From NCBI RefSeq assembly GCF_000767465.1, contig NZ_CP009291.1:2832501-2896500 (forward strand): a stretch of DNA of 64,000 nucleotides. Reading direction: 5' to 3'. A program made the translations under genes and the position numbers. The stretch is from Novosphingobium pentaromativorans US6-1 (GTDB taxonomy: Bacteria > Pseudomonadota > Alphaproteobacteria > Sphingomonadales > Sphingomonadaceae). A model generated the notes under the pieces. It saw only the letters and a program-made list of their open reading frames with translations. It did no database searches and had not been told where the DNA came from. This document shows positions 1 to 64,000 of this stretch, piece after piece (positions within the stretch are counted from its first letter, which is position 1; each line of letters begins with the position of its first letter).

Positions 1-320
1 CCGGCATTTTCTACGACCGGCAAACGCCGATGGACCTGATCGACGCCATTCGCCGTTTTGAAAGATGGCAGCCCCAATTCCAACCTCAAGAGGCCGTGCG
101 CAACGCGGCGCGGTTCGGCCCGGACGCCTTCGCCCGGGGTATTCTCGACGCGCTCGATCATTTTCGGCGCGAGGGCCGCCTCAGTAGCTTCGCATCATCG
201 ACAGGGCCATCGCAAAGGACAGCAAACCATGGCATTACGTGTGACGATAATGGCGCTTTGCATTCTGATCTCGGGATGCACCGGCACAGTTGCGACGACG
301 TCGCTGCCCAATGTCGATAA
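1..320 (+). CDS. Glycosyltransferase family 4, C-terminal end (partial)
   Basis: This is the 3' end of a gene that begins before the window; it is read in the frame starting at base 3 and stops with TAA at 318-320. The visible start, GIFYDRQTPMDLIDAIRRFE, resembles the C-terminal segment of GT-B glycosyltransferases, where a 'Q-T-P-x-x-L-I-x-A-I' stretch follows the nucleotide-sugar site. The last 30 or so residues overlap the start of the next gene by 92 bases and do not look like conserved protein, so this may be a run-on tail. The enzyme probably adds a sugar to the lipid-linked exopolysaccharide repeat unit on the cytoplasmic side. The donor and linkage cannot be read from this fragment. 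Confidence 0.65.
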   Translation, partial: GIFYDRQTPMDLIDAIRRFERWQPQFQPQEAVRNAARFGPDAFARGILDALDHFRREGRLSSFASSTGPSQRTANHGITCDDNGALHSDLGMHRHSCDDVAAQCR

Positions 321-780
321 TCTCGCTTACCACCTTTCTCCCGGCGATCGGCTTCGGCTTGAAGTGTTTCGCGAAGACGTCTTGAGCGGAGAATATGCCA
401 TCGACGATCAGGGGGTCATCACCTTGCCTCTGGCCGGTGAAGTGCGCGCTGGCGGCAAGACGCTTGCACAACTGCGGCAGGACCTGCAGTCGCTGCTTGG
501 CCAGGAATACGTGCGCGACGCTCGGATCAGTCTTGAGGTTGCGGGATATCGCCCGATCTACATCCTTGGCGAAGTTCAAAGACCTGGCGAATACCCATAT
601 GTCGAAGGGATGTCGGTCCATGGCCTTGTCGCGAAAGCAGGTGGTTTCACCTACCGCGCGAACGAACACGTGGTGTACGTTCGCCACGGCCGTGAACTTG
701 ATGAGAAGGCCTATCGCTTGACGAGCGGCGCTGCTGTGCTGCCGGGCGATACGGTTCGGGTCGGCGAACGGTATTTCTGA
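229..780 (+). CDS. Polysaccharide export outer-membrane lipoprotein (Wza/OPX family, short form)
   Basis: A 183-residue secreted lipoprotein. The ATG at 229 is chosen because a typical lipoprotein signal begins there (MALRVTIMALCILISGC, lipobox cysteine at residue 17), with AAGGACAG upstream. Mature residues of about 35-110 match the Poly_export domain (YHLSPGDRLRLEVFREDVLSG, then a D-x-x-G-x-I-x-L-P-x-x-G motif). Residues of about 115-180 match one SLBB domain (IYILGEVQRPGEYPY). Proteins of this family export capsule or exopolysaccharide across the outer membrane. At 183 residues it is about half the length of E. coli Wza and lacks the C-terminal amphipathic helix, so it probably works as a periplasmic or partial channel component. 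No Wzc/GumC-like partner is in the window. Confidence 0.9.
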   Translation: MALRVTIMALCILISGCTGTVATTSLPNVDNLAYHLSPGDRLRLEVFREDVLSGEYAIDDQGVITLPLAGEVRAGGKTLAQLRQDLQSLLGQEYVRDARISLEVAGYRPIYILGEVQRPGEYPYVEGMSVHGLVAKAGGFTYRANEHVVYVRHGRELDEKAYRLTSGAAVLPGDTVRVGERYF

Positions 781-787
781 TCTTCCT

Positions 788-2038
788 GTGTTGGACCGAT
801 GTATGCCAGGGCCATTGCTGCGACGCGTTGTCGTTCTGCACGACTATAGTGAAGCCCTGGGCGGTGCTTCGCATCTTGTACAGGTCTTGATAGGCGAACT
901 GCGCCGGCGTGGCCTGGCGACGACCTTTATTTCCGGCGATGCCGGTTCGCGGTTCGATCGTGCAGATGTCGAATTTCTGCCGCTTCACGGCAAGGCACTG
1001 CTCGAGCGGTCGAAACTCGGTGCCCTGACGTGCGGCTTGTACAACCATCGAGCCTTCGTGCGGACCAGGGAATGGATCGCGAATAACGATACCCCGGGCA
1101 CCATCTATCATCTTCATGGCTGGTCCAAGATCCTGACGCCTGCAATCTTCGCTGCGCTGCGCCAAGTTTCCGGCCGATTGATCCTGCATGGCCACGATTA
1201 CTTCAATGGCTGCCCCAACGGAGCATTCTTCGACTACGTTCGTGAGCAGGACTGCGCCGTGAAACCGCTGGGTGCTGCATGCCTGAAAAGCCGCTGCGAC
1301 AAAGCCTCTCATGCGCAGAAACTGTGGCGCGTGGGGCGGGAATCCTTGCGTCGCGGACTGCAACATGGGGGGACCAATGCCGCGCGTCTTCTGATGATCC
1401 ACCCTGGGCAAGAAGCGCAGTTTCGGCGAAGCGGCTGGAATTCCGGCCGGCTCCGAACGGTACGCAATCCTGTGTCACCCCTTTCTGTGGATCGCATAAA
1501 GGCCGAAGCCAACCGGGGCATAGTCTTTATCGGCCGGATTTCGACAGAGAAGGGGGCCGACCTCGCCGCAGCGGCGGCACGCCGATCCGGACTGCCGATT
1601 ACCTTTGTCGGTGATGGCAGTGAAGTCGATCTCGTTCGCAGGCGGAATCCGGGAGCGCAATTCCTCGGTCGGCAGGACCGCAGCGGTGTAGCCAAGGCCT
1701 TGTCGTCGGCGCGTGTCGCCGTGATGCCCAGCCGCTGGTCCGAGCCGTTTGGGTTGGTCGCTCTCGAGGCAGTGGCCTCGGGTGTCCCAGTGGTGGTCAG
1801 CCACCGTGCCCTCGTCGCCGAGGAGATCTCGGCGGCGGGATTTGGACTTGCCGTGAATACGTCCGATCTCGACGGCTTCGCGGGCCTACTGGCGGAGCTG
1901 GATCGGGACGATCGGGCAGTCGAAGCGATGTCGCGCGCGGGGCAAGTCGGCTATCGTTTGCTCTGCAACTCAGAAGAGAGCTGGGCTGACGAGGTCATTT
2001 CCCAGTATCGGCAAGTTCTTGCGCAAGCGACTTGCTGA
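788..2038 (+). CDS. Glycosyltransferase family 4 (GT-B fold)
   Basis: A 416-residue glycosyltransferase read from GTG at 788; an in-frame ATG at 803 would give 411 residues. Neither start has a strong ribosome binding site. The N-terminal Rossmann half includes VVVLHDYSEALGGASHLVQV, with the glycine-rich acceptor-side loop. The C-terminal half carries the nucleotide-sugar motif: GRISTEKGADL at about 250, then SRWSEPFGLVALEAVASGVP at about 315-334, which is the E-x7-E signature of GT4 enzymes. A cysteine-containing middle segment (GCPNGAFFDY...DCAVKPLGAACLKSRCDK) resembles that of other exopolysaccharide GT4 enzymes. It lies 7 bases after the export lipoprotein gene, so it is probably cotranscribed and contributes to the same polymer. 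Sugar specificity is unknown. Confidence 0.9.
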   Translation: MLDRCMPGPLLRRVVVLHDYSEALGGASHLVQVLIGELRRRGLATTFISGDAGSRFDRADVEFLPLHGKALLERSKLGALTCGLYNHRAFVRTREWIANNDTPGTIYHLHGWSKILTPAIFAALRQVSGRLILHGHDYFNGCPNGAFFDYVREQDCAVKPLGAACLKSRCDKASHAQKLWRVGRESLRRGLQHGGTNAARLLMIHPGQEAQFRRSGWNSGRLRTVRNPVSPLSVDRIKAEANRGIVFIGRISTEKGADLAAAAARRSGLPITFVGDGSEVDLVRRRNPGAQFLGRQDRSGVAKALSSARVAVMPSRWSEPFGLVALEAVASGVPVVVSHRALVAEEISAAGFGLAVNTSDLDGFAGLLAELDRDDRAVEAMSRAGQVGYRLLCNSEESWADEVISQYRQVLAQATC

Positions 2039-2070
2039 CGGGCTCCAGTCATGGCCAGCAGATCGGTTTG

Positions 2071-3510
2071 CTAAACGGATTGGCGGACCGCTGGGTATGC
2101 GGTGGGCGCAAGCAGTGCCTCGCGGCGCTTCGCATCGCTGATCGACAAGGCAGTCACCAGGCCAAAGCCGAAAGCCGTCATGCCGCCGAAGTCGGCATCG
2201 CCGACCATCAAGGTTACGACGAAGCTGGGAACAAAGGAAAAACGGAAGCCAGCAACCAGCAATTGGCTTTCGATGGGGGTGCCGGTCACGGGTCGTAGCA
2301 GCGATAGCAACGCGAAGGCGTAATAGAGCGCGCCGCCGATCAACCCCGCACCGCTGAGAATCGCGATGAAGCTGCTCGACGCGCGGGTACTGCCGATGCC
2401 GACACCGAAGCCATGCGTTGCAACTATGCTATCCCAGGCGATGGACCGCCACATTCCGCGCTCGGCGAATGAGTTCGATGCGGATTTCTGGAGGACCATG
2501 CGGTCGATCAGGTCGTAAACTGGGGTCAGTATCTCAGGCCGGACGATCAGGAGCAGTGACAAGCCGACCATGAGCGAGACAAGGACGCACAGTTCACCAG
2601 CCAGTCCCTGACGATAGATCGCGAACCTGTGTCCGTCGGCATTGGCGCGAAGCAGCCATTCAAGCCCGGCGACGGCCGCCAGGAGGGCAATTCCGACATA
2701 AGTCCCAGACGAGGTCGAGAGCCATGCGCAGAGTGCAAGCAGGGCGAGGACCCCCGGCACCAGGACGGTGCGGAGCGTTTCATCGAGCATGGCCCGGCGA
2801 TAGAAGTAGAGCGCGGCCATGAATGCCAGGCAGACCCCGCCATAGGCGGAAGCTTCCGGCATGAGGCCGACGACCCGCCGGGCGCCAAGCACTTCCACAT
2901 CGGTGACAAGTGCATAAGTTGCGGTGCGAAAAGGAGTGAGCAGGGGATCAAGGGGAAGGTAACGGCTCGCGTGATCGATGAGACCGGTCGCGGCAGTGAC
3001 CGCTGCGCCAAGGCTCAGGGCCTTGAGAGCATGCTGGCGGGTATTGGGCGATTGCAGGATCACGGTAAAGGCGAATACCGAGAAGACCGCGATCGTCAGA
3101 TAGGTAAATTGCGAGAGGTTCTGCAGTGTCGGCCGCAAGGGGGCGGTGTCGCTCAGGATGCCGCGGATCGGCACGATCATGACTGCATTTTCGAAAAGGC
3201 GCGGCATGAATACCGTGGTGACGGCAGCGACGAGCCAGAACAGGAACAGCAGCATCAATTTGTGCGGCGTCAGGGCCAGGGTCAGAATCTCGGCTGGCCC
3301 CTGAGGTTTGCAGAACGTGCGCACGATGATGAGCAGGGTAACCAGCGGCGTGGGGGTGAAGGTCAGCCCTCCGGTCAGGAATGTCGGGACAGCGGCGAAG
3401 GCGCCGAACGGCATAGTGACGAAGAAGAGATAGATCAGTACCGGCTTGCGGCTGATGAGGCCCCAGGCCGCAAGGGCCCAGAATATCGCAATGGGGAGCA
3501 GATTGATCAC
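2071..3510 (-). CDS. O-antigen ligase/Wzy-like polysaccharide polymerase, multi-pass membrane protein
   Basis: A 479-residue integral membrane protein with about 11-12 hydrophobic segments from residue 4 to the end, and a larger periplasmic loop near residues 300-370 (VRPEILTPVYDLIDRMVLQKS...). Its topology and its C-terminal GAGLIGGALYYAFALLSLL segment fit the Wzy/WaaL polymerase-ligase superfamily, including VpsF-like proteins of exopolysaccharide loci. In Wzx/Wzy-dependent assembly such a protein joins lipid-linked repeat units in the periplasm. Its ATG overlaps the stop of the upstream sulfotransferase by ATGA (3507-3510), so the two are translationally coupled. The primary sequence of these polymerases is poorly conserved, so the assignment rests on topology, length and context. 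Confidence 0.75.
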   Translation of the reverse strand: MINLLPIAIFWALAAWGLISRKPVLIYLFFVTMPFGAFAAVPTFLTGGLTFTPTPLVTLLIIVRTFCKPQGPAEILTLALTPHKLMLLFLFWLVAAVTTVFMPRLFENAVMIVPIRGILSDTAPLRPTLQNLSQFTYLTIAVFSVFAFTVILQSPNTRQHALKALSLGAAVTAATGLIDHASRYLPLDPLLTPFRTATYALVTDVEVLGARRVVGLMPEASAYGGVCLAFMAALYFYRRAMLDETLRTVLVPGVLALLALCAWLSTSSGTYVGIALLAAVAGLEWLLRANADGHRFAIYRQGLAGELCVLVSLMVGLSLLLIVRPEILTPVYDLIDRMVLQKSASNSFAERGMWRSIAWDSIVATHGFGVGIGSTRASSSFIAILSGAGLIGGALYYAFALLSLLRPVTGTPIESQLLVAGFRFSFVPSFVVTLMVGDADFGGMTAFGFGLVTALSISDAKRREALLAPTAYPAVRQSV

Positions 3511-4790
3511 CTTTCCGTCTGCGTCCTGCGAGCATCAATGGGCGTTACTGCTCGATCTTGAGTGGCGGCGGTTCGCGTCTCGCGCGGCTTTTCGTCCCAC
3601 ATGTCCAGCTTGCGTCCGATCAGGTCCTCGAATGCCGCGCGTCGTGGATTAAGATACTCGGAAAGGAACTGACGGGCTTCCGACTCATCGACTTCCGCCT
3701 TGTCGAACGTGACGGTCGAGCTTTCGCGCAACCAGTCGATCCATCCTCGGGGCAAGCGTGTGCGAAGGATTGCCCAAAGGGCGGAATCGCGCAGATTCCT
3801 GACCGCTGCAAAGCGCTGCCGGCGGCTGGTGGGCGGCGAGCGGTGGCGGTCGCTGAGTTGAGTCTCGTGATATTCGAATGGCGCTAGTCCGAGCCAATCG
3901 ATCACACTGGCCAGAACTTCCCGACGGCGCGTGCGCAGTTCCTCGGCGACTACGACATGGATCTGCTCGCGGTCGAAGTATTGCAGGTAGGCTTGCAGTT
4001 GCAGGGCATAGTCCGAAGTGTCCCGATAGAGCGGATCTTCGCGAACGGCCTGGCCGATCGGGCGGACTTCCTGGAATTCCTTGTAGCGCTGCCAGTAATG
4101 GCTGATGGCGCGCGTTACCGGTTCCCGAACCGTGTAGATGATGCGCGCGTCAGGGCAGGCTTCGGCAATGCGGGCGGGGACTCCGCTGCGGTGGGGCGCC
4201 TGCGAATAGTAGACGCTGCCTTCTCCGCGATAACGTGCCGTTGCCCCCTCTTTCCAAAGCGCGAGATAGGCCTGAGGATCGTGAGAGCAGGGCCGGCGGG
4301 CCATAATCGGCCAGGCCCGTTCCAGCTCTGACTGATCGACGAAGAAGCAGGGCTCCTTCTCACTACTCATGCAGATGTCGGGATGGGGCTTGAGGTATGC
4401 ATGCAGCGCACTGGAGCCCGACTTGGAAGCGCCGATCACGAAGAGGTTCGGCGCAGGCGGCCCCAGATCGGGCAAGGATGAAGCGGATTCGTGTGCGCCT
4501 GTCCCGTCCGGCGCGTGGTCCGGCAAGCTGTCGGTGAGGAGGAGGGCGCTTTCATGGGCCAATTGCGCATTCCTGATATTGCTGTGGAGGAAGTCCGCAT
4601 CGTAGCCCGGCCAGTCCGGTCTCGAAATCCGAGACGCTTCGGGAATGACGTAAACGGCTGCCGATTGCTCCGTTTTGGTCCTGATCTGCGGTTTCGTCAG
4701 CCGCCCACGCCCGAATTCGGATGAAATCCGCGTGGCCTTACCGATGTCCAGATGAACCGGACTGAAAATCCGGTTAATAGGGCAGCGCAA
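3507..4790 (-). CDS. Sulfotransferase domain protein (first of three)
   Basis: The ORF is 427 residues from a TTG codon at 4790, with no clear ribosome binding site, so the true start may lie further in. The first 110 residues or so are low-complexity and not recognised. The sulfotransferase domain begins at NLFVIGASKSGSSALHAYLK (5'-phosphosulfate loop), and the 3'-phosphate-binding strand is IIYTVREPVTRAISHYWQR, with the usual R-x-P-x-x-R-x-x-S pattern. These motifs bind PAPS, the sulfate donor. The family transfers sulfate to a hydroxyl or amino group, here most likely on a sugar of the exopolysaccharide. It is coupled to the downstream polymerase gene by a 4-base overlap, which supports a role in the same polymer. 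Confidence 0.85.
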   Translation of the reverse strand: MRCPINRIFSPVHLDIGKATRISSEFGRGRLTKPQIRTKTEQSAAVYVIPEASRISRPDWPGYDADFLHSNIRNAQLAHESALLLTDSLPDHAPDGTGAHESASSLPDLGPPAPNLFVIGASKSGSSALHAYLKPHPDICMSSEKEPCFFVDQSELERAWPIMARRPCSHDPQAYLALWKEGATARYRGEGSVYYSQAPHRSGVPARIAEACPDARIIYTVREPVTRAISHYWQRYKEFQEVRPIGQAVREDPLYRDTSDYALQLQAYLQYFDREQIHVVVAEELRTRRREVLASVIDWLGLAPFEYHETQLSDRHRSPPTSRRQRFAAVRNLRDSALWAILRTRLPRGWIDWLRESSTVTFDKAEVDESEARQFLSEYLNPRRAAFEDLIGRKLDMWDEKPRETRTAATQDRAVTPIDARRTQTER

Positions 4791-4936
4791 ACCAGCAGTC
4801 GCAACTTAACCATATCCGTAAGGGCCAATGGAAGGGATTTCAGGCTAACCCAATGGCGGAATATTAACGTCTTGACGTTACAGGATGGGAAGGTCGCGCT
4901 CGGGGATTACCGCGGCCACAACGCGGGGACTGGGAA

Positions 4937-5167
4937 ATGGCAACTTCAACGCTTCGCAAACCGATGCATCAGGGCAGTTCCGGCCCTGCGTCGAAGGCTG
5001 TGCCGAGTGCTAAGCGCGTGGGGCCGGAGGGCTCTCCGTGGCTGGTCATGCCTGCTCCGCTCGATACCGACACGCAATCGGAAGGACGAAAACCAGCGCT
5101 TGGCCTCGCCATTGCCTTGACGTTTTCAACTTGTTTCTGGGTGGCCGTAGCTATCTGGGCCTTTTGA
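4937..5167 (+). CDS. Small hypothetical single-pass membrane protein
   Basis: A possible 76-residue protein that is not recognised. The first 52 residues are polar and rich in Pro, Ser and Lys. The last 22 (LGLAIALTFSTCFWVAVAIW, then AF) form one clear hydrophobic segment that ends exactly at the stop, as in tail-anchored or small membrane proteins. A purine stretch (GGGGACTGGGAA) precedes the ATG. It lies between the minus-strand sulfotransferase and RTX genes and points the opposite way. It could also be a chance frame, although the clean C-terminal membrane helix argues for a real gene. Confidence 0.45.
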   Translation: MATSTLRKPMHQGSSGPASKAVPSAKRVGPEGSPWLVMPAPLDTDTQSEGRKPALGLAIALTFSTCFWVAVAIWAF

Positions 5168-5213
5168 AGGTTGGCGAGAGCACCCGGTCGCCGCCAAAGT
5201 CGTGACGGCACAA

Positions 5214-5254
5214 CGATGCCGGACCGAAGAGTAGGGTTCGACGATCCGGCATCG
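5214..5254. repeat. 10-bp perfect inverted repeat (stem-loop)
   Basis: CGATGCCGGA at 5214-5223 pairs perfectly with TCCGGCATCG at 5245-5254 across a 21-base loop. It lies between the end of the small plus-strand ORF and the end of the minus-strand RTX gene, where a bidirectional terminator would be expected. There is no T-run on either side, so termination is uncertain. Confidence 0.5.
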
Positions 5255-5295
5255 CATGTGTCCGCCTTTTGAAAGGGCGCCTTCAGTTCGGCCCG

Positions 5296-5859
5296 TCAGA
5301 CGATCAGGGTGGCTCCTGAGAAATCGCTTCCGGTCAACTGTTCGTCGTAGAAGGTGACGGTGGTGCTCCCGTATGTCAGGATCGTGTTGCTGCCGGCATA
5401 GGACAGACTGAACGTGCCTCCGTCGGTCAGCTCGACCGTGTCGTATCCGACTTCGAAATCGAAGACCTTGTCGGTCCCGTCATCGCTGTCGAATACAAAG
5501 GTGTCCAGGCCCATTTCGTTGTCGAAACCGTCACCGGCATTGTCCCCGTACAGTACGTCGTTACCGTCACCGCCGATGATCACGTCATTGCCGTCGCCGC
5601 CATAGAGGCGATCGTTCTGGGCGCCGCCGTCGAGCGTGTCGTCTCCCACGCCTCCGAAAAGCTTGTCGTTCGAGGAATCGCCTTGGATGAAGTCGTTGCC
5701 TTCATCGCCATAGAGGCGGTCGGCATTGGCCCCGCCATGAATTTCGTCATCGCTTCCCCCGGCTTTCACGACATCGCGCGCGCCACCGGAAAAGATGACG
5801 TCGGAGTCCGCCGTGCCGGCAATATTGTCGCCGCCGTCAGTGCCAAGAACATCTGCCAT
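5296..5859 (-). CDS. Small RTX (hemolysin-type calcium-binding repeat) protein
   Basis: A 187-residue protein. The start at 5859 is chosen because GGAAAGGA lies just upstream of ATG and the sequence begins MADVLGTDGGDNIAGTADSD, typical of RTX proteins. From residue 8 to about 115 it is built of nonapeptide repeats of the GGxGxDxLx type (RLYGDEGNDFIQGD, KLFGGVGDDTLDGG, RLYGGDGNDVIIGG), which fold into a calcium-bound parallel beta-roll. The end (TFSLSYAGSNTILTYGSTTV, then TFYDEQL) is hydrophobic and beta-rich, as in C-terminal type I secretion signals. There is no Sec signal and no type I exporter gene in the window. Lying inside the exopolysaccharide locus, it may be a secreted matrix protein; no enzymatic domain is visible. 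Confidence 0.88.
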   Translation of the reverse strand: MADVLGTDGGDNIAGTADSDVIFSGGARDVVKAGGSDDEIHGGANADRLYGDEGNDFIQGDSSNDKLFGGVGDDTLDGGAQNDRLYGGDGNDVIIGGDGNDVLYGDNAGDGFDNEMGLDTFVFDSDDGTDKVFDFEVGYDTVELTDGGTFSLSYAGSNTILTYGSTTVTFYDEQLTGSDFSGATLIV

Positions 5860-6242
5860 CGGAACATTCCTTTCCAAAAGATCCGTAAGTTGATCTGCCC
5901 CGCATTCGAGGTGCCGGCGTCCCTTTTGTCTTTTCGGCGAGCCGAACCACCTTTGCGATGGCCCGTCACGAAACAAGGCGCGTCATTGAACGCGCCCAAC
6001 CCTCTTAAATTCGCGGATGTTTGTCAGGCGAGATGCCTCGGTATCGGAGCGGCCCGGCTTTTTCTATCGCGCCGCGCTCCAGCCCCCGGCCAAGTGTCGG
6101 CCCGGAATTTCAGGCGTGGACAGGCGGACTTAGGGCGCTGGCCGATGATCCGATCCAGAGCATAATGCCCAAGCGGAAGCTTCAATCAAAGGGAATAGCG
6201 GCCCCGCCGTGGCAGAGGCCGCTGTCATTGAGGCACAGGATC
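5860..6242. other. Noncoding gap between two minus-strand RTX genes
   Basis: About 380 bases between the small RTX gene's start and the stem-loop after the protease gene. ORFs crossing it show no protein-like composition. It probably holds the promoter of the small RTX gene. A shorter inverted repeat is present here (AGCGGCC at 6197-6203 with GGCCGCT at 6217-6223). No confident -35/-10 pair was seen. Confidence 0.5.
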
Positions 6243-6296
6243 GGACGCGTTGCCGCTTTCCGGCCGCCCCGAGTCCGGAAAAGCGGCGACGCGTCC
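6243..6296 (-). terminator. Long stem-loop directly after the RTX protease gene
   Basis: Bases 6243-6263 pair with 6275-6296 in a stem of about 21 pairs with one bulged A and one G-U pair, closing an 11-base loop. It begins 11 bases beyond the stop codon of the minus-strand protease gene. There is no U-run after it, so it is either a terminator of the kind common in GC-rich genomes or a 3' mRNA-stabilising structure. Confidence 0.6.
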
Positions 6297-6307
6297 TGCC
6301 CCAGGGA

Positions 6308-9031
6308 TTATGCCCAGATCAGCCCCATATCGGCGGCGCCGACGCTGAGATGGTCGAGGCCATCCCCTTTGATCCGGGCGATCTGCATGACGTCGCCGTC
6401 GTCATGCATTTCGAGATAGGTATTCGTTCCGTAGGAGACGAATTCGAAGGTGGCATTGCTGCTCGTGCCGATACCGGTCACCATGATCCGGTCGCCTTCG
6501 GCGCCGTTGAAATCATAGATGACATCCAGTCCGTCGAGGTCGGCCATGTCGAACACGAAGATATCCGCGCCGTCGTCGCCGTAAAGCCGGTCGCTGCCGC
6601 GTCCCCCTTCGATCCAGTCGTCGCCATCGCCGCCTCGCAGCAGGTCGTCGCCGGCCCCGCCCATCAATTTGTCCTGTCCGACGTCGCCATAAAGCTTGTC
6701 CATGCCATTGTCGCCCTGAAGCAGGTCGCTGCCAGTGCCGCCTGCCAATTTGTCGTCGCCGTCGCCTCCCAGCAGGGCGTCGTCTCCGGCCCGGCCCAAA
6801 AGGACGTCATCGCCGGTCAGACCTTCGATCAGGTCGGCCATCTTGGTCCCCACGATCTTCTCGCCGAGGTCGGTTCCGGTCAAGTGCCTGTCGTAGCTGC
6901 GCGAGGCTTCGTCGAAACTCCAGGCCGAACCGCCGTGCGGCAAGTCTCCGGCATTCCCCTCGGCCTCGTTTCCGGAGTCCGTGGCGGGCTGGTCCGGCTC
7001 GTTTGTCTCCGGGACGTCAACGGGTTCAGCCCCGCTGCCGAACTTGCCGAGGATCTGGTCCAAGCTGTACCGGCCATCGGTGAGGACGAATGTCTCGACC
7101 TCGCAAACGGATGAGACTTCGCCGGGACTTGCCGATATCGCCAGTGTGCCATCCTGCGCGACATAGCCGGAGAGCGCGGAAAGACTGCAATTGAAGACAA
7201 GCGTGTCGTTGCCCTGGCCGCCGTCGATATGGTCATTGCCGAAACTGAAGTAGATCACATCGTTCCCCCGCCCTGCGTCCAGCACGTTCGCGACCTTGCT
7301 GCCGATCAGCACGTCGTCGCCATCGCCGCCATAGGCGTTCTCGATCGCGTTGGGATCGAGGGAGACCGACACCCCGGCGATTACGCTGTGGCTTGCTCCG
7401 CTCAGATCGATCACGGAACTTGCAGTCACCGCAGCGGCGTTCAGGGTGTCGTTGCCTCCGTTCGTGTCGTGCAGGACCTTGCGCGCGGCCAGATCCGCGC
7501 CCGTGTACAGTGAGCCAAATTCGTCGGTGTAGATGTAGAGATTGTCGGCAAGGTTCTGCGCATTTCCGGACACTGTCAGGGTTACGCCCTGTAGTTCGCC
7601 GGTGAGCGGGCTGCCGCTCTTGTCGGTTGCATCGGGATTGCGGTTGTAGATGTCGAGCGTCCACGTCCCTGCCGACTGCTCCCCCATCGAAGCTACGGAA
7701 CCGAGCGTGAAATTGCGCAGGTTACCGATCCTGTCGTCATGGGGCATGTCGTATACGAGGCGCACTTGCGTGCCGTCCGGCGAGGTCAGGTAAACGTCAA
7801 GATCGCCGGTATTGAGCCAGCGCAGATCCATCGCCAGTTGTACATGCTCGATGTCGACTGCATCGTCGACCTCGATGCCGACCGAAATGTGATCGCGCGA
7901 TCCGGCAACGAGGCCCTCGGACAGTTCGACGCTTTGGGATATGCTGGAGAGGTTGGCGAAGGTCTGCTGACTTGTCCACGTTTCGGCAAGTCGCACGGCA
8001 TCATGGACGTTCAGGAAGCCGAAGCCGAAGGCATCGTTGAAATGCAGACCGCCGCCGTTGAAGTCGCTCGCGCCATTAGTGCGCCAGCCATCGCCCCAAT
8101 TGGCGGAATCGGCAAGGCCTTCACGGTGTGCGGAGTAGGCGAGGATCTGCTGGACGTCGCGGTAGCCGAGCTCGGGATTGGCTTCGAGCATGAGCCCGAT
8201 TGCGGCCGATACTGCAGGCGCGGCGAATGAGGTGCCGTTGACCGTATCGAACCGGTCCTTGAGATCGGTGGTATAGATGTCCCGTCCCGCAGCCGAGACA
8301 AGGACATTGGCCCCCAGGCTGGTGAAGGAAGAGGGGCCCCCGTCCGGATCGACCGCACCGACCGCGATAGTGTAGGGCGAGTTCTGGAAGTTGTGATAAT
8401 TCGACGTGCCGCTGGTGCCGGCATTGCCAGCAGCGAAGACGACCGAGGTGCCAAGGCCTGCGCGGCCCTGGGATACGAGCTGAACCAGCGCATCTTGATA
8501 TTGCGCGTTCTTGGCAAAGTTGTCGGCGAGGTTCGAGACGAAAGACCAGCTGTTGTTCACGACATCGAGGCCGGTTGAGGACTTGAGCGCAGCAACGATC
8601 TGATCGGTGACGGCGCTGGAATCGTAGTCGATGCCAAGGCCGATCAGGCTTGCGCCCGATGCGATGCCGACAATTCCGAAATCGTTGTTGGCTTCGGCGG
8701 AGATTATGCCTGCGACAGAAGTGCCGTGAAACAGCGGTAGATCGCCGGGATCGATGACGGGCGCATCGGTGCCGAGCGCAAAGTTGAAATCGTTTGCGGT
8801 GTCGTAGGCCTTCTTCAGTTCGGTATTCGTGTAGTCGATCTGGGAATCGATGACACCGATCTTCACGCCGGTTCCGATGTAATCCTTCCACACGGAATGG
8901 ACATCGATGCTGAGCGGAGATAGCGAAGACCCGTCAAGGTACCATTGCTTGTTTTCGCGGGTGTCATTGTAAAACTGTCCGGCAGGCGCAACGCTGCTGG
9001 ATGCCGCGACGACATTCAAAATTTCCGACAT
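6308..9031 (-). CDS. Secreted subtilisin-like (S8) serine protease with P-domain and RTX repeats
   Basis: A 907-residue protein with AGAGGG before its ATG. The S8 catalytic domain spans residues of about 30-340: Asp62 in IGVIDSQID, His102 in FHGTSVAGI, oxyanion Asn203 in AAGNAG and Ser268 in NGTSFAAPAVSA, so the triad is complete. Residues of about 370-505 match a proprotein-convertase P-domain (DLDVYLTSPDGTQVRLV ... AGTWTLDIYN). A first RTX patch lies at about 575-620 (AYGGDGDDVLIGS) and a larger set at about 730-820 (DVLLGRAGDDALLGGDGDD). There is no N-terminal Sec signal, which fits calcium-dependent type I secretion through the C-terminus. No ABC/MFP/TolC exporter is nearby. It probably cleaves extracellular or surface proteins, perhaps for matrix remodelling. 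Confidence 0.93.
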   Translation of the reverse strand: MSEILNVVAASSSVAPAGQFYNDTRENKQWYLDGSSLSPLSIDVHSVWKDYIGTGVKIGVIDSQIDYTNTELKKAYDTANDFNFALGTDAPVIDPGDLPLFHGTSVAGIISAEANNDFGIVGIASGASLIGLGIDYDSSAVTDQIVAALKSSTGLDVVNNSWSFVSNLADNFAKNAQYQDALVQLVSQGRAGLGTSVVFAAGNAGTSGTSNYHNFQNSPYTIAVGAVDPDGGPSSFTSLGANVLVSAAGRDIYTTDLKDRFDTVNGTSFAAPAVSAAIGLMLEANPELGYRDVQQILAYSAHREGLADSANWGDGWRTNGASDFNGGGLHFNDAFGFGFLNVHDAVRLAETWTSQQTFANLSSISQSVELSEGLVAGSRDHISVGIEVDDAVDIEHVQLAMDLRWLNTGDLDVYLTSPDGTQVRLVYDMPHDDRIGNLRNFTLGSVASMGEQSAGTWTLDIYNRNPDATDKSGSPLTGELQGVTLTVSGNAQNLADNLYIYTDEFGSLYTGADLAARKVLHDTNGGNDTLNAAAVTASSVIDLSGASHSVIAGVSVSLDPNAIENAYGGDGDDVLIGSKVANVLDAGRGNDVIYFSFGNDHIDGGQGNDTLVFNCSLSALSGYVAQDGTLAISASPGEVSSVCEVETFVLTDGRYSLDQILGKFGSGAEPVDVPETNEPDQPATDSGNEAEGNAGDLPHGGSAWSFDEASRSYDRHLTGTDLGEKIVGTKMADLIEGLTGDDVLLGRAGDDALLGGDGDDKLAGGTGSDLLQGDNGMDKLYGDVGQDKLMGGAGDDLLRGGDGDDWIEGGRGSDRLYGDDGADIFVFDMADLDGLDVIYDFNGAEGDRIMVTGIGTSSNATFEFVSYGTNTYLEMHDDGDVMQIARIKGDGLDHLSVGAADMGLIWA

Positions 9032-9512
9032 GTACGACCCTCTATGTTTTCTTCAGCCGCAGTCTCGCGCCAGTGATGTGTGCGCTTGTTCCTGCGAACA
9101 TGAGAGCCTGATAACGGGTGCCGGTTGAATGCAGTCTGTAGTTATCTGGTAAATGTAATTCGGTCTATTTTGAGTTCATCGATGATATTGTGATTTATAT
9201 TGAAATATGGAATTATCCTAAGTGTATATACTACTGTTTGCGTGCTATCGGCTTCGTTTTTTCCAGGATTTGGCCTGATGAAGTGCCGTTGCGTCGTATC
9301 AAACCGGCTGGCCGCATGTAGACGTAGTGGCTGGTATTTCTGGTGAAATACTCAGGATTCTTCCATAGGGGCCAGGAAAGGAGATTTCCTCCGCGATGCT
9401 GGAAACGGACGCGAAAAATTCGAGCTGGTATCGTTTCAGGCCGAGTACTCTCCCCGTGTACGCAATCTTCTCAGTCGAATCAGGCGACCTCGGAAAAAGC
9501 AGTCTCTCGCGA
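9032..9512. other. AT-rich noncoding region upstream of the protease gene
   Basis: About 480 bases between two minus-strand genes. The part from 9110 to 9250 is clearly richer in A and T than anything nearby and is the likely promoter region of the RTX protease. No promoter pair could be assigned confidently. A 72-codon plus-strand ORF here looks like chance. Confidence 0.5.
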
Positions 9513-11345
9513 TCAGTTCGCTAGAGAGACGGCTCCAGTCGGGCACTTGTCTGGATCGTAGAGCTGGATCCGGTAGGTGATCGGGCCGGTCTTCGTCCCC
9601 GCAGGCACGGTGACTGCTAACGAAACCCTGTCACCCCGCTTGGCATCTATCGCTCGATCGATGGAGACCTGAGACCTTGCTGACCGCAGCAGGAGAGGCA
9701 TTGCATTGCGGTTCAAAGCGATTTGGACTTCGGGGCCGCTTTCCTGGCTGGATCGAAAGCTGGCCTTGATCACAAGACGGCCAGACTGCCGGGCGATGTA
9801 GCGATGAACGATGCCCGCGAGGTCAGGGCCTGCTTTCCTGGCTCTGGCTTCATGGGGCAACGGCAGCGCGGGCGCCATGGTATCCGCAGTGAGCCGCAGG
9901 CTCGGGAATTCTCTCCGGCCAAGATAAGGATTCCACGGAACGTGCCGTTCTTGCTGGCCGGGCATGGTCCGAAACGGCAGTTCCCGGCCACCCGACAGAA
10001 CGAAGCGTTCGAAGCCATCCTTTTCCAGTTTGAAACGGGCGGCGTCGTCAGCATTGGCGGCCGGATAGGCGAGCTGGCTGTAGCTGTCGGCGATCAGGGC
10101 ATTGCAGCCGAGATGCACATTCTTGCCCAGACGAAGCGATTGGCTTCCGACCAGGATGATGGCCCGGTCCGGCGCGATCGCCAGTCGATTGGTCGGCAGG
10201 CGGCCGCCTTTTGCATCGAAGGCCTCCATGGCCCTGGTGTCGACCGTCAAAGGCCGCTTAGCGCCCCACAGGACCCAGGTCCGCGGTCCGAAGGCATGGA
10301 TGAAAGTGAAGGGATCGGGGCTGAGATCGATCGCGACCTGGCTTGCCAGAGTGCGTTGCACGAAGCCGAAGGCTCGCCCTGCATCGGTCAGGCGCTGGTC
10401 GCGGTCGAGCAACGGAACCTGTCCATCGCCTCGCTCGTTGAGCGGATACCAGTCCATCTCCCTCGCGCCTGCAGAAGACAGCGTGGCATAGGCCCTGACC
10501 AGATCGTCGGCGGCTCGGGCAGGATCGCGGCTGGCGAATTCGGTCACGTAAAGCGGCATGTCCGCAGCGCGCGCGCTTCTGCGCAGCACCGCGATCTGCC
10601 TCGCGAGTTGGTCGATGGCGGTCGTATAGGGATGAACCGCAAGGCCCTCAATGACGGGCGGGGAATCCTCTTGCAACAGCGGCCAAAGGTAGCCGGCAGG
10701 CATGGAATGGGTTGCTCCGCCCAGTACCAGCACGTCAGGGCGGACTACTTTGGCAAACTTCGCGGCGCTGCGAACCATGGCAAGGTGATAGCGTCGTCGT
10801 TCATCGAGCCCGGCCTTGGCAACCGGGCCGTTCACGAAATTGCCGCCGTTGAACTCGTTGCCGATTTCGAGTCTGTCAACCGCAGGAAATTGAGCGATCA
10901 CGGCAGCGGCAAATCGCCCGAAGGCGTCGATAGCCTCCCGGGAATGCGGCGTCTTTCCGTGGTCGTAGAGCGGATTGCCCCAGTTCAGCGTCAACGTGAG
11001 CCGGGGTCCCGAAGCGCCCAACTTCGTGATGTAGCCGGTTCGCTTGTTGTCGAAACTGTAGTGCCCGGGAATTCGCTCCGCTTCGCTCCAGCGGATACCG
11101 TCGCGAAAGCGATGTACCGGCAGTTCCCGTGCCGCTGCAAATGTCGCGGCGTTCCAGCCTTGGGAGAAGTTCGAAGCCGCGCCCAGGGCCATCGGTCGGC
11201 GACCGGCACTTCGGACGATTGCCTGCACCTGCAATTCGGATGTTACCGCAGCTTCGCTCGCGTGTGGTGCAGTCGTAGGCACGCTTAGCCAGGTCAGCGC
11301 CAGACCTGCAAGAATGACAGCAGGTTTCATCCTGAACCATGCCAT
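9513..11345 (-). CDS. Secreted clan-A (GH39/GH5-like) glycoside hydrolase
   Basis: About 610 residues from ATG at 11345; another ATG lies 5 codons later. The longer ORF would overlap the upstream gene and lacks protein character before this point. Residues 1-30 (MAWFRMKPAVILAGLALTWL...) form a Sec signal peptide. The TIM-barrel domain carries the clan-A pair: acid/base Glu164 in EIGNEFNGG and nucleophile Glu269 in YVTEFASRD, with HPYT between them. The last 250 residues are beta-rich and unassigned. Enzymes of this type in exopolysaccharide loci, such as PslG, cut the cognate polymer in the periplasm. It lies 16 bases after the pyruvyl transferase gene in the same operon, which suggests it trims or turns over this locus's product. 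The exact GH family needs a profile search. Confidence 0.8.
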   Translation of the reverse strand: MAWFRMKPAVILAGLALTWLSVPTTAPHASEAAVTSELQVQAIVRSAGRRPMALGAASNFSQGWNAATFAAARELPVHRFRDGIRWSEAERIPGHYSFDNKRTGYITKLGASGPRLTLTLNWGNPLYDHGKTPHSREAIDAFGRFAAAVIAQFPAVDRLEIGNEFNGGNFVNGPVAKAGLDERRRYHLAMVRSAAKFAKVVRPDVLVLGGATHSMPAGYLWPLLQEDSPPVIEGLAVHPYTTAIDQLARQIAVLRRSARAADMPLYVTEFASRDPARAADDLVRAYATLSSAGAREMDWYPLNERGDGQVPLLDRDQRLTDAGRAFGFVQRTLASQVAIDLSPDPFTFIHAFGPRTWVLWGAKRPLTVDTRAMEAFDAKGGRLPTNRLAIAPDRAIILVGSQSLRLGKNVHLGCNALIADSYSQLAYPAANADDAARFKLEKDGFERFVLSGGRELPFRTMPGQQERHVPWNPYLGRREFPSLRLTADTMAPALPLPHEARARKAGPDLAGIVHRYIARQSGRLVIKASFRSSQESGPEVQIALNRNAMPLLLRSARSQVSIDRAIDAKRGDRVSLAVTVPAGTKTGPITYRIQLYDPDKCPTGAVSLAN

Positions 11346-11361
11346 GGTGCGTGACTTGCGC

Positions 11362-12612
11362 CTATCCGATGGCACGGCTGATCTCGTCCATGAGCAGCGC
11401 CACGCCTTGCCTGGTCTGATCGGCAACTTTTGCCCGTTCTCCCGGCGCAATTCCCTGTGCAATTGCGCGGGCGAGTTGATCCCCAGCTTCCGTGCTGGAA
11501 GTGAGTACGGGCGCGCAGAGCCAGTCTGCGCGGTTTACCGAATGGACGAAGGATTCAAGTTTGGGATCCCAGCTCAGGGCCAGAAAGGGCACGCCGCAAG
11601 AAAAGGCAGCGATGATTGCGTGCATCCGGAACGCAACGATTCCTGCACAGCTGGCGATCAGCCTCGTGAGTTCGGCAGGCGTGTCGACAACCGGAAAACT
11701 GATGTGCCCCAGCTTGTCCAGGCGCATCAGCGGCAAGTGCAGGCTGCGGGTGAATTCGCGGTCTTCCGGGCTGCCGTTGGAGAATACCGACAGCCTATAT
11801 CCGCGATCGAGCAGGCTGCGGGCCAAAGCGATGTACCACTGCGTCAGCGCAGCTTCCCCCGGCGCGTTGCCGGCGTGATAGCGAACCGCAAGCGGGCTTG
11901 TCAGGTTGAGGCCGATCACCGGTTCACTGCGCGCGAATGGATTGGGGCGGATGTCATAGCGTTGGCTTGCCAACAGTCCTGGGTCCCGCACGGTATCGGC
12001 CTCGAGTGCCGTGTCCCGGCCGATCAGATCGTTCCAGATCCGGCGGGAGCGCTCGTCGCGCACCCAGACCCTGCGGATATTACCGCGGCGCACGGCGTTT
12101 CTCAGGAGCGAGCGGCCCTGACGGCTCCAATGCGATGATACGCCGCAGCCATAGATGAACACCGGCAGCTTGCACCAGGCCGCAGCCGTCAGCGCCAGCG
12201 ACAGCTTGGTCGGAAAATTGAGGTCGAGATCGGCGATAAGATTACCACCGCCGATGATGGCGCACTGGGCTCCGTCCAGCGATTGCAGGTAGTGCGGCAT
12301 CCAGGAGCGCCGGCCCTGGATTGCCAGTGGCGCACGGACTGCAAGCTTGCGCACCGGATCCGGAAAGGATCCAAGTACCCGCATTTGCAGCGCCCTGGCC
12401 TGCGCCCCGTCGCCGTAAGCGGTGCGCGCTGCCAAGTCGACCGACCACGTGTCCGTATCGGCACCGTTGTCGATCAGGGCCTGTTCGAGGCATTCCGAAA
12501 GCAGGCCGTCGCCCAGATTGGGACTGAACTTCACATTGAACAGGCGGATGCGCGGCCTGGCCTGCGACGATCTTTGCGACCGGGCTGAGGACTGAGCCAG
12601 GGAATGTGCCAT
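11362..12612 (-). CDS. Polysaccharide pyruvyl transferase family protein
   Basis: A 416-residue protein. The ATG at 12612 overlaps the upstream stop as TGATG; a GTG one codon earlier (12615) is the alternative, and AGGAAG lies upstream. Family signatures are NVKFSPNLGDGLLSECLEQA near the start, AIIGGGNLIADLDLN near residue 120, RRVWVRDERSRRIW near 185 and VAFRMHAIIAAFSCGVP near 340. WcaK/CsaB-type enzymes transfer a ketal-linked pyruvate from phosphoenolpyruvate onto a sugar, giving the polymer negative charge. The neighbours (FAD protein, hydrolase, ExoY-like transferase) place it in exopolysaccharide synthesis. It is cytoplasmic and has no signal peptide. Confidence 0.85.
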   Translation of the reverse strand: MAHSLAQSSARSQRSSQARPRIRLFNVKFSPNLGDGLLSECLEQALIDNGADTDTWSVDLAARTAYGDGAQARALQMRVLGSFPDPVRKLAVRAPLAIQGRRSWMPHYLQSLDGAQCAIIGGGNLIADLDLNFPTKLSLALTAAAWCKLPVFIYGCGVSSHWSRQGRSLLRNAVRRGNIRRVWVRDERSRRIWNDLIGRDTALEADTVRDPGLLASQRYDIRPNPFARSEPVIGLNLTSPLAVRYHAGNAPGEAALTQWYIALARSLLDRGYRLSVFSNGSPEDREFTRSLHLPLMRLDKLGHISFPVVDTPAELTRLIASCAGIVAFRMHAIIAAFSCGVPFLALSWDPKLESFVHSVNRADWLCAPVLTSSTEAGDQLARAIAQGIAPGERAKVADQTRQGVALLMDEISRAIG

Positions 12613-13976
12613 CACGCGGCGACTTCCTGCGACGGCAGCGCCAGTCCTGCCGATTCCAGCTCCTCGATGACGCGCCGGATCACTCCGCTGGATGTCGGAA
12701 GGTATTCGAAGCGGCCCTGGCGGCCGGCCATGACAATGCCCTTGGCCGAGATTGCCGCAAGGAGGGACTGCACCTTAGCTTTCGTGCCTGGGGCGTGGAG
12801 CGGATAGGCGTCTGCAACCTGTTCGTGGCCCTCAAGAGCCAGATTGCGGGCAATACCGAGCGCCGTCACATGTCGGCTGAAATCGTCGAATGCCGATAGC
12901 GGATCGTGCGCTTCGCCGGGTGGGACGGTGATTTCGACCGCAAGGTACTCGCGCATGCTGGAGCGCCGATCGTCCGGTGCCGGATAGATCCGTGAATAGA
13001 TTGTGGCGCGTTTCCATCGGCCCGCCTTATGGAAATTGAACAGCACGTTGCCAGCCTCGGCGGCGATCCAGTCGGCCGAGACGAAGAGCGTGGTCATGTC
13101 CAGTGAGACGAGACCCGAACCTTCGCCGAACAGCGCCTTGTGGACTGTGTCCAGCGGTATTGTGCTGACCACGGCGTCGGCGAAATGATATGCCTTGTCA
13201 GTGCGCAGCATATGGACCTTGCCGTCGAAGCGCAGGGATTCCAAGGACTGCCCGAGTTCGAAGCGAACGCCCTTGGCGGCAAGTCTTGCAGCGATAGGAC
13301 TGAACAGCGCTTCGAACCCGCACTCTGGTCGCACACGCAAGGGCCGTCTGATTTGTTCGGGTCGATGGGAAGGGCCGAGCAGGGAGGCGAGACCGGTTCG
13401 CAGCAGAACGGACAGGCGGGTCGACTTTTCGATTTGCGCCATGCGGCGAAAGAAGAATTCCTCATCGATCCGGCTGGGCGCGCGGTGATGATAGCGCGCC
13501 ATGTAGGCCTTCAGGCCCGTCGCTTCGAAAAGCTGCTTCCCCAAACGCTGCCGGGAAATCGCATCCAGGGTTCCGTCGCGTCGGACAAAGAGGCGCGATA
13601 GCGCAAGGTCGAGCAGGGCAGGTGCCAGGCCAATGCCAAGCTCCGCTGCCATTTCCCGCACGTCGAGAGGATAATGGAGGAGCCGGCCCGATGGGCTGAC
13701 CCGGCGCTGGACGCGCCGGACCGAAGGGCACATGTCCTTGATGTCCGGCGCCAGGGAGAAGATCCGGGCGTTGTCCTCGTAGAAGATGCTACCGACGTCG
13801 AATGTATATTCGTCGATCCTGCGCGACCGATGAATACCGCCGCAGGCGTTGCGGCGATCGATAACAGTGACACGGAAGCCCGCATCGCTGAGGCACTCCG
13901 CAGCGGTAAGTCCGGCAATGCCCGCGCCGAGCACCATGACAGTCTCGGCGCTGCGAGAGGGCCTTGGGTCAAGCAT
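12612..13976 (-). CDS. FAD/NAD(P)-binding oxidoreductase (amine oxidase / UDP-galactopyranose mutase-like)
   Basis: A 454-residue protein read from ATG at 13976; the ORF continues upstream, but that part is arginine-rich and shows no domain. The N-terminus has a classic FAD Rossmann motif, VMVLGAGIAGLTAAECL, followed by VTVIDRRNACGGIHRS and FDVGSIFY, the pattern seen in amine oxidases, protoporphyrinogen oxidase and UDP-galactopyranose mutase. A second dinucleotide-related strand is VVSTIPLDTV. The C-terminus has IVMAGRQGRFEYLPTSSGV, equivalent to the GD-motif that closes the FAD site. It overlaps the pyruvyl transferase gene, so it probably acts on a sugar nucleotide or lipid-linked sugar of the same pathway. 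The reaction cannot be fixed from sequence alone. Confidence 0.75.
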   Translation of the reverse strand: MLDPRPSRSAETVMVLGAGIAGLTAAECLSDAGFRVTVIDRRNACGGIHRSRRIDEYTFDVGSIFYEDNARIFSLAPDIKDMCPSVRRVQRRVSPSGRLLHYPLDVREMAAELGIGLAPALLDLALSRLFVRRDGTLDAISRQRLGKQLFEATGLKAYMARYHHRAPSRIDEEFFFRRMAQIEKSTRLSVLLRTGLASLLGPSHRPEQIRRPLRVRPECGFEALFSPIAARLAAKGVRFELGQSLESLRFDGKVHMLRTDKAYHFADAVVSTIPLDTVHKALFGEGSGLVSLDMTTLFVSADWIAAEAGNVLFNFHKAGRWKRATIYSRIYPAPDDRRSSMREYLAVEITVPPGEAHDPLSAFDDFSRHVTALGIARNLALEGHEQVADAYPLHAPGTKAKVQSLLAAISAKGIVMAGRQGRFEYLPTSSGVIRRVIEELESAGLALPSQEVAA

Positions 13977-14038
13977 TTGGTATGTTCTTTGGAGCCGGGC
14001 TAGGCGGTTCTGCTTTATCTGACGGGCGCTGTCCCATC

Positions 14039-14752
14039 TCAATAAGACCCGCGGGCCAGCACGACTGTGGGCACTGTCTTGCAGATCAGCCAGGTGTCGA
14101 GAAGCAGGCCCTTTCGCGCGACATAGGCGACATCGAGGCTGACACGCTGCTGGTAGGACGTGTCGCTGCGGCCGCTGGTCTGCCACAAGCCGGTCAGGCC
14201 GGGCCGCACGAGGCAGTAGTGTTCGAAGTGTCTGCCATAGCGTTCGACTTCCGCCTCGACGATCGGGCGCGGACCGACAAGGCTCATCTCTCCGCGCAAG
14301 ACATTGATCAGCTGTGGGAATTCGTCCAGGCTCAGTTTGCGGACAAGGGCTCCGATCCGGGTAACGCGCGGATCGTGCCTGAGCTTGCGCGTTTCGTCCC
14401 ACTCCTTGCGTGCGGCCGGATCACGGCGCAGGTGGGCGGAGAGTATCGCGTCTCCATCCACCTTCATCGTCCGGAACTTGATGCAGTCGAAGTAGCTGCC
14501 TCTGAAACCGATCCGGCGGTGCCGGTAGAATAGGGGGCCAGGATCGCTAGCCAGGAGAATCATCGAAAGGAGAATGAGAAAGGGCAGGACGAATACGAGC
14601 AGAGCCAATGCCACGACGATGTCGAATAGACGCCACAAGAAGGAAGTGAGGATCGGCGACGCGCCTGGCTTCATGGGGTGGGTTATGCCAGTATCGAACG
14701 AAAAATAATTGTCCATGTGAGCGACAGTTATTTCCATAATCGGCCTGTTCAC
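14039..14752 (-). CDS. Initiating sugar-phosphate transferase (ExoY/WcaJ family, short form)
   Basis: A 237-residue polyisoprenyl-phosphate hexose-1-phosphate transferase. The GTG start at 14752 is favoured by AGGGGA just upstream. One membrane helix lies at about residues 40-68 (LFDIVVALALLVFVLPFLIL), followed by DPGPLFYRHRRIGFRG and FDCIKFRTMKVD. The signature continues with LSLDEFPQLINVLRGEMSLV and GPRP, then RPGLTGLWQTSGRS. The catalytic Asp-Glu pair is in LDEFP. It lacks the four extra N-terminal helices of WbaP/WcaJ and so belongs to the monotopic ExoY/PglC-like group. It starts repeat-unit assembly by loading a sugar-1-phosphate onto undecaprenyl phosphate at the inner membrane. Confidence 0.93.
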   Translation of the reverse strand: MNRPIMEITVAHMDNYFSFDTGITHPMKPGASPILTSFLWRLFDIVVALALLVFVLPFLILLSMILLASDPGPLFYRHRRIGFRGSYFDCIKFRTMKVDGDAILSAHLRRDPAARKEWDETRKLRHDPRVTRIGALVRKLSLDEFPQLINVLRGEMSLVGPRPIVEAEVERYGRHFEHYCLVRPGLTGLWQTSGRSDTSYQQRVSLDVAYVARKGLLLDTWLICKTVPTVVLARGSY

Positions 14753-15070
14753 ATGATTCCCCTGTGTTTTATTGTCTGCTGATAATTATGGTTACTGCCA
14801 TTTTCCTATCACTGGTGCGTTTGGCTGCACAACGAGAGTTGTCTCCAAACTGCATCCAATTCATCCAGGCTTATGCTGCGACTTGCTCTCTTCTTTGCGC
14901 GATTGCTCAGTTAAGAATATGATAAAAAGTGTAAAACTGTGATGTTCAGCCATTGCGACGACTTTCGGATAATGCGCAACCTTGTCCGGTTGGTCCGGAT
15001 CGGGGGCATTCGATGCAATAAATATCTGGAAAGATGAATCCCATGCTGTGGTGTGGGGTAATTGCTGACT
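14753..15070. other. AT-rich intergenic region upstream of the ExoY-like gene
   Basis: About 320 bases between two minus-strand genes, with AT-rich stretches at about 14760-14800 and 14910-14945. It most likely carries the promoter of the ExoY-led operon running down to 9.5 kb. No clear promoter hexamers or RNA structure were identified. Confidence 0.45.
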
Positions 15071-15871
15071 TCAAGTAATGGGAATTCGATGGCCACTGTC
15101 GAACTGGGCGGTGAGGTGCCTGTAGGCCTCATCCACTCGCGCCCGCAGATGCGCTGGCAAGTCGGCGCAGGACAAATTCACCTTTCGTCGAAGCAGGTTC
15201 GGTTCGATGCGGTTATGGCGGCCACTGACCAGCGGATCACCTCCACCGCGTTCGCGCGAGGCAGCAGTGCTGATGTATTCGTTCCTGAGAGCGGGCGAGA
15301 AATGCAAATGCCTTGAAATCCGTTCCAGCGCTTCGTTCGGGGTCCGCATGAGTTGATCGTGCCTGATGCCGATGCGCCGGTGCGCAGGAAAGCGCATCCA
15401 CAGATCTGAAAGGGCTTCTATGCGCTCTGCATAGTATACGGCAGCCTTCTGCGGCGTGTCATAGGCCTTTCTTCCCAGCCTGGTGAAGAGGTCGGCAATG
15501 GATGCAATCGCCTCGTCCGGACGACGGGCGATGAAGATAGCCCGGGCATCGAAGAACTGGGGCAAGGCCTGCTCATCGTGCCGGTTGTGCAGGATCTTGT
15601 CGAAAAGCAGCCGTGCTCCGGGTCGCCAGCCATCGCGTCGCATCTGGTTTATGGCAAGGCGGCCCAATGCCCCGGGGCCGTCGTACCGCACGTGGGCTTC
15701 GCCGTAGCCGCTGATATCCTCGCGTGAGCAAAGGATGTTGGACAGGGCGGTCGATCCGCAGCGCATGTGTGCAAGAATGAATACGCAGTTGCGGTAGCTG
15801 TACAGGTCGCTCGTCCGGCTCAGCAGCCAGCCTGCGGAGCGTTTTCCGGTTTCGCGCAAGGCCTGGATCAT
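15071..15871 (-). CDS. Sulfotransferase family protein (second of three)
   Basis: A 266-residue protein from ATG at 15871, chosen because GGGAGG lies 10 bases upstream and the domain begins shortly after. Near residue 30 is VFILAHMRCGSTALSNIL, the 5'-phosphosulfate (PAPS) loop; further on, AIFIARRPDEAIASIADLF provides the 3'-phosphate-binding arginine and serine-like region. It is the short, soluble type of sulfotransferase often found beside exopolysaccharide genes. The region between it and the flippase gene (15872-16147) is a divergent promoter region. The acceptor is unknown; sulfation of a sugar or sugar-lipid intermediate is the simplest reading given the neighbours. Confidence 0.8.
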   Translation of the reverse strand: MIQALRETGKRSAGWLLSRTSDLYSYRNCVFILAHMRCGSTALSNILCSREDISGYGEAHVRYDGPGALGRLAINQMRRDGWRPGARLLFDKILHNRHDEQALPQFFDARAIFIARRPDEAIASIADLFTRLGRKAYDTPQKAAVYYAERIEALSDLWMRFPAHRRIGIRHDQLMRTPNEALERISRHLHFSPALRNEYISTAASRERGGGDPLVSGRHNRIEPNLLRRKVNLSCADLPAHLRARVDEAYRHLTAQFDSGHRIPIT

Positions 15872-16147
15872 CGGTCGTAAGCCTCCCTCAATTCCCGAGA
15901 ATGTCGTCGTATTAGCGAAGGTGGTGGCCTTGCGCTGCCGCAACTGGGTCCATCGTGGAGCTAGTCGAGCTTGGACTTGCTGCGGTGCGGCATCTAAAAG
16001 CAGGCAGTCGCCGACGAGGTGACGTGTCGCCAACGAGGCGATGCATGGCAGGCGGCCAACTCCGGTCGGCCTGATATTCCCGAATGGAAGCCGGTCGATC
16101 CGCCACGCGGTCCACTGCCCCCTTTCGGCCCGGTGTGCGAGGATCAG

Positions 16148-17638
16148 GTGAAGCAACGCAAGAGCGACGAACTGGAAGGTGTGGCGCGCAGGTTCAAAGA
16201 CCTGCGGTCTTTTGGCCGGCGCAGCGGGATTGCTCTCTTCGCGTTCGTGGCGCGGTCGCTGCAGCAGGTCTCCACGCTGGTCATGACCTTCCTTGCCGCG
16301 CGCTTCCTGCCGCCCGCCGATTACGGGGTCTATGCGCTGGGCATCGTATTCGTGGTCATGATCCAGACGCTTACCTACACCGGTTTCTACCAGTTCATAC
16401 TCAATGCGCGGCAGGACGAGGACGCCGTGCTTTCAACCTGCTTCTGGCTGATCTTCGGGCTCGTCACGCTGGCTTCGCTGCTTCTGGGCGCCGCGGCCTT
16501 TCCGATCGAGTGGCTGTTCGGGGCAAGGCATCTCGGTACGGTCATTGTCCTGCTGGCGCTCATCCAGCCCCTCGCAAGCGTCGGGGCGTGGTCATCCGCA
16601 GCTCTTCTGCGAAGGCGGGCCGTGACGTTGAATTTCACCATCATATTCCTGCAGAACATCATCGCCCTTGTGGGGGGCGGGCTTCTGATCTGGTTCTGGC
16701 ACTCGCTCTATGCGCTGGTGGCCGTGCGCTACCTGAGGGTGATTTCGGGCGCGGTGCTGTTCGCTTCCCTTGGGCGCGACCGGCCGCGCATGCGGTTTTC
16801 GCGCAAGCTCGCCATCGAAGCTACGGGGTTTTCCGGGGGGCTGTATTTTTCGCGCCTGCTCGGCTTCCTCTCACGTTACGCCGGGGATCTGCTATTGGGG
16901 CTATTCCACTCGCCGGGCGCTGTGGGCCTCTATCGCTTCGGCAATCGCGTTGCCACCGGGGCGACCGACATCCTGATGCAGCCGATGAACAATTTTGCGG
17001 CGACGCAGTTCGGTGCAGCAGGCCGCGACGACCGTGATCTGGGCGCTGTGCTGGCGCGGTTTGCCGGGACGATTGCCTTGCTGGGCGGAATGGCCGGGGC
17101 AGTCGTGATCGTGCTCGCCCCGGACGTCATCAGCACCTTCTTCCAGCCTTCATATGAAGGCGCTCTTGTGGTGACGGCAGCCATGGCCCTGCGCGGAGTG
17201 GCCGGGGTGGGGCAGTCGCTTGTCGAACCCGTCTTCGCAGCGCTCGGCAGGACGAGTTGGGTCGTCATGTTCAATCTCGTTGCTGGCGCGACTTGCGTTG
17301 CCGCCATCGCCGTGTCGGCGCCATTCGGACTGGGCGTGCTGGCCTGGGGCCAGGCAATCGCGATCCTGGTCATGACCGCCCTGGCTTTCCACCTGATGCG
17401 CAGGCGCGGCGGGATAAGCACAGGCGCAGCCGTGCGCCGCTTCCTGGGGGCCTGCGCGCTGGCGCTCGCTTACGGACTGGTCCTTGCTGCGATCCGTTTC
17501 CGGTTTCTGCCTGCCATGGCGATCTCGCCCCTTCAGACGCTTCTTGTCAGTCTTGCATGCGCGGCTCTGGTCGGCGCGGTGATCCTGCTTGTGGCCATGC
17601 GCCTGCGCATCTTCAGCCTTCACGCCTTCTCGGGCTGA
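16148..17638 (+). CDS. Wzx-like polysaccharide flippase (PST/MOP family)
   Basis: About 496 residues. GTG at 16148 is chosen because GAGGA lies just upstream and the ORF before it is proline-rich without domain character. After a short basic segment (MKQRKSDELEGVARRFKDL) come about 12-14 membrane helices, beginning SGIALFAFVARSLQQVSTLV, in two halves as in MOP-superfamily exporters. LGLFHSPGAVGLYRFGNRV at about residue 265 and QPMNNFAATQFG are typical of the WzxC/colanic-acid type. It would flip the undecaprenyl-linked repeat unit across the inner membrane for Wzy polymerisation. It heads a plus-strand operon with a sulfotransferase and a glycosyltransferase. Confidence 0.9.
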   Translation: MKQRKSDELEGVARRFKDLRSFGRRSGIALFAFVARSLQQVSTLVMTFLAARFLPPADYGVYALGIVFVVMIQTLTYTGFYQFILNARQDEDAVLSTCFWLIFGLVTLASLLLGAAAFPIEWLFGARHLGTVIVLLALIQPLASVGAWSSAALLRRRAVTLNFTIIFLQNIIALVGGGLLIWFWHSLYALVAVRYLRVISGAVLFASLGRDRPRMRFSRKLAIEATGFSGGLYFSRLLGFLSRYAGDLLLGLFHSPGAVGLYRFGNRVATGATDILMQPMNNFAATQFGAAGRDDRDLGAVLARFAGTIALLGGMAGAVVIVLAPDVISTFFQPSYEGALVVTAAMALRGVAGVGQSLVEPVFAALGRTSWVVMFNLVAGATCVAAIAVSAPFGLGVLAWGQAIAILVMTALAFHLMRRRGGISTGAAVRRFLGACALALAYGLVLAAIRFRFLPAMAISPLQTLLVSLACAALVGAVILLVAMRLRIFSLHAFSG

Positions 17639-17664
17639 ACGCACCAATTCCGGGAGACGAAACG

Positions 17665-18516
17665 ATGCTGCATTGTCCCGCCGAAAACCTGGTCTTTCTG
17701 CACGTTCCCAAGAATGCGGGAAAGAGTGTGCGTCATGCGTTTGTCCGGCAGGCCGGATTGTCCTGGTCCTTTCTGGCAAGCGATCTTGGCATAAGCGAGG
17801 CTGGCGCCGAGCAGGCGATGGATCAGGAAGTCGAAGTGCCCGGCCTCGGCATTGTAAAGCCGGCGCATCTGCCGCTGCCGATCATCGCGGATCATTTTCC
17901 GCAGACCTGGGCGACGATCCGCTCGGCAAGGAGCTTCATCCTTGCGCGTCCCCCGCGCGATCGTTTCTTTTCGGCGATCATGCAACGCCTGGGTGAGTTC
18001 GCAGACAAGCGAACGCTTCGGGCCGACGATCCTCTGGTTCGGGAGGAAGCTGCGCGTGTTTGCGAATGGCTGGATGGACGCGGCGCTTTCGCGACGGTCG
18101 AATACATCCATTTTTCGCGGCAGAGGGATTATGCCGACAACGCCGGAGAGCGGATCGTGTCGGCCGTGTTTCCGGTCGACAGGATCGACCTTGCGGCGCA
18201 TTGGCTGCAAGCTGAAGCCGGGCTGCATCTTGAATTCGCGCATGAGCATGCGCGGCGGGAACCGCGCAAGTGGGCCAGCGCGCTTCAGCCTGTTGCCCGC
18301 ATTCTGGGGCGCCGCGTGTTGCCGCAGAGGTTGAGGAAAGTCATCTATCCGCTCTGGAGGAACAGCGGCGTCTTCGCCGATGCCGCCGGCCGTTACGAAT
18401 CCATCGATCTGGGCACAGATGTCGAGAAGTTCATTTCCGATTACTATGCAGACGACGCGCGTCTCTATCTCGAGGCCATCGGCTTTGCGGAAAGACTGGA
18501 TCGTGAGGCGGCCTGA
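17665..18516 (+). CDS. Sulfotransferase family protein (third of three)
   Basis: A 283-residue protein with GGGAGACGAA before the ATG. Residues of about 9-24 (LVFLHVPKNAGKSVRHAF) match the PAPS-binding loop of the Sulfotransfer_2/heparan-type group, and SFILARPPRDRFFSAIMQRL has the R-x-P-x-x-R-x-x-S-type second motif. The sequence differs clearly from the two other sulfotransferases here, so these are three separate enzymes and not recent duplicates. It sits 26 bases after the flippase gene and 3 bases before a glycosyltransferase gene. It is therefore expected to act in exopolysaccharide synthesis in the cytoplasm. Confidence 0.8.
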   Translation: MLHCPAENLVFLHVPKNAGKSVRHAFVRQAGLSWSFLASDLGISEAGAEQAMDQEVEVPGLGIVKPAHLPLPIIADHFPQTWATIRSARSFILARPPRDRFFSAIMQRLGEFADKRTLRADDPLVREEAARVCEWLDGRGAFATVEYIHFSRQRDYADNAGERIVSAVFPVDRIDLAAHWLQAEAGLHLEFAHEHARREPRKWASALQPVARILGRRVLPQRLRKVIYPLWRNSGVFADAAGRYESIDLGTDVEKFISDYYADDARLYLEAIGFAERLDREAA

Positions 18517-18519
18517 ATC

Positions 18520-19605
18520 ATGGCGGGCATTGCCATCAACGGGAAATTCCTTGGAGCCCCGCTCAACGGGGTACACCGGACTGCGGCGCTCTATTCGCGC
18601 GAATTGATCCGGCGTCTCGCGCACAGCCACAGTGTCCGGCTCCTGGCACCTGCCGGCGCTTTGGCGCCTTCTGCATTTCCCGAACTTGTGCCCAATCCGG
18701 CCAAGGGGCCGTTCGGGGCCGGCCAGGGCTGGGAAATGCTGACGCTTCCGCTTCGCGCGCGAGGCGATCTTCTGGTGAACTTGTGCAATCTGGCACCGCT
18801 GGTTCATGGCAATTCGGTGGTCATGATCCATGACGCGCAGACATTTCTCTATCCCGACGATTACAGGGGGCGTCAGGCGCTGGCCTATCGGGCGCTCCTA
18901 CCGCGCATAGCGCGCCGTGCGCGCCGGATCTTAACCGTCTCGCGCTTCGCAAGGGACTCGCTCGTGGCGAACGGCATCGGATCTGAAGCGAAGATAGAAG
19001 TCGTCCACAACGGCACCGATCACATCCTGGCAGAGGCGCCCGATCCGTCGATGCTGCGCCGCCATGGCCTGACGCCGGGTGGGTATGTGCTGACCATCGG
19101 CTCGGCGAAAGGCTACAAGAACTTGCGCTGCCTGTTCGATGCCATGGCATCGCCCTTGCCCGGCAGGCAGAAGCTGGTCATTGCCGGCGGACCTGACGAG
19201 GTGAGCTACAGGCGCGCCGGCTGGAAGCCGCCCGAAGGCGCGGTTTTTACCGGCTTCGTCTCCGATGGCGAACTGCGCGCGCTTTATGCCTCGGCAGCGG
19301 TTTTCGTCTTTCCTTCCTTGACCGAGGGGTTCGGGTTGCCACCGGTCGAGGCCATGCATTGCAATACCCCCGTCGTGGCGGCGCGGGCAGGCGCAATGCC
19401 CGAAGTCTGCGGCGACGCGGCCTTGCTGGTTGAGGCGGGAAACCCCCGAGCGTACCGGGATGCGATCCTGGCCCTGCTGGACGATCCCGCCATGGCGGAA
19501 CGACAGCGCCTGCTTGGCCGCTCGTGCGCTTCCCGGCTCTCGTGGGATGCGGCAGGTGCTCGTCTCGCCCAGCTGGTGCAACCGCTCTTGCAAAACGGGC
19601 GCTGA
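18520..19605 (+). CDS. Glycosyltransferase family 4 (GT-B fold)
   Basis: A 361-residue glycosyltransferase starting 3 bases after the sulfotransferase stop. The N-terminal domain contains SVVMIHDAQTFLYPDDYRG and an RILTVSRFARDSLV motif, as in GT4 mannosyl/rhamnosyl transferases of the WbaZ/MtfB kind. The C-terminal domain has VLTIGSAKGYKNLRCLFDAM, then VFVFPSLTEGFGLPPVEAMH, the E-x7-E donor-binding signature, followed by CNTPVVAARAGAMPEV. It probably transfers a sugar from a nucleotide donor to the lipid-linked repeat unit. It is the last gene of the locus in this window. Confidence 0.92.
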   Translation: MAGIAINGKFLGAPLNGVHRTAALYSRELIRRLAHSHSVRLLAPAGALAPSAFPELVPNPAKGPFGAGQGWEMLTLPLRARGDLLVNLCNLAPLVHGNSVVMIHDAQTFLYPDDYRGRQALAYRALLPRIARRARRILTVSRFARDSLVANGIGSEAKIEVVHNGTDHILAEAPDPSMLRRHGLTPGGYVLTIGSAKGYKNLRCLFDAMASPLPGRQKLVIAGGPDEVSYRRAGWKPPEGAVFTGFVSDGELRALYASAAVFVFPSLTEGFGLPPVEAMHCNTPVVAARAGAMPEVCGDAALLVEAGNPRAYRDAILALLDDPAMAERQRLLGRSCASRLSWDAAGARLAQLVQPLLQNGR

Positions 19606-19621
19606 CGGTTCGTGTCAGCGC
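19599..19621. terminator. Stem-loop between convergent operons
   Basis: GCGCTGAC (19599-19606) pairs perfectly with GTCAGCGC (19614-19621) across a 7-base loop. The stem overlaps the stop of the plus-strand glycosyltransferase gene. Read on the minus strand it is followed by CCGTTTTG, so it may end the minus-strand catabolic operon as well. The U-tract is weak. Confidence 0.45.
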
Positions 19622-19756
19622 GTGCCTACCCCTTTGCGGTCGCATGATCCTGTTTGCGAGGATCGCCTGGATCGCGCCCGGCCATCCTGAGTGCATTGCA
19701 GCAATGGGGGCATCGCTATTGCTCGGGCATGGCCTGTATTACAACAGATACCGTTC

Positions 19757-20995
19757 TCAGCTCGCGACCAGAGCGGGTGCGTGCAAAGTTGCAGGCAGGC
19801 GGGTGAAGGTGGGTTTGCCATTCTTGAACCCATATAGCGCGCTGGACACGCACCGGATGGCTTCTTCGCCGCTGACGCAGTCCAGCACGACCAGGGTGGC
19901 TGGCCGCCCTTCGCGAATTGCATAGTCGGACGCGCGTATCAGGCTGGCCGCCCGTGACGTGATGCCGGCGAAGATCAGCGACATGTCGTGCTCGTCGTCG
20001 ACCTGGGCCACGTTGGCGTGGAGATTGCCCATGCGCGTAAGCGAACAGTCGCCGAACGGCGTAAAGGGATTGAGCACGTTATTCGTTGAAATGGAGAAAT
20101 TGACGCCTGCTTCTGCCATGGCCCGCAGGGGGAGCAACGGGCGCGGCGCGCGCGCACCCATGTCCCGGCCGAGCAGGAACAGATCCGTTGCAGGCAAGGC
20201 GGTCACGCCAACGCCGGCCTCGGATAAATGCCGAAGCGCCGCGGCCAACGACGCCGGACGCAACAGACCCAGTTTGGAAACATGCCCGATTGCGACGCGA
20301 CCCTGCCAGCCATGACGTTCTGTCAATCGGCAGACTTCAAGAAACTGGCACCTGGAAATGTCGAGATCGAAGTCGAGGTGAAGGTCGATATCGACATCGA
20401 AATCCTGGGCGATCCGGAAAATGCGTGCCAGGTGACCGATCGGATCGCGATCTGTGTAGGGCGCGCCTCCGATCAAGTCCGCACCTTGCTCCAGCGCCTG
20501 GACAAGCAGTTCGTCGCACCCCGGATCGTTGATCAGTCCTTCTTGCGGAAACACGCAGATCTGCAGGTCAACCGCCCAGCGATATTCCTTGCGCAGGGCC
20601 ACCATGGCTTCGAAGCCCGTGAGCCCTATCCGCGGATCGACCTCGACATGGGCACGGATCCTGTTCGTGCCGCACGCGATCGCCCGGCCGAGCGTCTCTC
20701 GAGCACGCTCGATTATGTCGTCGCGGGTGAAGTTCGACTTTGCTTTCGCCACGGCGCTGACGGCGGCGTGAAGGTTTGGGTGACCGGTCCCCGTCCGATG
20801 GATCAGGCACGACTTGTCCAAATGGATGTGCGTTTCGACGAAGCCCGGAATGACAAGGCGCCGGTCCAGCGTAATGTCCCGTGTCGCACGCGGCAGGTCC
20901 GGCCTGATGTCCGAAATCACTCCGTCCTTGATGCCAATGTCAATCGGCCCGGGATGGCCATCGATCAATGCATCGCGAAGAACAAGATCGAGCAT
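19757..20995 (-). CDS. Amidohydrolase, cytosine-deaminase/AtzC-like
   Basis: A 412-residue TIM-barrel metal-dependent hydrolase. ATG at 20995 is preferred over 21019 because GAGG lies upstream and the domain starts there. The N-terminal beta-sandwich is followed by the metal motif ETHIHLDKS. RAHVEVDPRIG, DIDLHLDFDLD and RVAIGHVSKLG supply the further ligands and substrate residues of the cytosine deaminase group. The position of the usual metal-binding Asp (HDD in E. coli CodA) reads STNNVLNPFTPFGD, so Asn replaces Asp there. The family removes amine or amide groups from cyclic nitrogen compounds. It is the last gene of the transporter operon, 109 bases after the M24 gene, and probably opens or deaminates the imported compound. 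Confidence 0.85.
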   Translation of the reverse strand: MLDLVLRDALIDGHPGPIDIGIKDGVISDIRPDLPRATRDITLDRRLVIPGFVETHIHLDKSCLIHRTGTGHPNLHAAVSAVAKAKSNFTRDDIIERARETLGRAIACGTNRIRAHVEVDPRIGLTGFEAMVALRKEYRWAVDLQICVFPQEGLINDPGCDELLVQALEQGADLIGGAPYTDRDPIGHLARIFRIAQDFDVDIDLHLDFDLDISRCQFLEVCRLTERHGWQGRVAIGHVSKLGLLRPASLAAALRHLSEAGVGVTALPATDLFLLGRDMGARAPRPLLPLRAMAEAGVNFSISTNNVLNPFTPFGDCSLTRMGNLHANVAQVDDEHDMSLIFAGITSRAASLIRASDYAIREGRPATLVVLDCVSGEEAIRCVSSALYGFKNGKPTFTRLPATLHAPALVAS

Positions 20996-21104
20996 CAGGC
21001 GGCAACCTCGCGCAGGCATGCAACACGGTCGTGGCAGGCGCGCGGCCCGATGCGAAACGCATCGGACCGCACGAACGCATTCGTGTCGAACGTGGAACGC
21101 TCGC

Positions 21105-22373
21105 TCACGCGGGCACTACGACCAGTCGCTTCGAGATCGTATTCAGGTCCTCGACGCCGTTTTCACTGAGAAGAACCGTGCCGCCGATGCAAACGCGCTT
21201 TCCGTCGCGCAGGGCATTGGGTTCGAACGCGAAGGCGACGCCAGGCTGGATCTCGAAATCGCCGTCCAGCCCCACACCGATCGGGAGCGCCGGAAGGTGC
21301 GAAAGCGCCGGATCGACTTCGGGATTGATGCGCGTGGCACTGTTGAAGATCACCGGAGAAACGGTCTGCACCATCGGGCCGGTGTTCCAGCACTCGGCGC
21401 GCAGCAGCGGTTCTTCCATGATCTTCGCGAGCTCGGAAAAGCGCAGGCCCGGGCGGAGCGCTTTCAGACCGGCTTCGTAGGATTCGATACAGACCTGCTC
21501 GAGCCGGCGCAGGAGGGGATCCGGCTCGCCGATGCAGACATCGATCTGCTGCTGGGATTCAAATCCGCCATAGAACGCGAAGACTTCCGCGGCGATGCTG
21601 TCTCCCTTGCGCAGGACGTGCGGTTCACCGCCCATATGGAACCATTCCGGCGGGCCCCAGCCAAACCGGCTAGCACCGGCCCGTTCCAGAATGAAGGGAG
21701 CGCGGAACCATCCGCCATTGGCGACGATCGCATGCATGGCTGCGGCGGTCACGACACTTTCATGGACACCTTCACCGCAGGCATCGACGAAGGCGGCGCA
21801 AGCTGCCTCGCCGATCGACGCCGCCTTGCGGATCATCTCCATCTCTTCCGCGCTCTTGAAGAGGGTCAAAGTCTCATAGGCGTCGGCGATATCGACGAAC
21901 TCGACATCGGGCAGGCTTTCCATAACGGCTTTCCAGACCTTGTAGGGAATGACGCCGGCCCACTGGAATACGGCACGCGAGCTTGTGCCGACGACACCGA
22001 TCCTGCTTTTCTCGAGCCCGTATTCGGCGACGGCCTTCGCCAGGTTCACTACCGGCGAGCCGTGACGCCACTGACTGGTCCAGCGTTCGTAGCGCGCGCC
22101 GGCTTCGTCATACCGGCCAAGGGGGACGTCACCGACGAGCACCAGGGGCTCGCCTTCGCGGCGAAAGAGAACCGTGCCGTGCTCCACCTCGTTGGTGAGA
22201 TAGGAGTCGTTCGCGTCGCGCCCGAAGCCGAATACGACAATGGCTTCAAGGTCGTGCTGGTTCATGAGTTCGCGAACGCGTGCCCAGCGCCGGTCCCGCT
22301 CTGCCAGGCTGAGCTTCGGCCACGCGGGCGAAGTCGCGTTATCGGGTTTCATTGCGGTAATTGCAGATGACAT
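21105..22373 (-). CDS. M24 (creatinase/aminopeptidase P-fold) hydrolase with degenerate metal site
   Basis: A 422-residue protein with AAGGATAC before ATG at 22373. The N-terminal third resembles the creatinase N-domain (RVRELMNQHDLEAIVVFGFG). The C-terminal two thirds have the pita-bread fold, including LTLFKSAEEMEMIRKAASIG. The usual D-x-G...D-x-T-R metal motif is replaced by EVFAFYGGFESQQQIDV, the G-H-G-I-G histidine is missing, and the final acidic motif reads VCIGGTVLLSENGVEDL. Most of the five metal ligands are thus lost. This is like creatinase, which hydrolyses creatine without metal, and unlike prolidase. The substrate is probably an amide or amidine compound taken up by the linked transporter. 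Confidence 0.8.
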   Translation of the reverse strand: MSSAITAMKPDNATSPAWPKLSLAERDRRWARVRELMNQHDLEAIVVFGFGRDANDSYLTNEVEHGTVLFRREGEPLVLVGDVPLGRYDEAGARYERWTSQWRHGSPVVNLAKAVAEYGLEKSRIGVVGTSSRAVFQWAGVIPYKVWKAVMESLPDVEFVDIADAYETLTLFKSAEEMEMIRKAASIGEAACAAFVDACGEGVHESVVTAAAMHAIVANGGWFRAPFILERAGASRFGWGPPEWFHMGGEPHVLRKGDSIAAEVFAFYGGFESQQQIDVCIGEPDPLLRRLEQVCIESYEAGLKALRPGLRFSELAKIMEEPLLRAECWNTGPMVQTVSPVIFNSATRINPEVDPALSHLPALPIGVGLDGDFEIQPGVAFAFEPNALRDGKRVCIGGTVLLSENGVEDLNTISKRLVVVPA

Positions 22374-22401
22374 GAATGTATCCTTGGACTGGCTGTTGGG
22401 A

Positions 22402-23424
22402 TTACAGGAATTGACGCAGCGCTGCCGCGCTGGTGGTGATGAATTCGAGGGCCTCTGCAGGGCCGATGTTCTGGCGCAATTCGTCAAGGCCGGGGCGAAG
22501 GCCGGCATTCACCTGATCGGCATATCCCCGTGTCAGGCCTTCGACCCTTGCGAATTCCTCCTTGGTGAGATCGGGATGACTGGCCCACCAAAGCGGATCG
22601 TCGATGAACAGGTTCATTTCTCCTCGTGCAAAGATGACGCCTTCGATGGACAGGGTTGGAGTGGAATGCTGCGAAAGCGTCTTGAGCAAGCTGGCCCAAT
22701 CGATCACGCCCTCTCCGACAGGTGCCAGGAAGCGGGAAATACCCTCGTTCGTGCGGACCAGGGCGACATCGCGTATGTGCGTGCTGCGCACATAGGGGGC
22801 GACCCGCCGGGCCGCTGCCAACGGGTCCTCGCCGCGGACAAGGACATTGGCCGTGTCGAAAGTGATGCCGAATGCATCCGGTCCGGCTTCCTCGACGAGG
22901 CGCACGACTTCGAACGTGCTGATTTCTTCGTGGGTTTCGACGTTCAGGTGCGCGCCGGTGTCGCGCAGGACAGGTGCGATGCGATGCATGACCTTGAGTG
23001 TCGCTGCGAGTTGGTCGGTCCACTCGACGTCCGTGCGAAATCGATCGCAGGCATAGATGGAGCTGAAACGGAACTGGTAGTTTGCCGTGGCGGTCCAGAT
23101 TTCCTTGATGCCGGCAGCGGTCAGCGCACGAATGATGCGCTCAAGGCCCAGCATGTAATCGCCGTCGCCCAGGCTTCGGATCTCGGGGGCTTCGGGGGTT
23201 GCGAAGGGATTGATCTTGGCCGCGCCGACTTCAAGATAGAGGTCCAGCTCGCGGGCGGCAGTCGCCACATCCTCAATTTCCTTCCGGTCGAGCTTCGGGC
23301 TCAATTCGAAGGCGGAGCGAAAGAAGACACCTTCCAGGCCGAGGTCCGCAGCCTGCTGAAGGACGCCGATCGCGCCCGCGGCGGTGGAGACGGGGAATTT
23401 GCTGCTATCTGTGCCAACTCGCAT
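22402..23424 (-). CDS. TIM-barrel sugar-isomerase/epimerase-like enzyme (paralog 2)
   Basis: A 340-residue protein. The ATG at 23424 lies 4 bases beyond the upstream stop; a TTG one codon earlier is also possible. It matches the xylose-isomerase-like TIM-barrel superfamily (AP_endonuc_2): LDLYLEVGAAKINPF, HLNVETHEEISTFEVVRL, FGITFDTANVLVRGEDPL and TLSIEGVIFARGEMN. The Glu, Asp, His and Glu positions at strand ends are those that bind a divalent metal in this superfamily. It is clearly homologous to the gene before it (shared ETHEEI, FDTAN/LDPAN, SRFLAP.GEG), so the two arose by duplication. They may form a heteromer or act on successive intermediates. The substrate is unknown. Confidence 0.8.
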   Translation of the reverse strand: MRVGTDSSKFPVSTAAGAIGVLQQAADLGLEGVFFRSAFELSPKLDRKEIEDVATAARELDLYLEVGAAKINPFATPEAPEIRSLGDGDYMLGLERIIRALTAAGIKEIWTATANYQFRFSSIYACDRFRTDVEWTDQLAATLKVMHRIAPVLRDTGAHLNVETHEEISTFEVVRLVEEAGPDAFGITFDTANVLVRGEDPLAAARRVAPYVRSTHIRDVALVRTNEGISRFLAPVGEGVIDWASLLKTLSQHSTPTLSIEGVIFARGEMNLFIDDPLWWASHPDLTKEEFARVEGLTRGYADQVNAGLRPGLDELRQNIGPAEALEFITTSAAALRQFL

Positions 23425-23427
23425 CAA

Positions 23428-24489
23428 TCAGGCTCCAATCAGTTCCGGGCGTGCGGCCAGGGCCGCGCGAAGATGGGCGGCGCTGGTCTCCACGAACTTG
23501 TCGTGGGACTGACGAACGTCAGTGCGCACAAGCCGCAGCTCTTCGAGCGACTGCGCCTCACCGGCCGCAGCGCGGGCCTCGTAGCGCTCGGCCATTGCGT
23601 AAAGCTGCTCAAGCGCCGCGTCAGTCAGGTCGGGATGGCCTTCGCGCCATCGCGGGTCGTGGACGTGCAGCTGCATTTCCGCCCGCACCGGGCCAATGCC
23701 TTCGATGGTGAGGTTGATGTCCGGATTGTGCTTGAGCACGATGGCCAGGGCCTCGGGCCAGTCGATCAGGCCTTCGCCACAGGGGGCCAGAAACCGCGAC
23801 AGGCCGTCCGGAGTGCGCCACAGGGCAGTATCGCGCAGTTGCGTCGTCCGGACGTAAGGCGCAAGGCGCGCGATGGCTTCCACAGGCACCTCGGCCCTGA
23901 CCGGCAGGTTCGCCGGGTCGAGGCAAATTCCGATCACGTCGTCGCCAATGGCCTCGATAAGCCTGAGCAGTTCGAAGCTGGTGATCTCTTCGTGCGTTTC
24001 CAGGTTCAGGTGGACGCCATTTGCCCTTAGCACCGGCGCCAGAGACAAGAGGAACTTCTCCGTTGCCTGCAACTGATCGGCCCAGTCGGTGTCCGTGCGG
24101 AACCGGTCGGTAAAGAATATCCCCGGGTAGGGCTTGAAGCCGCCGACCGCGCTCCACGTCTCGGTCCAGCCGAATTCGGCACAAGTCTCGATCATCCGGG
24201 TCATTCCGGCGAGGTAGTTGCCGTCGCCCAGATCGCGCACGCCGGGCAGTTCGCTGGTCATGTAAGGATTGACCTTGCCGACCCCCATTTCGACATAGAG
24301 GTCGAGTTCGTTCGCAAGCGCACTGAAATCGGCGAGCCTCGATCGGTCGAGATCCGGAGCGAGTTCGTCGAGAGTGCGGATGTTGACGCCTTCGAGGCCT
24401 GCCTTGGCTGTGGCCCTGAGGGCATCGAAGGGATCGCCCCAGAGTGAGGCCCCCTTCATCAGCTTTATGTCTGTCCCAATCCTGTTCAT
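23428..24489 (-). CDS. TIM-barrel sugar-isomerase/epimerase-like enzyme (paralog 1)
   Basis: A 353-residue protein that overlaps the ATPase gene before it by ATGA (24486-24489). It has the same layout as its neighbour: GTDIKLMKGASLWGDPFDAL, LDLYVEMGVGKVNPYMTSEL, HLNLETHEEITSFELLRL, IGICLDPANLPVRAEVPVEA and SRFLAPCGEGLIDWPEAL. The metal-binding acidic and histidine residues expected for this barrel family are in place (ETHEE, LDPAN, IEG). Family members isomerise or epimerise sugars, or cleave C-C or C-N bonds in related polyols. The operon position beside a peptide-type ABC transporter does not settle the substrate. Confidence 0.8.
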   Translation of the reverse strand: MNRIGTDIKLMKGASLWGDPFDALRATAKAGLEGVNIRTLDELAPDLDRSRLADFSALANELDLYVEMGVGKVNPYMTSELPGVRDLGDGNYLAGMTRMIETCAEFGWTETWSAVGGFKPYPGIFFTDRFRTDTDWADQLQATEKFLLSLAPVLRANGVHLNLETHEEITSFELLRLIEAIGDDVIGICLDPANLPVRAEVPVEAIARLAPYVRTTQLRDTALWRTPDGLSRFLAPCGEGLIDWPEALAIVLKHNPDINLTIEGIGPVRAEMQLHVHDPRWREGHPDLTDAALEQLYAMAERYEARAAAGEAQSLEELRLVRTDVRQSHDKFVETSAAHLRAALAARPELIGA

Positions 24490-25316
24490 GAACTGCTCCT
24501 CGATGTCGATAATGTGTTGCGCCGTGCCGCGCGTCTGGCTCGCTCGAGCTCCGGATCGGTTCGGGGAACGGCTTCCAGCAGGGATCGCGTGTAATCGGTG
24601 GCGGGCGCTTCGAAGATGGCTTCGCGCGATCCCTGTTCAGCCACGCGGCCCTTCTCGAGGACCACGATGTGATCGCACATGTATCGCACCACTGCGAGAT
24701 TGTGGGCGATGAACAATACGGTAAGTCCCAGTGTTTCCTGCATGGATTTGAGCAGGTTGAGCACTTGCGCCTGGATCGAAACGTCGAGCGCCGACACAGG
24801 CTCGTCGCAGATCAGCAGCCTTGGCCGGGCGATCAACGCGCGCGCTATGGCAATGCGCTGGCGTTGACCGCCGGAGAACGAACGGGGATGGCGCCCGAGA
24901 TGATCCGCAGAAAGGCCGACGAGTTCGAGCATCTCGACGCATCGTTCGCGCAAGTCACGCGGTGCTGTCCGGCCAACAAGCGGCTCGCAGATGATCCGCT
25001 CCACGGTCATGCGCGGATTGAGGCTGGAATAGGGATCCTGGAAAACCATTCCGATATCGTCGTGAAAGCGGCGCCATGCGGCCTGATCGCCAGCGGTCAG
25101 CTCATGTCCGTCATAGGTGACCGTGCCGCTGTCCGGGCGTTCGAGACCGAGCAGGCATCGCACTGTCGTGGACTTGCCGGATCCGGACTCGCCGACGAGC
25201 CCGAGGATGGTGTTCGGCGCGATCGAGAACGAGATGTCGCTGATCGCCAAGCGGGAAGTACGCCCCTTGCGGAACGATTTGGTGAGGCCTTCTGCCTGCA
25301 GGAGCAAATCGGTCAT
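24486..25316 (-). CDS. ABC transporter ATP-binding protein, oligopeptide/nickel (DppF/OppF) type
   Basis: A 276-residue ATPase. ATG at 25316 overlaps the upstream stop as ATGA; an ATG two codons earlier is possible. It has the Walker A motif [19 protein letters not shown], the Q-loop VFQDPYSSLNPR, the signature FSGGQRQRIAIARAL, the Walker B motif RLLICDEPVSALD and the switch histidine in LFIAHNLAVVRYM. The VSALDVSIQAQVLNLL and C-terminal TDYTRSLLEAVP pieces are typical of the DppF/OppF subunit. It pairs with the next-listed ATPase to power the two permeases in the inner membrane. Confidence 0.95.
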   Translation of the reverse strand: MTDLLLQAEGLTKSFRKGRTSRLAISDISFSIAPNTILGLVGESGSGKSTTVRCLLGLERPDSGTVTYDGHELTAGDQAAWRRFHDDIGMVFQDPYSSLNPRMTVERIICEPLVGRTAPRDLRERCVEMLELVGLSADHLGRHPRSFSGGQRQRIAIARALIARPRLLICDEPVSALDVSIQAQVLNLLKSMQETLGLTVLFIAHNLAVVRYMCDHIVVLEKGRVAEQGSREAIFEAPATDYTRSLLEAVPRTDPELERARRAARRNTLSTSRSSS

Positions 25317-26179
25317 GAGCATGCTCCTTGCGCTACGCGGGGATCGCCAACGGTACTCAGGCGCTGATCGAGCGGTCCGTCGATCTGGGGCAGGGCCGCG
25401 AGAAGGGCGCGCGTGTAGTCCTCTCCGGGATTTGCGAACAGATCGTCGACCGGCCTGTCCTCGAGCAGATGTCCGCGGTAGATGACCGCCACCCTCTCGG
25501 CGAAGCCTGCCACGATTCCCAGGTCATGCGTGATGAGCAGGACCGACATCTGCATGTCGCGCGCGTAATCGTCGAGCACGTCCAGGACCTGTTCCTGCGC
25601 GCGCACGTCGAGGGCGGTGGTCGGCTCGTCGGCAATCAGCAGGCTGGGTTGGCAGATCAGGGCAGCGGCCAGCACCACGCGCTGTCGCATTCCCCCCGAG
25701 AATTCGTGCGGATAGGCGTTCATGCGCGCCTCGGCGTCCCTGACGCCCAGGCGTTCCAGCAGTTCGATCGCGCGGGCACGTGCCGTTTTCGGCGGGACAC
25801 CGCGAATGCGCAGCGGCTCCATGACCTGGGCGCCGATGGTGCGGACCGGGTTGAGTGCAACCATCGGGTCCTGGAACACCATGGCTGCCATGCTGCCACG
25901 GATTTGCTGTAGTTTTCGCGCGCCAAGCCCGCAGATCTGTTGCCCGCACAGAACGATCGAGCCGCTCGTGCGCAGGCCGCGGTTCAATTGCAGGATCGCC
26001 CGCGAGGTGATGGACTTGCCGGAGCCGGATTCCCCGACCAGAGCGATGCGTTCCCCCGGCGCAATGTCGAGATCGATGCCGTGAACGAGCGGACGCCAGC
26101 CCTCGGGCGAAGGCGCATCGATCCGAAGGTCGCGGATGCTCAGGACGCGGTTGGGTGACCTTGAGATTTTCAATGTCAT
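25313..26179 (-). CDS. ABC transporter ATP-binding protein, oligopeptide/nickel (DppD/OppD) type
   Basis: A 288-residue ATPase with Walker [22 protein letters not shown]-loop [17 protein letters not shown], signature [17 protein letters not shown], Walker [20 protein letters not shown] and switch histidine in [18 protein letters not shown]. The GGMRQRV form of the signature and the 'TTALDV' Walker B mark the DppD/OppD subunit, in contrast to the DppF-type partner. The start overlaps the permease stop by ATGA (26176-26179). The C-terminus ([14 protein letters not shown], ending in ACS) lacks the usual iron-sulfur cysteine cluster seen in some relatives. Confidence 0.95.
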
Positions 26180-27084
26180 TTCCCTTCAAGGCTCGGGTCG
26201 AGGTGCACGCGCAGGGCATCGCCGAGCAGGCTGAACAGGACGGCGGACACGGTTATGGCGAGACCTGGAAAGGCGGTGATCCACCATGCTGTCGTCACGA
26301 AGTCGCGCCCATCCGCGATCATCGAGCCCCAATCCGCGCTCGGAGCCGGCGCACCGATCCCCAGGAAGGACAGACCTGCAATCATCACGATGACGCCCGA
26401 AACCTCGAGACTGGCGTGGACGAGGATTGCGTCGAGTGAATTGGGCAGGATGTGCCTGAGGAGAATGCGGCCCGGGGTTACCCCCATGAGGCCGGCGGCT
26501 TCCACGTAGGAAGTCCGCGAGGTCTCGCGCAGGACCGTGTGCATGAGCCGCGCGGTGCCGGGCCACATCGCCGCAGAGAGCGCGATCATGACAGCCATCA
26601 GCGAAGGCCCCATGACGGCGACTATCGCCATGGCCACGATGATCGGTGGAATCGCAAGCGCAACGTCGCACAGGCGCATCAGCCGCGATCCGGCCCATGC
26701 GGGCAGGAGGCTTGCCAGGCAGGCGAATGCAACGCCGAACAGGTTGCTGGCGATGACAACCGCGATTGCCGAAAGGAGCGTGAGGGGAGCGGCAGTCAAT
26801 ACCCGCGAAAACACGTCGCGGCCCAGATCGTCCGTGCCCATCCAGTGTCCGCTTTCCGGAGCGACGAATGCGTTGCCCAGATCGACGAGATAGGGATCGT
26901 GCGGCGCCAGGAACGGGCCCAGCAGGCTGACGACGAGCAGAACCCCAACCGATGCCGCCGGTAGCGTGGCCGGCCCCGTTCGAAGGCGCGCCGTCAAACG
27001 ACCGAGGGGACCGGAGGTCGCGGGTCGAATTCGCTTCGATTCCGTTGAGGCGAATTCGCTGGAAGCAGAAGGAAGAACAGTCAT
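26176..27084 (-). CDS. ABC transporter permease, DppC type
   Basis: A 302-residue permease from ATG at 27084; the ORF upstream of this is arginine-rich and overlaps the other permease, so it is not used. After a cytoplasmic N-terminus there is a first helix (LPAASVGVLLVVSLLGPFLAP), a periplasmic segment with HWMGTDDLGRDVFSRVL, the hallmark of DppC/OppC, and four further helices. The EAA loop, which contacts the ATPases, is YVEAAGLMGVTPGRILLRHI. SFLGIGAPAPSADWGSMIAD is also family-typical. It lies 5 bases after the DppB-type gene. Confidence 0.93.
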   Translation of the reverse strand: MTVLPSASSEFASTESKRIRPATSGPLGRLTARLRTGPATLPAASVGVLLVVSLLGPFLAPHDPYLVDLGNAFVAPESGHWMGTDDLGRDVFSRVLTAAPLTLLSAIAVVIASNLFGVAFACLASLLPAWAGSRLMRLCDVALAIPPIIVAMAIVAVMGPSLMAVMIALSAAMWPGTARLMHTVLRETSRTSYVEAAGLMGVTPGRILLRHILPNSLDAILVHASLEVSGVIVMIAGLSFLGIGAPAPSADWGSMIADGRDFVTTAWWITAFPGLAITVSAVLFSLLGDALRVHLDPSLEGK

Positions 27085-27089
27085 ATCGG

Positions 27090-28136
27090 TCAGGCCCCCT
27101 GTGAGGCGGCGGTGCTGCGCAGTCGCGGATCGAGCCAGATTTGCAGAAGATCGACGATCAGGTTTGCGCAGGCGAATACGGTCCCGATCACCAGCACGCA
27201 GCCCAGTACGGCAAAGATGTCCTGGTTGACGGCCGCAGCGGCAAGATAGGCTCCGATGCCGGGGATGCCGAAAGTGGTCTCGATCAGCAGCGAAGCGCTG
27301 GTCATCCAGCCGCACTGCATGCCCAGGATGGTGAGCGTGGGCGCTATCGTCGCCCTGAGCGCGTGAAAGGCGACCCGCACCGGCCCGGCACCGCAGGCGA
27401 TGGAAAAGAGCACGTAATCCGAAGAGAGCGCGCCGATCATCGAGGAGCGGACGTTGCGGCCCACGACGGCGATGAAGGGAAGGCTCAGGCAGATGGCAGG
27501 CAGCAGCAGGTGGATGAAGGCATCCCACACGGCCTCGCCGTTGCCCGCCAGCGCCGCGTCAATGACAGTCGCGCCTGTTCTTGCCGGCATGGCGAGCGCA
27601 TAGCTGGTCGCTCCGGAAATCGGGAAAAGCTGCAGCCGGTGACCCAGCCACCATTGCAGGATAATTGCCGCCCAGAAGATCGGAATGCCCCCAGCCAGAG
27701 CCAGCAGGATCCTGACAGTCAGATCGCCCTTCTTCTGACGCGCCGATGCGGCAATCGTACCCAGGCCAATGCCAACGAGCGCGGTCATCGCCATGCCGAT
27801 CGCCACGACTTGCAGTGTCATCGGCAGCCGCGTCGCCAGATCGCTCAGGATCGGCTGATGCGTGGTGGTCGAGCGGCCCAAGTCGCCCCTGACCATCTGC
27901 CCGAGGAAACCGGCATATTGCATCACGACGGGCTGGTCGAGGTGGAGCACTGTGCGCATGTGCTCCACCTGGTCGGGCGTGGCGAACCGGCCCGCGGCAA
28001 CTCTGGCCGGATCGCCCGGGATCAGCTTGGTGAGAAAGAATACCAGGGTCACGACCCAGAACACGGTCTGGAGCAGGAACCACAAGTGCCGGACGGCAAA
28101 GCGGCCAGCCATGACAAGGGGCGTTTGACTTATCAT
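27090..28136 (-). CDS. ABC transporter permease, DppB type
   Basis: A 348-residue permease. ATG at 28136 overlaps the solute-binding protein stop by ATGA; a second ATG eight codons later is possible. The first helix (WFLLQTVFWVVTLVFFLTKL) runs directly into IPGDPARVAAG, the DppB/OppB signature, followed by a periplasmic loop (LDQPVVMQYAGFLGQMVRGD) and five more helices. The EAA-like loop around LFSIACGAGPVRVAFHALR deviates a little from the consensus (CGAG in place of ARAKG). ETTFGIPGIGAYLAAAAVNQD near the C-terminus is conserved. It forms the channel with the DppC-type subunit. Confidence 0.92.
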   Translation of the reverse strand: MISQTPLVMAGRFAVRHLWFLLQTVFWVVTLVFFLTKLIPGDPARVAAGRFATPDQVEHMRTVLHLDQPVVMQYAGFLGQMVRGDLGRSTTTHQPILSDLATRLPMTLQVVAIGMAMTALVGIGLGTIAASARQKKGDLTVRILLALAGGIPIFWAAIILQWWLGHRLQLFPISGATSYALAMPARTGATVIDAALAGNGEAVWDAFIHLLLPAICLSLPFIAVVGRNVRSSMIGALSSDYVLFSIACGAGPVRVAFHALRATIAPTLTILGMQCGWMTSASLLIETTFGIPGIGAYLAAAAVNQDIFAVLGCVLVIGTVFACANLIVDLLQIWLDPRLRSTAASQGA

Positions 28137-29701
28137 TTGCGGGCAACCTGTGTGCGAGTGTTGGCGGTGATCGTCAGCGTCGTCGGATCGATGAGCTGGA
28201 AGGTCGGGCGAAATTCGGGGCCACCCACCTGGGCACCCGTCACCACTGCGATCTGTGAGTCGGCGATGTTGATCAAAGGCTGGTCCTTTGCGATCAACGC
28301 CTGGGCCGACTTGAAATCGCTGCACGCCTTGTGCGCATCCGATGCGTTGAGGCCGGCACGCAGCAGGCTGTCGACCTTGGGATTGGAATAGATCGAGTAG
28401 TTCGTCATGCCGATGTGTGCGCTGTCGAAAATCCGCGACAACATCGGCCCGATCTCGGGATAATTGGGAAAGTCCCAGAGGATGCTGATCTCGGGCAGAC
28501 TGTCCGGATTGCCCAGCATCGCCATGTACTGCGGGAAAGTGACGGGTTGCAGGCTGAGCTTCAGTCCGATCTGTTGCAGTCCCGACTGAAGTGCCAGGGC
28601 TGCTCGACGATGCTCTGCGAATGCCGGATTGTACGCCATCGACAGAGCCTTGCCTTGCGCGCCTGCGGCCTTGACGAGCCTGCGCGCCGCAGCGAGATCC
28701 CTGCCGGGCGATGGCAGTTCGATCCTGCATTTCACCGAAGGTGCGGCAATGCCGGATGCGACGCTGCCGTAGCCGTCGAGGATCGTCTCGACGTGGCCTT
28801 CGTAGTCATACGCCAGCGCAATGGCCCGGCGAATACGTCGATCGCTCGTCAGCCCGTTGCGCATGTTGAGGAAGGCGTATGTCTGCAACGGCGTGGGAAG
28901 CCGCGCGACCCTGAAGTCAGGTATTTGTTCAAGCTGCAGGACATCGGGAATGGCGAGGGTGATTCCGACGTCGACAGTGCCGGCCTGAAGCTCCTGGGAG
29001 ATCGTGCTTGAATTGGGCAAGTACAGAAACGAGAGCTTGTCGGGTCTGGCGGGATCGTTGCGCCAGGATTTGTCGTACCGGGTAAAGGTCGAGCGCTGAC
29101 CGGGAATGTACATGGACAACCGATAAACGCCCGAACCGGCCTCGTGCGATGCGAGCCACGACTGGCCGTGATCGGAGCCGGCATGTTGTTGCACGAGCGC
29201 GGAATCGAGAATGTAGATCTTGCTCAGGGCGGAAATGAAGGTGACGTTGGGCCGGGCCAGTTGGATCGTTACGTCCAGCGGGCTGGACGACGTCGCTTGC
29301 ATATATTCGGAAACGAACGCCGCCGTGCCCATGCCCAAGGTCTTTATTCGATCAAGCGTGTAGATGACGTCCTTTGCCGTAAACGCATTGCCGCTGTGGA
29401 ACGTCACGTTCCGGCGCAAGGTCAGCGTCACGGAGCGACCGTCCTCACCGATGCGCCAGGCGGTTGCCAGCGCAGGCCGCAGGTTCCCCTTTTCGTCGAA
29501 ATCGACCAGTTTGTCATAGGCCGAGGCGACCGTCAGTTCGTTCTGGACGTCCGAGGTCATGATGGGGTCGAGGCTCTGCGGCGCGGTATTCGAGCCGACG
29601 ACAATCTTATTCATTCGCTGGGAATGGCGAGTCTGGGCAGGGCTGCACGACTGCAGGGCAATCGAAAAGCCCAACAGTATCAGGGCCGACTTGTATCGCA
29701 T
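28133..29701 (-). CDS. ABC transporter solute-binding lipoprotein (family 5, peptide/opine type)
   Basis: A 522-residue lipoprotein with a signal ending at the lipobox cysteine (MRYKSALILLGFSIALQSC). The mature part has SBP family 5 features: GSNTAPQSLDPIMTSDVQNE near the N-terminus, LRPALATAWRIGEDGRSVTL, FHSGNAFTAKDVIYTLDRI and later RIRRAIALAYDYEGHVETIL. The family binds peptides, opines, nickel complexes, some oligosaccharides and other amine compounds, so the ligand cannot be named. It is the first gene of the operon and is divergent from a GntR regulator. The promoter presumably lies at about 29710-29860, where a TTGACA hexamer is present on this strand. Confidence 0.92.
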   Translation of the reverse strand: MRYKSALILLGFSIALQSCSPAQTRHSQRMNKIVVGSNTAPQSLDPIMTSDVQNELTVASAYDKLVDFDEKGNLRPALATAWRIGEDGRSVTLTLRRNVTFHSGNAFTAKDVIYTLDRIKTLGMGTAAFVSEYMQATSSSPLDVTIQLARPNVTFISALSKIYILDSALVQQHAGSDHGQSWLASHEAGSGVYRLSMYIPGQRSTFTRYDKSWRNDPARPDKLSFLYLPNSSTISQELQAGTVDVGITLAIPDVLQLEQIPDFRVARLPTPLQTYAFLNMRNGLTSDRRIRRAIALAYDYEGHVETILDGYGSVASGIAAPSVKCRIELPSPGRDLAAARRLVKAAGAQGKALSMAYNPAFAEHRRAALALQSGLQQIGLKLSLQPVTFPQYMAMLGNPDSLPEISILWDFPNYPEIGPMLSRIFDSAHIGMTNYSIYSNPKVDSLLRAGLNASDAHKACSDFKSAQALIAKDQPLINIADSQIAVVTGAQVGGPEFRPTFQLIDPTTLTITANTRTQVARK

Positions 29702-30037
29702 GCGATCACCGCGTCCGCGTTGTGGAGATTATCAGGTCATGCTCGGGGCGTGCCCCGAGCTGCTCACTTAGCTCTTGCATGGTCGATTCACTCCCCTGCT
29801 GCTGTGTGAGCTACGGTTCTCAACTTGGATCGCTTCTGTCAAGTGGATCCAGAATTAAAAAGTGATATCTATTCGACAATTGTCGTTTTTTGGCGTATCG
29901 CATTCATCCAGGCGGTTGGTGTTAAGCCGGATAACTGGAAACCGGCCGTCGATTATCGTGAGACGCAGGAAACGTCCGAATTACGCGAGGATGGAACATT
30001 GGTTCAAAGACAGATAAAAACGGCGGAAAAGGCCGAC
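29702..30037. other. Divergent regulatory region, transporter operon / gntR
   Basis: About 335 bases between the solute-binding protein gene and the regulator gene. It is AT-rich from 29851 to 29900. On the minus strand a TTGACA (29842-29837) sits one base from the TGGATCCA palindrome; no good -10 was seen at the right distance. An upstream extension of the regulator ORF crosses this region but is unlikely to be translated. Confidence 0.5.
29844..29851. promoter_or_regulatory. Candidate GntR operator, TGGATCCA (copy 1)
   Basis: A perfect 8-base palindrome within an 11-base string (AAGTGGATCCA, 29841-29851) that recurs at 31048-31058 before the TonB receptor gene. Both copies lie next to a TTGACA hexamer. 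FCD-type GntR regulators bind short palindromes, so this is a reasonable operator candidate for the divergent regulator. Confidence 0.4.
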
Positions 30038-30817
30038 ATGGGGAGCGGGCAGAAATCCCTCGCTCTGGAGCCTGGGCCGCGCGAGGCAGGCGATGCTCAT
30101 CGGTGGCTGAGGGATGCGATCATCAGCGGCGAGCTCGCTGCCGGAGAAATCGTCACTCAGGAGGAGCTGACACAGCGCATAGGTGCGAGCCGGACGCCAA
30201 TTCGCGAGGCGGTACGCCGCCTGCAGCAGGAAGGACTGGTGGTTTCGCAGGCAAACAAGCGTGTGCAGATCGCCGATTTCTCGATCGCCGATCTTGAAGA
30301 TCTCTACATCTTGCGCATCTCGGTTGATGCGATTGCGGTGCGGCTGACCGTGCAATCGCTTGCTCCGGAAATGCTTGCCGAGTTGTGGGGCCTGATCGCG
30401 CAAATGGATCATTTCGCGCTTTCGGAGGATTACGACCGGTCGGAAATCCCGCATCGGAAGTTCCACCAGCTTCTCTCCTCCAGCGTTGGCGAACGCATGT
30501 CCCGGCTGCATTCGGAGCTGTTCGATCATTCCGACCGGTATCGCCGTGCATTCTCGGGAAGCATTCCGGGGGGATACTGGCCGCGGCGTCATATCGAGCA
30601 TCGTCATATTCTCGAGGCTGCCGAGAAGCGGGATTGTGATCGGGCAGTTCTTCTGACCGCCGAGCATTACGGCCGTTCGGTACTGGAGGAAATGCGGGTC
30701 ATCGATCCGGACTACGTGCCGGAACGGCTCTACACCGCTCTGCGCGCTGCAGGTGGAGTTCCAGATCCGGAAAAGCTGGTCGCGCACAATGCTGTTCCCA
30801 GGAAGAAGGCCGGATAG
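30038..30817 (+). CDS. GntR-family transcriptional regulator, FadR/FCD subgroup
   Basis: A 259-residue regulator from ATG at 30038, chosen because GGAAAAGG lies at the right spacing and the first 71 codons of the longer ORF cross an AT-rich promoter-like region. The winged helix-turn-helix is at about residues 20-80 (WLRDAIISGELAAGEIVTQ; EELTQRIGASRTPIREAVRR; LQQEGLV). The FCD ligand domain follows: DLEDLYILRISVDAIAVRL, then IPHRKFHQLLSSSVG, HIEHRHILEAAEKRDCDRAV and LTAEHYGRSVLEEM. The D, H, H and H positions commonly bind a metal and an organic acid. It probably represses the divergent transporter operon and the nearby TonB receptor and responds to a pathway metabolite. Confidence 0.9.
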   Translation: MGSGQKSLALEPGPREAGDAHRWLRDAIISGELAAGEIVTQEELTQRIGASRTPIREAVRRLQQEGLVVSQANKRVQIADFSIADLEDLYILRISVDAIAVRLTVQSLAPEMLAELWGLIAQMDHFALSEDYDRSEIPHRKFHQLLSSSVGERMSRLHSELFDHSDRYRRAFSGSIPGGYWPRRHIEHRHILEAAEKRDCDRAVLLTAEHYGRSVLEEMRVIDPDYVPERLYTALRAAGGVPDPEKLVAHNAVPRKKAG

Positions 30818-30846
30818 AACGCAACACGGTCTTCCAAGATTGAAGA

Positions 30847-30876
30847 AGGGCGCCGACCAGCCGGCGCCCTTTTTTT
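30847..30876 (+). terminator. Rho-independent terminator after the gntR gene
   Basis: AGGGCGCCG (30847-30855) pairs with CGGCGCCCT (30862-30870) across a 6-base loop and is followed directly by a run of six further T. It starts 30 bases after the regulator's stop. This is the clearest intrinsic terminator in the window. Confidence 0.92.
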
Positions 30877-31050
30877 GTGCGATGCGCGCACGTGGGCGTT
30901 TGCGGCTTCACAGATGGCCCCGGGTGCGCGCTGTTACGCGGGCCCTGCTTCGGCTTGCGCCGATGAACAGTTCGGAGGGGCGAGCCATCCTTCGGAGGAG
31001 AGCCCCAAGTCTTGCGCACCATTGCAAATAATAAATATCAAAAATGAAAG

Positions 31051-31058
31051 TGGATCCA
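31051..31058. promoter_or_regulatory. Candidate GntR operator, TGGATCCA (copy 2)
   Basis: The second copy of the palindrome described upstream of the transporter operon, four bases before a TTGACA. The shared string is 11 bases on the same strand (31048-31058). Its presence here suggests that the receptor belongs to the same regulon. Confidence 0.4.
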
Positions 31059-31062
31059 TCTG

Positions 31063-31091
31063 TTGACATGGGTTCGATTCGTGTGGTTAGA
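31063..31091 (+). promoter_or_regulatory. Possible sigma-70-type promoter of the receptor gene
   Basis: TTGACA at 31063-31068, a perfect -35 hexamer, is followed 17 bases later by GTTAGA at 31086-31091, a poor -10. It lies about 135 bases before the receptor's start codon. The -10 match is weak, so confidence is low. Confidence 0.3.
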
Positions 31092-31225
31092 TCGAGTCAT
31101 CAGGGAGCAAGAAGTCAAAACCGCTCCGAAACAGCAATCGATGAAATGCAGGGACTGAGGATGCCGCACGCGTACGCGGGGCGCGATTGTCTTTGCCGGC
31201 TAGGCTGGCGGTATCGGGGGATTCC

Positions 31226-33601
31226 ATGAGCAGATTCGCAGAAGAATTGATTTTTGTCGGCTTGGCTGGGCAGCGCTCCGCAGGCAGTGTGTTCCGCTCG
31301 AAAAAAGCGAGCGTGCTGGCCGCGGTCGGACTGGTTGCCATGGCCTGTCCGGCGCATGCGCAAAATGTGGCTCCGGAGGCGGAGAAAGCCACTCAGGGCC
31401 TGGATATCATCGTCACCGCGACACGGCGCGAAGCGCGTGCGCAGGATATTCCGATCGCTGTCAGTGCCTATTCGGCGCAGGACATCGCCAAGGCAAACTA
31501 TCGCAATCCCGGGGATTTGCAGTACGTTTCGCCGAGCGTTCAGGTCAGTACAAGCGGAGGCAGCGGCTTCACCGTCCGCGGGGTTGGCACCAACAGCTTC
31601 AACGCCGCGTCAGAGCAGACTGTCGGCATGGTCATCGACGGCATCGTCTACGGCTTCGTTGACGATATCGGCGCGGATTTCAGCGACATTGCGCGGGTCG
31701 AAGTCCTGCGAGGACCTCAGGGCACCCAGTTCGGGAAGAACGCATCGGCGGGTGTCGTCAATATAATGACCGAACGACCGACAACTGATCGGATCTATGG
31801 CGTTGGTCATTTCTCGTACGGCAGCTTTAACGATACCAATGCAAGTGCCAGGCTGAACCTCCCCTTGTCGGACGACCTGGCGATGATGGTCGTGGGATCT
31901 TACCAGAATCGGGATGGCTGGGTCTACAATCCGGTCAAGGACAAGGATGAGGGCGACACGCATCAGTACGGCGTCAAGGCGAAGTTCCAATGGACGCCTT
32001 CACCCGATTTCGATGCCTTCGTGAGCATCGATTACAGGAATAATTACACTTCTCCGAATTTCCTCTCCACCTATCGGTCGCTCGGCATCGGGAACGGCGC
32101 CATTCCGCCCGGTTTCGGCATTCTGGACTATGGGATCGTTCCCGGTCCTGAAAATACCCAGGCCGGCATTTCCAGCGATGCTTTCAGGCGGACGAAAACA
32201 GGTGGCGTGTCACTTGAAGCGAATCTTCACCTCGGCGATTACACGTTGACCTCGCTGACGGCCTATCGCGAACTCAATCGAAACATTTACCGAACCCTCG
32301 GTGGAACGCCGATCGTGTTCGCGGAAGGCCCCTTGAAGGACGAGAACAACCAGGTTTCTCAGGAACTCAGGCTCGTATCGCCAACCGGTGGTCCAGTCGA
32401 ATTCGTCGGCGGTTTGTACTACTACCGCAGGCACGGCAAGAGCGCCGGATTGCTGGCAGGCGATTTCGGCGGCCTTGCTAGCCTCTTCTATGGAGAGGGC
32501 GCCCGCATCGCCGATTCCGGCGGCGAGGACCATACGCGCAACACCGTGACAAGTTTCGCGAGCTACGTGGACGGGCGCGTGAGCCTGACCGACAAGCTGA
32601 AACTGATTGGCGGTGCGCGCCTTACTTACGACAAGTCGAGCGCACACCTCTCCACTGTCGCGGTTCCCGATGTGTACGGACCCTTTGGACCGGTCCTGAA
32701 TCCGGCGGGTTCGGCAAAGACGGACAATACCGATTTCTCCTGGCGTATTGGTGCGCAATACGAATTTTCGCCCGAAGTCATGGTCTATGCGACGGCGACG
32801 CGCGGCTACAAGGGGCCTCTGGCCTTGCCGGTGGCGGGGTCGACGCCGCGCATTGTCGCGCCGGAGACCGTCCGGGCCTATGAAGCCGGCATCAAGTCGA
32901 CACTTCTCGACCAGCGCCTGCTGTTCAACCTCACGCTGTTCACCCAGAAGTTCCGGAATTTCCAGACAAGTGTACTCGACACCTCGCTGGTTCCTCCGCA
33001 GTTCGTCATCAGCAATGCGGGCGGCATGCGCTCGAGAGGTGTCGAACTGAGTGTTTCGGCGCGCCCGGTCCCGGCTCTTACCTTCACCGCTGACGGCACC
33101 TTCCAGGATGCGAAGTTCACGGACTTCCGCGCGAGCTGTTATTCGGAATACGAACCTATCGGACTGCCGGTCACTACTGATCCCGATGCGCGTGGTGCCT
33201 GCTACACGGTCCCCGGTACCTCGGACAGCTACATACAGGCAGCCGGTGATCCACTGCCCAACGCCAGCCGCTGGAATGTCTCGCTTTCGGCCGCCTACGA
33301 CCAGGATCTGGGCGACGAGCTGAAATTCGATGCCGTTGCACGCTATGTCTACCGCTCCGCTTTCTACACGAACGGCGTAGATCCCAATACGCGTATCGGC
33401 GGATATGGCATCGTCAACGCGAATATTGGCCTGGGTGCGCAGGATGACTCATGGCGCGTCGGCGTCTTTGCCCGAAACCTGTTCAATACATATTACGTGG
33501 CGGCCATCGAGACCGGGATCTTCGATACCGGCGGCTTGACCAATGTCATCAGTCCTGAGGCGCGGCGCACCCTTGGCGTCGTCCTGGATGGCCGCTTCTG
33601 A
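31226..33601 (+). CDS. TonB-dependent outer-membrane receptor
   Basis: A 791-residue receptor read from ATG at 31226, where GGGGG lies 5 bases upstream. The signal peptide ends near ACPAHAQ. The TonB box and plug start at DIIVTATRREARAQDIPIAV; the plug holds TVRGVGTNSFN and VEVLRGPQGTQFGKNASAGV, typical of the sphingomonad FecA/SusC-like group. The 22-strand barrel ends with RRTLGVVLDGRF, whose terminal Phe is the outer-membrane assembly signal. It would import the cluster's substrate across the outer membrane, passing it to the solute-binding protein in the periplasm. The ligand is unknown. Confidence 0.95.
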   Translation: MSRFAEELIFVGLAGQRSAGSVFRSKKASVLAAVGLVAMACPAHAQNVAPEAEKATQGLDIIVTATRREARAQDIPIAVSAYSAQDIAKANYRNPGDLQYVSPSVQVSTSGGSGFTVRGVGTNSFNAASEQTVGMVIDGIVYGFVDDIGADFSDIARVEVLRGPQGTQFGKNASAGVVNIMTERPTTDRIYGVGHFSYGSFNDTNASARLNLPLSDDLAMMVVGSYQNRDGWVYNPVKDKDEGDTHQYGVKAKFQWTPSPDFDAFVSIDYRNNYTSPNFLSTYRSLGIGNGAIPPGFGILDYGIVPGPENTQAGISSDAFRRTKTGGVSLEANLHLGDYTLTSLTAYRELNRNIYRTLGGTPIVFAEGPLKDENNQVSQELRLVSPTGGPVEFVGGLYYYRRHGKSAGLLAGDFGGLASLFYGEGARIADSGGEDHTRNTVTSFASYVDGRVSLTDKLKLIGGARLTYDKSSAHLSTVAVPDVYGPFGPVLNPAGSAKTDNTDFSWRIGAQYEFSPEVMVYATATRGYKGPLALPVAGSTPRIVAPETVRAYEAGIKSTLLDQRLLFNLTLFTQKFRNFQTSVLDTSLVPPQFVISNAGGMRSRGVELSVSARPVPALTFTADGTFQDAKFTDFRASCYSEYEPIGLPVTTDPDARGACYTVPGTSDSYIQAAGDPLPNASRWNVSLSAAYDQDLGDELKFDAVARYVYRSAFYTNGVDPNTRIGGYGIVNANIGLGAQDDSWRVGVFARNLFNTYYVAAIETGIFDTGGLTNVISPEARRTLGVVLDGRF

Positions 33602-33654
33602 GGCGCGCATCCAGTGCCGCGCTTCGCTCAACATCGAACAATGCAACAAACGGG

Positions 33655-35100
33655 ATGCAACAGATGAGTCTTTCCGATCTCGAAGCCAAGATCGCGCACG
33701 ATCTTGAGACCCTCAACTATGGACGACCCAACATCGTGCGTCCGCGTACGCATCCCGATGGTCACGTTTATGACGTGCTCATCGTGGGGGGCGGGCAGAG
33801 CGGACTGGGGGCTGCATTCGCTCTTCTGAGCGAGCGCATGACCAACATCCTGGTGATCGACGCCAATCCCGAGGGCTTCGAAGGTCCTTGGGAAACCTAT
33901 GCCCGCATGCGCACGCTGCGCACGCCGAAGCAGCTTACCGGCCTCGATCTGGGCATCCCCAGCCTCACGTTCCGGGCGTGGTACGAGGCCCAGTACGGGC
34001 TGGAAGCGTGGGAGGAACTGGACAAGATCTCCCGCTCGGAGTGGATGCGCTACTTGCGCTGGTATCGCCAGGTCCTGGAATTGCCGGTTCGCAACGACAC
34101 GCGCACCACGCAGATCGAACCTTTGCCGGGCGGCATCTATCGTGTGCATCTCGAGAAGGGGGCGCCTCTGCTGGCGCGTAAGGTCGTTCTTGCCACCGGC
34201 ATCCAGGGCGGCGGGGAGTGGCATATTCCCGAGATGATGAAGGCGCTGCCTCGCCATCTCTACGCCCACACTTCGGAGATGATCGATTTCGGCGCTTGGC
34301 GGGGCAAGAGAATCGCCATCCTGGGCGGTGGCGCCTCGGCGTTCGACAATGCCGCGACTGCGCTTGATGCAGGGGCAGATGAAGTCCAGGTCTTCATGCG
34401 CCGCCGCGAGATTCCGCAGGTCAGTCCCATTCCGTTTCTCGATCAGAATGGTCTGCTCGCCCGGTTCGGTTCGCTGGATGACCGGATGCGCTACATCATG
34501 ACGGAGCAATTCCTCCGCCTCGGCCAGCCGCCCACGAACGACATGTTCGACCGAGCGGCGGCCCATCCCGGGTTCGGGCTCAGGCTCGGATGTCCGTGGA
34601 ACGGCGTGCGTGAAATCGACGGCAAGGTTGAGATCTCGACGCCCGAGGGCCTCGAATACTTCGATTTCGCAGTGCTTTCCACCGGTCTTGTGACCGATCC
34701 CCGGCTTCGCCCGGAATTGAGCCTTGTTTCCGACAAGATCCGTCTGTGGGGTGATCTGGACCTCGATGTCGGCGAGTACAAGAGCGCCCTTGTCGACAGT
34801 CATCCCTACCTCAGCCCGGCGTTCAGCTACACGGCCAAGGATCCGAATGATTCTGCGATGGCCGCTGCGGTCGGCGGCATCTTCCCGTTCAATTTTTCGG
34901 CGCTGGTAAATTTCAGCCTGGTTGCATCCGGACTGGCCGCGCTCTCGTACGGACTGAAGAGGCTCGTTGCGGGGCTTTCGGACCAGTTCCTGCGTGAAGA
35001 CGTGAACGAGCTGTTCGCCGACTATCTGGCTTACGATGAAAAGACCTGCGAGTTTGACGTGAGCCGGTTCGTGCGCAGCCCGCAAGCTGTCGATGGTTAG
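33655..35100 (+). CDS. Flavin-containing monooxygenase-like FAD/NAD(P) oxidoreductase
   Basis: A 481-residue soluble flavoprotein; an ATG three codons downstream is the alternative start. The FAD motif is DVLIVGGGQSGLGAAFAL and the NAD(P)H motif is IAILGGGASAFDNAATAL. Between them, GPWETYARMRTLRTPKQL and the LSTGLVTDP segment near the end match the flavin monooxygenase and N-hydroxylase (SidA/PvdA-like) group. Such enzymes oxygenate nitrogen, sulfur or carbonyl carbon in small molecules. It follows the receptor gene by 54 bases and is probably cotranscribed, so it may oxygenate the imported compound. The reaction is not determined. Confidence 0.8.
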   Translation: MQQMSLSDLEAKIAHDLETLNYGRPNIVRPRTHPDGHVYDVLIVGGGQSGLGAAFALLSERMTNILVIDANPEGFEGPWETYARMRTLRTPKQLTGLDLGIPSLTFRAWYEAQYGLEAWEELDKISRSEWMRYLRWYRQVLELPVRNDTRTTQIEPLPGGIYRVHLEKGAPLLARKVVLATGIQGGGEWHIPEMMKALPRHLYAHTSEMIDFGAWRGKRIAILGGGASAFDNAATALDAGADEVQVFMRRREIPQVSPIPFLDQNGLLARFGSLDDRMRYIMTEQFLRLGQPPTNDMFDRAAAHPGFGLRLGCPWNGVREIDGKVEISTPEGLEYFDFAVLSTGLVTDPRLRPELSLVSDKIRLWGDLDLDVGEYKSALVDSHPYLSPAFSYTAKDPNDSAMAAAVGGIFPFNFSALVNFSLVASGLAALSYGLKRLVAGLSDQFLREDVNELFADYLAYDEKTCEFDVSRFVRSPQAVDG

Positions 35101-35464
35101 GGGCGCTGGATGATAGCGCTGCTACGGAGGACTGCATAGCCGCGCGTTTCGGCAATGAACCTTCGGGTCGCTAATATATCGAATGAAGGGGGGCAGTTTG
35201 CTGGCCGCGCCGGCGGTGATGCAAAATGCCCCCCAAGTCCTGCTTGCGCGCGGCCTTGCCGGCTTCATGGGACATATCGGTCGGGCCACTTGGGCCGGGA
35301 CACTTCGGTGCCTCACCTCGGGGTGCCGCTATCTGGTCACTGATGCCTTGATCGGTCCTGGCCGCGTTTTGCCGGGGCCGCTTGCGGTCAGATGAAGATA
35401 TTCAGGCGCCGGATCGAAGCGAAATCCTATTGAAGTCGGCACGCAGCTGGCGGATAATGCTGCG
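35101..35464. other. Noncoding region before the VanZ-like gene
   Basis: About 360 bases. Its main content is the stem-loop at 35188-35234. Short ORFs crossing it have no protein-like features. Confidence 0.5.
35188..35234. terminator. Stem-loop after the flavoprotein gene
   Basis: GGGGGGCA (35188-35195) pairs with TGCCCCCC (35227-35234); after one mismatch the pairing continues as TTTGC (35197-35201) with GCAAA (35221-35225), and a small CCGC/GCGG stem lies inside. This gives about 13 pairs in the outer stem. It has no U-run, so it may terminate or only stabilise the transcript. Confidence 0.45.
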
Positions 35465-35809
35465 GTGCAAAAGTATCTCAAGACAGCGTTCTGGACGGCG
35501 ATGGCCTTCGCCTTCGTCATGGCGATCGTTCCCGGTTCCAACGATCTGCCCGGCATCGTGCCGGATAAAGTCCAACATATGGCGGCATTTGCGAGCTTGG
35601 CGATACTGGGTACGCTGGCTTATCCGCGCATTCCCCGGCTGCTGCTGGCTCTGGGGCTTGTCGTCGTGGGCGGACTGATAGAGGTGGTGCAGATGATACC
35701 TGCGCTGCATCGCGATGCGGAATGGGGGGACCTGTTCGCCGATACCTTCGCAGTGGCGCTCATCCTGGTCTGCATGCAGTTCGTGCTCAAGGCGTTGCCC
35801 AGCCGCTGA
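35465..35809 (+). CDS. VanZ-like small membrane protein
   Basis: A 114-residue protein from GTG at 35465. It has four hydrophobic segments: TAFWTAMAFAFVMAIVP, VQHMAAFASLAILGTLAY, LLLALGLVVVGGLIEVVQM and TFAVALILVCMQFVL. The DKVQHMAAFASLA and GLIEVVQ...R..EWGDLFADT patterns are those of the VanZ-like family, in which a D-K-x-x-H-x-x-A-F helix and an E-x-x-Q helix are conserved. The role of chromosomal VanZ-like proteins is poorly known; some affect teicoplanin susceptibility or envelope lipids. It appears to be a single-gene unit. Confidence 0.8.
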   Translation: MQKYLKTAFWTAMAFAFVMAIVPGSNDLPGIVPDKVQHMAAFASLAILGTLAYPRIPRLLLALGLVVVGGLIEVVQMIPALHRDAEWGDLFADTFAVALILVCMQFVLKALPSR

Positions 35810-36838
35810 GCCAAGGCAACGGGTGTACGGGGGACAATGTTGCCTGCCGCCACGCGTTCGGGGCTTTTCAGCTATGCCTGTCTCGCCGGCGGAGTGACAA
35901 TAACCCTCCGGTGCCTTAGCGTCCCTCGGGTGAAGCGGGCGTTGCGATGTTAAATCTGCTTAATCGTTGGTGCATTGCGGCGGATTCGCCTCGCCGGGGC
36001 ATATACCTTATGATAGTTTCCATTGTTAGTGGAAGGGTGAGGGGCAGCTTGATGAGACGTGCTTCCCAATTCGTCTTGAATTTGACTGCCGCGAAGACCC
36101 CATTCGCAGATGGAAAGGACTGTCCGGAGCTCTGCCACCTGGGGAATCGTCAGGTCAGAATTAGCGCATGACCCGCTGATGATTCATCCGTTAACGCCGG
36201 CCGGTACAAGCCCCCCTGCTATTGCGTAGCCGGCACGGCAATGGTCCCGGCGCCGGTTTCAGGACGGCTGCAAAGCCTCCCGTTTCCGACGTCGGGACTT
36301 CATCCATGACCGGTCAGGTCTGCTTGCTTGAAGGAAGTGCGCGCCTCAACAGGCATCGACCGTGTGCTTGTGGCCGCTTCGGAGGCATCCAAAATTGTAC
36401 AATTGCGACAAGATTGGGGGTTCTCTCCCGTTGCAATTACTTGCCAAGTAAATGTTGCTATCAAAGCGCGAATTTTCCGTAATTCGTAAGTGCCGAATTT
36501 TCCTTATTTGTTTTGTATTGAACTGGATCATCGTACGCATTAACCTGATCTTGCTCTGAACTCTTTGCGGTCCTTTTTTGCAAGATGGAGGGAGAGGCAG
36601 TGGTTTTGCAGGCCGGTCCTGTTCTTGCGAAGAGCCAAGCTCGAAGCGTGCAGTTGTTTCTTGCTTTGCGTTCGGGGAACGCCTTTTTCTCAGACTTTTA
36701 CGTGACCAAGCCCGACTTACAGGGCCTGATGGACGTCGTTCCACGTGGACGGCATCCCTCTCGTGACTTTCCGCCTCCTGCTCGCACAACCACCGAGAGT
36801 TGCAGGAGGCGGAAAATTGTCTGCACGCGAAGCGAGCG
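35810..36838. other. About 1 kb without a convincing gene
   Basis: Several short ORFs run through this region on both strands, but none shows a domain, signal peptide or convincing start. The stretch 36400-36560 is AT-rich compared with the rest of the window. The only clear structure is the perfect inverted repeat at 36768-36815. It could contain a decayed gene or an untranslated RNA. Confidence 0.5.
36768..36815. repeat. 14-bp perfect inverted repeat upstream of a lipoprotein gene
   Basis: TTTCCGCCTCCTGC (36768-36781) pairs exactly with GCAGGAGGCGGAAA (36802-36815) across a 20-base loop. The right arm contains AGGAGG, a perfect Shine-Dalgarno core that the stem would hide. The next gene's ATG lies 23 bases beyond the stem, so it could be a leader structure. 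Confidence 0.6.
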
Positions 36839-37309
36839 ATGATGGACTGCGCTTCCTGTCGTTGCCTGGCGGTATCGGGACTTGTCGGCTTGTCGCTTGC
36901 GGCAAGCGCCTGCGGGGCAGGGGGCGATGAACGCCCACTCGTGCCGCCAAGCGAGGACGCCTCTGCCGATGCTTCCGTCGATACCGCGTCGATGGCGATT
37001 GCCAGCGAAGCTGCAACGCAGCCGTTCGAGGCGTCTTCGCCGCCTCCGGTTGTCATGGCTGAGGCGCGCATTCCGGCCGCGCCCCCTGTCAGGCAACTCG
37101 TTCGCGGCATGGAAGATCTGGAAGGAAAATGCCTTGCCAGGGTGGGGGCACTAACCAGCGCTACTGTTCTCGGCACCAGGCGTATCGACGAGGCGGCCGA
37201 TGCGATCGAGATCTACGTGAACGTCGAGGGCGCTCAGGCCCCCTGGCTATGCCGCGGCAATCGTGACGGAAGCATCGTCCGCGTCATGAACACGGACGGC
37301 GAGGGCTAG
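36839..37309 (+). CDS. Hypothetical small lipoprotein
   Basis: A 156-residue protein; two adjacent ATG codons (36839, 36842) are possible starts. The N-terminus MMDCASCRCLAVSGLVGLSL, then AASAC, is a lipoprotein signal with the lipobox cysteine in AASAC. A Pro/Ala/Ser-rich linker follows (PPSEDASADASVDTASMAIA). The C-terminal domain of about 60 residues (CLARVGALTSATVLGTRRID ... IYVNVEGAQAPWLCRGNRDG) has two cysteines that could form a disulfide. The protein is not recognised beyond that. It is probably periplasmic and anchored to the inner or outer membrane. Confidence 0.65.
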   Translation: MMDCASCRCLAVSGLVGLSLAASACGAGGDERPLVPPSEDASADASVDTASMAIASEAATQPFEASSPPPVVMAEARIPAAPPVRQLVRGMEDLEGKCLARVGALTSATVLGTRRIDEAADAIEIYVNVEGAQAPWLCRGNRDGSIVRVMNTDGEG

Positions 37310-37379
37310 CCTTGCAGCGCTGGATGCGCCCAGGGTCGTTCCTTTCAGTTCGCCTGAAAAGCGCCGGAGACCTGCAGGG

Positions 37380-37652
37380 ATGAGATGGCTCTTTGGAATA
37401 TTCCTTGCGCTTTACATCCTTGCGCTTCTCGCCCTGACTGCCGGCACCTTGGGCTGGTTGGAGCAGGACAAGAACGCGCTATCAGGCCTGTTCCTCACGG
37501 TTCTGGGCATGCCTTGGAACGCGCTCGCCGATCAATTCGGTCCGCGATCGGTGGCGACGACAGTGCTGGCACCCGGCGTGAACCTCGCCATTTTCGGCCT
37601 GCTTGCGCAGTTATTCCCTTCCGATGCGCAGAAGGGCGACGAGCGGCCGTAA
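37380..37652 (+). CDS. Hypothetical small membrane protein
   Basis: A 90-residue protein that is not recognised by family. It has an N-terminal helix (WLFGIFLALYILALLALTAG), a short amphipathic middle (LEQDKNALSGLFLTVLGMPW), and a second hydrophobic segment (VLAPGVNLAIFGLLAQLF). The arrangement suggests two membrane passes. It lies 70 bases after the small lipoprotein gene on the same strand and may be cotranscribed with it. Its 3' end faces the TPR gene with a 36-base gap. Confidence 0.6.
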   Translation: MRWLFGIFLALYILALLALTAGTLGWLEQDKNALSGLFLTVLGMPWNALADQFGPRSVATTVLAPGVNLAIFGLLAQLFPSDAQKGDERP

Positions 37653-37688
37653 GGCGGACAGTCTTGATCGAGGGGCTGTGAGGCGCTC

Positions 37689-38642
37689 TTATTTTTCCCG
37701 AATGCCAAGCATCCCTGCCTGCTGGCGCAGGTAATCGGCCTTGCCCGGATTGGCGGCGATGGCATCGGTGAGGGCCTTTTGCGCCTTCTCCGGCTGGTCG
37801 AGCGTGCGGCGGCTGCGCATGAGCATGATCCATCCGTCGATATTGGACGGATCGCTTTCCAGCCGCTGTTCAAGGCGTGACACCATGCCCTCGGCCATGT
37901 TGCGCTGCTCGCCGGGTGCGATGCGCGAGGCATTGGCGAGGTCCTGTGCGCTGGGGCCGGGAATGCCGCGGGCCGCAGCCGGAAGTGAAGCGCCGGCCGG
38001 AGCGCTGGAGGCGGCCTTGCTGTTCGCGGCGGCGAGCTTGTCGGCAACGTCGATCTGGTGGATCTTCCCCACCTGTTCGATGGTGCGCACAAGGTCGGCA
38101 CGCCAGGGCGCATCGGCCGGACTGTCCTTCAGCAATGCGAGCCAGTCGTCCACGGCGCCCTGGTGATCGCCGGACAAGTCGCGCTTCACTGCCATGAAAT
38201 AGCGCGAGCGCGGGTCCTTGGGGTCGATGGCGATGGCCTTTTCGAAGGCGCTGACGGCTTGCGGCGGCATCGGATCGCGATCGCTGGCCATGACCCGCGC
38301 CTCGCCAAGCGCGGACCAGAGGACGGCGGTGCCGGGCGCCAGCTCGGTTGCCTTGCCATAGGCGTTTGCCGCTTCGGCGAATCGCGCCGCCTCGAAATAG
38401 GCGAGCCCAAGGCGTTGCCAGGCTGCAGAATCCTTGGGCGTGTCCTTGGCCGCTTTCTCGAGATCGTCGATCGAGGCACTGGCCGGCAAAGAAGTTGATG
38501 CGGCCATGGCAGCATTGCCTGATGCAGTGTTAACCTCGTCACCGCGCAGTATCGCAGCCCCCACGGCCCCGGCGGCGACAAGTCCTGCAAGTACCAAAGC
38601 GATTCTTTGCGGACGAAATATTGTCGTCGTCGGTTGTGTCAT
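37689..38642 (-). CDS. TPR protein resembling the C-terminal part of CcmI/CycH (cytochrome c assembly)
   Basis: A 317-residue protein from ATG at 38642, where GGGAAT lies upstream. One N-terminal membrane helix (IALVLAGLVAAGAVGAAIL) is followed by TPR repeats at about residues 60-140 (AAWQRLGLAYFEAARFAEAA; VLWSALGEARVM; AISAFEKA-type) and a final pair, RLESDPSNIDGWIMLMRSRR, then TLDQPEKAQKAL. CcmI/CycH holds apocytochrome c for heme attachment. It is divergent from the multiheme cytochrome operon, which would need heavy heme-maturation support. The classic two-helix N-terminal CcmI region is missing, so a general TPR protein is also possible. Confidence 0.65.
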   Translation of the reverse strand: MTQPTTTIFRPQRIALVLAGLVAAGAVGAAILRGDEVNTASGNAAMAASTSLPASASIDDLEKAAKDTPKDSAAWQRLGLAYFEAARFAEAANAYGKATELAPGTAVLWSALGEARVMASDRDPMPPQAVSAFEKAIAIDPKDPRSRYFMAVKRDLSGDHQGAVDDWLALLKDSPADAPWRADLVRTIEQVGKIHQIDVADKLAAANSKAASSAPAGASLPAAARGIPGPSAQDLANASRIAPGEQRNMAEGMVSRLEQRLESDPSNIDGWIMLMRSRRTLDQPEKAQKALTDAIAANPGKADYLRQQAGMLGIREK

Positions 38643-38698
38643 CGCTAATTCCCATTCATTACAGTACCGTCGGCTGAGGGGACAGGCCACGGATCAGC

Positions 38699-38708
38699 TT
38701 TGCGCAAA
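38699..38708. promoter_or_regulatory. Palindrome TTTGCGCAAA in the divergent promoter region
   Basis: A perfect 10-base palindrome midway between the TPR gene and the flavoprotein operon, about 55 bases from each start. It is not a match to the usual CRP (TGTGA-N6-TCACA) or FNR (TTGAT-N4-ATCAA) consensus. It is only a candidate regulator site. Confidence 0.25.
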
Positions 38709-38762
38709 TGCGGTTTTTCGCGTGGCTTTGCAATGTTCGGTCGGCACGACGAGGGGGAAGTT

Positions 38763-41207
38763 GTGAAAGATCGCGTCCGTATCGCAATTATCGGCTCCGG
38801 CCCCGCAGGCATGAGCGCGGCGGGCAGGGCGGCCAGGCTGGGCATGTCGCACGTCCTGCTGGAAAAGACCGATCACCTGTCCGACACCATCTTCAAGTAC
38901 CAGAAGGGCAAGCACGTCATGGCGACGCCTTCCTCGCTGGTGCTGCGATCCGATTTCGAGTTCGATGCGGGCAAGCGTGAACAGATCCTCGGGATCTGGG
39001 ACGAGCAGGCCGCAAGCAATGCGATAACCGTGCGTTACAAGTCGGAAGTCACCAAGATCGAGGGCGAAAAGGGCGCGTTCGTCCTGACGCTCAAGGGCGG
39101 GGACACGATCGAGGCCGAAGCGGTGATTCTGGCCATCGGCACCCAGGGCAACCCCAATCGCCTGCGCTGCGAAGGCGCAGACATGCCGCATATCCAGTAC
39201 CAGCTGGACGATCCCACCGAATATGTGGACGAGCACATTACGGTCGTGGGTACCGGCGATGCCGGGATCGAGAACGCGCTGGGCCTTGCCGCCGATCCGG
39301 CGCAGGGCAATGTCGTCACGATCCTTAACCGCGGTACCGAATTCGCGCGAGCCAAAGAGGCTAACGTCAAGCTGCTCATGGAGGCCGAAGCCGCCGGACG
39401 TATCATCATCCGCAATGAGACGACCCCGGCGCAAGTGCGGCCCGGCGAACTTCTGCTCGATACCCGCGACGGGCAGGAAACCATCCGCTGCGACCGCATC
39501 ATCGCGCGCACCGGCTCGGCCCCGCCGCGCAAGTTCGTCGAGGATTGCGGCATCGAATTCACCAGTCCCGAGCGCGAGGCCTTCCCGGTGCTGTCGCCGG
39601 TATTTGAGACGACGCGCCCGGGCATTCACGTCATCGGCGCGCTGGCGGGCTATCCGCTGATCAAGCACTGCATGAACCAGGGCTACGATGTCGTCGAATT
39701 CCTGAACGGCAATACCGGTCTCAAGCCTGCCGACGAACCGATCCTGGCGGAGAAGTTCGCGGCTCTGCCAGGCCAGCGCAGCGTCGATGAATGGCTGGAA
39801 CTGTTCGGCGGCCGGATCGAGATCTTCCGCGACATTTCGGCGCTGCAACTGCGCGAACTGATGCTCGATTCCGACGTCAGTGCCTTTCGCAAGGGCGAGG
39901 TGGTATTCCAGCGCAATGAGCCGGGCTCCTCGCTCTTCGCCATCGCCGAAGGTTCGGTGGCGGTGGAGGTCAACAAGGACGATCCCTCGATCACCGTGCC
40001 GATCGGGCAGGGCTCCATCTTCGGCGAGGTCGGCCTCATTTCCGGCCGCCGCCGCGGCTCCACCGTGCGCGCGGCGCAGGACCTGATCGTCGTTGAACTT
40101 TCGCGTTCCGCCGCGCTGAAGATGATGGCCACGGCCCCGGCCGCGGCCAAGGTCGTCAACCGCATCGCGATCGAGCGCCAGCTCCTCCAGATATTCGGCT
40201 CGGGCCTCACCCCGGACGACATCGCCGAGCTGGTCGATGGGGCGGAAGTCAAGGAACTGCGCGCCAACGAAGTGCTGATGAAGGAGGGCGAGGAAGGCAC
40301 CGACATCTTCATCATCCGCCGCGGTTCGATGATCGTCGAGCGCCAGATCGGCGGCAAGCCGGTGTTCCTCAGCTACCTTCCGGCCGGCGCCTATGTCGGC
40401 GAGATGGCCGTGATCGATGGCTCGCGCCGGTCCGCGACGGTGCGAGCGGCGATCAAGTCCGAAGTCATCCGCTTGCCGGGTGAGGCTTTCGTGCGTCTGC
40501 TGGCGCGCAAGCCCCAGCTCAAGCAGAAGGCCTTCGCCGAGATGGAGCGACGGCGCGAAATCAATACTTTCGTCGAAGGACGCAAGGAGAACTTCTCGAG
40601 CGTCGTCGACATGTATTCCCAGACCGCGCAGTTCCTGGTCGACAACGGCATCGGCGAGGCGACCGACGTGCTGTTGATCGACGAGACGCTCTGCGTGGGA
40701 TGCGACAATTGCGAGAAGGCCTGCGCCGACAGCCATGACGGCCTCTCGCGGCTCGACCGCGAGGCGGGAACGACTTACGCGCATCTTCATGTGCCGACCT
40801 CGTGCCGCCACTGCGAACATCCGCACTGCATGGCGGATTGCCCCCCCAACGCGATCCAGCGCGGCCCGGACGGGGAAGTCTTCATCTACGAGACCTGCAT
40901 CGGCTGCGGCAACTGCCAGCGCAATTGCCCTTATGGCGTGATCCGCATGGATTCGGTGCCGCCGAAGAAGCCCTCGATCCTCTCGTGGCTGTTCCTCGGC
41001 AAGGGGCCTGGGCCGGGTGAGCCGAGCAAGGCCTGGCGCAAGGCGCATGCCGACGGCGTCGAGCGGCCCAAGCAGGCGATCAAGTGCGACATGTGCGCCG
41101 GGATCGACGGCGGGCCCTCCTGCGTGCGCGCCTGCCCTACCGGGGCGGCGATCCGCGTTTCGCCGGAAGCCTTCCTCTCGGTCGCCAAGCTGGCGGAGGG
41201 CGAATAA
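38763..41207 (+). CDS. FAD/NAD(P) oxidoreductase fused to two cyclic-nucleotide-binding domains and a four-cluster ferredoxin
   Basis: About 814 residues from GTG at 38763, which has a strong GAGGGG site; ATG at 38733 is the alternative. Residues 5-330 form a two-dinucleotide-fold flavoprotein (FAD motif IIGSGPAGMSAAG; NAD(P) motif VVGTGDAGIENAL). Residues of about 350-460 and 475-590 are two cNMP-binding domains with intact phosphate-binding cassettes: FGEVGLISGRRRGSTV (Glu422) and VGEMAVIDGSRRSATV (Glu547). Residues of about 644-792 carry four cysteine groups (CVGCDNCEKAC, CRHCEHPHCMADC, CIGCGNCQRNC, CDMC...CVRAC), like the electron-transfer subunits DmsB/HybA. It is cytoplasmic. It probably passes electrons between NAD(P)H and the membrane b-type cytochrome encoded next, gated by cAMP or cGMP. 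Confidence 0.93.
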   Translation: MKDRVRIAIIGSGPAGMSAAGRAARLGMSHVLLEKTDHLSDTIFKYQKGKHVMATPSSLVLRSDFEFDAGKREQILGIWDEQAASNAITVRYKSEVTKIEGEKGAFVLTLKGGDTIEAEAVILAIGTQGNPNRLRCEGADMPHIQYQLDDPTEYVDEHITVVGTGDAGIENALGLAADPAQGNVVTILNRGTEFARAKEANVKLLMEAEAAGRIIIRNETTPAQVRPGELLLDTRDGQETIRCDRIIARTGSAPPRKFVEDCGIEFTSPEREAFPVLSPVFETTRPGIHVIGALAGYPLIKHCMNQGYDVVEFLNGNTGLKPADEPILAEKFAALPGQRSVDEWLELFGGRIEIFRDISALQLRELMLDSDVSAFRKGEVVFQRNEPGSSLFAIAEGSVAVEVNKDDPSITVPIGQGSIFGEVGLISGRRRGSTVRAAQDLIVVELSRSAALKMMATAPAAAKVVNRIAIERQLLQIFGSGLTPDDIAELVDGAEVKELRANEVLMKEGEEGTDIFIIRRGSMIVERQIGGKPVFLSYLPAGAYVGEMAVIDGSRRSATVRAAIKSEVIRLPGEAFVRLLARKPQLKQKAFAEMERRREINTFVEGRKENFSSVVDMYSQTAQFLVDNGIGEATDVLLIDETLCVGCDNCEKACADSHDGLSRLDREAGTTYAHLHVPTSCRHCEHPHCMADCPPNAIQRGPDGEVFIYETCIGCGNCQRNCPYGVIRMDSVPPKKPSILSWLFLGKGPGPGEPSKAWRKAHADGVERPKQAIKCDMCAGIDGGPSCVRACPTGAAIRVSPEAFLSVAKLAEGE

Positions 41208-42073
41208 TGGTCAGTGCGTCCGAAACCGGCCACGTTGCCAACCGCGAATATCGCAGCGATCACGAGGGTTTCCTGCGTCATCGCGGCTTCCGCTGGATGA
41301 AGATCGCGACTGCGCTGTGCGTGGTGTGCATTGCGGCCTATTTCCTCACCGATCCCAAGCCGCGGCCCGGCGGCGGTACCTGGATCGGCTATACCCTGGG
41401 CACCATCGGCGCCCTTTTGATCGTCTGGCTCTCGCTGCTGGGCATCCGCAAGCGCGCGATCACCGAGGGGCGCTGGTCCCTCAAGGCCTGGACTTCGGCG
41501 CACGTGTACCTTGGCCTTTCGCTGATCGTCGTGGCGACGCTGCACACCGGCTTCCAGCTTGGCTGGAACGTCCACACCCTGGCCTATGCGCTGATGATGC
41601 TGGTGATCGTCTCGGGCATGTTCGGCATCTGGGCCTATGCTTCGCTGCCCACCGCGCTCAGTTCCAATCGTGAGCAGATGACGCAGGGGCAGATGGTCGA
41701 CGCCATTCGCGCGCTCGACCGTCAGCTTAACGAAGCCGCGCAGCCGCTTGCGCGCGGGCCGTCCGATCTGGTGCTGGCAGCACTGGAGGAAGACCCGTTC
41801 TCGCCGGGCCTGCTGCGCCGCCTTTCGGGCCATTACCCGGGCTGCACGACGCAGAAGGCGCTGGAAGGGCTGGCACTTTCCGGCTCTGCCGATCCGGCGA
41901 TCGAACGGGTGGAAAAGCTGCTGGTCCGGCGCAAGGCCCAGCTCGAGAGGATGCGCCGGCACATGCGCCTCAAGGCCATGCTGGAGGTGTGGCTCTACGT
42001 CCATGTCCCCGCCACGATGGCTCTGCTCGCGGCGCTGACCGCCCACATCGTTTCCGTGTTTTATTACTGGTGA
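41207..42073 (+). CDS. Diheme b-type cytochrome-like membrane protein
   Basis: A 288-residue protein whose ATG overlaps the previous stop as TAATG. It has about five hydrophobic segments: ATALCVVCIAAYFL, LGTIGALLIVWLSLLGI, HVYLGLSLIVVATLH, LAYALMMLVIVSGMFGIWAY and the final VPATMALLAALTAHIVSVFY. His99 and His113 lie 14 residues apart on one helix, and His266 and His280 lie 14 apart on the last, the spacing that binds two b hemes across a helix pair. A polar stretch of about 110 residues separates helix four from the last helix. The likely job is quinone-linked electron transfer between the cytoplasmic flavo-iron-sulfur protein and the periplasmic cytochrome. No exact family name was recognised. 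Confidence 0.8.
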   Translation: MVSASETGHVANREYRSDHEGFLRHRGFRWMKIATALCVVCIAAYFLTDPKPRPGGGTWIGYTLGTIGALLIVWLSLLGIRKRAITEGRWSLKAWTSAHVYLGLSLIVVATLHTGFQLGWNVHTLAYALMMLVIVSGMFGIWAYASLPTALSSNREQMTQGQMVDAIRALDRQLNEAAQPLARGPSDLVLAALEEDPFSPGLLRRLSGHYPGCTTQKALEGLALSGSADPAIERVEKLLVRRKAQLERMRRHMRLKAMLEVWLYVHVPATMALLAALTAHIVSVFYYW

Positions 42074-42080
42074 GGGCGGC

Positions 42081-43850
42081 ATGACTTTCAGGATCCGCCA
42101 GATCGAGCAGACCGCGACCGGACGCGAAATCGTCCGCGACCGGGACATTGCCGGCGAAACCCTCAGCATCGGGCGTTCGGCCGAGTGCGACATTCACTTG
42201 CCCGACCTCGCGGTGGAGCCGCGTCACGCCGAAGTCTCGGCCGTTTCGGGCGCACGGCTGCGCGTCGAGGCGGTGGGCACGCTCGGCTTCGTCGTCGATG
42301 GTGCGGAAACCCGCTCCGCTTCCATCGACAGCCTCGGCGGCGCCGAGCTGGGCTTCGGCACTTACCGCATCACCGTCTCGCAGGATGAGGACGGCGCGGT
42401 ATTGCTAACCGTCCGCAAGGCGGAAACCGCCGCGACCCGTTCGGGGAACCTCGAGGAGAAGCGCGGCTTTTCGCTGGGCGGGGTTCTGCCGGGCAAGCGG
42501 CGGATGTCATGGGCGCTGGCGATCGTCATTGTCCTGGCGTTCCTGGCGCTGCCGATCGTGACCAACATCATGAGCGTGAAGGGGCCGCGGGCCGCGGACA
42601 AGAGCAGCGTCATCAACGACGGCAGCTGGAACCCGGGCGAACTGAGCCTCGCGCACCACTCGCTGACCGACAAGTGCGTGGCCTGCCACGTCAAACCATT
42701 CGAATCCGTACGGGACGAGACTTGCCGCAGCTGCCACAAGGACGTTCACGATCACGCACCGGAGGCGCGTCTCGCAGCGGCGCGCGGCAACCTGCCGCTG
42801 GGGCAGGCGGCCTTGTGGAAGGTGGCCCATGCTTTCGGCAAGGAAGGTCCCGGCGCCTGCCAGGATTGTCACTCGGAACATAAGGGGCCGACCCGTCTGA
42901 CCGCGCCCAGCCAGCAGTTCTGCGCCGATTGCCACGGCCAGCTCAAGAGCAACCTGCCTGACACGCGGCTTGGCGATGCCGGCGATTTCGGCAAGCTGCA
43001 CCCGCAGTTCACCGCGCGGGTGATCACCGATCCGGTGACGAGGCATCCGTCCTTCGTCTCGCTCGACAGCAAGCTGCGCGAGGACAACGGCCTGACTTTC
43101 CCGCACAAGCTGCACCTCGATCCGATGGGCGGCGCGGCGCGCATGGCCAGGAACATCGGGGCAGAGCGCGGCTATGGTTCCAACGGGCTGGAGTGCAAGG
43201 ACTGCCACCGCAAGACCGAAGAGGGCGTACGCTTCAAGCCGATCGACATGGAGCGTGACTGCGAGGGTTGCCACAGCCTTGCCTACGAGCGCGTCGGCGG
43301 CATCGTGCGCCGCCTGCGCCACGGCGACGTCGAGCAACTGACCGCAGACCTGCTGGCGGCCAAGTGGGATCACAGCAAGCCGCTCGTCTCCAACCGCAAG
43401 CGCCCGGGCGAATATGCCGAGGGCGGGCTCTACCAGTTCCGTTATTCGGGCGGCGCCTGGCCGGGGCTGCAGCTTGACGTGGCGCTGTCGAAGGACGGCA
43501 TCTGCGGCGAGTGTCACCGCCCGACGCGGATCAACGGCCGGCCCGGCGTCGTGCCGGTATCGCAGCCGATGCGCTATTTCGATCACGGCTGGTTCGACCA
43601 TGCCGCGCACAAGCAGGAGAAGTGCACCACCTGCCACGCCGCAGAGACCTCGACCAGCGCCAGCGACGTGTTGCTGCCGGGGATCAAGACCTGCCGCACG
43701 TGCCATCTAGGTGAGGACGCACCCAAATCGAAGGTGCCATCGAGCTGCGCGATGTGTCATGGTTATCACATCACCGAGACGGGTTCGGCGGACCGGAAAC
43801 CGGACGTCAACCTGTCATCTCCTAAGAAGGTCGCACTTCGGAGGGAGTAA
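42081..43850 (+). CDS. FHA domain-transmembrane-decaheme cytochrome c
   Basis: A 589-residue protein 7 bases after the b-cytochrome gene. Residues of about 25-100 are an FHA domain (LSIGRSAECDIHLPDLAVEP, then RHAEV). One helix at about 143-162 (SWALAIVIVLAFLALPIV) anchors it, leaving the rest in the periplasm. That part has ten CxxCH heme sites: CVACH, CRSCH, CQDCH, CADCH, CKDCH, CEGCH, CGECH, CTTCH, CRTCH and CAMCH. The FHA phosphothreonine pocket is not canonical: the S-x-x-H serine is Glu (EPRH) and the N-G asparagine is Asp (VVDGAE). The FHA domain may therefore bind another partner in the cytoplasm. The protein would carry electrons through the periplasm from the membrane cytochrome. Confidence 0.94.
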   Translation: MTFRIRQIEQTATGREIVRDRDIAGETLSIGRSAECDIHLPDLAVEPRHAEVSAVSGARLRVEAVGTLGFVVDGAETRSASIDSLGGAELGFGTYRITVSQDEDGAVLLTVRKAETAATRSGNLEEKRGFSLGGVLPGKRRMSWALAIVIVLAFLALPIVTNIMSVKGPRAADKSSVINDGSWNPGELSLAHHSLTDKCVACHVKPFESVRDETCRSCHKDVHDHAPEARLAAARGNLPLGQAALWKVAHAFGKEGPGACQDCHSEHKGPTRLTAPSQQFCADCHGQLKSNLPDTRLGDAGDFGKLHPQFTARVITDPVTRHPSFVSLDSKLREDNGLTFPHKLHLDPMGGAARMARNIGAERGYGSNGLECKDCHRKTEEGVRFKPIDMERDCEGCHSLAYERVGGIVRRLRHGDVEQLTADLLAAKWDHSKPLVSNRKRPGEYAEGGLYQFRYSGGAWPGLQLDVALSKDGICGECHRPTRINGRPGVVPVSQPMRYFDHGWFDHAAHKQEKCTTCHAAETSTSASDVLLPGIKTCRTCHLGEDAPKSKVPSSCAMCHGYHITETGSADRKPDVNLSSPKKVALRRE

Positions 43851-43893
43851 GGCCCATGAATGGCATCAACGCAGGCTTCGCAAGGAAGCCCCA

Positions 43894-44742
43894 GTGCTGA
43901 TCGCGCAAATAACGGACCTGCACATCGGTTTCAGCGGAAGCGAAACGGGGGGCTACAACACGCATCGCCTGAAGGCGGTGCTGGAACGCCTGGTGGATGG
44001 GCCGAACCGGCCCGATCTCTTGCTCATGTCCGGCGACATGACCGAGTTCGGCGACTTGCAAAGCTACGTGCGACTGGCCGAGCTGGTGCGCGACTGCCCG
44101 TTCCCGGTAGCGCCTATGGTCGGCAATCACGACACGCGCGCAGCGATGTTCGAGGCCTTCCCCGATTGTCCGGCCAGTGGCGGCTTCGTGCAGTACGCGA
44201 TCGACCTCGGCCCGCTGCGGGTACTGGTTCTCGATACGCTGGAGGAAGGGCGCCACGGCGGTGCCTTCTGCGCGGCGCGAGCGGCATGGCTGTCCGCGGA
44301 ACTGGCAGCGCACCCCGACCGGCCCACCGTCATTGCCATGCATCACCCGCCTTTCGAAAGCGGGATCGACTGGCTCGACAGCGATGAGCACGAGCCGTGG
44401 ATCGGCCGCCTGATGGCGGCGGTCTCGGGCCACGCCCAGATCAGGGGCATCGTCGCCGGGCACCTGCACCGCCCGATCCACACCTTGTGGGAAGGCATCC
44501 CGGTCACCGTCGTCGGGTCCACCGCGGCGACGGTTGCGCTCGATCTGAACCCGGTTGACCCGGACAGGCCGGACGGTCGCACGATGATCTCAACCGAGCT
44601 GCCGGTCTATGCCCTGCATCGCTGGGACGGCCGCCGTCTCGTTTCCCATACCGAGGCCGTCGGTGCGCTCGACGCTCTGGCGCGCTATGACGAGGCGTTT
44701 CAGGAAGTGGTGCGCGTGATCGTGAGCGAACGGCCCGACTGA
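43894..44742 (+). CDS. Class III cyclic nucleotide phosphodiesterase (CpdA-like metallophosphoesterase)
   Basis: A 282-residue enzyme from GTG at 43894, with AAGGAAG upstream; the ORF before that point overlaps the cytochrome gene in another frame. It has the full metallophosphoesterase set: ITDLHIG (Asp8, His10), LMSGDMTEFGD, MVGNHDTRAAM, IAMHHPPFESGIDW and IVAGHLHRPIHTLW. The order and spacing, with a D-L-H start and G-H-L-H-R-P end, are those of CpdA/Rv0805-type cAMP phosphodiesterases. It is the last gene of the operon that encodes a double cNMP-binding oxidoreductase, which supports cAMP as its substrate. A broader phosphodiesterase activity cannot be ruled out. Confidence 0.88.
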   Translation: MLIAQITDLHIGFSGSETGGYNTHRLKAVLERLVDGPNRPDLLLMSGDMTEFGDLQSYVRLAELVRDCPFPVAPMVGNHDTRAAMFEAFPDCPASGGFVQYAIDLGPLRVLVLDTLEEGRHGGAFCAARAAWLSAELAAHPDRPTVIAMHHPPFESGIDWLDSDEHEPWIGRLMAAVSGHAQIRGIVAGHLHRPIHTLWEGIPVTVVGSTAATVALDLNPVDPDRPDGRTMISTELPVYALHRWDGRRLVSHTEAVGALDALARYDEAFQEVVRVIVSERPD

Positions 44743-44807
44743 CGCTGGCGATAGTTCCGAAGCCGTTTCGGGACCTGGTCTCTTTACTGGCTGCGCTGCG
44801 CCATTCA

Positions 44808-44826
44808 CCCTGAGCCGGTCGAAGGG
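44808..44826. repeat. Short intergenic repeat of the type common in sphingomonads
   Basis: CCCTGAGCCGGTCGAAGGG is an imperfect palindrome that closely resembles a REP-like element (CCCTGAGCCTGTCGAAGGG) I know to be scattered between genes in sphingomonad genomes. It lies between two convergent operons. Only one copy was noticed in this window. Confidence 0.6.
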
Positions 44827-44864
44827 CGAGAGACGCCCAGCGCCCCCGCAGTCCCTCTGTCAGA

Positions 44865-47800
44865 TCAGCGCTTGGGCACCCAGACGCTCATGTCGACTTC
44901 GTCGGTTACCTTGAAGGGCACGCCGCGGCGGTTGATGAACAGGCGCTCCATTTCCTCGCGGGTGAAGGGGCGTGAGCCGAGGCGACCGAAGACGGCCATC
45001 TGGCCACCGGTCTCGTCGACGCCGCGGTCGCGGTCGAGGCCCTTGGAGAGGGCGCGGGCCGGGCTTGGCGTCCTGGCCCATGCGATCAGCTCGGGCTTGG
45101 GCGCGGGCGAGAAGCCGTAGAAGTTAGGCTGGCTCGAAGGCGAGGTGAGCTGCAGCACTTTGAGACCGTTGCGACCGTCAGCGACATAGGCGAACAGCGA
45201 GGCATTGGTCGAACCGACGATGACGTCCTCGGCATCGTTGAGCTGCCCGTCGAAGGTCACCTTCTGGTAGATGCGCGGGTTGGGCGGGCTGCGCACATCG
45301 ACGATGACCAGTCCGTCCTGCTTGGCCGCGACATAGGCGTAAGTGCGAGCGACGTAGATCCGGCGGGCATCGGCCAGCGGCACGGTCGCCTGCGGCACGG
45401 CGATGGGATTGCGCAGGTTGGTGACGTCGAAGAGCTTGAGGCCCTCCTTGTCGGTCACCCACAGGTAACGGAACTGGACTGCGCTGGCGCGGGCGTCTTC
45501 AAGCGGGCGTACGGCCGAGAGCTGCGGGTGCAGCGGGTCGTGCAGGTCGACGACGACGAGTCCGGCCTTGGCGGTGATGTAGGCCACTTCGCCCGCCAGG
45601 ATGATGTGCCGCGCACCGTCGAGAACGTGATCCGGGTTCCAGGTCACCGCGCGCTTGAGCTTGTTGTTGCGGAATTCGCCATCGGCCATCGTGTCGATGT
45701 TGACTAGGATCAGGCCCTCTTCGCTGTCGGTGATGGCTGCATAGCTGTAGATCGGTTCGAAAGCCTGTTCCTGGTTGGCGTCGCGCAGCGTGAACGGTGT
45801 GCCATCGGCCTTGTAGAGCGTCTGGCCCTTGTCGTCCTTCAGGATCGTCGCTTCCATCGTCCGGTTGCGTGTGGGGGCAACCGGCTGGTTGGTCGCCAGC
45901 GCCATGCAGGTCGCGTTCTTGGTCTTCACGTGGGTGTTGTGGCCCAGCGGTGAGAAGGGCGCCGAGACGACCGCGTCGGAGAAGCCCTTATTGGCCACCG
46001 AGGCGACGTCATAGACCTCGAAGCCGCCCTTGCCCTCGGCCACGAACATGTACTCGCCGCGAAGCTGGAGGCAGCCGACCTCGCCGCTGGTGCCCTGCGT
46101 CACATTGCGGAACTGCTCGAAGGGATGGGTTTCGCCCGACAGGTTCTTGTCAAAGGCCTTGCCGCGCGTCCAGTTCTTCAGCTCGCGCCCGTTCCGCTCG
46201 ACGTGGAGCTTGTAGTAGTCGGGGTAGGCATATTTCTGGAGGTACGATCCGATCACGGCCTGCGGTTCGTCCCATTCGGTGACGCGCACGGCCTCGAAGC
46301 CGCCGTCCAGGCCGACCCATGAATTGAGGCCGACGAAGTTCACGAAATTGGTCCCGAGCAGCAGGGTCTGGGCCATGATCGCGTTGTTGTCGTCCTTTTC
46401 GGACAGGTGGCAGTCGCTGCAGGTCTTGGTCTCGGTCAGGCGCACGGTGTGCGGGAAGTGCGGCGCGAAGGCCTGGCTGGAGAAGCCCGCCGCGCTGATC
46501 GGCGGCTGCTGGATGTAGATGCGTTCGCGATTGACGTTGGTCGAGGACAGGACCAGCGCCGAAGTCGACCGGATCGGGGCGACTTCCGCGCCCTTGGTCG
46601 TCATGTGCTTGCCGAGCTGGAACATCTCGTCGCGCGCGACCTGCGGGTTGTAGGTCGCGAAGTTGCGCGTTTCCTCACCCTCGTAGTGGTGCAGCGTGGT
46701 CTTCCAGTTCGCCTCGATCGGCAGGTGGCAGCCGCCGCAGCTCGTGGTCCACGAGAGGTGGCAGGTGAAGCACGCCATCTCGCCGTCCTTGTGGGCGCGG
46801 TCGCTCATCGGCACGCCGGGGCCGAAGCCGAAGGTGCCGTCGTCCGCGCCGGACTTGCTCATCAGTTTGGCGCGCGCCGACTTGGCGTTGAAGGTGGGAG
46901 AGGCGGGATCGACCGCATCCTTGACCAGCGAGACTTCCCACGAAAGGCCCGGATCGACGATGGAGCGCTGGATCAGGTGCTTTCGGCCCGAGACATCGGT
47001 GTTCCACTCGAAGCGGCGCTTGCCGTCGGGATTGCGCAGGAGGGCCAGGTCGGTGCCCTTGGGCGGCGCGGCCGGGCCGCTGGTCAGCAACGTCGGATAA
47101 GCGTCGGCGGTGCCATGGCAGTCCTTGCAGCCGATCTCGACCGCGTTGGCGACTTCGCCATAGATCAGCCCGTTGCCGTGGCTGTCCTGCGAATAGTGGC
47201 AGTCGGCGCACTGCATGCCCTTTTCGGCATGGATGTCCATCATGTGGACGGTCTTGCCCGGGTTGGTGCCGACGGGGACGAACTTGCCTTCGCCCTTCTT
47301 GCGCCACTTCTCCGGATCGTCGGGCGAGACGATGTGCTCCTTGTCGGTGCCCCAGGTCGCCTGGTTGCCGCCGGCATCGAGCAGGTTGCCTTCGCGGTCG
47401 CGCTTGAAGATCGCGCGGAAGTTCCAGCCATGGCCGTGGTAGTCGGCGAACTGGGTATCCTTCAGTTCCGGATTGAGGTCGTAGACGTTGCGCAGGAAAT
47501 CGAGGTCGGCCCACTTGCCCTTGGGTGATGCGCCCTCGGGGTTGCGTTCCAGCACCTTGTGGACTTCCTCGGCGGTCGGGTACTTCTGCTGCTTGGGCCA
47601 CATCTTGGGCGCATCGGCCTCATAGTCCCACATGGTGTAGCCGAGGTAGCTGTTCAGGAAGATGTTGGGCTGGTGCATGTGGCAGTTCATGCACTGCGCA
47701 GTCGGGATCGCCCGGGTGAACACATGCTGGAGCGGGTGGCCTTTCTCCCGATCGTCGGCGGGCTTGGCGATGCCGTGATCGTCGGCCTCGTGCCCGGTCT

Positions 47801-48968
47801 TGAGCGAGCCGTGCCCGTTCTCGCCGTAGCCTTCGCCATGGCTCTTGAGCGCGGCGATGGTCGGGTCCCTGGTGACCGTCTGCCCGTCGCGGCCGAGCTT
47901 GGCGTAGATCAGCGAGTGGCGCGGTTCGCGGTCGTTCGCATAGATCACGTGGCACGCGGTGCAGCCGGATGAGCGGTAGTCGCCGGGCTGATCGTTGGTG
48001 CCCATGAACCAGGTATAGGGATCGTTGAGGCGCGTCTTGTGCAGGTTGAGCACGGGGATCGCCACGCGCAGGCCAGTGCCGGGGCCGCGGTTCGACTGCT
48101 TGATGTCCGGGCGGCCCGGTTCCTCGAGCCGCTGGATCGAGCCGGTCGGGTTGGGCAGGCCGACTTCGGCGAATGTCGAGTTGATGACGCGCCCGCCGCG
48201 TTCGAACACGCGGAACACGTCGCCCGGCGGCGTGACGTTCCAGCGCGGCAGCGGATAGAGTGCGGCTAGCGCGCCGCGCGCCTTCTGCTCAGCGGTGACG
48301 GTGCCCGGCGGGTTGCCGGCCGAGACGATCTTCGCCGGCTCGCCGTCACGGGTATAGGCTTCGCCGAAGATGTAGTTCTTGTAGGGGACGATGCCGTTGT
48401 TATAGGCCGCGCCGCCGAACAGCATCGCGCCCGAGGCCATCAGCGAGCGTTCCGCCGCCTCGATGGCGGGCAGGTGGCAGGCGCCGCAGCTTTCGCGCGC
48501 GACGCGGTAGTCGCCCGGATTGACGAAACGGATATATTCCGGCGCTTCCTTGTTGAGCAGGGTATAGCTGCGCTGCGGGTTGGCGGCGCTCGGCCAGTGC
48601 CAGCTTTCCGGGAACTGGGGCAGGACGTGCGCCTTGTCGCGCGCGGCGATGTAGTCGGGATGGTCGAAGCCCAGTTCGGGGCGTCCGGTGATCCGCGCAT
48701 TTCCGCCGTGGCAATCGGTGCAGCCCAGCTTGACCGCGGGCGTCGCATGCATCGTGGGCGCATCGCTGGCGGTGTGGCAGGTGAGGCAACCCGCCGACTT
48801 GGCATCCATGTCGGCGGCCGTCTGACCTGCGGGCGCAGCGGGCGCGCGGACCAGCGAATAGTCGCGCTCTACCGGCTTTTCCTCCTCGCTGGCGAGCAGG
48901 CGTCCGGTGGGGATGGCCAGCGCCAGCAGGAGCGCGAAAGCGAGGAAGATCCGGCTGAGGCGCTGCAT
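44865..48968 (-). CDS. Decaheme cytochrome c with C-terminal LVIVD-type repeats
   Basis: A 1367-residue exported protein with a Sec signal (MQRLSRIFLAFALLLALAIP). The N-terminal 860 residues or so contain ten CxxCH sites: CLTCH, CTDCH, CGACH, CTACH, CMNCH, CADCH, CKDCH, CFTCH, CGGCH and CSDCH, widely spaced. Residues of about 960-1240 form a series of beta-propeller-like LVIVD repeats (LVVVDLHDPLHPQLSAVRPL; GLKLFDVTNLRNPIAV; GLVIVDVRSPPNPRIYQ). The start overlaps the beta-barrel gene's stop as TGATG. It is last in the operon. It could take electrons in the periplasm or at the cell surface. LVIVD repeats are usually extracellular or envelope interaction modules. Confidence 0.93.
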   Translation of the reverse strand: MQRLSRIFLAFALLLALAIPTGRLLASEEEKPVERDYSLVRAPAAPAGQTAADMDAKSAGCLTCHTASDAPTMHATPAVKLGCTDCHGGNARITGRPELGFDHPDYIAARDKAHVLPQFPESWHWPSAANPQRSYTLLNKEAPEYIRFVNPGDYRVARESCGACHLPAIEAAERSLMASGAMLFGGAAYNNGIVPYKNYIFGEAYTRDGEPAKIVSAGNPPGTVTAEQKARGALAALYPLPRWNVTPPGDVFRVFERGGRVINSTFAEVGLPNPTGSIQRLEEPGRPDIKQSNRGPGTGLRVAIPVLNLHKTRLNDPYTWFMGTNDQPGDYRSSGCTACHVIYANDREPRHSLIYAKLGRDGQTVTRDPTIAALKSHGEGYGENGHGSLKTGHEADDHGIAKPADDREKGHPLQHVFTRAIPTAQCMNCHMHQPNIFLNSYLGYTMWDYEADAPKMWPKQQKYPTAEEVHKVLERNPEGASPKGKWADLDFLRNVYDLNPELKDTQFADYHGHGWNFRAIFKRDREGNLLDAGGNQATWGTDKEHIVSPDDPEKWRKKGEGKFVPVGTNPGKTVHMMDIHAEKGMQCADCHYSQDSHGNGLIYGEVANAVEIGCKDCHGTADAYPTLLTSGPAAPPKGTDLALLRNPDGKRRFEWNTDVSGRKHLIQRSIVDPGLSWEVSLVKDAVDPASPTFNAKSARAKLMSKSGADDGTFGFGPGVPMSDRAHKDGEMACFTCHLSWTTSCGGCHLPIEANWKTTLHHYEGEETRNFATYNPQVARDEMFQLGKHMTTKGAEVAPIRSTSALVLSSTNVNRERIYIQQPPISAAGFSSQAFAPHFPHTVRLTETKTCSDCHLSEKDDNNAIMAQTLLLGTNFVNFVGLNSWVGLDGGFEAVRVTEWDEPQAVIGSYLQKYAYPDYYKLHVERNGRELKNWTRGKAFDKNLSGETHPFEQFRNVTQGTSGEVGCLQLRGEYMFVAEGKGGFEVYDVASVANKGFSDAVVSAPFSPLGHNTHVKTKNATCMALATNQPVAPTRNRTMEATILKDDKGQTLYKADGTPFTLRDANQEQAFEPIYSYAAITDSEEGLILVNIDTMADGEFRNNKLKRAVTWNPDHVLDGARHIILAGEVAYITAKAGLVVVDLHDPLHPQLSAVRPLEDARASAVQFRYLWVTDKEGLKLFDVTNLRNPIAVPQATVPLADARRIYVARTYAYVAAKQDGLVIVDVRSPPNPRIYQKVTFDGQLNDAEDVIVGSTNASLFAYVADGRNGLKVLQLTSPSSQPNFYGFSPAPKPELIAWARTPSPARALSKGLDRDRGVDETGGQMAVFGRLGSRPFTREEMERLFINRRGVPFKVTDEVDMSVWVPKR

Positions 48969-50839
48969 CAGTAACTCACGATGATGTTGGCGAGGACGGA
49001 GTAGTAGTTCCGGTGGCCCTCGGAATTGTCGAAGAGGTCGCGAAAGCCCTTGCCCGGAACGAGCGCGGCGGCGCTGAGGCGCGCGACGATGTTCTGCGTT
49101 GCCTTGGGGCGCCAGATCGCGGCGGCGGAGAGGTCCCAGCCGATGTCCTTGGGGATCGAGCCTTCATTGCGCAGGGTCTGCAGCGTGGCGGTGTTCTCGA
49201 ACCACAGGTGATTGGCGTTGGTGGACAGGCGCACTTCGGGGCTGAGGTCGAAATCCGCGCCGGCGCCGACCAGCACGGTCCCCGGGTTGTTGAAGTTCGA
49301 CTGGCCCTGCTCCTTGGAGGAGCGCAGCGAATTCAGGATGCCGTTGCGCCCGTTGACGCTGACCACGCGGCCGCCGCCGGCGAAGGGGATCGTCTGGCGA
49401 ATCCAGTAGCTGGTGTCGGCGCCCGCGAAGATCGGGTTTTCGAACACCGCGTCGAAGCCGGTTTCCTTGTTGTCGTAGGGATCGCCGTCGCCGGTGGCGT
49501 AGAGGCCGGACAGGCGAAAGCGCATCCAGTCCTTGTCGTAGCTCAGCTCGGCAGCGCCGAAAAAGGCGCGGATATCGGCCTTGCGGTCGGTGAAGAAGCT
49601 GTTGCGGTCCTGTCCGAGCGCACCGTAGGCCGATGCCGTCAGGTTGATCCGGCCGACGCGGCCATCGGCGTTGTAGCCAAGGTAGACGACGTCGTAGTCC
49701 CGGCCCTTGAGAGTGCCGAGCAGGGCCGGGCGCACCGGGAAGCCGTTATCGTCGACCTCGACCCGGTCGGCCTCGCGGTTGCGGTTGTAGGCAACGGTGA
49801 ACTGGCTGGTCAGCGCCGGGATCAGGAAGTCCTGCCGGTAGATGTTGGCGACGAACAGGAAATCGTCGCGCGGGCGCTGGACGACCGAGTTGAGGCCCGA
49901 ATTGGTGTCCTTTTCCAGCCGCCAGAATGCGGCCAGGTTGTACTGCACGCGGTTGTTGTCGCGGTTGCCGAAGAAACGGATGCCAAGCTGGTTGTCGTTG
50001 AACAGGAAGCCCCGGAAATCCGCCTGAAAAGGCTGGATGCCCACGCGCACGGAATCGAAGTCGTAGCGGTCCGAAGTGTTGCGCAGGTGGTAGTCGATGA
50101 AGGCTTCCTGCACGCCGACGAAATGGTCTGAGCGGTGCGAGGGCTTGCTGGGCTCGACGAAGAGCACGCGCTTTTCGGGCACGTTGACGTAGTTGTAGTT
50201 GAACGCCAGCGCGACGCGGTATTCCACCGCTGGCGGCTTGAAGGCGGTGTTGCCCTTGGTCAGGCCGAGCCCGACGATGAACGTCTGCGAGAAGACGAGG
50301 CTGGCGTCCTTGCCGAAGACGTTGATCGAACCGGGCCGCTCGGTCGTCTGCACGCCCACCGGGATCGGGAAGGTGCGCGGTTCCAGAACGGTGTCGGAGA
50401 TCAGGTTGAGGCCGAAGAACCAGTCGTCGCCCGTGATCGGCAGCCACTTGACCTTCTTGGGGTTGAGCGGACGGTCACCCTTCAGCGTGTTCTGGTGATA
50501 GGGGTCGAACCAGCGTTCCTTGACCACGCCGAGCGTCTCGATCAGGCGCCAGCGGTCGGGGATGGGGACCTGGTCGGTCGGGAAAGCCTCGGGCGGAGGC
50601 GCGCGCACCGCGCCTTCGTTGTTCTGCGTCACCCGCTCGGGCAGGGGCGGGTTGTAGCCGGGGCGGCGTCGCCCGTCGATCACGCCGGGATCGACGTCTT
50701 CGGGAGCGGTCTCGGTGCCCGGCGGTTCGAGGATCGGCCGATCGGGCTGCGTATCTTCCTGCCCGAATTCGGGCTTCGGAAGCTCCTGCGACGCGGCCTG
50801 CGCCGCAACCAGGGGGACCAGAAGAACCGGCACAGGCAT
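48968..50839 (-). CDS. Outer-membrane beta-barrel protein, possible cytochrome partner
   Basis: A 623-residue protein with a short signal peptide (MPVPVLLVPLVAAQAAS) and a proline-rich N-terminal 100 residues. From about residue 130 onward it has alternating amphipathic strands with many aromatic residues (FFGLNLISDTVLEPRTFPIP; FNYNYVNVPEKRVLFVEP; VGIQPFQADFRGFLFNDNQ) and it ends NYYSVLANIIVSY, a C-terminal Tyr as in outer-membrane proteins. No cysteines were seen, so the CxxC of MtrB-type conduits is absent. Its position between two envelope cytochrome genes, with overlapping reading frames, suggests that it forms a pore or sleeve for one of them. The family is not recognised by name. Confidence 0.8.
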   Translation of the reverse strand: MPVPVLLVPLVAAQAASQELPKPEFGQEDTQPDRPILEPPGTETAPEDVDPGVIDGRRRPGYNPPLPERVTQNNEGAVRAPPPEAFPTDQVPIPDRWRLIETLGVVKERWFDPYHQNTLKGDRPLNPKKVKWLPITGDDWFFGLNLISDTVLEPRTFPIPVGVQTTERPGSINVFGKDASLVFSQTFIVGLGLTKGNTAFKPPAVEYRVALAFNYNYVNVPEKRVLFVEPSKPSHRSDHFVGVQEAFIDYHLRNTSDRYDFDSVRVGIQPFQADFRGFLFNDNQLGIRFFGNRDNNRVQYNLAAFWRLEKDTNSGLNSVVQRPRDDFLFVANIYRQDFLIPALTSQFTVAYNRNREADRVEVDDNGFPVRPALLGTLKGRDYDVVYLGYNADGRVGRINLTASAYGALGQDRNSFFTDRKADIRAFFGAAELSYDKDWMRFRLSGLYATGDGDPYDNKETGFDAVFENPIFAGADTSYWIRQTIPFAGGGRVVSVNGRNGILNSLRSSKEQGQSNFNNPGTVLVGAGADFDLSPEVRLSTNANHLWFENTATLQTLRNEGSIPKDIGWDLSAAAIWRPKATQNIVARLSAAALVPGKGFRDLFDNSEGHRNYYSVLANIIVSY

Positions 50840-50841
50840 CG

Positions 50842-52839
50842 TTACAGGCCCTCGCAGACGTTCTGGTCGCTGGTGTCGAGGAACGGCGCGAAGGGACAGT
50901 TGACGAAACGCAGGCGCACCATCGCGCCGTTGACGTTGACGACGATCCGGTCGGCGCGGATCGCTGCCGGGGCATTGCCGGTGGTGCCGAGGCGCACGCC
51001 GGCATTGTGGTTGCCCAGGAAGCTGATCATGTCGTCCTGGTCGATGCCGTCACCCGATACGCCGATGCCGCCGACCAGCACATTGCCGCGATAGACCGGG
51101 ACCGAACCGGGGAAGATCTGGATGCCGTTCTGCAGCCGGTTCTGGTTCGTGGCGACATCGGGCAGGAAAGTGCAGCGCTGCTGCGTATCGGTGGCGCTTG
51201 CCCCGGTGACGTACTGCAGGTGCTGGGCGAGGTTGGTCAGCACCAGCGCCGATTGCAGGCCGGTGGAGAACGGGCTCCACTGCGCGATCGGGCGCGAGAG
51301 CGGACCATTGGGACTGCCGACTTCGCCGTCGGGGAAATAGGGGCGCGACAGGTTGCCGCCCGAGCGGTCCGCAAAGGCGAAAGTGCCGGTCAATGCGCTC
51401 TGGTCATCGAGGAAGGTGCGCACCTTGCCGACGAAGGCCTGCACATCGCTGCTGGGATCGGCCAGAAGCTGGGCGCCGGCCTGCGCGCCGGAAAAGAAGG
51501 TGGCCGTGCGCGCCTTCTGCAGCGAGACGTCGGTGCCGAAGATCGGCGCATCGGGTGAGCGCACGATGCCCAACACCTGTCCGCGCGTATCGACCAGCGA
51601 GATCGAGACTTGCGCGCGGCTGTCGAGCGGCTGGCGGATCTGCGCCCGGGCGCGGGTCATGACCTTGAAGGCTTCCTCGAGGATCGCCGTCGCCTCGTCC
51701 GCCGTGATCGGCTGGGCGATGTCGGCGCCGTCGGTTCCCGCGCGGATCGGGTAGCGGTTCGTGCCGCTGCCGTCGGTCAGGACGTAGGCGTCGCGGTCCG
51801 AGAATTCGGCGGTGGTCGAGGCGCGGATGCCCGAGGTTTCCGAGCCGTAGGCGGTACCGGCGCGCAGAGCTGCGGTTTCGAAGTAGCCCTTGACCGCCAC
51901 CAGGCTGCCGAGTGCCGGGGCGGTCTGCGCATAAGTCGCTCCGGCCACGTCGAACAGGCCGGAATAGGTCGCGTCCGAGTAGCGCAGCTGGGTACCATCC
52001 ACGTAGATGCGGTTGGCGCGGATCGCCTCCGGGGCCTCGAAGCCCACGGTGCCGGCCAGCGCGATCTGTTCCTCGAAGTCGGTGTCGGTGTCGAGCACGT
52101 TGTCGTCGAGGCCGTAGACCCCGTCGCCGCTCACGCCGATGCCGCCAACCAGCACGCCGTTGATGTAGAGCGGAAAGCCGCCGGGGTCCGCCGAGAGGCC
52201 GAGCGGCGACCGCTTGGGCCCGATCAGCGCGTCGGTGCCGGAAGCCTTGAAGCGTGATGCGAAGTCCGAACAGGGAAGCTGGCTGAACTGCACGCCGAAC
52301 AGCGGCCCGCTTTCCAGGCCCACGGTGCTCGGTGCGGGCGGGAAGTGCTCCTGCACGATCATGCTGGCAGTGCGACTGGTGAAGGCGTTGCCCGCGCTCG
52401 ACAGGTAGGCGCCGGTGACTGCCTTGGCGATGGCCGCGGCTTCGGCCGGGACGGACAGGCCCTGGATGTCGATGTTGTCGCCATTGGGCGCATCGGGGAT
52501 CCTGGCGTTGGCGGGCGCGCCATTCATGCGGAACACGGCAAGGACGTTGCCGACGCGGTCGACCACGGCGATGACCGAGGGATGGCCGGACTGGTTGGCC
52601 TGCGCCGCCGCCTGCGCCACGATCTTGCCGACATTCGCGCTGCTCAGCGACAGTTGCGCCGGGGCCTCGTAATCCTCCAGCGTCGTGCCGCCGCCCGAGG
52701 AGCCGCCGCCGGAGCTGCCGCCTCCCGAAGAACTGCCGCCGCCGCCTGAGCCGCCGGATGTACTGCCGTCTCCCCCGCCGCAGGCGGCGAGCATCAGGGT
52801 CGCCGCGAGCGCTGCAATGGTGCTCCCCCGCCAGCGCAT
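50842..52839 (-). CDS. Lipoprotein with two GlcG/HbpS-like heme-binding domains
   Basis: A 665-residue lipoprotein with signal MRWRGSTIAALAATLMLAAC and a Gly/Ser-only linker of about 30 residues after the cysteine. The first domain (about 60-310) contains SGHPSVIAVVDRVGNVLAVF and GGFPLYINGVLVGGIGVSGD. The second (about 390-660) repeats the pattern (QVSISLVDTRGQVLGIVRSP; SVPVYRGNVLVGGIGVSGDG). The 'V-D-x-x-G-x-x-L' and 'P-x-x-x-x-G-x-x-V-G-G-I-G-V-S-G' motifs define the GlcG/HbpS (haem-degrading) family, members of which bind heme. Domains are enlarged by insertions. It overlaps the pentaheme gene by one base (TGATG). It may store or deliver heme, or act as a redox sensor in the envelope. Confidence 0.85.
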   Translation of the reverse strand: MRWRGSTIAALAATLMLAACGGGDGSTSGGSGGGGSSSGGGSSGGGSSGGGTTLEDYEAPAQLSLSSANVGKIVAQAAAQANQSGHPSVIAVVDRVGNVLAVFRMNGAPANARIPDAPNGDNIDIQGLSVPAEAAAIAKAVTGAYLSSAGNAFTSRTASMIVQEHFPPAPSTVGLESGPLFGVQFSQLPCSDFASRFKASGTDALIGPKRSPLGLSADPGGFPLYINGVLVGGIGVSGDGVYGLDDNVLDTDTDFEEQIALAGTVGFEAPEAIRANRIYVDGTQLRYSDATYSGLFDVAGATYAQTAPALGSLVAVKGYFETAALRAGTAYGSETSGIRASTTAEFSDRDAYVLTDGSGTNRYPIRAGTDGADIAQPITADEATAILEEAFKVMTRARAQIRQPLDSRAQVSISLVDTRGQVLGIVRSPDAPIFGTDVSLQKARTATFFSGAQAGAQLLADPSSDVQAFVGKVRTFLDDQSALTGTFAFADRSGGNLSRPYFPDGEVGSPNGPLSRPIAQWSPFSTGLQSALVLTNLAQHLQYVTGASATDTQQRCTFLPDVATNQNRLQNGIQIFPGSVPVYRGNVLVGGIGVSGDGIDQDDMISFLGNHNAGVRLGTTGNAPAAIRADRIVVNVNGAMVRLRFVNCPFAPFLDTSDQNVCEGL

Positions 52840-54218
52840 CAGCGCAGGGCCTCGATCGAGCGGGCAGCGCTTCCCAGTGCCGCGCGGAAGGAGCCGGGAT
52901 CGAACTTCTCAGGCGCGGATACGGCGACGTAGGCGCGGTTGATCTGCGCGCGGATTCCGGCCGCAGCACCGACCGTGACGCGGCCTTCGCGGACCAGCGC
53001 ATTGAGCAGGGTATCGACGGCCATGACCGCCTGGGCCGAGCCGGTGTAGTCGGTCAGGCGCGGGGTGATCGCCTTGCCGGCGATCGCCGCGATCACCTGG
53101 AAGGCGGTATCGTTCGAATAGTGGCGCGCGGCCAGCGCGTCCGAAAGCGTGCCCGCGGCGAAGGACAGTGCCCTCGCGGCTTCGGCGGCCTGCGGGCGGC
53201 CCTGCGCCATGGCGGCGTGGAAGGCCTTTGCGGCGGCGTCGTAGCGGGCGGCCTGACCGGGCGCGAGCGTCGAAGCGACGGCGGAGAGCATGATCATGTT
53301 CTCGTCGTTGTAGGGCGGATTGCCGAAGGGGATCGGGCGCCCGGGATTGGTCTCGAACGTGCGCTTCGCGGCCGGATTGTCGGTGATCTGGCGGTGGCAG
53401 GAGTGGCAGTCGTAGAAATAGAACTGCGGGAACATGCCCTCGGTGGCGAGCGAGGCATTGGTGAACAGGCGCGTCGAGCGTTTGACCGCTTCGGCCTGGC
53501 CCACGGCCCAGAGCTGCAGGCTGTCCAGCCTTCCCTTGCGCTTCACGTAGTCGGCGTCGAGGTTGTAGTGGGCCTGCAGTGAGGAAAAGAGGTCGAGCTC
53601 GAAAGACACGCGCGGGTGGCCCGCCGCCATCATCGAATGCGTGACGAACTGGCCGGGCTTGTCGCTGCCGAAGTGGCAGTCGAGGCAGACCGAGGCGCGC
53701 ACTTGCGGTTTTTCGAGCGGGATCATGCCCGCCGCGACGTTCGAGGCATGGGTAGCCGGCATTGCGTAGTGGCTGGAGAGCCAGCCCGAAGCCGGGCCAT
53801 GGCAGGATTCGCAGCCCACCCCGTCGGAGGCGAGGAAGCGTCCCCCGCGCGCGGCATTGGGCGCATTCGTGGCATGGCAGCCGAGGCAGGCAGAGGCCGA
53901 AGCGGCATTGCCCAGCCCCAGAGCCGAGGCGATGCGCTGGCCGCGCGGGGTGGAAAGGACTGCAGTGGCACGGCTGTGCGCGCCGGTCTCGCTCGACGGT
54001 TCCTGCCAGATGCGCAGTTCGTCCTGGCGCACGACCTTGCCGTCGCCTTCGCTGCGGCCGTGGCAGGTGGACCCGGCGCAACTGGCGACGCCCTCGTAGC
54101 TGTCGGCCGTGGCGGCGTTGGACCAGACCATGACCAGAGCGGCTAAGATCGCCGCGATGGTCAGGTACAGGCGCGTCCTTGCGCGAAGTCCGGTTCCGAT
54201 TCCCCCCGAATGGGTCAC
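52839..54218 (-). CDS. Pentaheme cytochrome c, cytochrome c554-like
   Basis: A 459-residue exported protein from GTG at 54218, which overlaps the adhesin stop by GTGA. The N-terminal hydrophobic stretch (LYLTIAAILAALVMVWSNAA) is a signal or anchor. Heme sites are CAGSTCH at 47 (a CX4CH form) and CxxCH at 111, 136, 178 and 271 (CLGCH, CESCH, CLDCH, CHSCH). The sequence around GVGCESCHGPASGWLSSHY resembles the cytochrome c554 family, whose members shuttle electrons in the periplasm. The last 170 residues are alpha-helical and lack heme motifs. It lies between the adhesin and heme-binding lipoprotein genes and is probably a periplasmic electron carrier. Confidence 0.9.
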   Translation of the reverse strand: MTHSGGIGTGLRARTRLYLTIAAILAALVMVWSNAATADSYEGVASCAGSTCHGRSEGDGKVVRQDELRIWQEPSSETGAHSRATAVLSTPRGQRIASALGLGNAASASACLGCHATNAPNAARGGRFLASDGVGCESCHGPASGWLSSHYAMPATHASNVAAGMIPLEKPQVRASVCLDCHFGSDKPGQFVTHSMMAAGHPRVSFELDLFSSLQAHYNLDADYVKRKGRLDSLQLWAVGQAEAVKRSTRLFTNASLATEGMFPQFYFYDCHSCHRQITDNPAAKRTFETNPGRPIPFGNPPYNDENMIMLSAVASTLAPGQAARYDAAAKAFHAAMAQGRPQAAEAARALSFAAGTLSDALAARHYSNDTAFQVIAAIAGKAITPRLTDYTGSAQAVMAVDTLLNALVREGRVTVGAAAGIRAQINRAYVAVSAPEKFDPGSFRAALGSAARSIEALR

Positions 54219-57200
54219 TTGGATTGCCCCCCTACGCAGCCCTCCGTGTCCGGAGAACAGCTATCGCCCCATAGATCCTCGTTGCCAACCCCTGTAACCG
54301 GCTCGTCGACCAAGGGCAACGTAAGGTTACGTACAAGTTCCGGCAAATCCACGTTAATTTGGATTGGCGGCGGTGAAAGTAGTGCGCCGACATTATTTTC
54401 GGGCGTTACCGGATGTTCGATATCCGTCTTGGTGCGGATGATTGATTCGAGCCCATTGTCTGTTTGCAGCAAAGTACAGGGCAGCCCGATCACGCACCCG
54501 TTAACCGTCGAGAGCGGGTTGAACGGTCCGCCCGCAGCCGCCGCATTGCCGTTGACGGTAACCAGGGTCACGGTGTCGAGGCCGGTCAGTGCGTTTCCGG
54601 CCGAATCGATGAGCACCCCGTTCACCACGATCCTTGTGCCCGTCCCTGCGGTGGTGATCGAAAGGGCATTGGCAGTGAAGCCGCGCCGGTCGGCGAAGGC
54701 GGTGGTTGTACCCAGGTTCTGGATGAAGATGCCATCGGTGACGCTGGCCTCGATCGCGCCTGCCAGCAGACCGCCTCCCGAACCCGCCGCCGGTTGGCCC
54801 ATCAACCCATCGATCGCGGTGATGTCCGGCGCTGTGTCGATCTGCCCGATGGCGCCCGAGGTGGCGGCGGTGAAGCGGTCGGCCGTGACCCGCAGGAGGC
54901 CAAGCGCGCCGCCATTCGCGTTGGCCATGGCGATTGCGCCCAGGTCCGTGGCGACTTCGACTCTCGGCGCGGCAAGGGCCAGTGTGTCGAGCGCGCCGGA
55001 AGTGGTGAGCGCGACGTTCCCGATGACAGAGATGCGCCCGTTCGATGTCAGCGAAAGCGTCCCGCCGGTGCCGAGCGCAAGGCCGGGGCCAAAGCCCAGC
55101 GCGAGGTCGCCGACCCGGACTTCGCCGGTTCCGGTCTGGACCGAAAAGGAGATCGCACTATCGGCGAAGACCTGTTGCAGTTCTCCATTATCGAGACTGT
55201 AGCCGCTCCCCGCTGCAGCACCGCCGATGCTGCTGAGGTTGGCGCCGTTGCTGTTCGTGAACGTCACGCTGGTCGTCCGTCCGCGCTGGCCGACCTGTGC
55301 GTCCAGCCCGATGACGATATCCTGCGAAGTGGCGGTCATCGTGCCGCCGACGGCGAACCCGTCGATGGTCAGGGTCTGTCCCGCGCTCATCGCAAGGAGG
55401 CCGGTTGCCGTCGCATTGCCGGCGATGGCGGCATTGGCACTCGCATCGACCGCCAGATCGGCGCTGGAGTTGAGCGCGCCGGTTGCCGAGACGTCCTGCC
55501 CGGCGGCGATCGCGATGCCGGCGCCCGATACGTTCCCGGTGTTCGAGAACGAGCCGGCCGTGCTTGCGAGGTCGACGCTGCCGGTGGCGCTTGCATTGAC
55601 GATGTCGAGGTTGCCTTGCGTGCGAAGCGCGAGGTTTCCGCCTGTTGCAGTGGCATCGGCGAAGGCAAGACTGCCGCTCGAGGCGATGTCGAGCGAGGTG
55701 CCGCTTGCCGTGACCGGACCGGTCGAGAGCAGGTCGGCTACCGCCAGGGTACCGTTCGCCTGCAGCAGGGTGCTCGCGCCCGACGAAAGGCCCTGCAGGC
55801 TCAGCGCGGTGCCGGACGTGATCGAGGCCTGGCCGCCGCTGACGATGGCGCCGCTTGCCGTGACCGCATTGCCGGCTGCAGCCGCGAACGCGCCAGTGAG
55901 GTTGACGCTGGCAAGGCCAATGTTCTGGGCGGCGCCGATGGTGGCGTCGGTTCCGGTCAGTGGCCCCGCGAGGGTCACTGACCCGCCTGAACTGGTCAGC
56001 TGCGCGCCGCCGCCGGTCGCGAGGCCCTGGAGGGCGATGTTCCCGGTTGACGATAGGACTGTCTGCCCGCCGGTGACGATATCGCCTGTTGCGGTAATGG
56101 CGTTGCCCGCCGCGCCCGTGAGCGCGCCGGTGAGGTTGACGCTGCCGAGGCCGACGTTCTGCGAAGCGTCGATGGTGACATCCGGACCGGTCAATTGCCC
56201 GCCGATGCTTACCGATCCGGCCGTGCTGGTCAGCTGGGCAAGGCCGCCCGAGGTCAGGTCCTGCAGCGCGACATCGCCGGGGGCGGATATCGTGGTCTGG
56301 CCCAGGGTGTTGATGGCGCCGGTGCCTGTCACCGTGTTGCCAGCCGTAATTGCCAGCGCATCGGCAGAGGTCAGGCTGGCGAAGGTCACGTCCTGCGCGC
56401 CGTTCAGTGTAACGCCGGTCCCGCTCAGCAGGCCGGTGATCGCGATGGAGCCGCCAGTGCTCGTAAGCTGGGCGGTCCCCGTTGCGCTGCCGTTGCCCAG
56501 GGTAAGGTCGCCTGCAGTCTGAATCGACAGGTTGCCTGCCGTGGCGTCGGCGGAAGCGAAGGTAAGCGCGCCGGTCGAGGCAATGTCGATCGACTGGCCT
56601 AGCGCCGTGACAAGACCCGTCGAGGTGAGCTGGGTCACCCCAACCGGACCGGCGCTCGACTGCAGCACGGTGGTGCCGCCCGAAACGAGGCTTGGCAGCG
56701 AAATTCCTGCGTCGGCCACGATCGCGGTATTGCCCGTCGCAGTGACGAGTGCGGTCGACGAGAATGTCCCGCCCGCGGCAACGTCAAGGGTTCCGCCAGA
56801 GGTGAGATTGGCGTTGGCGGTGACGTCCGTGCCCGCACCAAGTGCGATGCCGGCGCCATTGACCGCGCCGTTGATGGTGACCGCGCCATTGCTGCTGGTG
56901 AGCGTCACCGCGCCGGTGGCATCGACTGTCGCGACGACGAGGTCGTCGGTGACGGCCAGGGCCAGATCGCCGCCGGTCGCATCGGCATCGGCGAATGTCA
57001 GGCCGCCGCTGGACCCGATCGAGACCGACAGGCCGGAGACAGTCACCGGACCGGTCGAGAGCAGGTCGGCAATGTTTACCGGGCCCAGCGCGGAGAACAG
57101 GCCGGTTGTCCCGCCCGAACTTAGGCTCCCGAGATCGATGCCGGTCGCGCCGTCGATCAGCATGTTGCCGGCGCTGGTGATCAGGCCGGTGCCGGTGATC

Positions 57201-60200
57201 TGGCCTTGCGTCGAGGTGATCGTCAGCGCGCCGCCGGCATCGAGGCTGCCGCTGCCGAGAATATCGAAGACGGCATCGCCGGTGGTGGTGAAGGTCGTAT
57301 CGCCCACGACCGATATCGCCGCGTCGGCGGTGCGCAGATAGAGGCCCTGGCCATCGGCCCGGGCGGTATCGCCGGTCGCGGTTGCATCGAACGTACCGAA
57401 GACGGTCAGCGCCCCGCTGGGGGTGGCCGCAGAGCTGCCGATCTTCAGGAATCCTGCGACGGTCGGCGGAGCGGTGCCGCCCGGATTTGTCCCGCCCGTG
57501 GCATCTGCAGTGAGGACTGCATTGCCCACCACGTCGAAAGTGCCCCCTTCCGAGGCGAGGCCGGCACTGCCGCCGCTCGCGAGGCCCTGCGTCAGCGAAT
57601 CCACGCTGTTGGCGCCGCCTGTCGCGGAGCCGTCGACGCGCAGGTCGGTGCCCACGGTCATCGAGCCGGTGCCCTGCTGTCCGGCACTGGCGCTGCCGCC
57701 GAAGGCATTGCCGCCCAGCGCGCCCGCTGCCGAACCGTCGCCGCCGATGGCGTCGGCAAGGACGGAGACGAGGCCGTTGAGCGTAACAATGCCGCCGCCG
57801 CTGCCGGACAGCACGGCGAGGCCGCCGGTGCTGTTGCCGCCGATGCCGCCCAGACCGGCTGCGCCGGCAAGGCCCCGTGCAGTGACCTGGGTGATCCCGG
57901 CGACTGTGATGGTGCCGCCAGACCCTGCCAGCCGCGCCTGTCCGCCAGTACCGTCGCCGCTGCTGCCGTTGGCCGCAGGATCGACGTCGAGGCTCGAACC
58001 GCTGGCGTCCACCGAGATCCCGGTGCCGTTGACGATCAGGGCGCCTCCCGTGACGTCGACGCCCGCAAGGCCGCCAGTGCCATTGCCGCCCTTCGCGCCG
58101 CCGGTGACGGAGCCGCCGATGCCCTCGGCCGAAACGTCGAGCGTGGACGCCAGCGTCATGGTGCCGCCGCCGATCGCAACCTGTGCAGTGCCGCCGGTCC
58201 CGCTACCCAGCGAATCCGCGCCGCCGACCGAGGTGAAGATCCCGCCGATGGCCCCGGCGTAGACGAGAGCCGGGTCCGCCACGTCGATCGTGCCGCCATT
58301 GAGGATGAGGCTGGCCGTCCCGCCCTGCGCAGCCGCACCATATTGGTCGGCGCCCGGCGAGGCGAAGAAATCGACGTAATCGCCGTAGGCCCCGGCCAGA
58401 ATGTTGAGGCCGGGCAGCGAAGGCGAGAACACGCCAAGTGCGCTGTCGACTACTAGGCTGCCGTTGTTGGCAACCGAAACGGTCGCGGTTCCGCCCGTCG
58501 CGGTCCCCGCGCCCGATTGGCCGCCCGTGGTCTGGGCCTGCGCTTCGACCAGCAGGCTGGGCAGGGTGACTGCGGCGTTGTCGATTGTGAGCCCGGCCGT
58601 GCCTGCGGTCATGTCCGGTGAAAAAATGGATGGACCTGCCGAACTTTCCACCTGGAAGCCGGCGTTGGCGGTGATGGAGGTGTCGGAGCCGACCGTGAGC
58701 GATCCGCCCGATCCCACGCTGACCAGCGCGTTGCCGCCGTCGGCGAAGCCGCCGGAGACGGTGTTTGCGGCGGTGTAGGAATCGGCATGGACGTCAAGAC
58801 TGAATCCGAGGTTCAGCGCCACGCCCTGGACGTTCACGTGCGCGCCGTTCACAAGGTCCGCAGTGGCATTGCCCGAGAAGCCGCCGCCATAGCTCTCGCC
58901 GCCATAGGCGCTGGCCTCGATGTACAGGCTGCCCCAGCTCTGGCCATTGCCGCTCAGCGAAACGAGGCCGGTGCCGCCGAAGCCGTCGCCGCCATTGCCG
59001 CTCCCGCCCGATCCATAGCCGCTGGCGTAGAGCCCCACGTTATCGAAGTCGAGCAGGCCGCCGTTGTCGGTAATCGTGATGGCCCCGCCGGTGCCGTCGC
59101 CGCCCTGAACGTCGGAATATCCGCCGTAGGAGGTTGCGTAAGTATAGAAGCTGGCGGCCGATCCCAGCGACCCGCCGGTATCGACCAGCACGTCGATCTG
59201 GCCGGCGGTGCCGTTGCCGCCGACATTGACGCCGTCACCGCCGTCGCCAGAAGCGTCCAGGCTGAAGTTCGTGGCGGGCACCGTTCCGCCGCCGGTGGCG
59301 GTAAGCTGGATCGTGCCGCCGAACCCGTTGCCGCCGGTATCGCCGCTGCCGCCGCGCCCGTAGGCGCTGACGTTCAGATCGTCCGCAGCCAGAGTACCGG
59401 CGCTGACGATGGTGACGCTGCCGCCGTTCCCATTACCGCCGATGCCGGCCGCAATGTCCTGTCCATAGCCGCTGACGTCGATCTCGAGATTGGGCGCGGT
59501 GATCGATCCGGCGCCCAGGTCGATGGCAACGCTGCCGCCCTGACCGTTGGCCGTGAGCGCGGCCGTGCTTGTGGCATCGCCGATTGCGCGCAGGCGAATG
59601 CGGCCTGCCGCAGTCAGTGCGCCGCCGCCGTCGACATTGATGGCCACCGCGCCGCCCTGGTCGGCGTAGCCTGCGTTGACGTCGAGCGCATAGGCAATGC
59701 CGAAGGGCGGAAAAAGCAGGTCCGAAGGCAGGCCGGTCGTGTCGTTGGCAACGATCTGCGCACCGCCCAGTGCGTCGAGCTGGACCAGGTTGATGGCACT
59801 CAGCGTCGTGAAGCGATCGAACTGCGTCAGGGTCGTCGGCGCGACGGTGATCGTGTCGGTCGCCGATGCGGTCGTCACCGAAGTGAACTGCGCATCGCCG
59901 ATGGCGATATTGCCGGTTGCGACAAGCGGATTCCCGGCATCGAAACCGATGCCATGTCCGGCCGAGAGGACGACCGAGCTGCCGTCGTCCGTAGCGACTG
60001 CGGCGGCGTCGTAGCCGATGCCGCCGTTCAGCAGCATCGTCAGGCCGTCGTTCTTGCCCACCGCCACCATGTAGGCGGTCTTGACGTCGGCCGCGCCGGT
60101 CGAGGCCGAGCCGCCGGTCGTGCCGGTATGAACCACGCCGTTGGCATCGGTGGTGCCGGTGGTGACGTTGATGTCGAACAGGCCGGCGTTGATCGTGATG

Positions 60201-60940
60201 TCCGCCACTTCCGCCGCGACATAGGCGATCGATCCGTCCGATCGCACGGTGCCGCCTTGCTCGATGCGCGGCGCGACGAGTGCGACGTAGGCCGCGTTCG
60301 TGGGCACTTGCGGGTTGAGCAGCGCATTGATCTGCGCCCCGCTCTGGATCGTTACCGGGGCCAGCGATCCAGCCGCGCCGGCGAACCGGATCTGGCCGGT
60401 AGGACCGTATAGCCCGCCGGTCGTGTCGATCGGATTGGTGGTGAGCACCAGCCCGCCGACGTTGAAGGTGGCGGTTGCGCCGACGATCACGCCATTGGGC
60501 GAATAGAACCAGACATTGCCGCCGGTCCCGCCGGCCAGGGTGCTGTTCACGGTGCCGTCGAACTGGATCGTCGAACTCGTGGGATTGCCCGTGCCATCGA
60601 CGGGCACGATCCGGTTGAGCACCGTGTAGTCGGTGCCGTTGATTCCCGAATCGGTGAAGTTGGCGGTGGTCCCGCCTGTCTGGAAGATGACGTTGCCGGT
60701 GCCGCCCGGATCGTTCGTCGTCCAGTCGATCACGACTTCGGTGGAGCCGATGAAGACATCGGTCGTCCCGGCGCCGTCGACGATGGAGGCGATACCCGAG
60801 TTGACCGTCCCGGTGCCCTGGAAGGACTGCGCCGCCGCCGGATTGGAGCCAGCGATGGCCAGGACCAGCACGGAGAGGCTCGCTCCGCAAAGCGAGGCGC
60901 GGTGCCGGCGGACGATGGCGGTATGGGGCTTCATGGTCAT
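54215..60940 (-). CDS. TpsA-type filamentous-hemagglutinin-like exoprotein
   Basis: A 2241-residue protein. ATG at 60940 overlaps the TpsB stop as ATGA; another ATG lies two codons later. After the signal peptide (cleavage near AGSNPAAAQS) comes the TPS secretion domain at about residues 40-300, with VWFYSPNGVIVGATATFNVG, equivalent to the NPNGI motif. The next 1000 residues are very Gly-rich (GGDGTGGAITITDNGGLLDF), and residues of about 1290-1980 are beta-helix repeats of about 78 and 160 residues. The C-terminus has a CX7C pair (GDSCSPDTEGCVGG). It would be exported by the adjacent TpsB through the outer membrane. Such proteins are adhesins or surface scaffolds. Confidence 0.93.
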   Translation of the reverse strand: MTMKPHTAIVRRHRASLCGASLSVLVLAIAGSNPAAAQSFQGTGTVNSGIASIVDGAGTTDVFIGSTEVVIDWTTNDPGGTGNVIFQTGGTTANFTDSGINGTDYTVLNRIVPVDGTGNPTSSTIQFDGTVNSTLAGGTGGNVWFYSPNGVIVGATATFNVGGLVLTTNPIDTTGGLYGPTGQIRFAGAAGSLAPVTIQSGAQINALLNPQVPTNAAYVALVAPRIEQGGTVRSDGSIAYVAAEVADITINAGLFDINVTTGTTDANGVVHTGTTGGSASTGAADVKTAYMVAVGKNDGLTMLLNGGIGYDAAAVATDDGSSVVLSAGHGIGFDAGNPLVATGNIAIGDAQFTSVTTASATDTITVAPTTLTQFDRFTTLSAINLVQLDALGGAQIVANDTTGLPSDLLFPPFGIAYALDVNAGYADQGGAVAINVDGGGALTAAGRIRLRAIGDATSTAALTANGQGGSVAIDLGAGSITAPNLEIDVSGYGQDIAAGIGGNGNGGSVTIVSAGTLAADDLNVSAYGRGGSGDTGGNGFGGTIQLTATGGGTVPATNFSLDASGDGGDGVNVGGNGTAGQIDVLVDTGGSLGSAASFYTYATSYGGYSDVQGGDGTGGAITITDNGGLLDFDNVGLYASGYGSGGSGNGGDGFGGTGLVSLSGNGQSWGSLYIEASAYGGESYGGGFSGNATADLVNGAHVNVQGVALNLGFSLDVHADSYTAANTVSGGFADGGNALVSVGSGGSLTVGSDTSITANAGFQVESSAGPSIFSPDMTAGTAGLTIDNAAVTLPSLLVEAQAQTTGGQSGAGTATGGTATVSVANNGSLVVDSALGVFSPSLPGLNILAGAYGDYVDFFASPGADQYGAAAQGGTASLILNGGTIDVADPALVYAGAIGGIFTSVGGADSLGSGTGGTAQVAIGGGTMTLASTLDVSAEGIGGSVTGGAKGGNGTGGLAGVDVTGGALIVNGTGISVDASGSSLDVDPAANGSSGDGTGGQARLAGSGGTITVAGITQVTARGLAGAAGLGGIGGNSTGGLAVLSGSGGGIVTLNGLVSVLADAIGGDGSAAGALGGNAFGGSASAGQQGTGSMTVGTDLRVDGSATGGANSVDSLTQGLASGGSAGLASEGGTFDVVGNAVLTADATGGTNPGGTAPPTVAGFLKIGSSAATPSGALTVFGTFDATATGDTARADGQGLYLRTADAAISVVGDTTFTTTGDAVFDILGSGSLDAGGALTITSTQGQITGTGLITSAGNMLIDGATGIDLGSLSSGGTTGLFSALGPVNIADLLSTGPVTVSGLSVSIGSSGGLTFADADATGGDLALAVTDDLVVATVDATGAVTLTSSNGAVTINGAVNGAGIALGAGTDVTANANLTSGGTLDVAAGGTFSSTALVTATGNTAIVADAGISLPSLVSGGTTVLQSSAGPVGVTQLTSTGLVTALGQSIDIASTGALTFASADATAGNLSIQTAGDLTLGNGSATGTAQLTSTGGSIAITGLLSGTGVTLNGAQDVTFASLTSADALAITAGNTVTGTGAINTLGQTTISAPGDVALQDLTSGGLAQLTSTAGSVSIGGQLTGPDVTIDASQNVGLGSVNLTGALTGAAGNAITATGDIVTGGQTVLSSTGNIALQGLATGGGAQLTSSGGSVTLAGPLTGTDATIGAAQNIGLASVNLTGAFAAAAGNAVTASGAIVSGGQASITSGTALSLQGLSSGASTLLQANGTLAVADLLSTGPVTASGTSLDIASSGSLAFADATATGGNLALRTQGNLDIVNASATGSVDLASTAGSFSNTGNVSGAGIAIAAGQDVSATGALNSSADLAVDASANAAIAGNATATGLLAMSAGQTLTIDGFAVGGTMTATSQDIVIGLDAQVGQRGRTTSVTFTNSNGANLSSIGGAAAGSGYSLDNGELQQVFADSAISFSVQTGTGEVRVGDLALGFGPGLALGTGGTLSLTSNGRISVIGNVALTTSGALDTLALAAPRVEVATDLGAIAMANANGGALGLLRVTADRFTAATSGAIGQIDTAPDITAIDGLMGQPAAGSGGGLLAGAIEASVTDGIFIQNLGTTTAFADRRGFTANALSITTAGTGTRIVVNGVLIDSAGNALTGLDTVTLVTVNGNAAAAGGPFNPLSTVNGCVIGLPCTLLQTDNGLESIIRTKTDIEHPVTPENNVGALLSPPPIQINVDLPELVRNLTLPLVDEPVTGVGNEDLWGDSCSPDTEGCVGGQSK
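55713..57070 (-). repeat. Internal repeat region of the TpsA gene
   Basis: A 26-base string occurs identically at 55713-55738 and 57045-57070, marking the ends of a repeated block. Inside it, near-identical tandem units with a 234-base period are seen (GTGAGGTTGACGCTG at 55896-55910 and 56130-56144). The encoded units share LTGAL/LTGAF, GNAITATGDIV/GNAVTASGAIV and QLTSSGGSV-type strings. Confidence 0.75.
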
Positions 60941-62754
60941 GACGGATCCTGCGGCCAGAGCCGTGCCCTTATTGTGAAAAGAACGCGTATATCGCCGCGT
61001 TCCTGCTGGAACCCGGCGCGTCGCAGCGGAACTGCGAAAGAGAGGTTGGCGTCGATCTTGCCGCCCCAGCGCGCCCTCAGGCCGCCACCGGCGGAGTAGG
61101 CGCTCTGCCCGTCGCTGCCGTGGCGCCAGGCGCGCGCGGCATCGAGGAAGGCATAGGGCTGCACTGCAAGGGCCTTGTCAACGGCCCGGGCGATGCTGCC
61201 GTAGCGCAGCTCGAACGAGGAACCGATGCCGCTGTCGCCCAGCACCGTGCCGGGATCGAAGCCGCGCCCCACGGTGTAGTTGCCGATGCTGAACTGCTCG
61301 TAGGACAGCATGCGATCGGGCGAATACTGTGCGCGGGGTGAAACCGCGAGGGCCAGCCTGGGCACGGGGCGGAATTCGGCCGTGGCCTCGGCCCGCAGCA
61401 CGAAGGCACTGGGATCGGCGAGCAGGTTGCTGATCGGAACGTGCGGGGTCAGGCAGTTGGAGAGGGGCGAACAGTCCCGGCTGGCGCCCAGCGCATCGAG
61501 CCCGTGCCGGGCCTCGACCTGAACCCCCAGGCGCCAGCGCGGTTCGGCCGCAGTATAACCGCCGTGGCCGACGAGGCTTGCACCGTCGGCGGTATCGGCC
61601 GCGAGGCGCGCGTAGAGCACGCGCAGGTGATCGCGGGTGAGCGGCGTGGTTGCGAAATCGATGTCCTGGTTGACGATTTCCAGGCCGCCCGCCGCCTTCA
61701 CCGAGACGGCGCGCTTGCGGATCAGCGGATAGCTTACCCCGATGTCGGCGGCGACGGTGTCGCTTTCGAAGGGCAGGGCGCCCGACGGCTCGCTGCGGCC
61801 CCACAGCAGGCTGCCGCCCACGCGCAGCCCGCTGGTGCCCAGCGCGAAGTCGTGGGTCGCCTGCAGGACCGTCTGTTCCTTGAAGTCGAAAGTGTTGAAC
61901 AGGCTTACGGTGGTGCGGTCGGCGAGGCCGGTGACACCGTTGAAGGTCGCCTGGATGAAGCCGCCTTCGCGTCCGTTCGCCTTCGAGCCGAGATTCTGGA
62001 CACCGCCGACAAGCTCGAAGGGCTCGCGGCGGACGAGAACGTCGCCGATCACCTCGCCGGGCGCGCCCCGCGCGGGCTTGAGCGTCAGTCGGACCTGGTA
62101 GCCGGGCATGTCGCCCAGCAGCAGGAGCTGGCGTTCGGCGACATGGGTGTTGAACCAGGGCTGCTCGGTCAGCTGGGCCAGATGCGCCGCGATCGCCTTG
62201 TCGTTGGCGCCGACGTCGCCGCGCACCTGCACTTCGACCAGTCGCGCGACAAGCACGTCCATCTGCACCTGTCCGCCCTTTTCGATCCGCTGCGGCGGGA
62301 TCTGGACGGCGGCCAGGTAGCCCATCTCGCGCAGGGCCGTGGCGGCGCGGTCGCGTACTTCGCACAGGGCGGCAACGGGCAGGTCCTGCCCGGCCATGTC
62401 GCTCCAGGTGTCGTCCAGTACGCTGGGGTCGACGGCTTCGAGATGCGCGAAATTCACGCGCGCGAAAGTGACGCGGGTCTGGGCGAAAGCCGGGTCGGCC
62501 AGCGGGCAGGGGCCGCGCTCGATCTGGCTTTCGACTTCAAGGCGCGGACGCGGTGCGGGCAGCCTGTCGAGGACGCGGCCGGGATCGAGGGATTCGCGCG
62601 TCTGCGGCTGGGGGGTCGGCGCGGCCGTCTGCGCCCGTGCCGCCAGCGGGAATGCGGCTGCTGCAATCGCCGGGCCGAGCATCATGCTCTGCCGCAACGG
62701 ACCGCTCCGCGCGCCGCATTTCCGTTTCAGATTTGCGATCGCAATCGCCCTCAT
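60937..62754 (-). CDS. TpsB outer-membrane transporter (ShlB/FhaC family)
   Basis: A 605-residue protein. ATG at 62754 is preferred because GGGGGA lies 6 bases upstream; the ATG two codons earlier would have the site directly against it, and the long upstream ORF is arginine-rich. A signal peptide runs to about ARAQ. Residues of about 75-150 and 155-230 are two POTRA domains (EVRDRAATALREMGYLAAVQ; VEVQVRGDVGANDKAIAAHL). A 16-strand barrel follows and ends DIRVLFTIRARLW. The conserved VRGF-type tetrad of loop L6 reads VGRGFDPGTVLGDSGIG here. It would export the adjacent TpsA protein. Confidence 0.92.
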   Translation of the reverse strand: MRAIAIANLKRKCGARSGPLRQSMMLGPAIAAAAFPLAARAQTAAPTPQPQTRESLDPGRVLDRLPAPRPRLEVESQIERGPCPLADPAFAQTRVTFARVNFAHLEAVDPSVLDDTWSDMAGQDLPVAALCEVRDRAATALREMGYLAAVQIPPQRIEKGGQVQMDVLVARLVEVQVRGDVGANDKAIAAHLAQLTEQPWFNTHVAERQLLLLGDMPGYQVRLTLKPARGAPGEVIGDVLVRREPFELVGGVQNLGSKANGREGGFIQATFNGVTGLADRTTVSLFNTFDFKEQTVLQATHDFALGTSGLRVGGSLLWGRSEPSGALPFESDTVAADIGVSYPLIRKRAVSVKAAGGLEIVNQDIDFATTPLTRDHLRVLYARLAADTADGASLVGHGGYTAAEPRWRLGVQVEARHGLDALGASRDCSPLSNCLTPHVPISNLLADPSAFVLRAEATAEFRPVPRLALAVSPRAQYSPDRMLSYEQFSIGNYTVGRGFDPGTVLGDSGIGSSFELRYGSIARAVDKALAVQPYAFLDAARAWRHGSDGQSAYSAGGGLRARWGGKIDANLSFAVPLRRAGFQQERGDIRVLFTIRARLWPQDPS

Positions 62755-62843
62755 TCTCATTCCCCCAGCCGGACCTGTCTGTCCGGCAAATCCTTCGTGT
62801 CTGGGCCCCGGCCGGGACCCCCTTACCCCTGTGTGCCGCGTGC

Positions 62844-63587
62844 TCAGTCGGTCGGCAGGACCAGCGAGCTTGCCAGCAGTGAAACCTGACTGTCGCAGCC
62901 CTTGGCCAGAAGTGCCTCGGCAAGGTCCTCGGGTGCGTAGTCCAGCTGTGGCAGCAGTTCGAAGGTCACTTCCACATCCGACTGGCCTCTGCGCGAAATG
63001 ACGTAGGATGCCCCGTCGGTCACTGGCATCGCGACTTCCCAGGGCGCGACCATCGAGCCGGTCTGGAAGGCAAGCGTCGTGGCGCTGCCGCCGCCGGCCG
63101 GCTTGACGCTGTAGCTTTCGTCGCCCTCGTTTCTGGGCCGCCAGGCGCGCACTTCGGCCGGATCGACCACGCAGACCGGGCCGGGGCTGGTGACATCGAC
63201 GTACCACAGGTTGGGGCGCAGGGGCTTGCCGTCCGGACCGCTGCCGCGAACGGCCCCGGTACGCACCCGGCTGGCGCTGCGCTGGGTGGTCAGCGCGACA
63301 AAAGTCGTCGTGCGGCTGGGGCCGGCGGTGGAGCCGACCGGGAAGGTGCCGGCCCCGCGCAGGACGCGGGTGCCGCGCTTGTCGAGGATGGTTACGCTGT
63401 CCGATGCCTTGAGCGTGATTTCACTGTCGTCGGGCAGCTTGGTGCCCGGCGGGTAGGACTTTGCCGAGGGGCCGCTGGAGGCGACGACGATGCCGGCCAT
63501 CGCGGTGGCCGGAAGGGCCATCAGGGCGATGGCGGTCATGCCGCGCAGTGCGGCGCGAGCGGCGTAGTGGCGCTTATCCGAGGACAT
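62844..63587 (-). CDS. FecR-like periplasmic protein
   Basis: A 247-residue protein from ATG at 63587, with AAGG upstream; the start overlaps the cyclase gene end by 14 bases. The signal peptide is ALRGMTAIALMALPATAMAG. Residues of about 30-130 resemble a FecR fold: SAKSYPPGTKLPDDSEITLK, then SVTILDKRGTRVLRGAGTF. The C-terminal half (WYVDVTSPGPVCVVDPAEVR; TEMVAPWEVAM-like) is beta-rich with no known domain. FecR-type domains often sit beside sensor cyclases or sigma factors and pass on envelope signals. It may couple an envelope signal to the cyclase encoded before it. Confidence 0.7.
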   Translation of the reverse strand: MSSDKRHYAARAALRGMTAIALMALPATAMAGIVVASSGPSAKSYPPGTKLPDDSEITLKASDSVTILDKRGTRVLRGAGTFPVGSTAGPSRTTTFVALTTQRSASRVRTGAVRGSGPDGKPLRPNLWYVDVTSPGPVCVVDPAEVRAWRPRNEGDESYSVKPAGGGSATTLAFQTGSMVAPWEVAMPVTDGASYVISRRGQSDVEVTFELLPQLDYAPEDLAEALLAKGCDSQVSLLASSLVLPTD

Positions 63588-64000
63588 AGGCCTTGTTCCC
63601 TTCAAGTTTGCGGGTTCGTTCCGAGAGATTGCGCAAGGCCGGATCGTCCGGGTGGGCACTGGCAAGCGCGTCGATGCGGTCCGCGGCGGCGGCCGGGTCG
63701 CTGTCGATCAGGGCGACGGCATCGGCCAGCGCTTCGCGATCGGCGGCAGGAAAATCGGGGGCAGGCTCGAAGATGTCGACCGGCTTGGCCCGGCCGCGCA
63801 GGACGACGCGGCCCAGCGGGCGCCACCAGTCGAGGCCCGAACGCTCCGCGAATTCGCCGCTGGCGACGACCGAGGTCCCCAAACTCTTGTTTGCGGATTC
63901 GAGGCGGGCGGCCGTGTTCATTGCATCGCCAAGCGCGGTGTACTGGATGCGCCGCTCGCCGCCGAAGTTGCCGACCACCGCCTCGCCGAAATGCTGGCCG
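63574..64000 (-). CDS. Class III adenylate/guanylate cyclase, C-terminal end (partial)
   Basis: The gene starts beyond the window's right edge; about 141 residues are visible. The catalytic domain's end shows GQHFGEAVVGNFGGERRIQY, then TALGDAMNTAARLESANK. The A-L-G-D metal/adenine region and the N-x-A-A-R-L transition-state Asn and Arg are intact, so the enzyme is probably active. Residues after this (VVLRGRAKPVDIFEPAPD) are the usual end of bacterial class III cyclases, followed by a short helical tail. The N-terminal sensor is not visible; CHASE2-type sensors are common in this arrangement. It heads or is near the head of the TPS-cytochrome operon and would supply the nucleotide sensed by the flavo-iron-sulfur protein. 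Confidence 0.9.
   Translation of the reverse strand, partial: GQHFGEAVVGNFGGERRIQYTALGDAMNTAARLESANKSLGTSVVASGEFAERSGLDWWRPLGRVVLRGRAKPVDIFEPAPDFPAADREALADAVALIDSDPAAAADRIDALASAHPDDPALRNLSERTRKLEGNKAYVLG

Follow-up and report, generated by a model that had tools for sequence, protein, structure and literature searches.

Two convergent operons of Novosphingobium pentaromativorans US6-1 encode what we take, with a probability of about one half, to be an Ext-like trans-envelope multiheme electron chain of Alphaproteobacteria whose cytoplasmic flavin entry subunit is under cyclic-nucleotide control. The genes were analyzed in a window of 64,000 nucleotides (the whole stretch of DNA examined), and the set extends beyond its end. 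The genes reported by an earlier sequence-only reading were found in the window at the positions that it gave. Its 25 c-heme sites in three cytochromes (10 + 10 + 5) were confirmed by motif count, with 10 CXXCH each in the FHA and LVIVD proteins and 4 CXXCH plus 1 CX4CH in the pentaheme. Its overlapping minus-strand gene junctions were confirmed as well (TGATG at 48968 and 52839, GTGA at 54215-54218, ATGA at 60937-60940).

The plus-strand operon

The plus-strand operon encodes a flavin/2×cNMP/4×[4Fe-4S] protein, a b561-like subunit, an FHA-decaheme and a CpdA-like phosphodiesterase. The first protein (38763..41207, 814 aa) is, by Pfam, NCBIfam and PDB sequence matches, a predicted cytoplasmic NAD(P)-type flavin oxidoreductase (YpdA-like) with tandem cNMP-binding domains and four [4Fe-4S] motifs. 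Its Pfam matches are two cNMP_binding stretches, Pyr_redox and Fer4 domains, the cNMP-binding domains sitting between the flavin and FeS parts; no TM-like segment was found in it, and no TIR domain in Pfam. By sequence comparison, the FeS part resembles HycB/formate hydrogenlyase subunits and the tandem cNMP domains resemble PKA regulatory subunits. Both cNMP cassettes had been called intact, and the alignment bears this out: the Arg is present in both domains in 86/86 rows, and the Glu in 86/86 rows in the first domain and 99% in the second (in this and the other conservation counts, rows include the window's own sequence and leave out those covering <85% of the query). The cluster cysteines are conserved in the same 86 rows.

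The gene of the membrane subunit (41207..42073, plus strand) follows at a TAATG junction at 41207. It has four TM-like segments and conserved histidines (His 100, 114, 267 and 281 in 87/87 rows, His 124 in 86/87, numbered from base 41204). The b-type assignment is weaker than the earlier reading had it, the match to Ni_hydr_CYTB, at 26.9 bits, lying below the Pfam cut-off of 30.1. The third gene (42081..43850, plus strand) encodes an FHA domain, one TM-like segment (residues 146-164) and a predicted periplasmic decaheme cytochrome, as indicated by FHA and cytochrome c3/c7 Pfam matches. Its 10 CXXCH motifs are found in 78/80 rows, and its match to the MtrC/MtrF domain reaches 20.3 bits, below the cut-off of 30.

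The last gene (43894..44742, plus strand, start codon inferred) encodes the CpdA-like metallophosphoesterase that the sequence-only reading had recognized (Metallophos, 55.6 bits). Its DxH/GD/GNHD/H/GHxH motifs, which form the PF00149 metal site, are invariant in 69/69 rows, and it is a putative cNMP phosphodiesterase. It is next to the flavin operon in 53 of the 54 flavin-holding loci within an 80-locus set. Diverging from the operon is a minus-strand gene (37689..38690) for a TPR protein resembling the CcmH/CycH TPR domain of c-type cytochrome assembly (PF23914, 57.4 bits, cut-off 42). Of 96 loci tested, with those from one genome counted separately, 68 have it in divergent orientation no more than 1.5 kb from the flavin gene.

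The minus-strand operon

The minus-strand operon encodes the LVIVD-decaheme, an outer-membrane barrel, an HbpS lipoprotein, the pentaheme, TpsA and TpsB, a small exported protein and a CHASE2-adenylate cyclase. The LVIVD-decaheme (44865..48968, 1367 aa) is a predicted exported cytochrome with C-terminal LVIVD repeats matched in Pfam. Its top family match is a remote one to Geobacter ExtM (NF040943), at 60.4 bits far under the family cut-off of 800; a relative in locus L046 reaches 78.6 bits against the same cut-off. Its profile gave no solved-structure relative by sequence at E 0.1, and its AlphaFold2 model (pLDDT 41.5) was left unused. Weak solved-structure relatives were found by sequence for an ExtM-like protein (best E 0.0016) and for the pentaheme (best E 0.0061).

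The barrel gene (48968..50839) shares one base with the LVIVD-decaheme gene. It adjoins the decaheme in 75/80 loci, and a contig edge cuts off the remaining five within 240 bases. The protein had been called an outer-membrane barrel and does model as one, with 18 strands and AlgE/OprD-type porin matches, its N-terminus disordered and residues 1-120 poorly modelled, but it has no Pfam match; nor was a solved-structure relative found by sequence at E 1. Truncated or overlong sequences were removed from the folding input (3/52 rows chosen for the barrel, 5/45 for the decaheme). The matches listed for the barrel contain none of Mtr type, and families outside that list may also fit.

After a 2-bp gap (50840-50841) comes the HbpS/GlcG-like protein (50842..52839; three HbpS stretches matched, PF03928, 91.8 bits). 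Its lipobox, LAAC, is the sole one found in the cluster, the first 45 residues of all three cytochromes having none. The cytochrome c554-like pentaheme (52839..54218; PF13435, 39.8 bits) keeps its 4 + 1 heme motifs in 71/72 rows and matches the DmsE and OmcA/MtrC families at 21.4 and 16.8 bits (cut-offs 192 and 209).

The next two genes share with two-partner secretion a ShlB + POTRA transporter adjoining a very large exported protein. The earlier assignment holds for TpsB (60937..62754, start uncertain), which has ShlB barrel and POTRA_2 domains (PF03865, PF08479), but is weaker for the TpsA-like protein (54215..60940, 2241 aa), which has no Pfam match at E 0.001 and adjoins TpsB here and in Sphingobium herbicidovorans. 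TpsA was matched in 15/80 loci, where the upstream reach was at most 10 kb. The small exported protein (62844..63587) had been labeled FecR, which was not confirmed, as it has no Pfam match at E 0.01; in other loci, relatives of it adjoin the cyclase.

The cyclase gene enters the window with just its 3' 427 bases (63574..64000, minus strand); in the genome it extends as far as about 65610 and is followed, outside the window, by a CHAT gene (cyclase and CHAT at L007:4075-6111 and 6125-9199). The protein has CHASE2 and Guanylate_cyc Pfam domains. The intact class III catalytic residues reported earlier (D, D, K, T, N, R: two metal Asp, the Lys/Thr substrate pair, Asn and Arg) are invariant in 43/43 rows, and we take the Lys/Thr pair to denote adenine specificity. 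Pycsar anti-phage defence was considered and rejected, the PADLOC matches being restricted to the shared cyclase and cNMP domains.

Co-occurrence across genomes

Among 149 genomes of the family, the decaheme was found in 53, the flavin protein in 52 and both in 52; the one genome with the decaheme alone is 67% complete, and none has the flavin protein alone. Sets recurring in many genomes are more than chance, and the proposal that the two operons belong together passed this comparison. The two genes lie within 30 kb in 27 of the 52 pairs, farther apart on one contig in 13 and on different contigs in 12, some of which may reflect assembly breaks. The flavin operon was present elsewhere in the genome in all 14 sphingomonad genomes where it is not beside the decaheme, and the separated loci that were fetched, from G386 and six of these 14 genomes, keep the order flavin–b–FHA-decaheme–phosphodiesterase in 7/7 cases. 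On plasmid pMSHV of S. herbicidovorans, the entire set forms one block.

The cyclase was found in 46/53 decaheme genomes versus 3/96 genomes without the decaheme, which links it statistically to the cNMP-binding protein, as had been suggested. A counted cyclase in G506 (39% identity, 1 Mb away) is probably a paralog, and the 7/53 decaheme genomes without this cyclase include G525 (67% complete). In a set of 30 sphingomonad genomes it was found in 25 (E 1e-80), in two at just 31-32% identity. Meanwhile, a reaction-centre control (Photo_RC) showed no significant link (12/53 versus 13/96, p = 0.12, omitting one sub-cut-off match in G614). It replaced a peptide-binding protein (28133-29701) that was uninformative as a control, being found at E 1e-100 just here (1/149). 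It should be noted that the genomes share ancestry, and their independence is therefore overstated by Fisher p-values. Cyclase and decaheme are no more than 30 kb apart in 34/46 genomes and no more than 10 kb apart in 13/46; in the loci read at this closer spacing, the cyclase is upstream of the cytochrome operon and co-directional with it. In 12/46 genomes the spacing is at most 6.6 kb, with no room between for TpsA.

In other alphaproteobacterial families, the flavin and LVIVD genes are close in 9/9 genomes fetched, and the full core is present in eight, the ninth lying on a 10-kb contig. A 10-heme protein of this genome is 61-67% identical to its counterparts in seven genomes of other families. 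Meanwhile, the cyclase, the phosphodiesterase and the TPS genes had no match in the stretches fetched from these nine genomes. Because the core stands there without them, they look like additions to it. Since the cNMP cassettes are conserved without a matched cyclase or phosphodiesterase nearby, the ligand may stem from the general cAMP pool. Two further cyclases were considered as independent support and not counted: a CHASE2 cyclase near the system in G431, of another family, and a cyclase beside a flavin gene in G190. Their Pfam matches were favorable, but each has lost a catalytic residue to replacement (Asn in G431, Lys in G190), so they give no clear support for a cyclase–chain link.

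The redox chain could be real and the CHAT protein, CHASE2 cyclase, small exported protein and TPS pair could still be a separate surface-sensing and adhesion module with other targets, the cNMP domains reading a global cAMP pool. That no cyclase was matched beside the core in the nine other-family genomes would fit this, as would the joint presence of CHAT and cyclase in 47 genomes (four weak matches, E 2.6e-68 to 1.4e-74, in G541, G563, G307 and G630 omitted), 3 of them without the decaheme. CHASE2 + FecR pairs also recur elsewhere as a sensor unit: in the Burkholderia BiofilmReg operons, as far as the available part of the source goes, a CHASE2 membrane sensor stands beside a FecR-domain exported protein, as here, but the output is a histidine kinase with a response regulator (PMC5192318), whereas here it is an adenylate cyclase accompanied by CHAT and TPS genes, the small exported protein being without confirmed FecR identity. 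The strong tendency of cyclase and decaheme to occur together and close by, the upstream co-directional position of the close cyclases in the loci read, and the phosphodiesterase adjoining the flavin operon argue against such a module, which we regard as rather unlikely.

Proposed electron path

The explanation builds on genes, motifs, linkage and co-occurrence that are observed; from them we infer the path and direction of electrons, the ligand, the gating, the location of the LVIVD-decaheme and the acceptor. Electrons, probably from NAD(P)H, would enter at the flavin of the cytoplasmic protein, cross its four [4Fe-4S] clusters and reach first the b-type membrane subunit and then the FHA-anchored decaheme, from which they would pass through the pentaheme to the LVIVD-decaheme. 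The latter, together with the AlgE/OprD-type porin and the HbpS-like lipoprotein, would reduce a soluble or surface-bound acceptor at the outer membrane. cAMP acting on the two cNMP domains of the flavin protein would set the electron flux. In sphingomonads, this cAMP would be produced by the CHASE2 adenylate cyclase, with CHAT and the small exported partner, and destroyed by the CpdA-like phosphodiesterase by the flavin operon.

The same components could run in reverse, the LVIVD-decaheme oxidizing an extracellular or periplasmic donor and electrons flowing through the b subunit to NAD(P)+ or quinone. Sphingomonads are largely known as aerobes, which would suit an inward chain. However, a NAD(P)H-fed flavin/FeS entry, as suggested by the matched families, fits outward flow somewhat better, and we consider the inward direction improbable.

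Comparison with known systems

The outward chain proposed here has its closest likeness in the ext cluster of Geobacter sulfurreducens (extHIJKLMNOPQS), in which, according to the available parts of the sources, loss of ExtI impairs selenite and tellurite reduction (PMC5877670, PMC6148476). Both encode a porin-like outer-membrane protein with multiheme cytochromes (10-12 and 5 hemes), a non-cytochrome lipoprotein, and b-type and FeS subunits (same sources, same extent). They differ at the inner-membrane entry, which is a Rieske protein in ext and a flavin/cNMP/4×[4Fe-4S] protein here, and the present set has in addition LVIVD repeats, FHA and HbpS domains, a cyclase and a phosphodiesterase. 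No rhodanese domain, as in an ExtH-like lipoprotein, was among the Pfam matches of the cluster.

An Mtr/Pio conduit has a barrel of about 26 strands around a decaheme. A classical porin–cytochrome conduit of this type for mineral respiration is very unlikely here, in spite of the overlapping, adjacent barrel and decaheme genes and the sub-cut-off matches to MtrC/MtrF, DmsE and OmcA/MtrC, as the barrel models as an 18-strand AlgE/OprD-like one, no cytochrome has a lipobox and the LVIVD-decaheme has ExtM as its top family match. For the same reasons the Shewanella-type likeness drawn by the sequence-only reading was not supported; a lipobox search of the three cytochromes (first 45 residues) found no MtrC-type surface multiheme lipoprotein in the cluster. 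The Shewanella Mtr pathway does share a link between multiheme electron export and cAMP, but there, in the available part of the source, cAMP acts on transcription via CRP (PMC4417206), whereas here the cNMP domains are inside the redox protein.

Implications

Neither a description of this gene set nor a case of electron flow controlled directly by a second messenger was met among the open-access PMC titles and abstract beginnings listed in the searches. An iron- and oxygen-dependent cNMP-domain gene of Magnetospirillum was considered, and no tie to this gene set was established from the available part of the source (PMC5459824).

More tentatively, the chain may possess its own second-messenger circuit, in which cAMP from a surface-sensing CHASE2 cyclase and a dedicated phosphodiesterase would directly open or close the flavin entry subunit without transcription. 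Such a system would be widespread in sphingomonads, present in other Alphaproteobacteria and mobile on conjugative megaplasmids, and it might be the tellurite reductase, constitutive and membrane-associated, that sphingomonad phototrophs possess. In these phototrophs, tellurite-reducing activity has been described, the available part of the source naming no enzyme (PMC5023272), and the gene set provides concrete candidates for it. None of the strain names of that source was among the best 120 of 6993 relatives in a Blastomonas query.

Multiheme envelope chains have been studied chiefly in anaerobic metal reducers. Here, the conservation of the 10-heme protein between families, the two intact cyclic-nucleotide sites of the oxidoreductase and the linked cyclase and phosphodiesterase together suggest that a second messenger controls electron flow directly.

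Organization of the Locus

The window (G000:C1:2832501-2896500) belongs to a 5.46-Mb genome, and the locus under study consists of two operons. Operon 1 (38763-44742, plus strand) encodes a flavin protein carrying two cNMP-binding domains and four [4Fe-4S] clusters, a b561-like membrane subunit (b), the FHA-decaheme cytochrome, and a metallophosphoesterase (a putative cNMP phosphodiesterase, hereafter the phosphodiesterase). Operon 2 runs on the minus strand from ~68.7 kb (window numbering) down to 44865, and its genes encode, in order, a CHAT-TPR protein, a CHASE2-cyclase, a small exported protein, TpsB, TpsA, a pentaheme cytochrome, an HbpS lipoprotein, a barrel, and the LVIVD-decaheme cytochrome (hereafter the decaheme). 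This operon passes the end of the window, leaving outside it most of the cyclase gene and the CHAT gene (L007:6125-9199 in the fetched stretch), the product of which we take to be caspase-like. The FecR label of the small exported protein, which comes from the sequence-only reading, is putative. One of the 25 heme motifs at the locus is a CX4CH motif; it is the first motif of the pentaheme (52839-54218) and was conserved in 71 of 72 aligned rows. The nearest named decaheme locus among the matches listed was that of Novosphingobium mathurense SM117 (98%).

A CcmH/CycH-like TPR gene (37689-38690, minus strand) stands divergently ahead of the flavin gene and was kept at that place in 68 of the 96 loci tested; its product is perhaps a dedicated cytochrome assembly factor. 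A CcmI-domain gene (TIGR03142) precedes the flavin gene in L042, a stretch from another family. The G+C content steps from 61.2% to 67.0% (left to right) at 38700, where operon 1 starts, and to the left of this step lies a peptide-binding protein gene having no other match at E 1e-100 in the family draw. The minus-strand gene at 6308-9031 encodes a subtilisin-like protease that combines RTX repeats with a P-domain.

Co-Occurrence of the Two Operons in Sphingomonadaceae

According to the sequence-only reading, the two operons form one cyclic-nucleotide-controlled multiheme electron-transfer system. Their co-occurrence was borne out by the family draw of 149 genomes: the decaheme was found in 53, the flavin protein in 52, and both together in 52, the single decaheme genome devoid of the flavin protein (G525) being 67% complete. 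The thresholds (E 1e-100 and similar) were our own choice, and the draws included draft assemblies. The two genes were within 30 kb of each other in 27 of the 52 genomes, farther apart on the same contig in 13, and on another contig in 12. The cyclase occurred in 49 genomes, 46 of which had the decaheme, with the two at most 30 kb apart in 34 of these 46. CHAT (E < 1e-100) was found in 47 genomes, 44 of them with the decaheme, and CHAT and the cyclase occurred together in 47. The photosynthesis reaction-centre control (Photo_RC) showed no significant link of the system to photosynthesis genes in this draw (25 genomes over the cut-off, 12 with the decaheme; p = 0.12, with the kinship of the genomes ignored).

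Such co-occurrence might also reflect a single shared loss of both genes. At least five genera (g3, g169, g332, g371, and g336) contained both positive and negative genomes, and the decaheme and the flavin protein were concordant within all five. Since the two proteins agree in these mixed genera, this comparison of genera, which is not a phylogenetic test, speaks against a single shared loss. Of the five positive genomes in these genera, three (G303, G533, and G572) lacked the cyclase.

The gene neighborhood was surveyed at the best 80 loci with the decaheme, nearly all bearing sphingomonad names; a neighbor was called absent when the fetched stretch gave no tblastn match to the protein of the window. 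Where the upstream stretch reached 5.5 kb or more (65 loci), the barrel, HbpS, and the pentaheme were present in 64; where the downstream stretch reached 7 kb or more (also 65 loci), the genes for the flavin protein, b, and the FHA-decaheme were present in 51. All 14 other loci had the flavin gene elsewhere in the genome. The stretches fetched for seven separated loci (that of G386 and six from among these 14) all kept the order flavin – b – FHA-decaheme – phosphodiesterase. The phosphodiesterase accompanied the flavin gene in 53 of the 54 survey loci that hold the latter, L069 being the exception.

The Gene Set on Plasmids

The near full-length decaheme was present on 13 plasmid records, 12 from Sphingobium and one from Sphingopyxis. 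On pMSHV of Sphingobium herbicidovorans MH, a megaplasmid typed as conjugative (L225; NZ_CP020539.1 786261-830187), the set spans ~32 kb: CHAT, the cyclase, the small protein, TpsB, TpsA, the pentaheme, HbpS, the barrel, and the decaheme are followed, after two additional small genes, by the phosphodiesterase, the FHA-decaheme, the b subunit, the flavin protein, and the TPR gene. As pMSHV carries all of the genes, the exact set proposed as a unit from the sequence is present in a second organism, S. herbicidovorans. A Crp/Fnr regulator gene lies immediately ahead of CHAT on this plasmid.

Distribution beyond the Family

The class draw gave decaheme matches in 16 of 190 genomes, 11 of them across most of the length (the genome of the window included). 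Larger stretches were fetched for the ten others, one of which (G145) belongs to the same family and nine to other families. The flavin gene was close to the decaheme in all ten, b and the FHA-decaheme were present in nine (the tenth being a 10-kb contig), and the pentaheme was found within the fetched stretches of six. In eight of the nine genomes from other families, the genes follow on one strand in the order flavin – b – FHA-decaheme – HbpS – barrel – LVIVD-decaheme. In six of these, a conserved exported protein of ~150 aa (L042:5918-6367; relatives in L040, L044, L046, L049, and L053) is encoded between the FHA-decaheme and HbpS; the three tested had no Pfam match. Among the ten, G145 alone gave matches to the phosphodiesterase, the cyclase, and the small protein, as well as a weak one to TpsB; CHAT was matched weakly (29%) in G087.

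In the phylum draw (n = 299), the full-length decaheme occurred in five genomes, and the flavin protein in those five and four from other classes. In one of the four, G329, the contig ends after flavin – b – FHA-decaheme – HbpS – barrel. Two others, G216 and G328, gave flavin – b – FHA-decaheme but no match to the outer-membrane genes. The fourth, G190, carries a pair of flavin genes, of which one is accompanied by b and the FHA-decaheme. As flavin – b – FHA-decaheme occurs in other classes without the full set, we conclude that this inner-membrane trio is more widely distributed than the whole system.

ExtM-Like Proteins and a Possible Link to Tellurite Reduction

Proteins of ~760-860 aa with 10-12 hemes are encoded in six stretches of other genomes (L021, L022, L139-L141, and L144), and the two tested matched ExtM, a cytochrome of the Geobacter ext cluster, at 169-229 bits. 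Judging by sequence, these proteins possibly represent a separate ExtM-like family.

Most of the six aerobic anoxygenic phototrophs tested for tellurite reduction belong to sphingomonad genera. A constitutive, membrane-associated tellurite reductase was described in five of the six, the enzyme not being identified in the available part of that report (PMC5023272). On the basis of this report and of the remote resemblance of the LVIVD-decaheme to ExtM, we hypothesize that the system described here may be a candidate for the tellurite reductase of the sphingomonad phototrophs.
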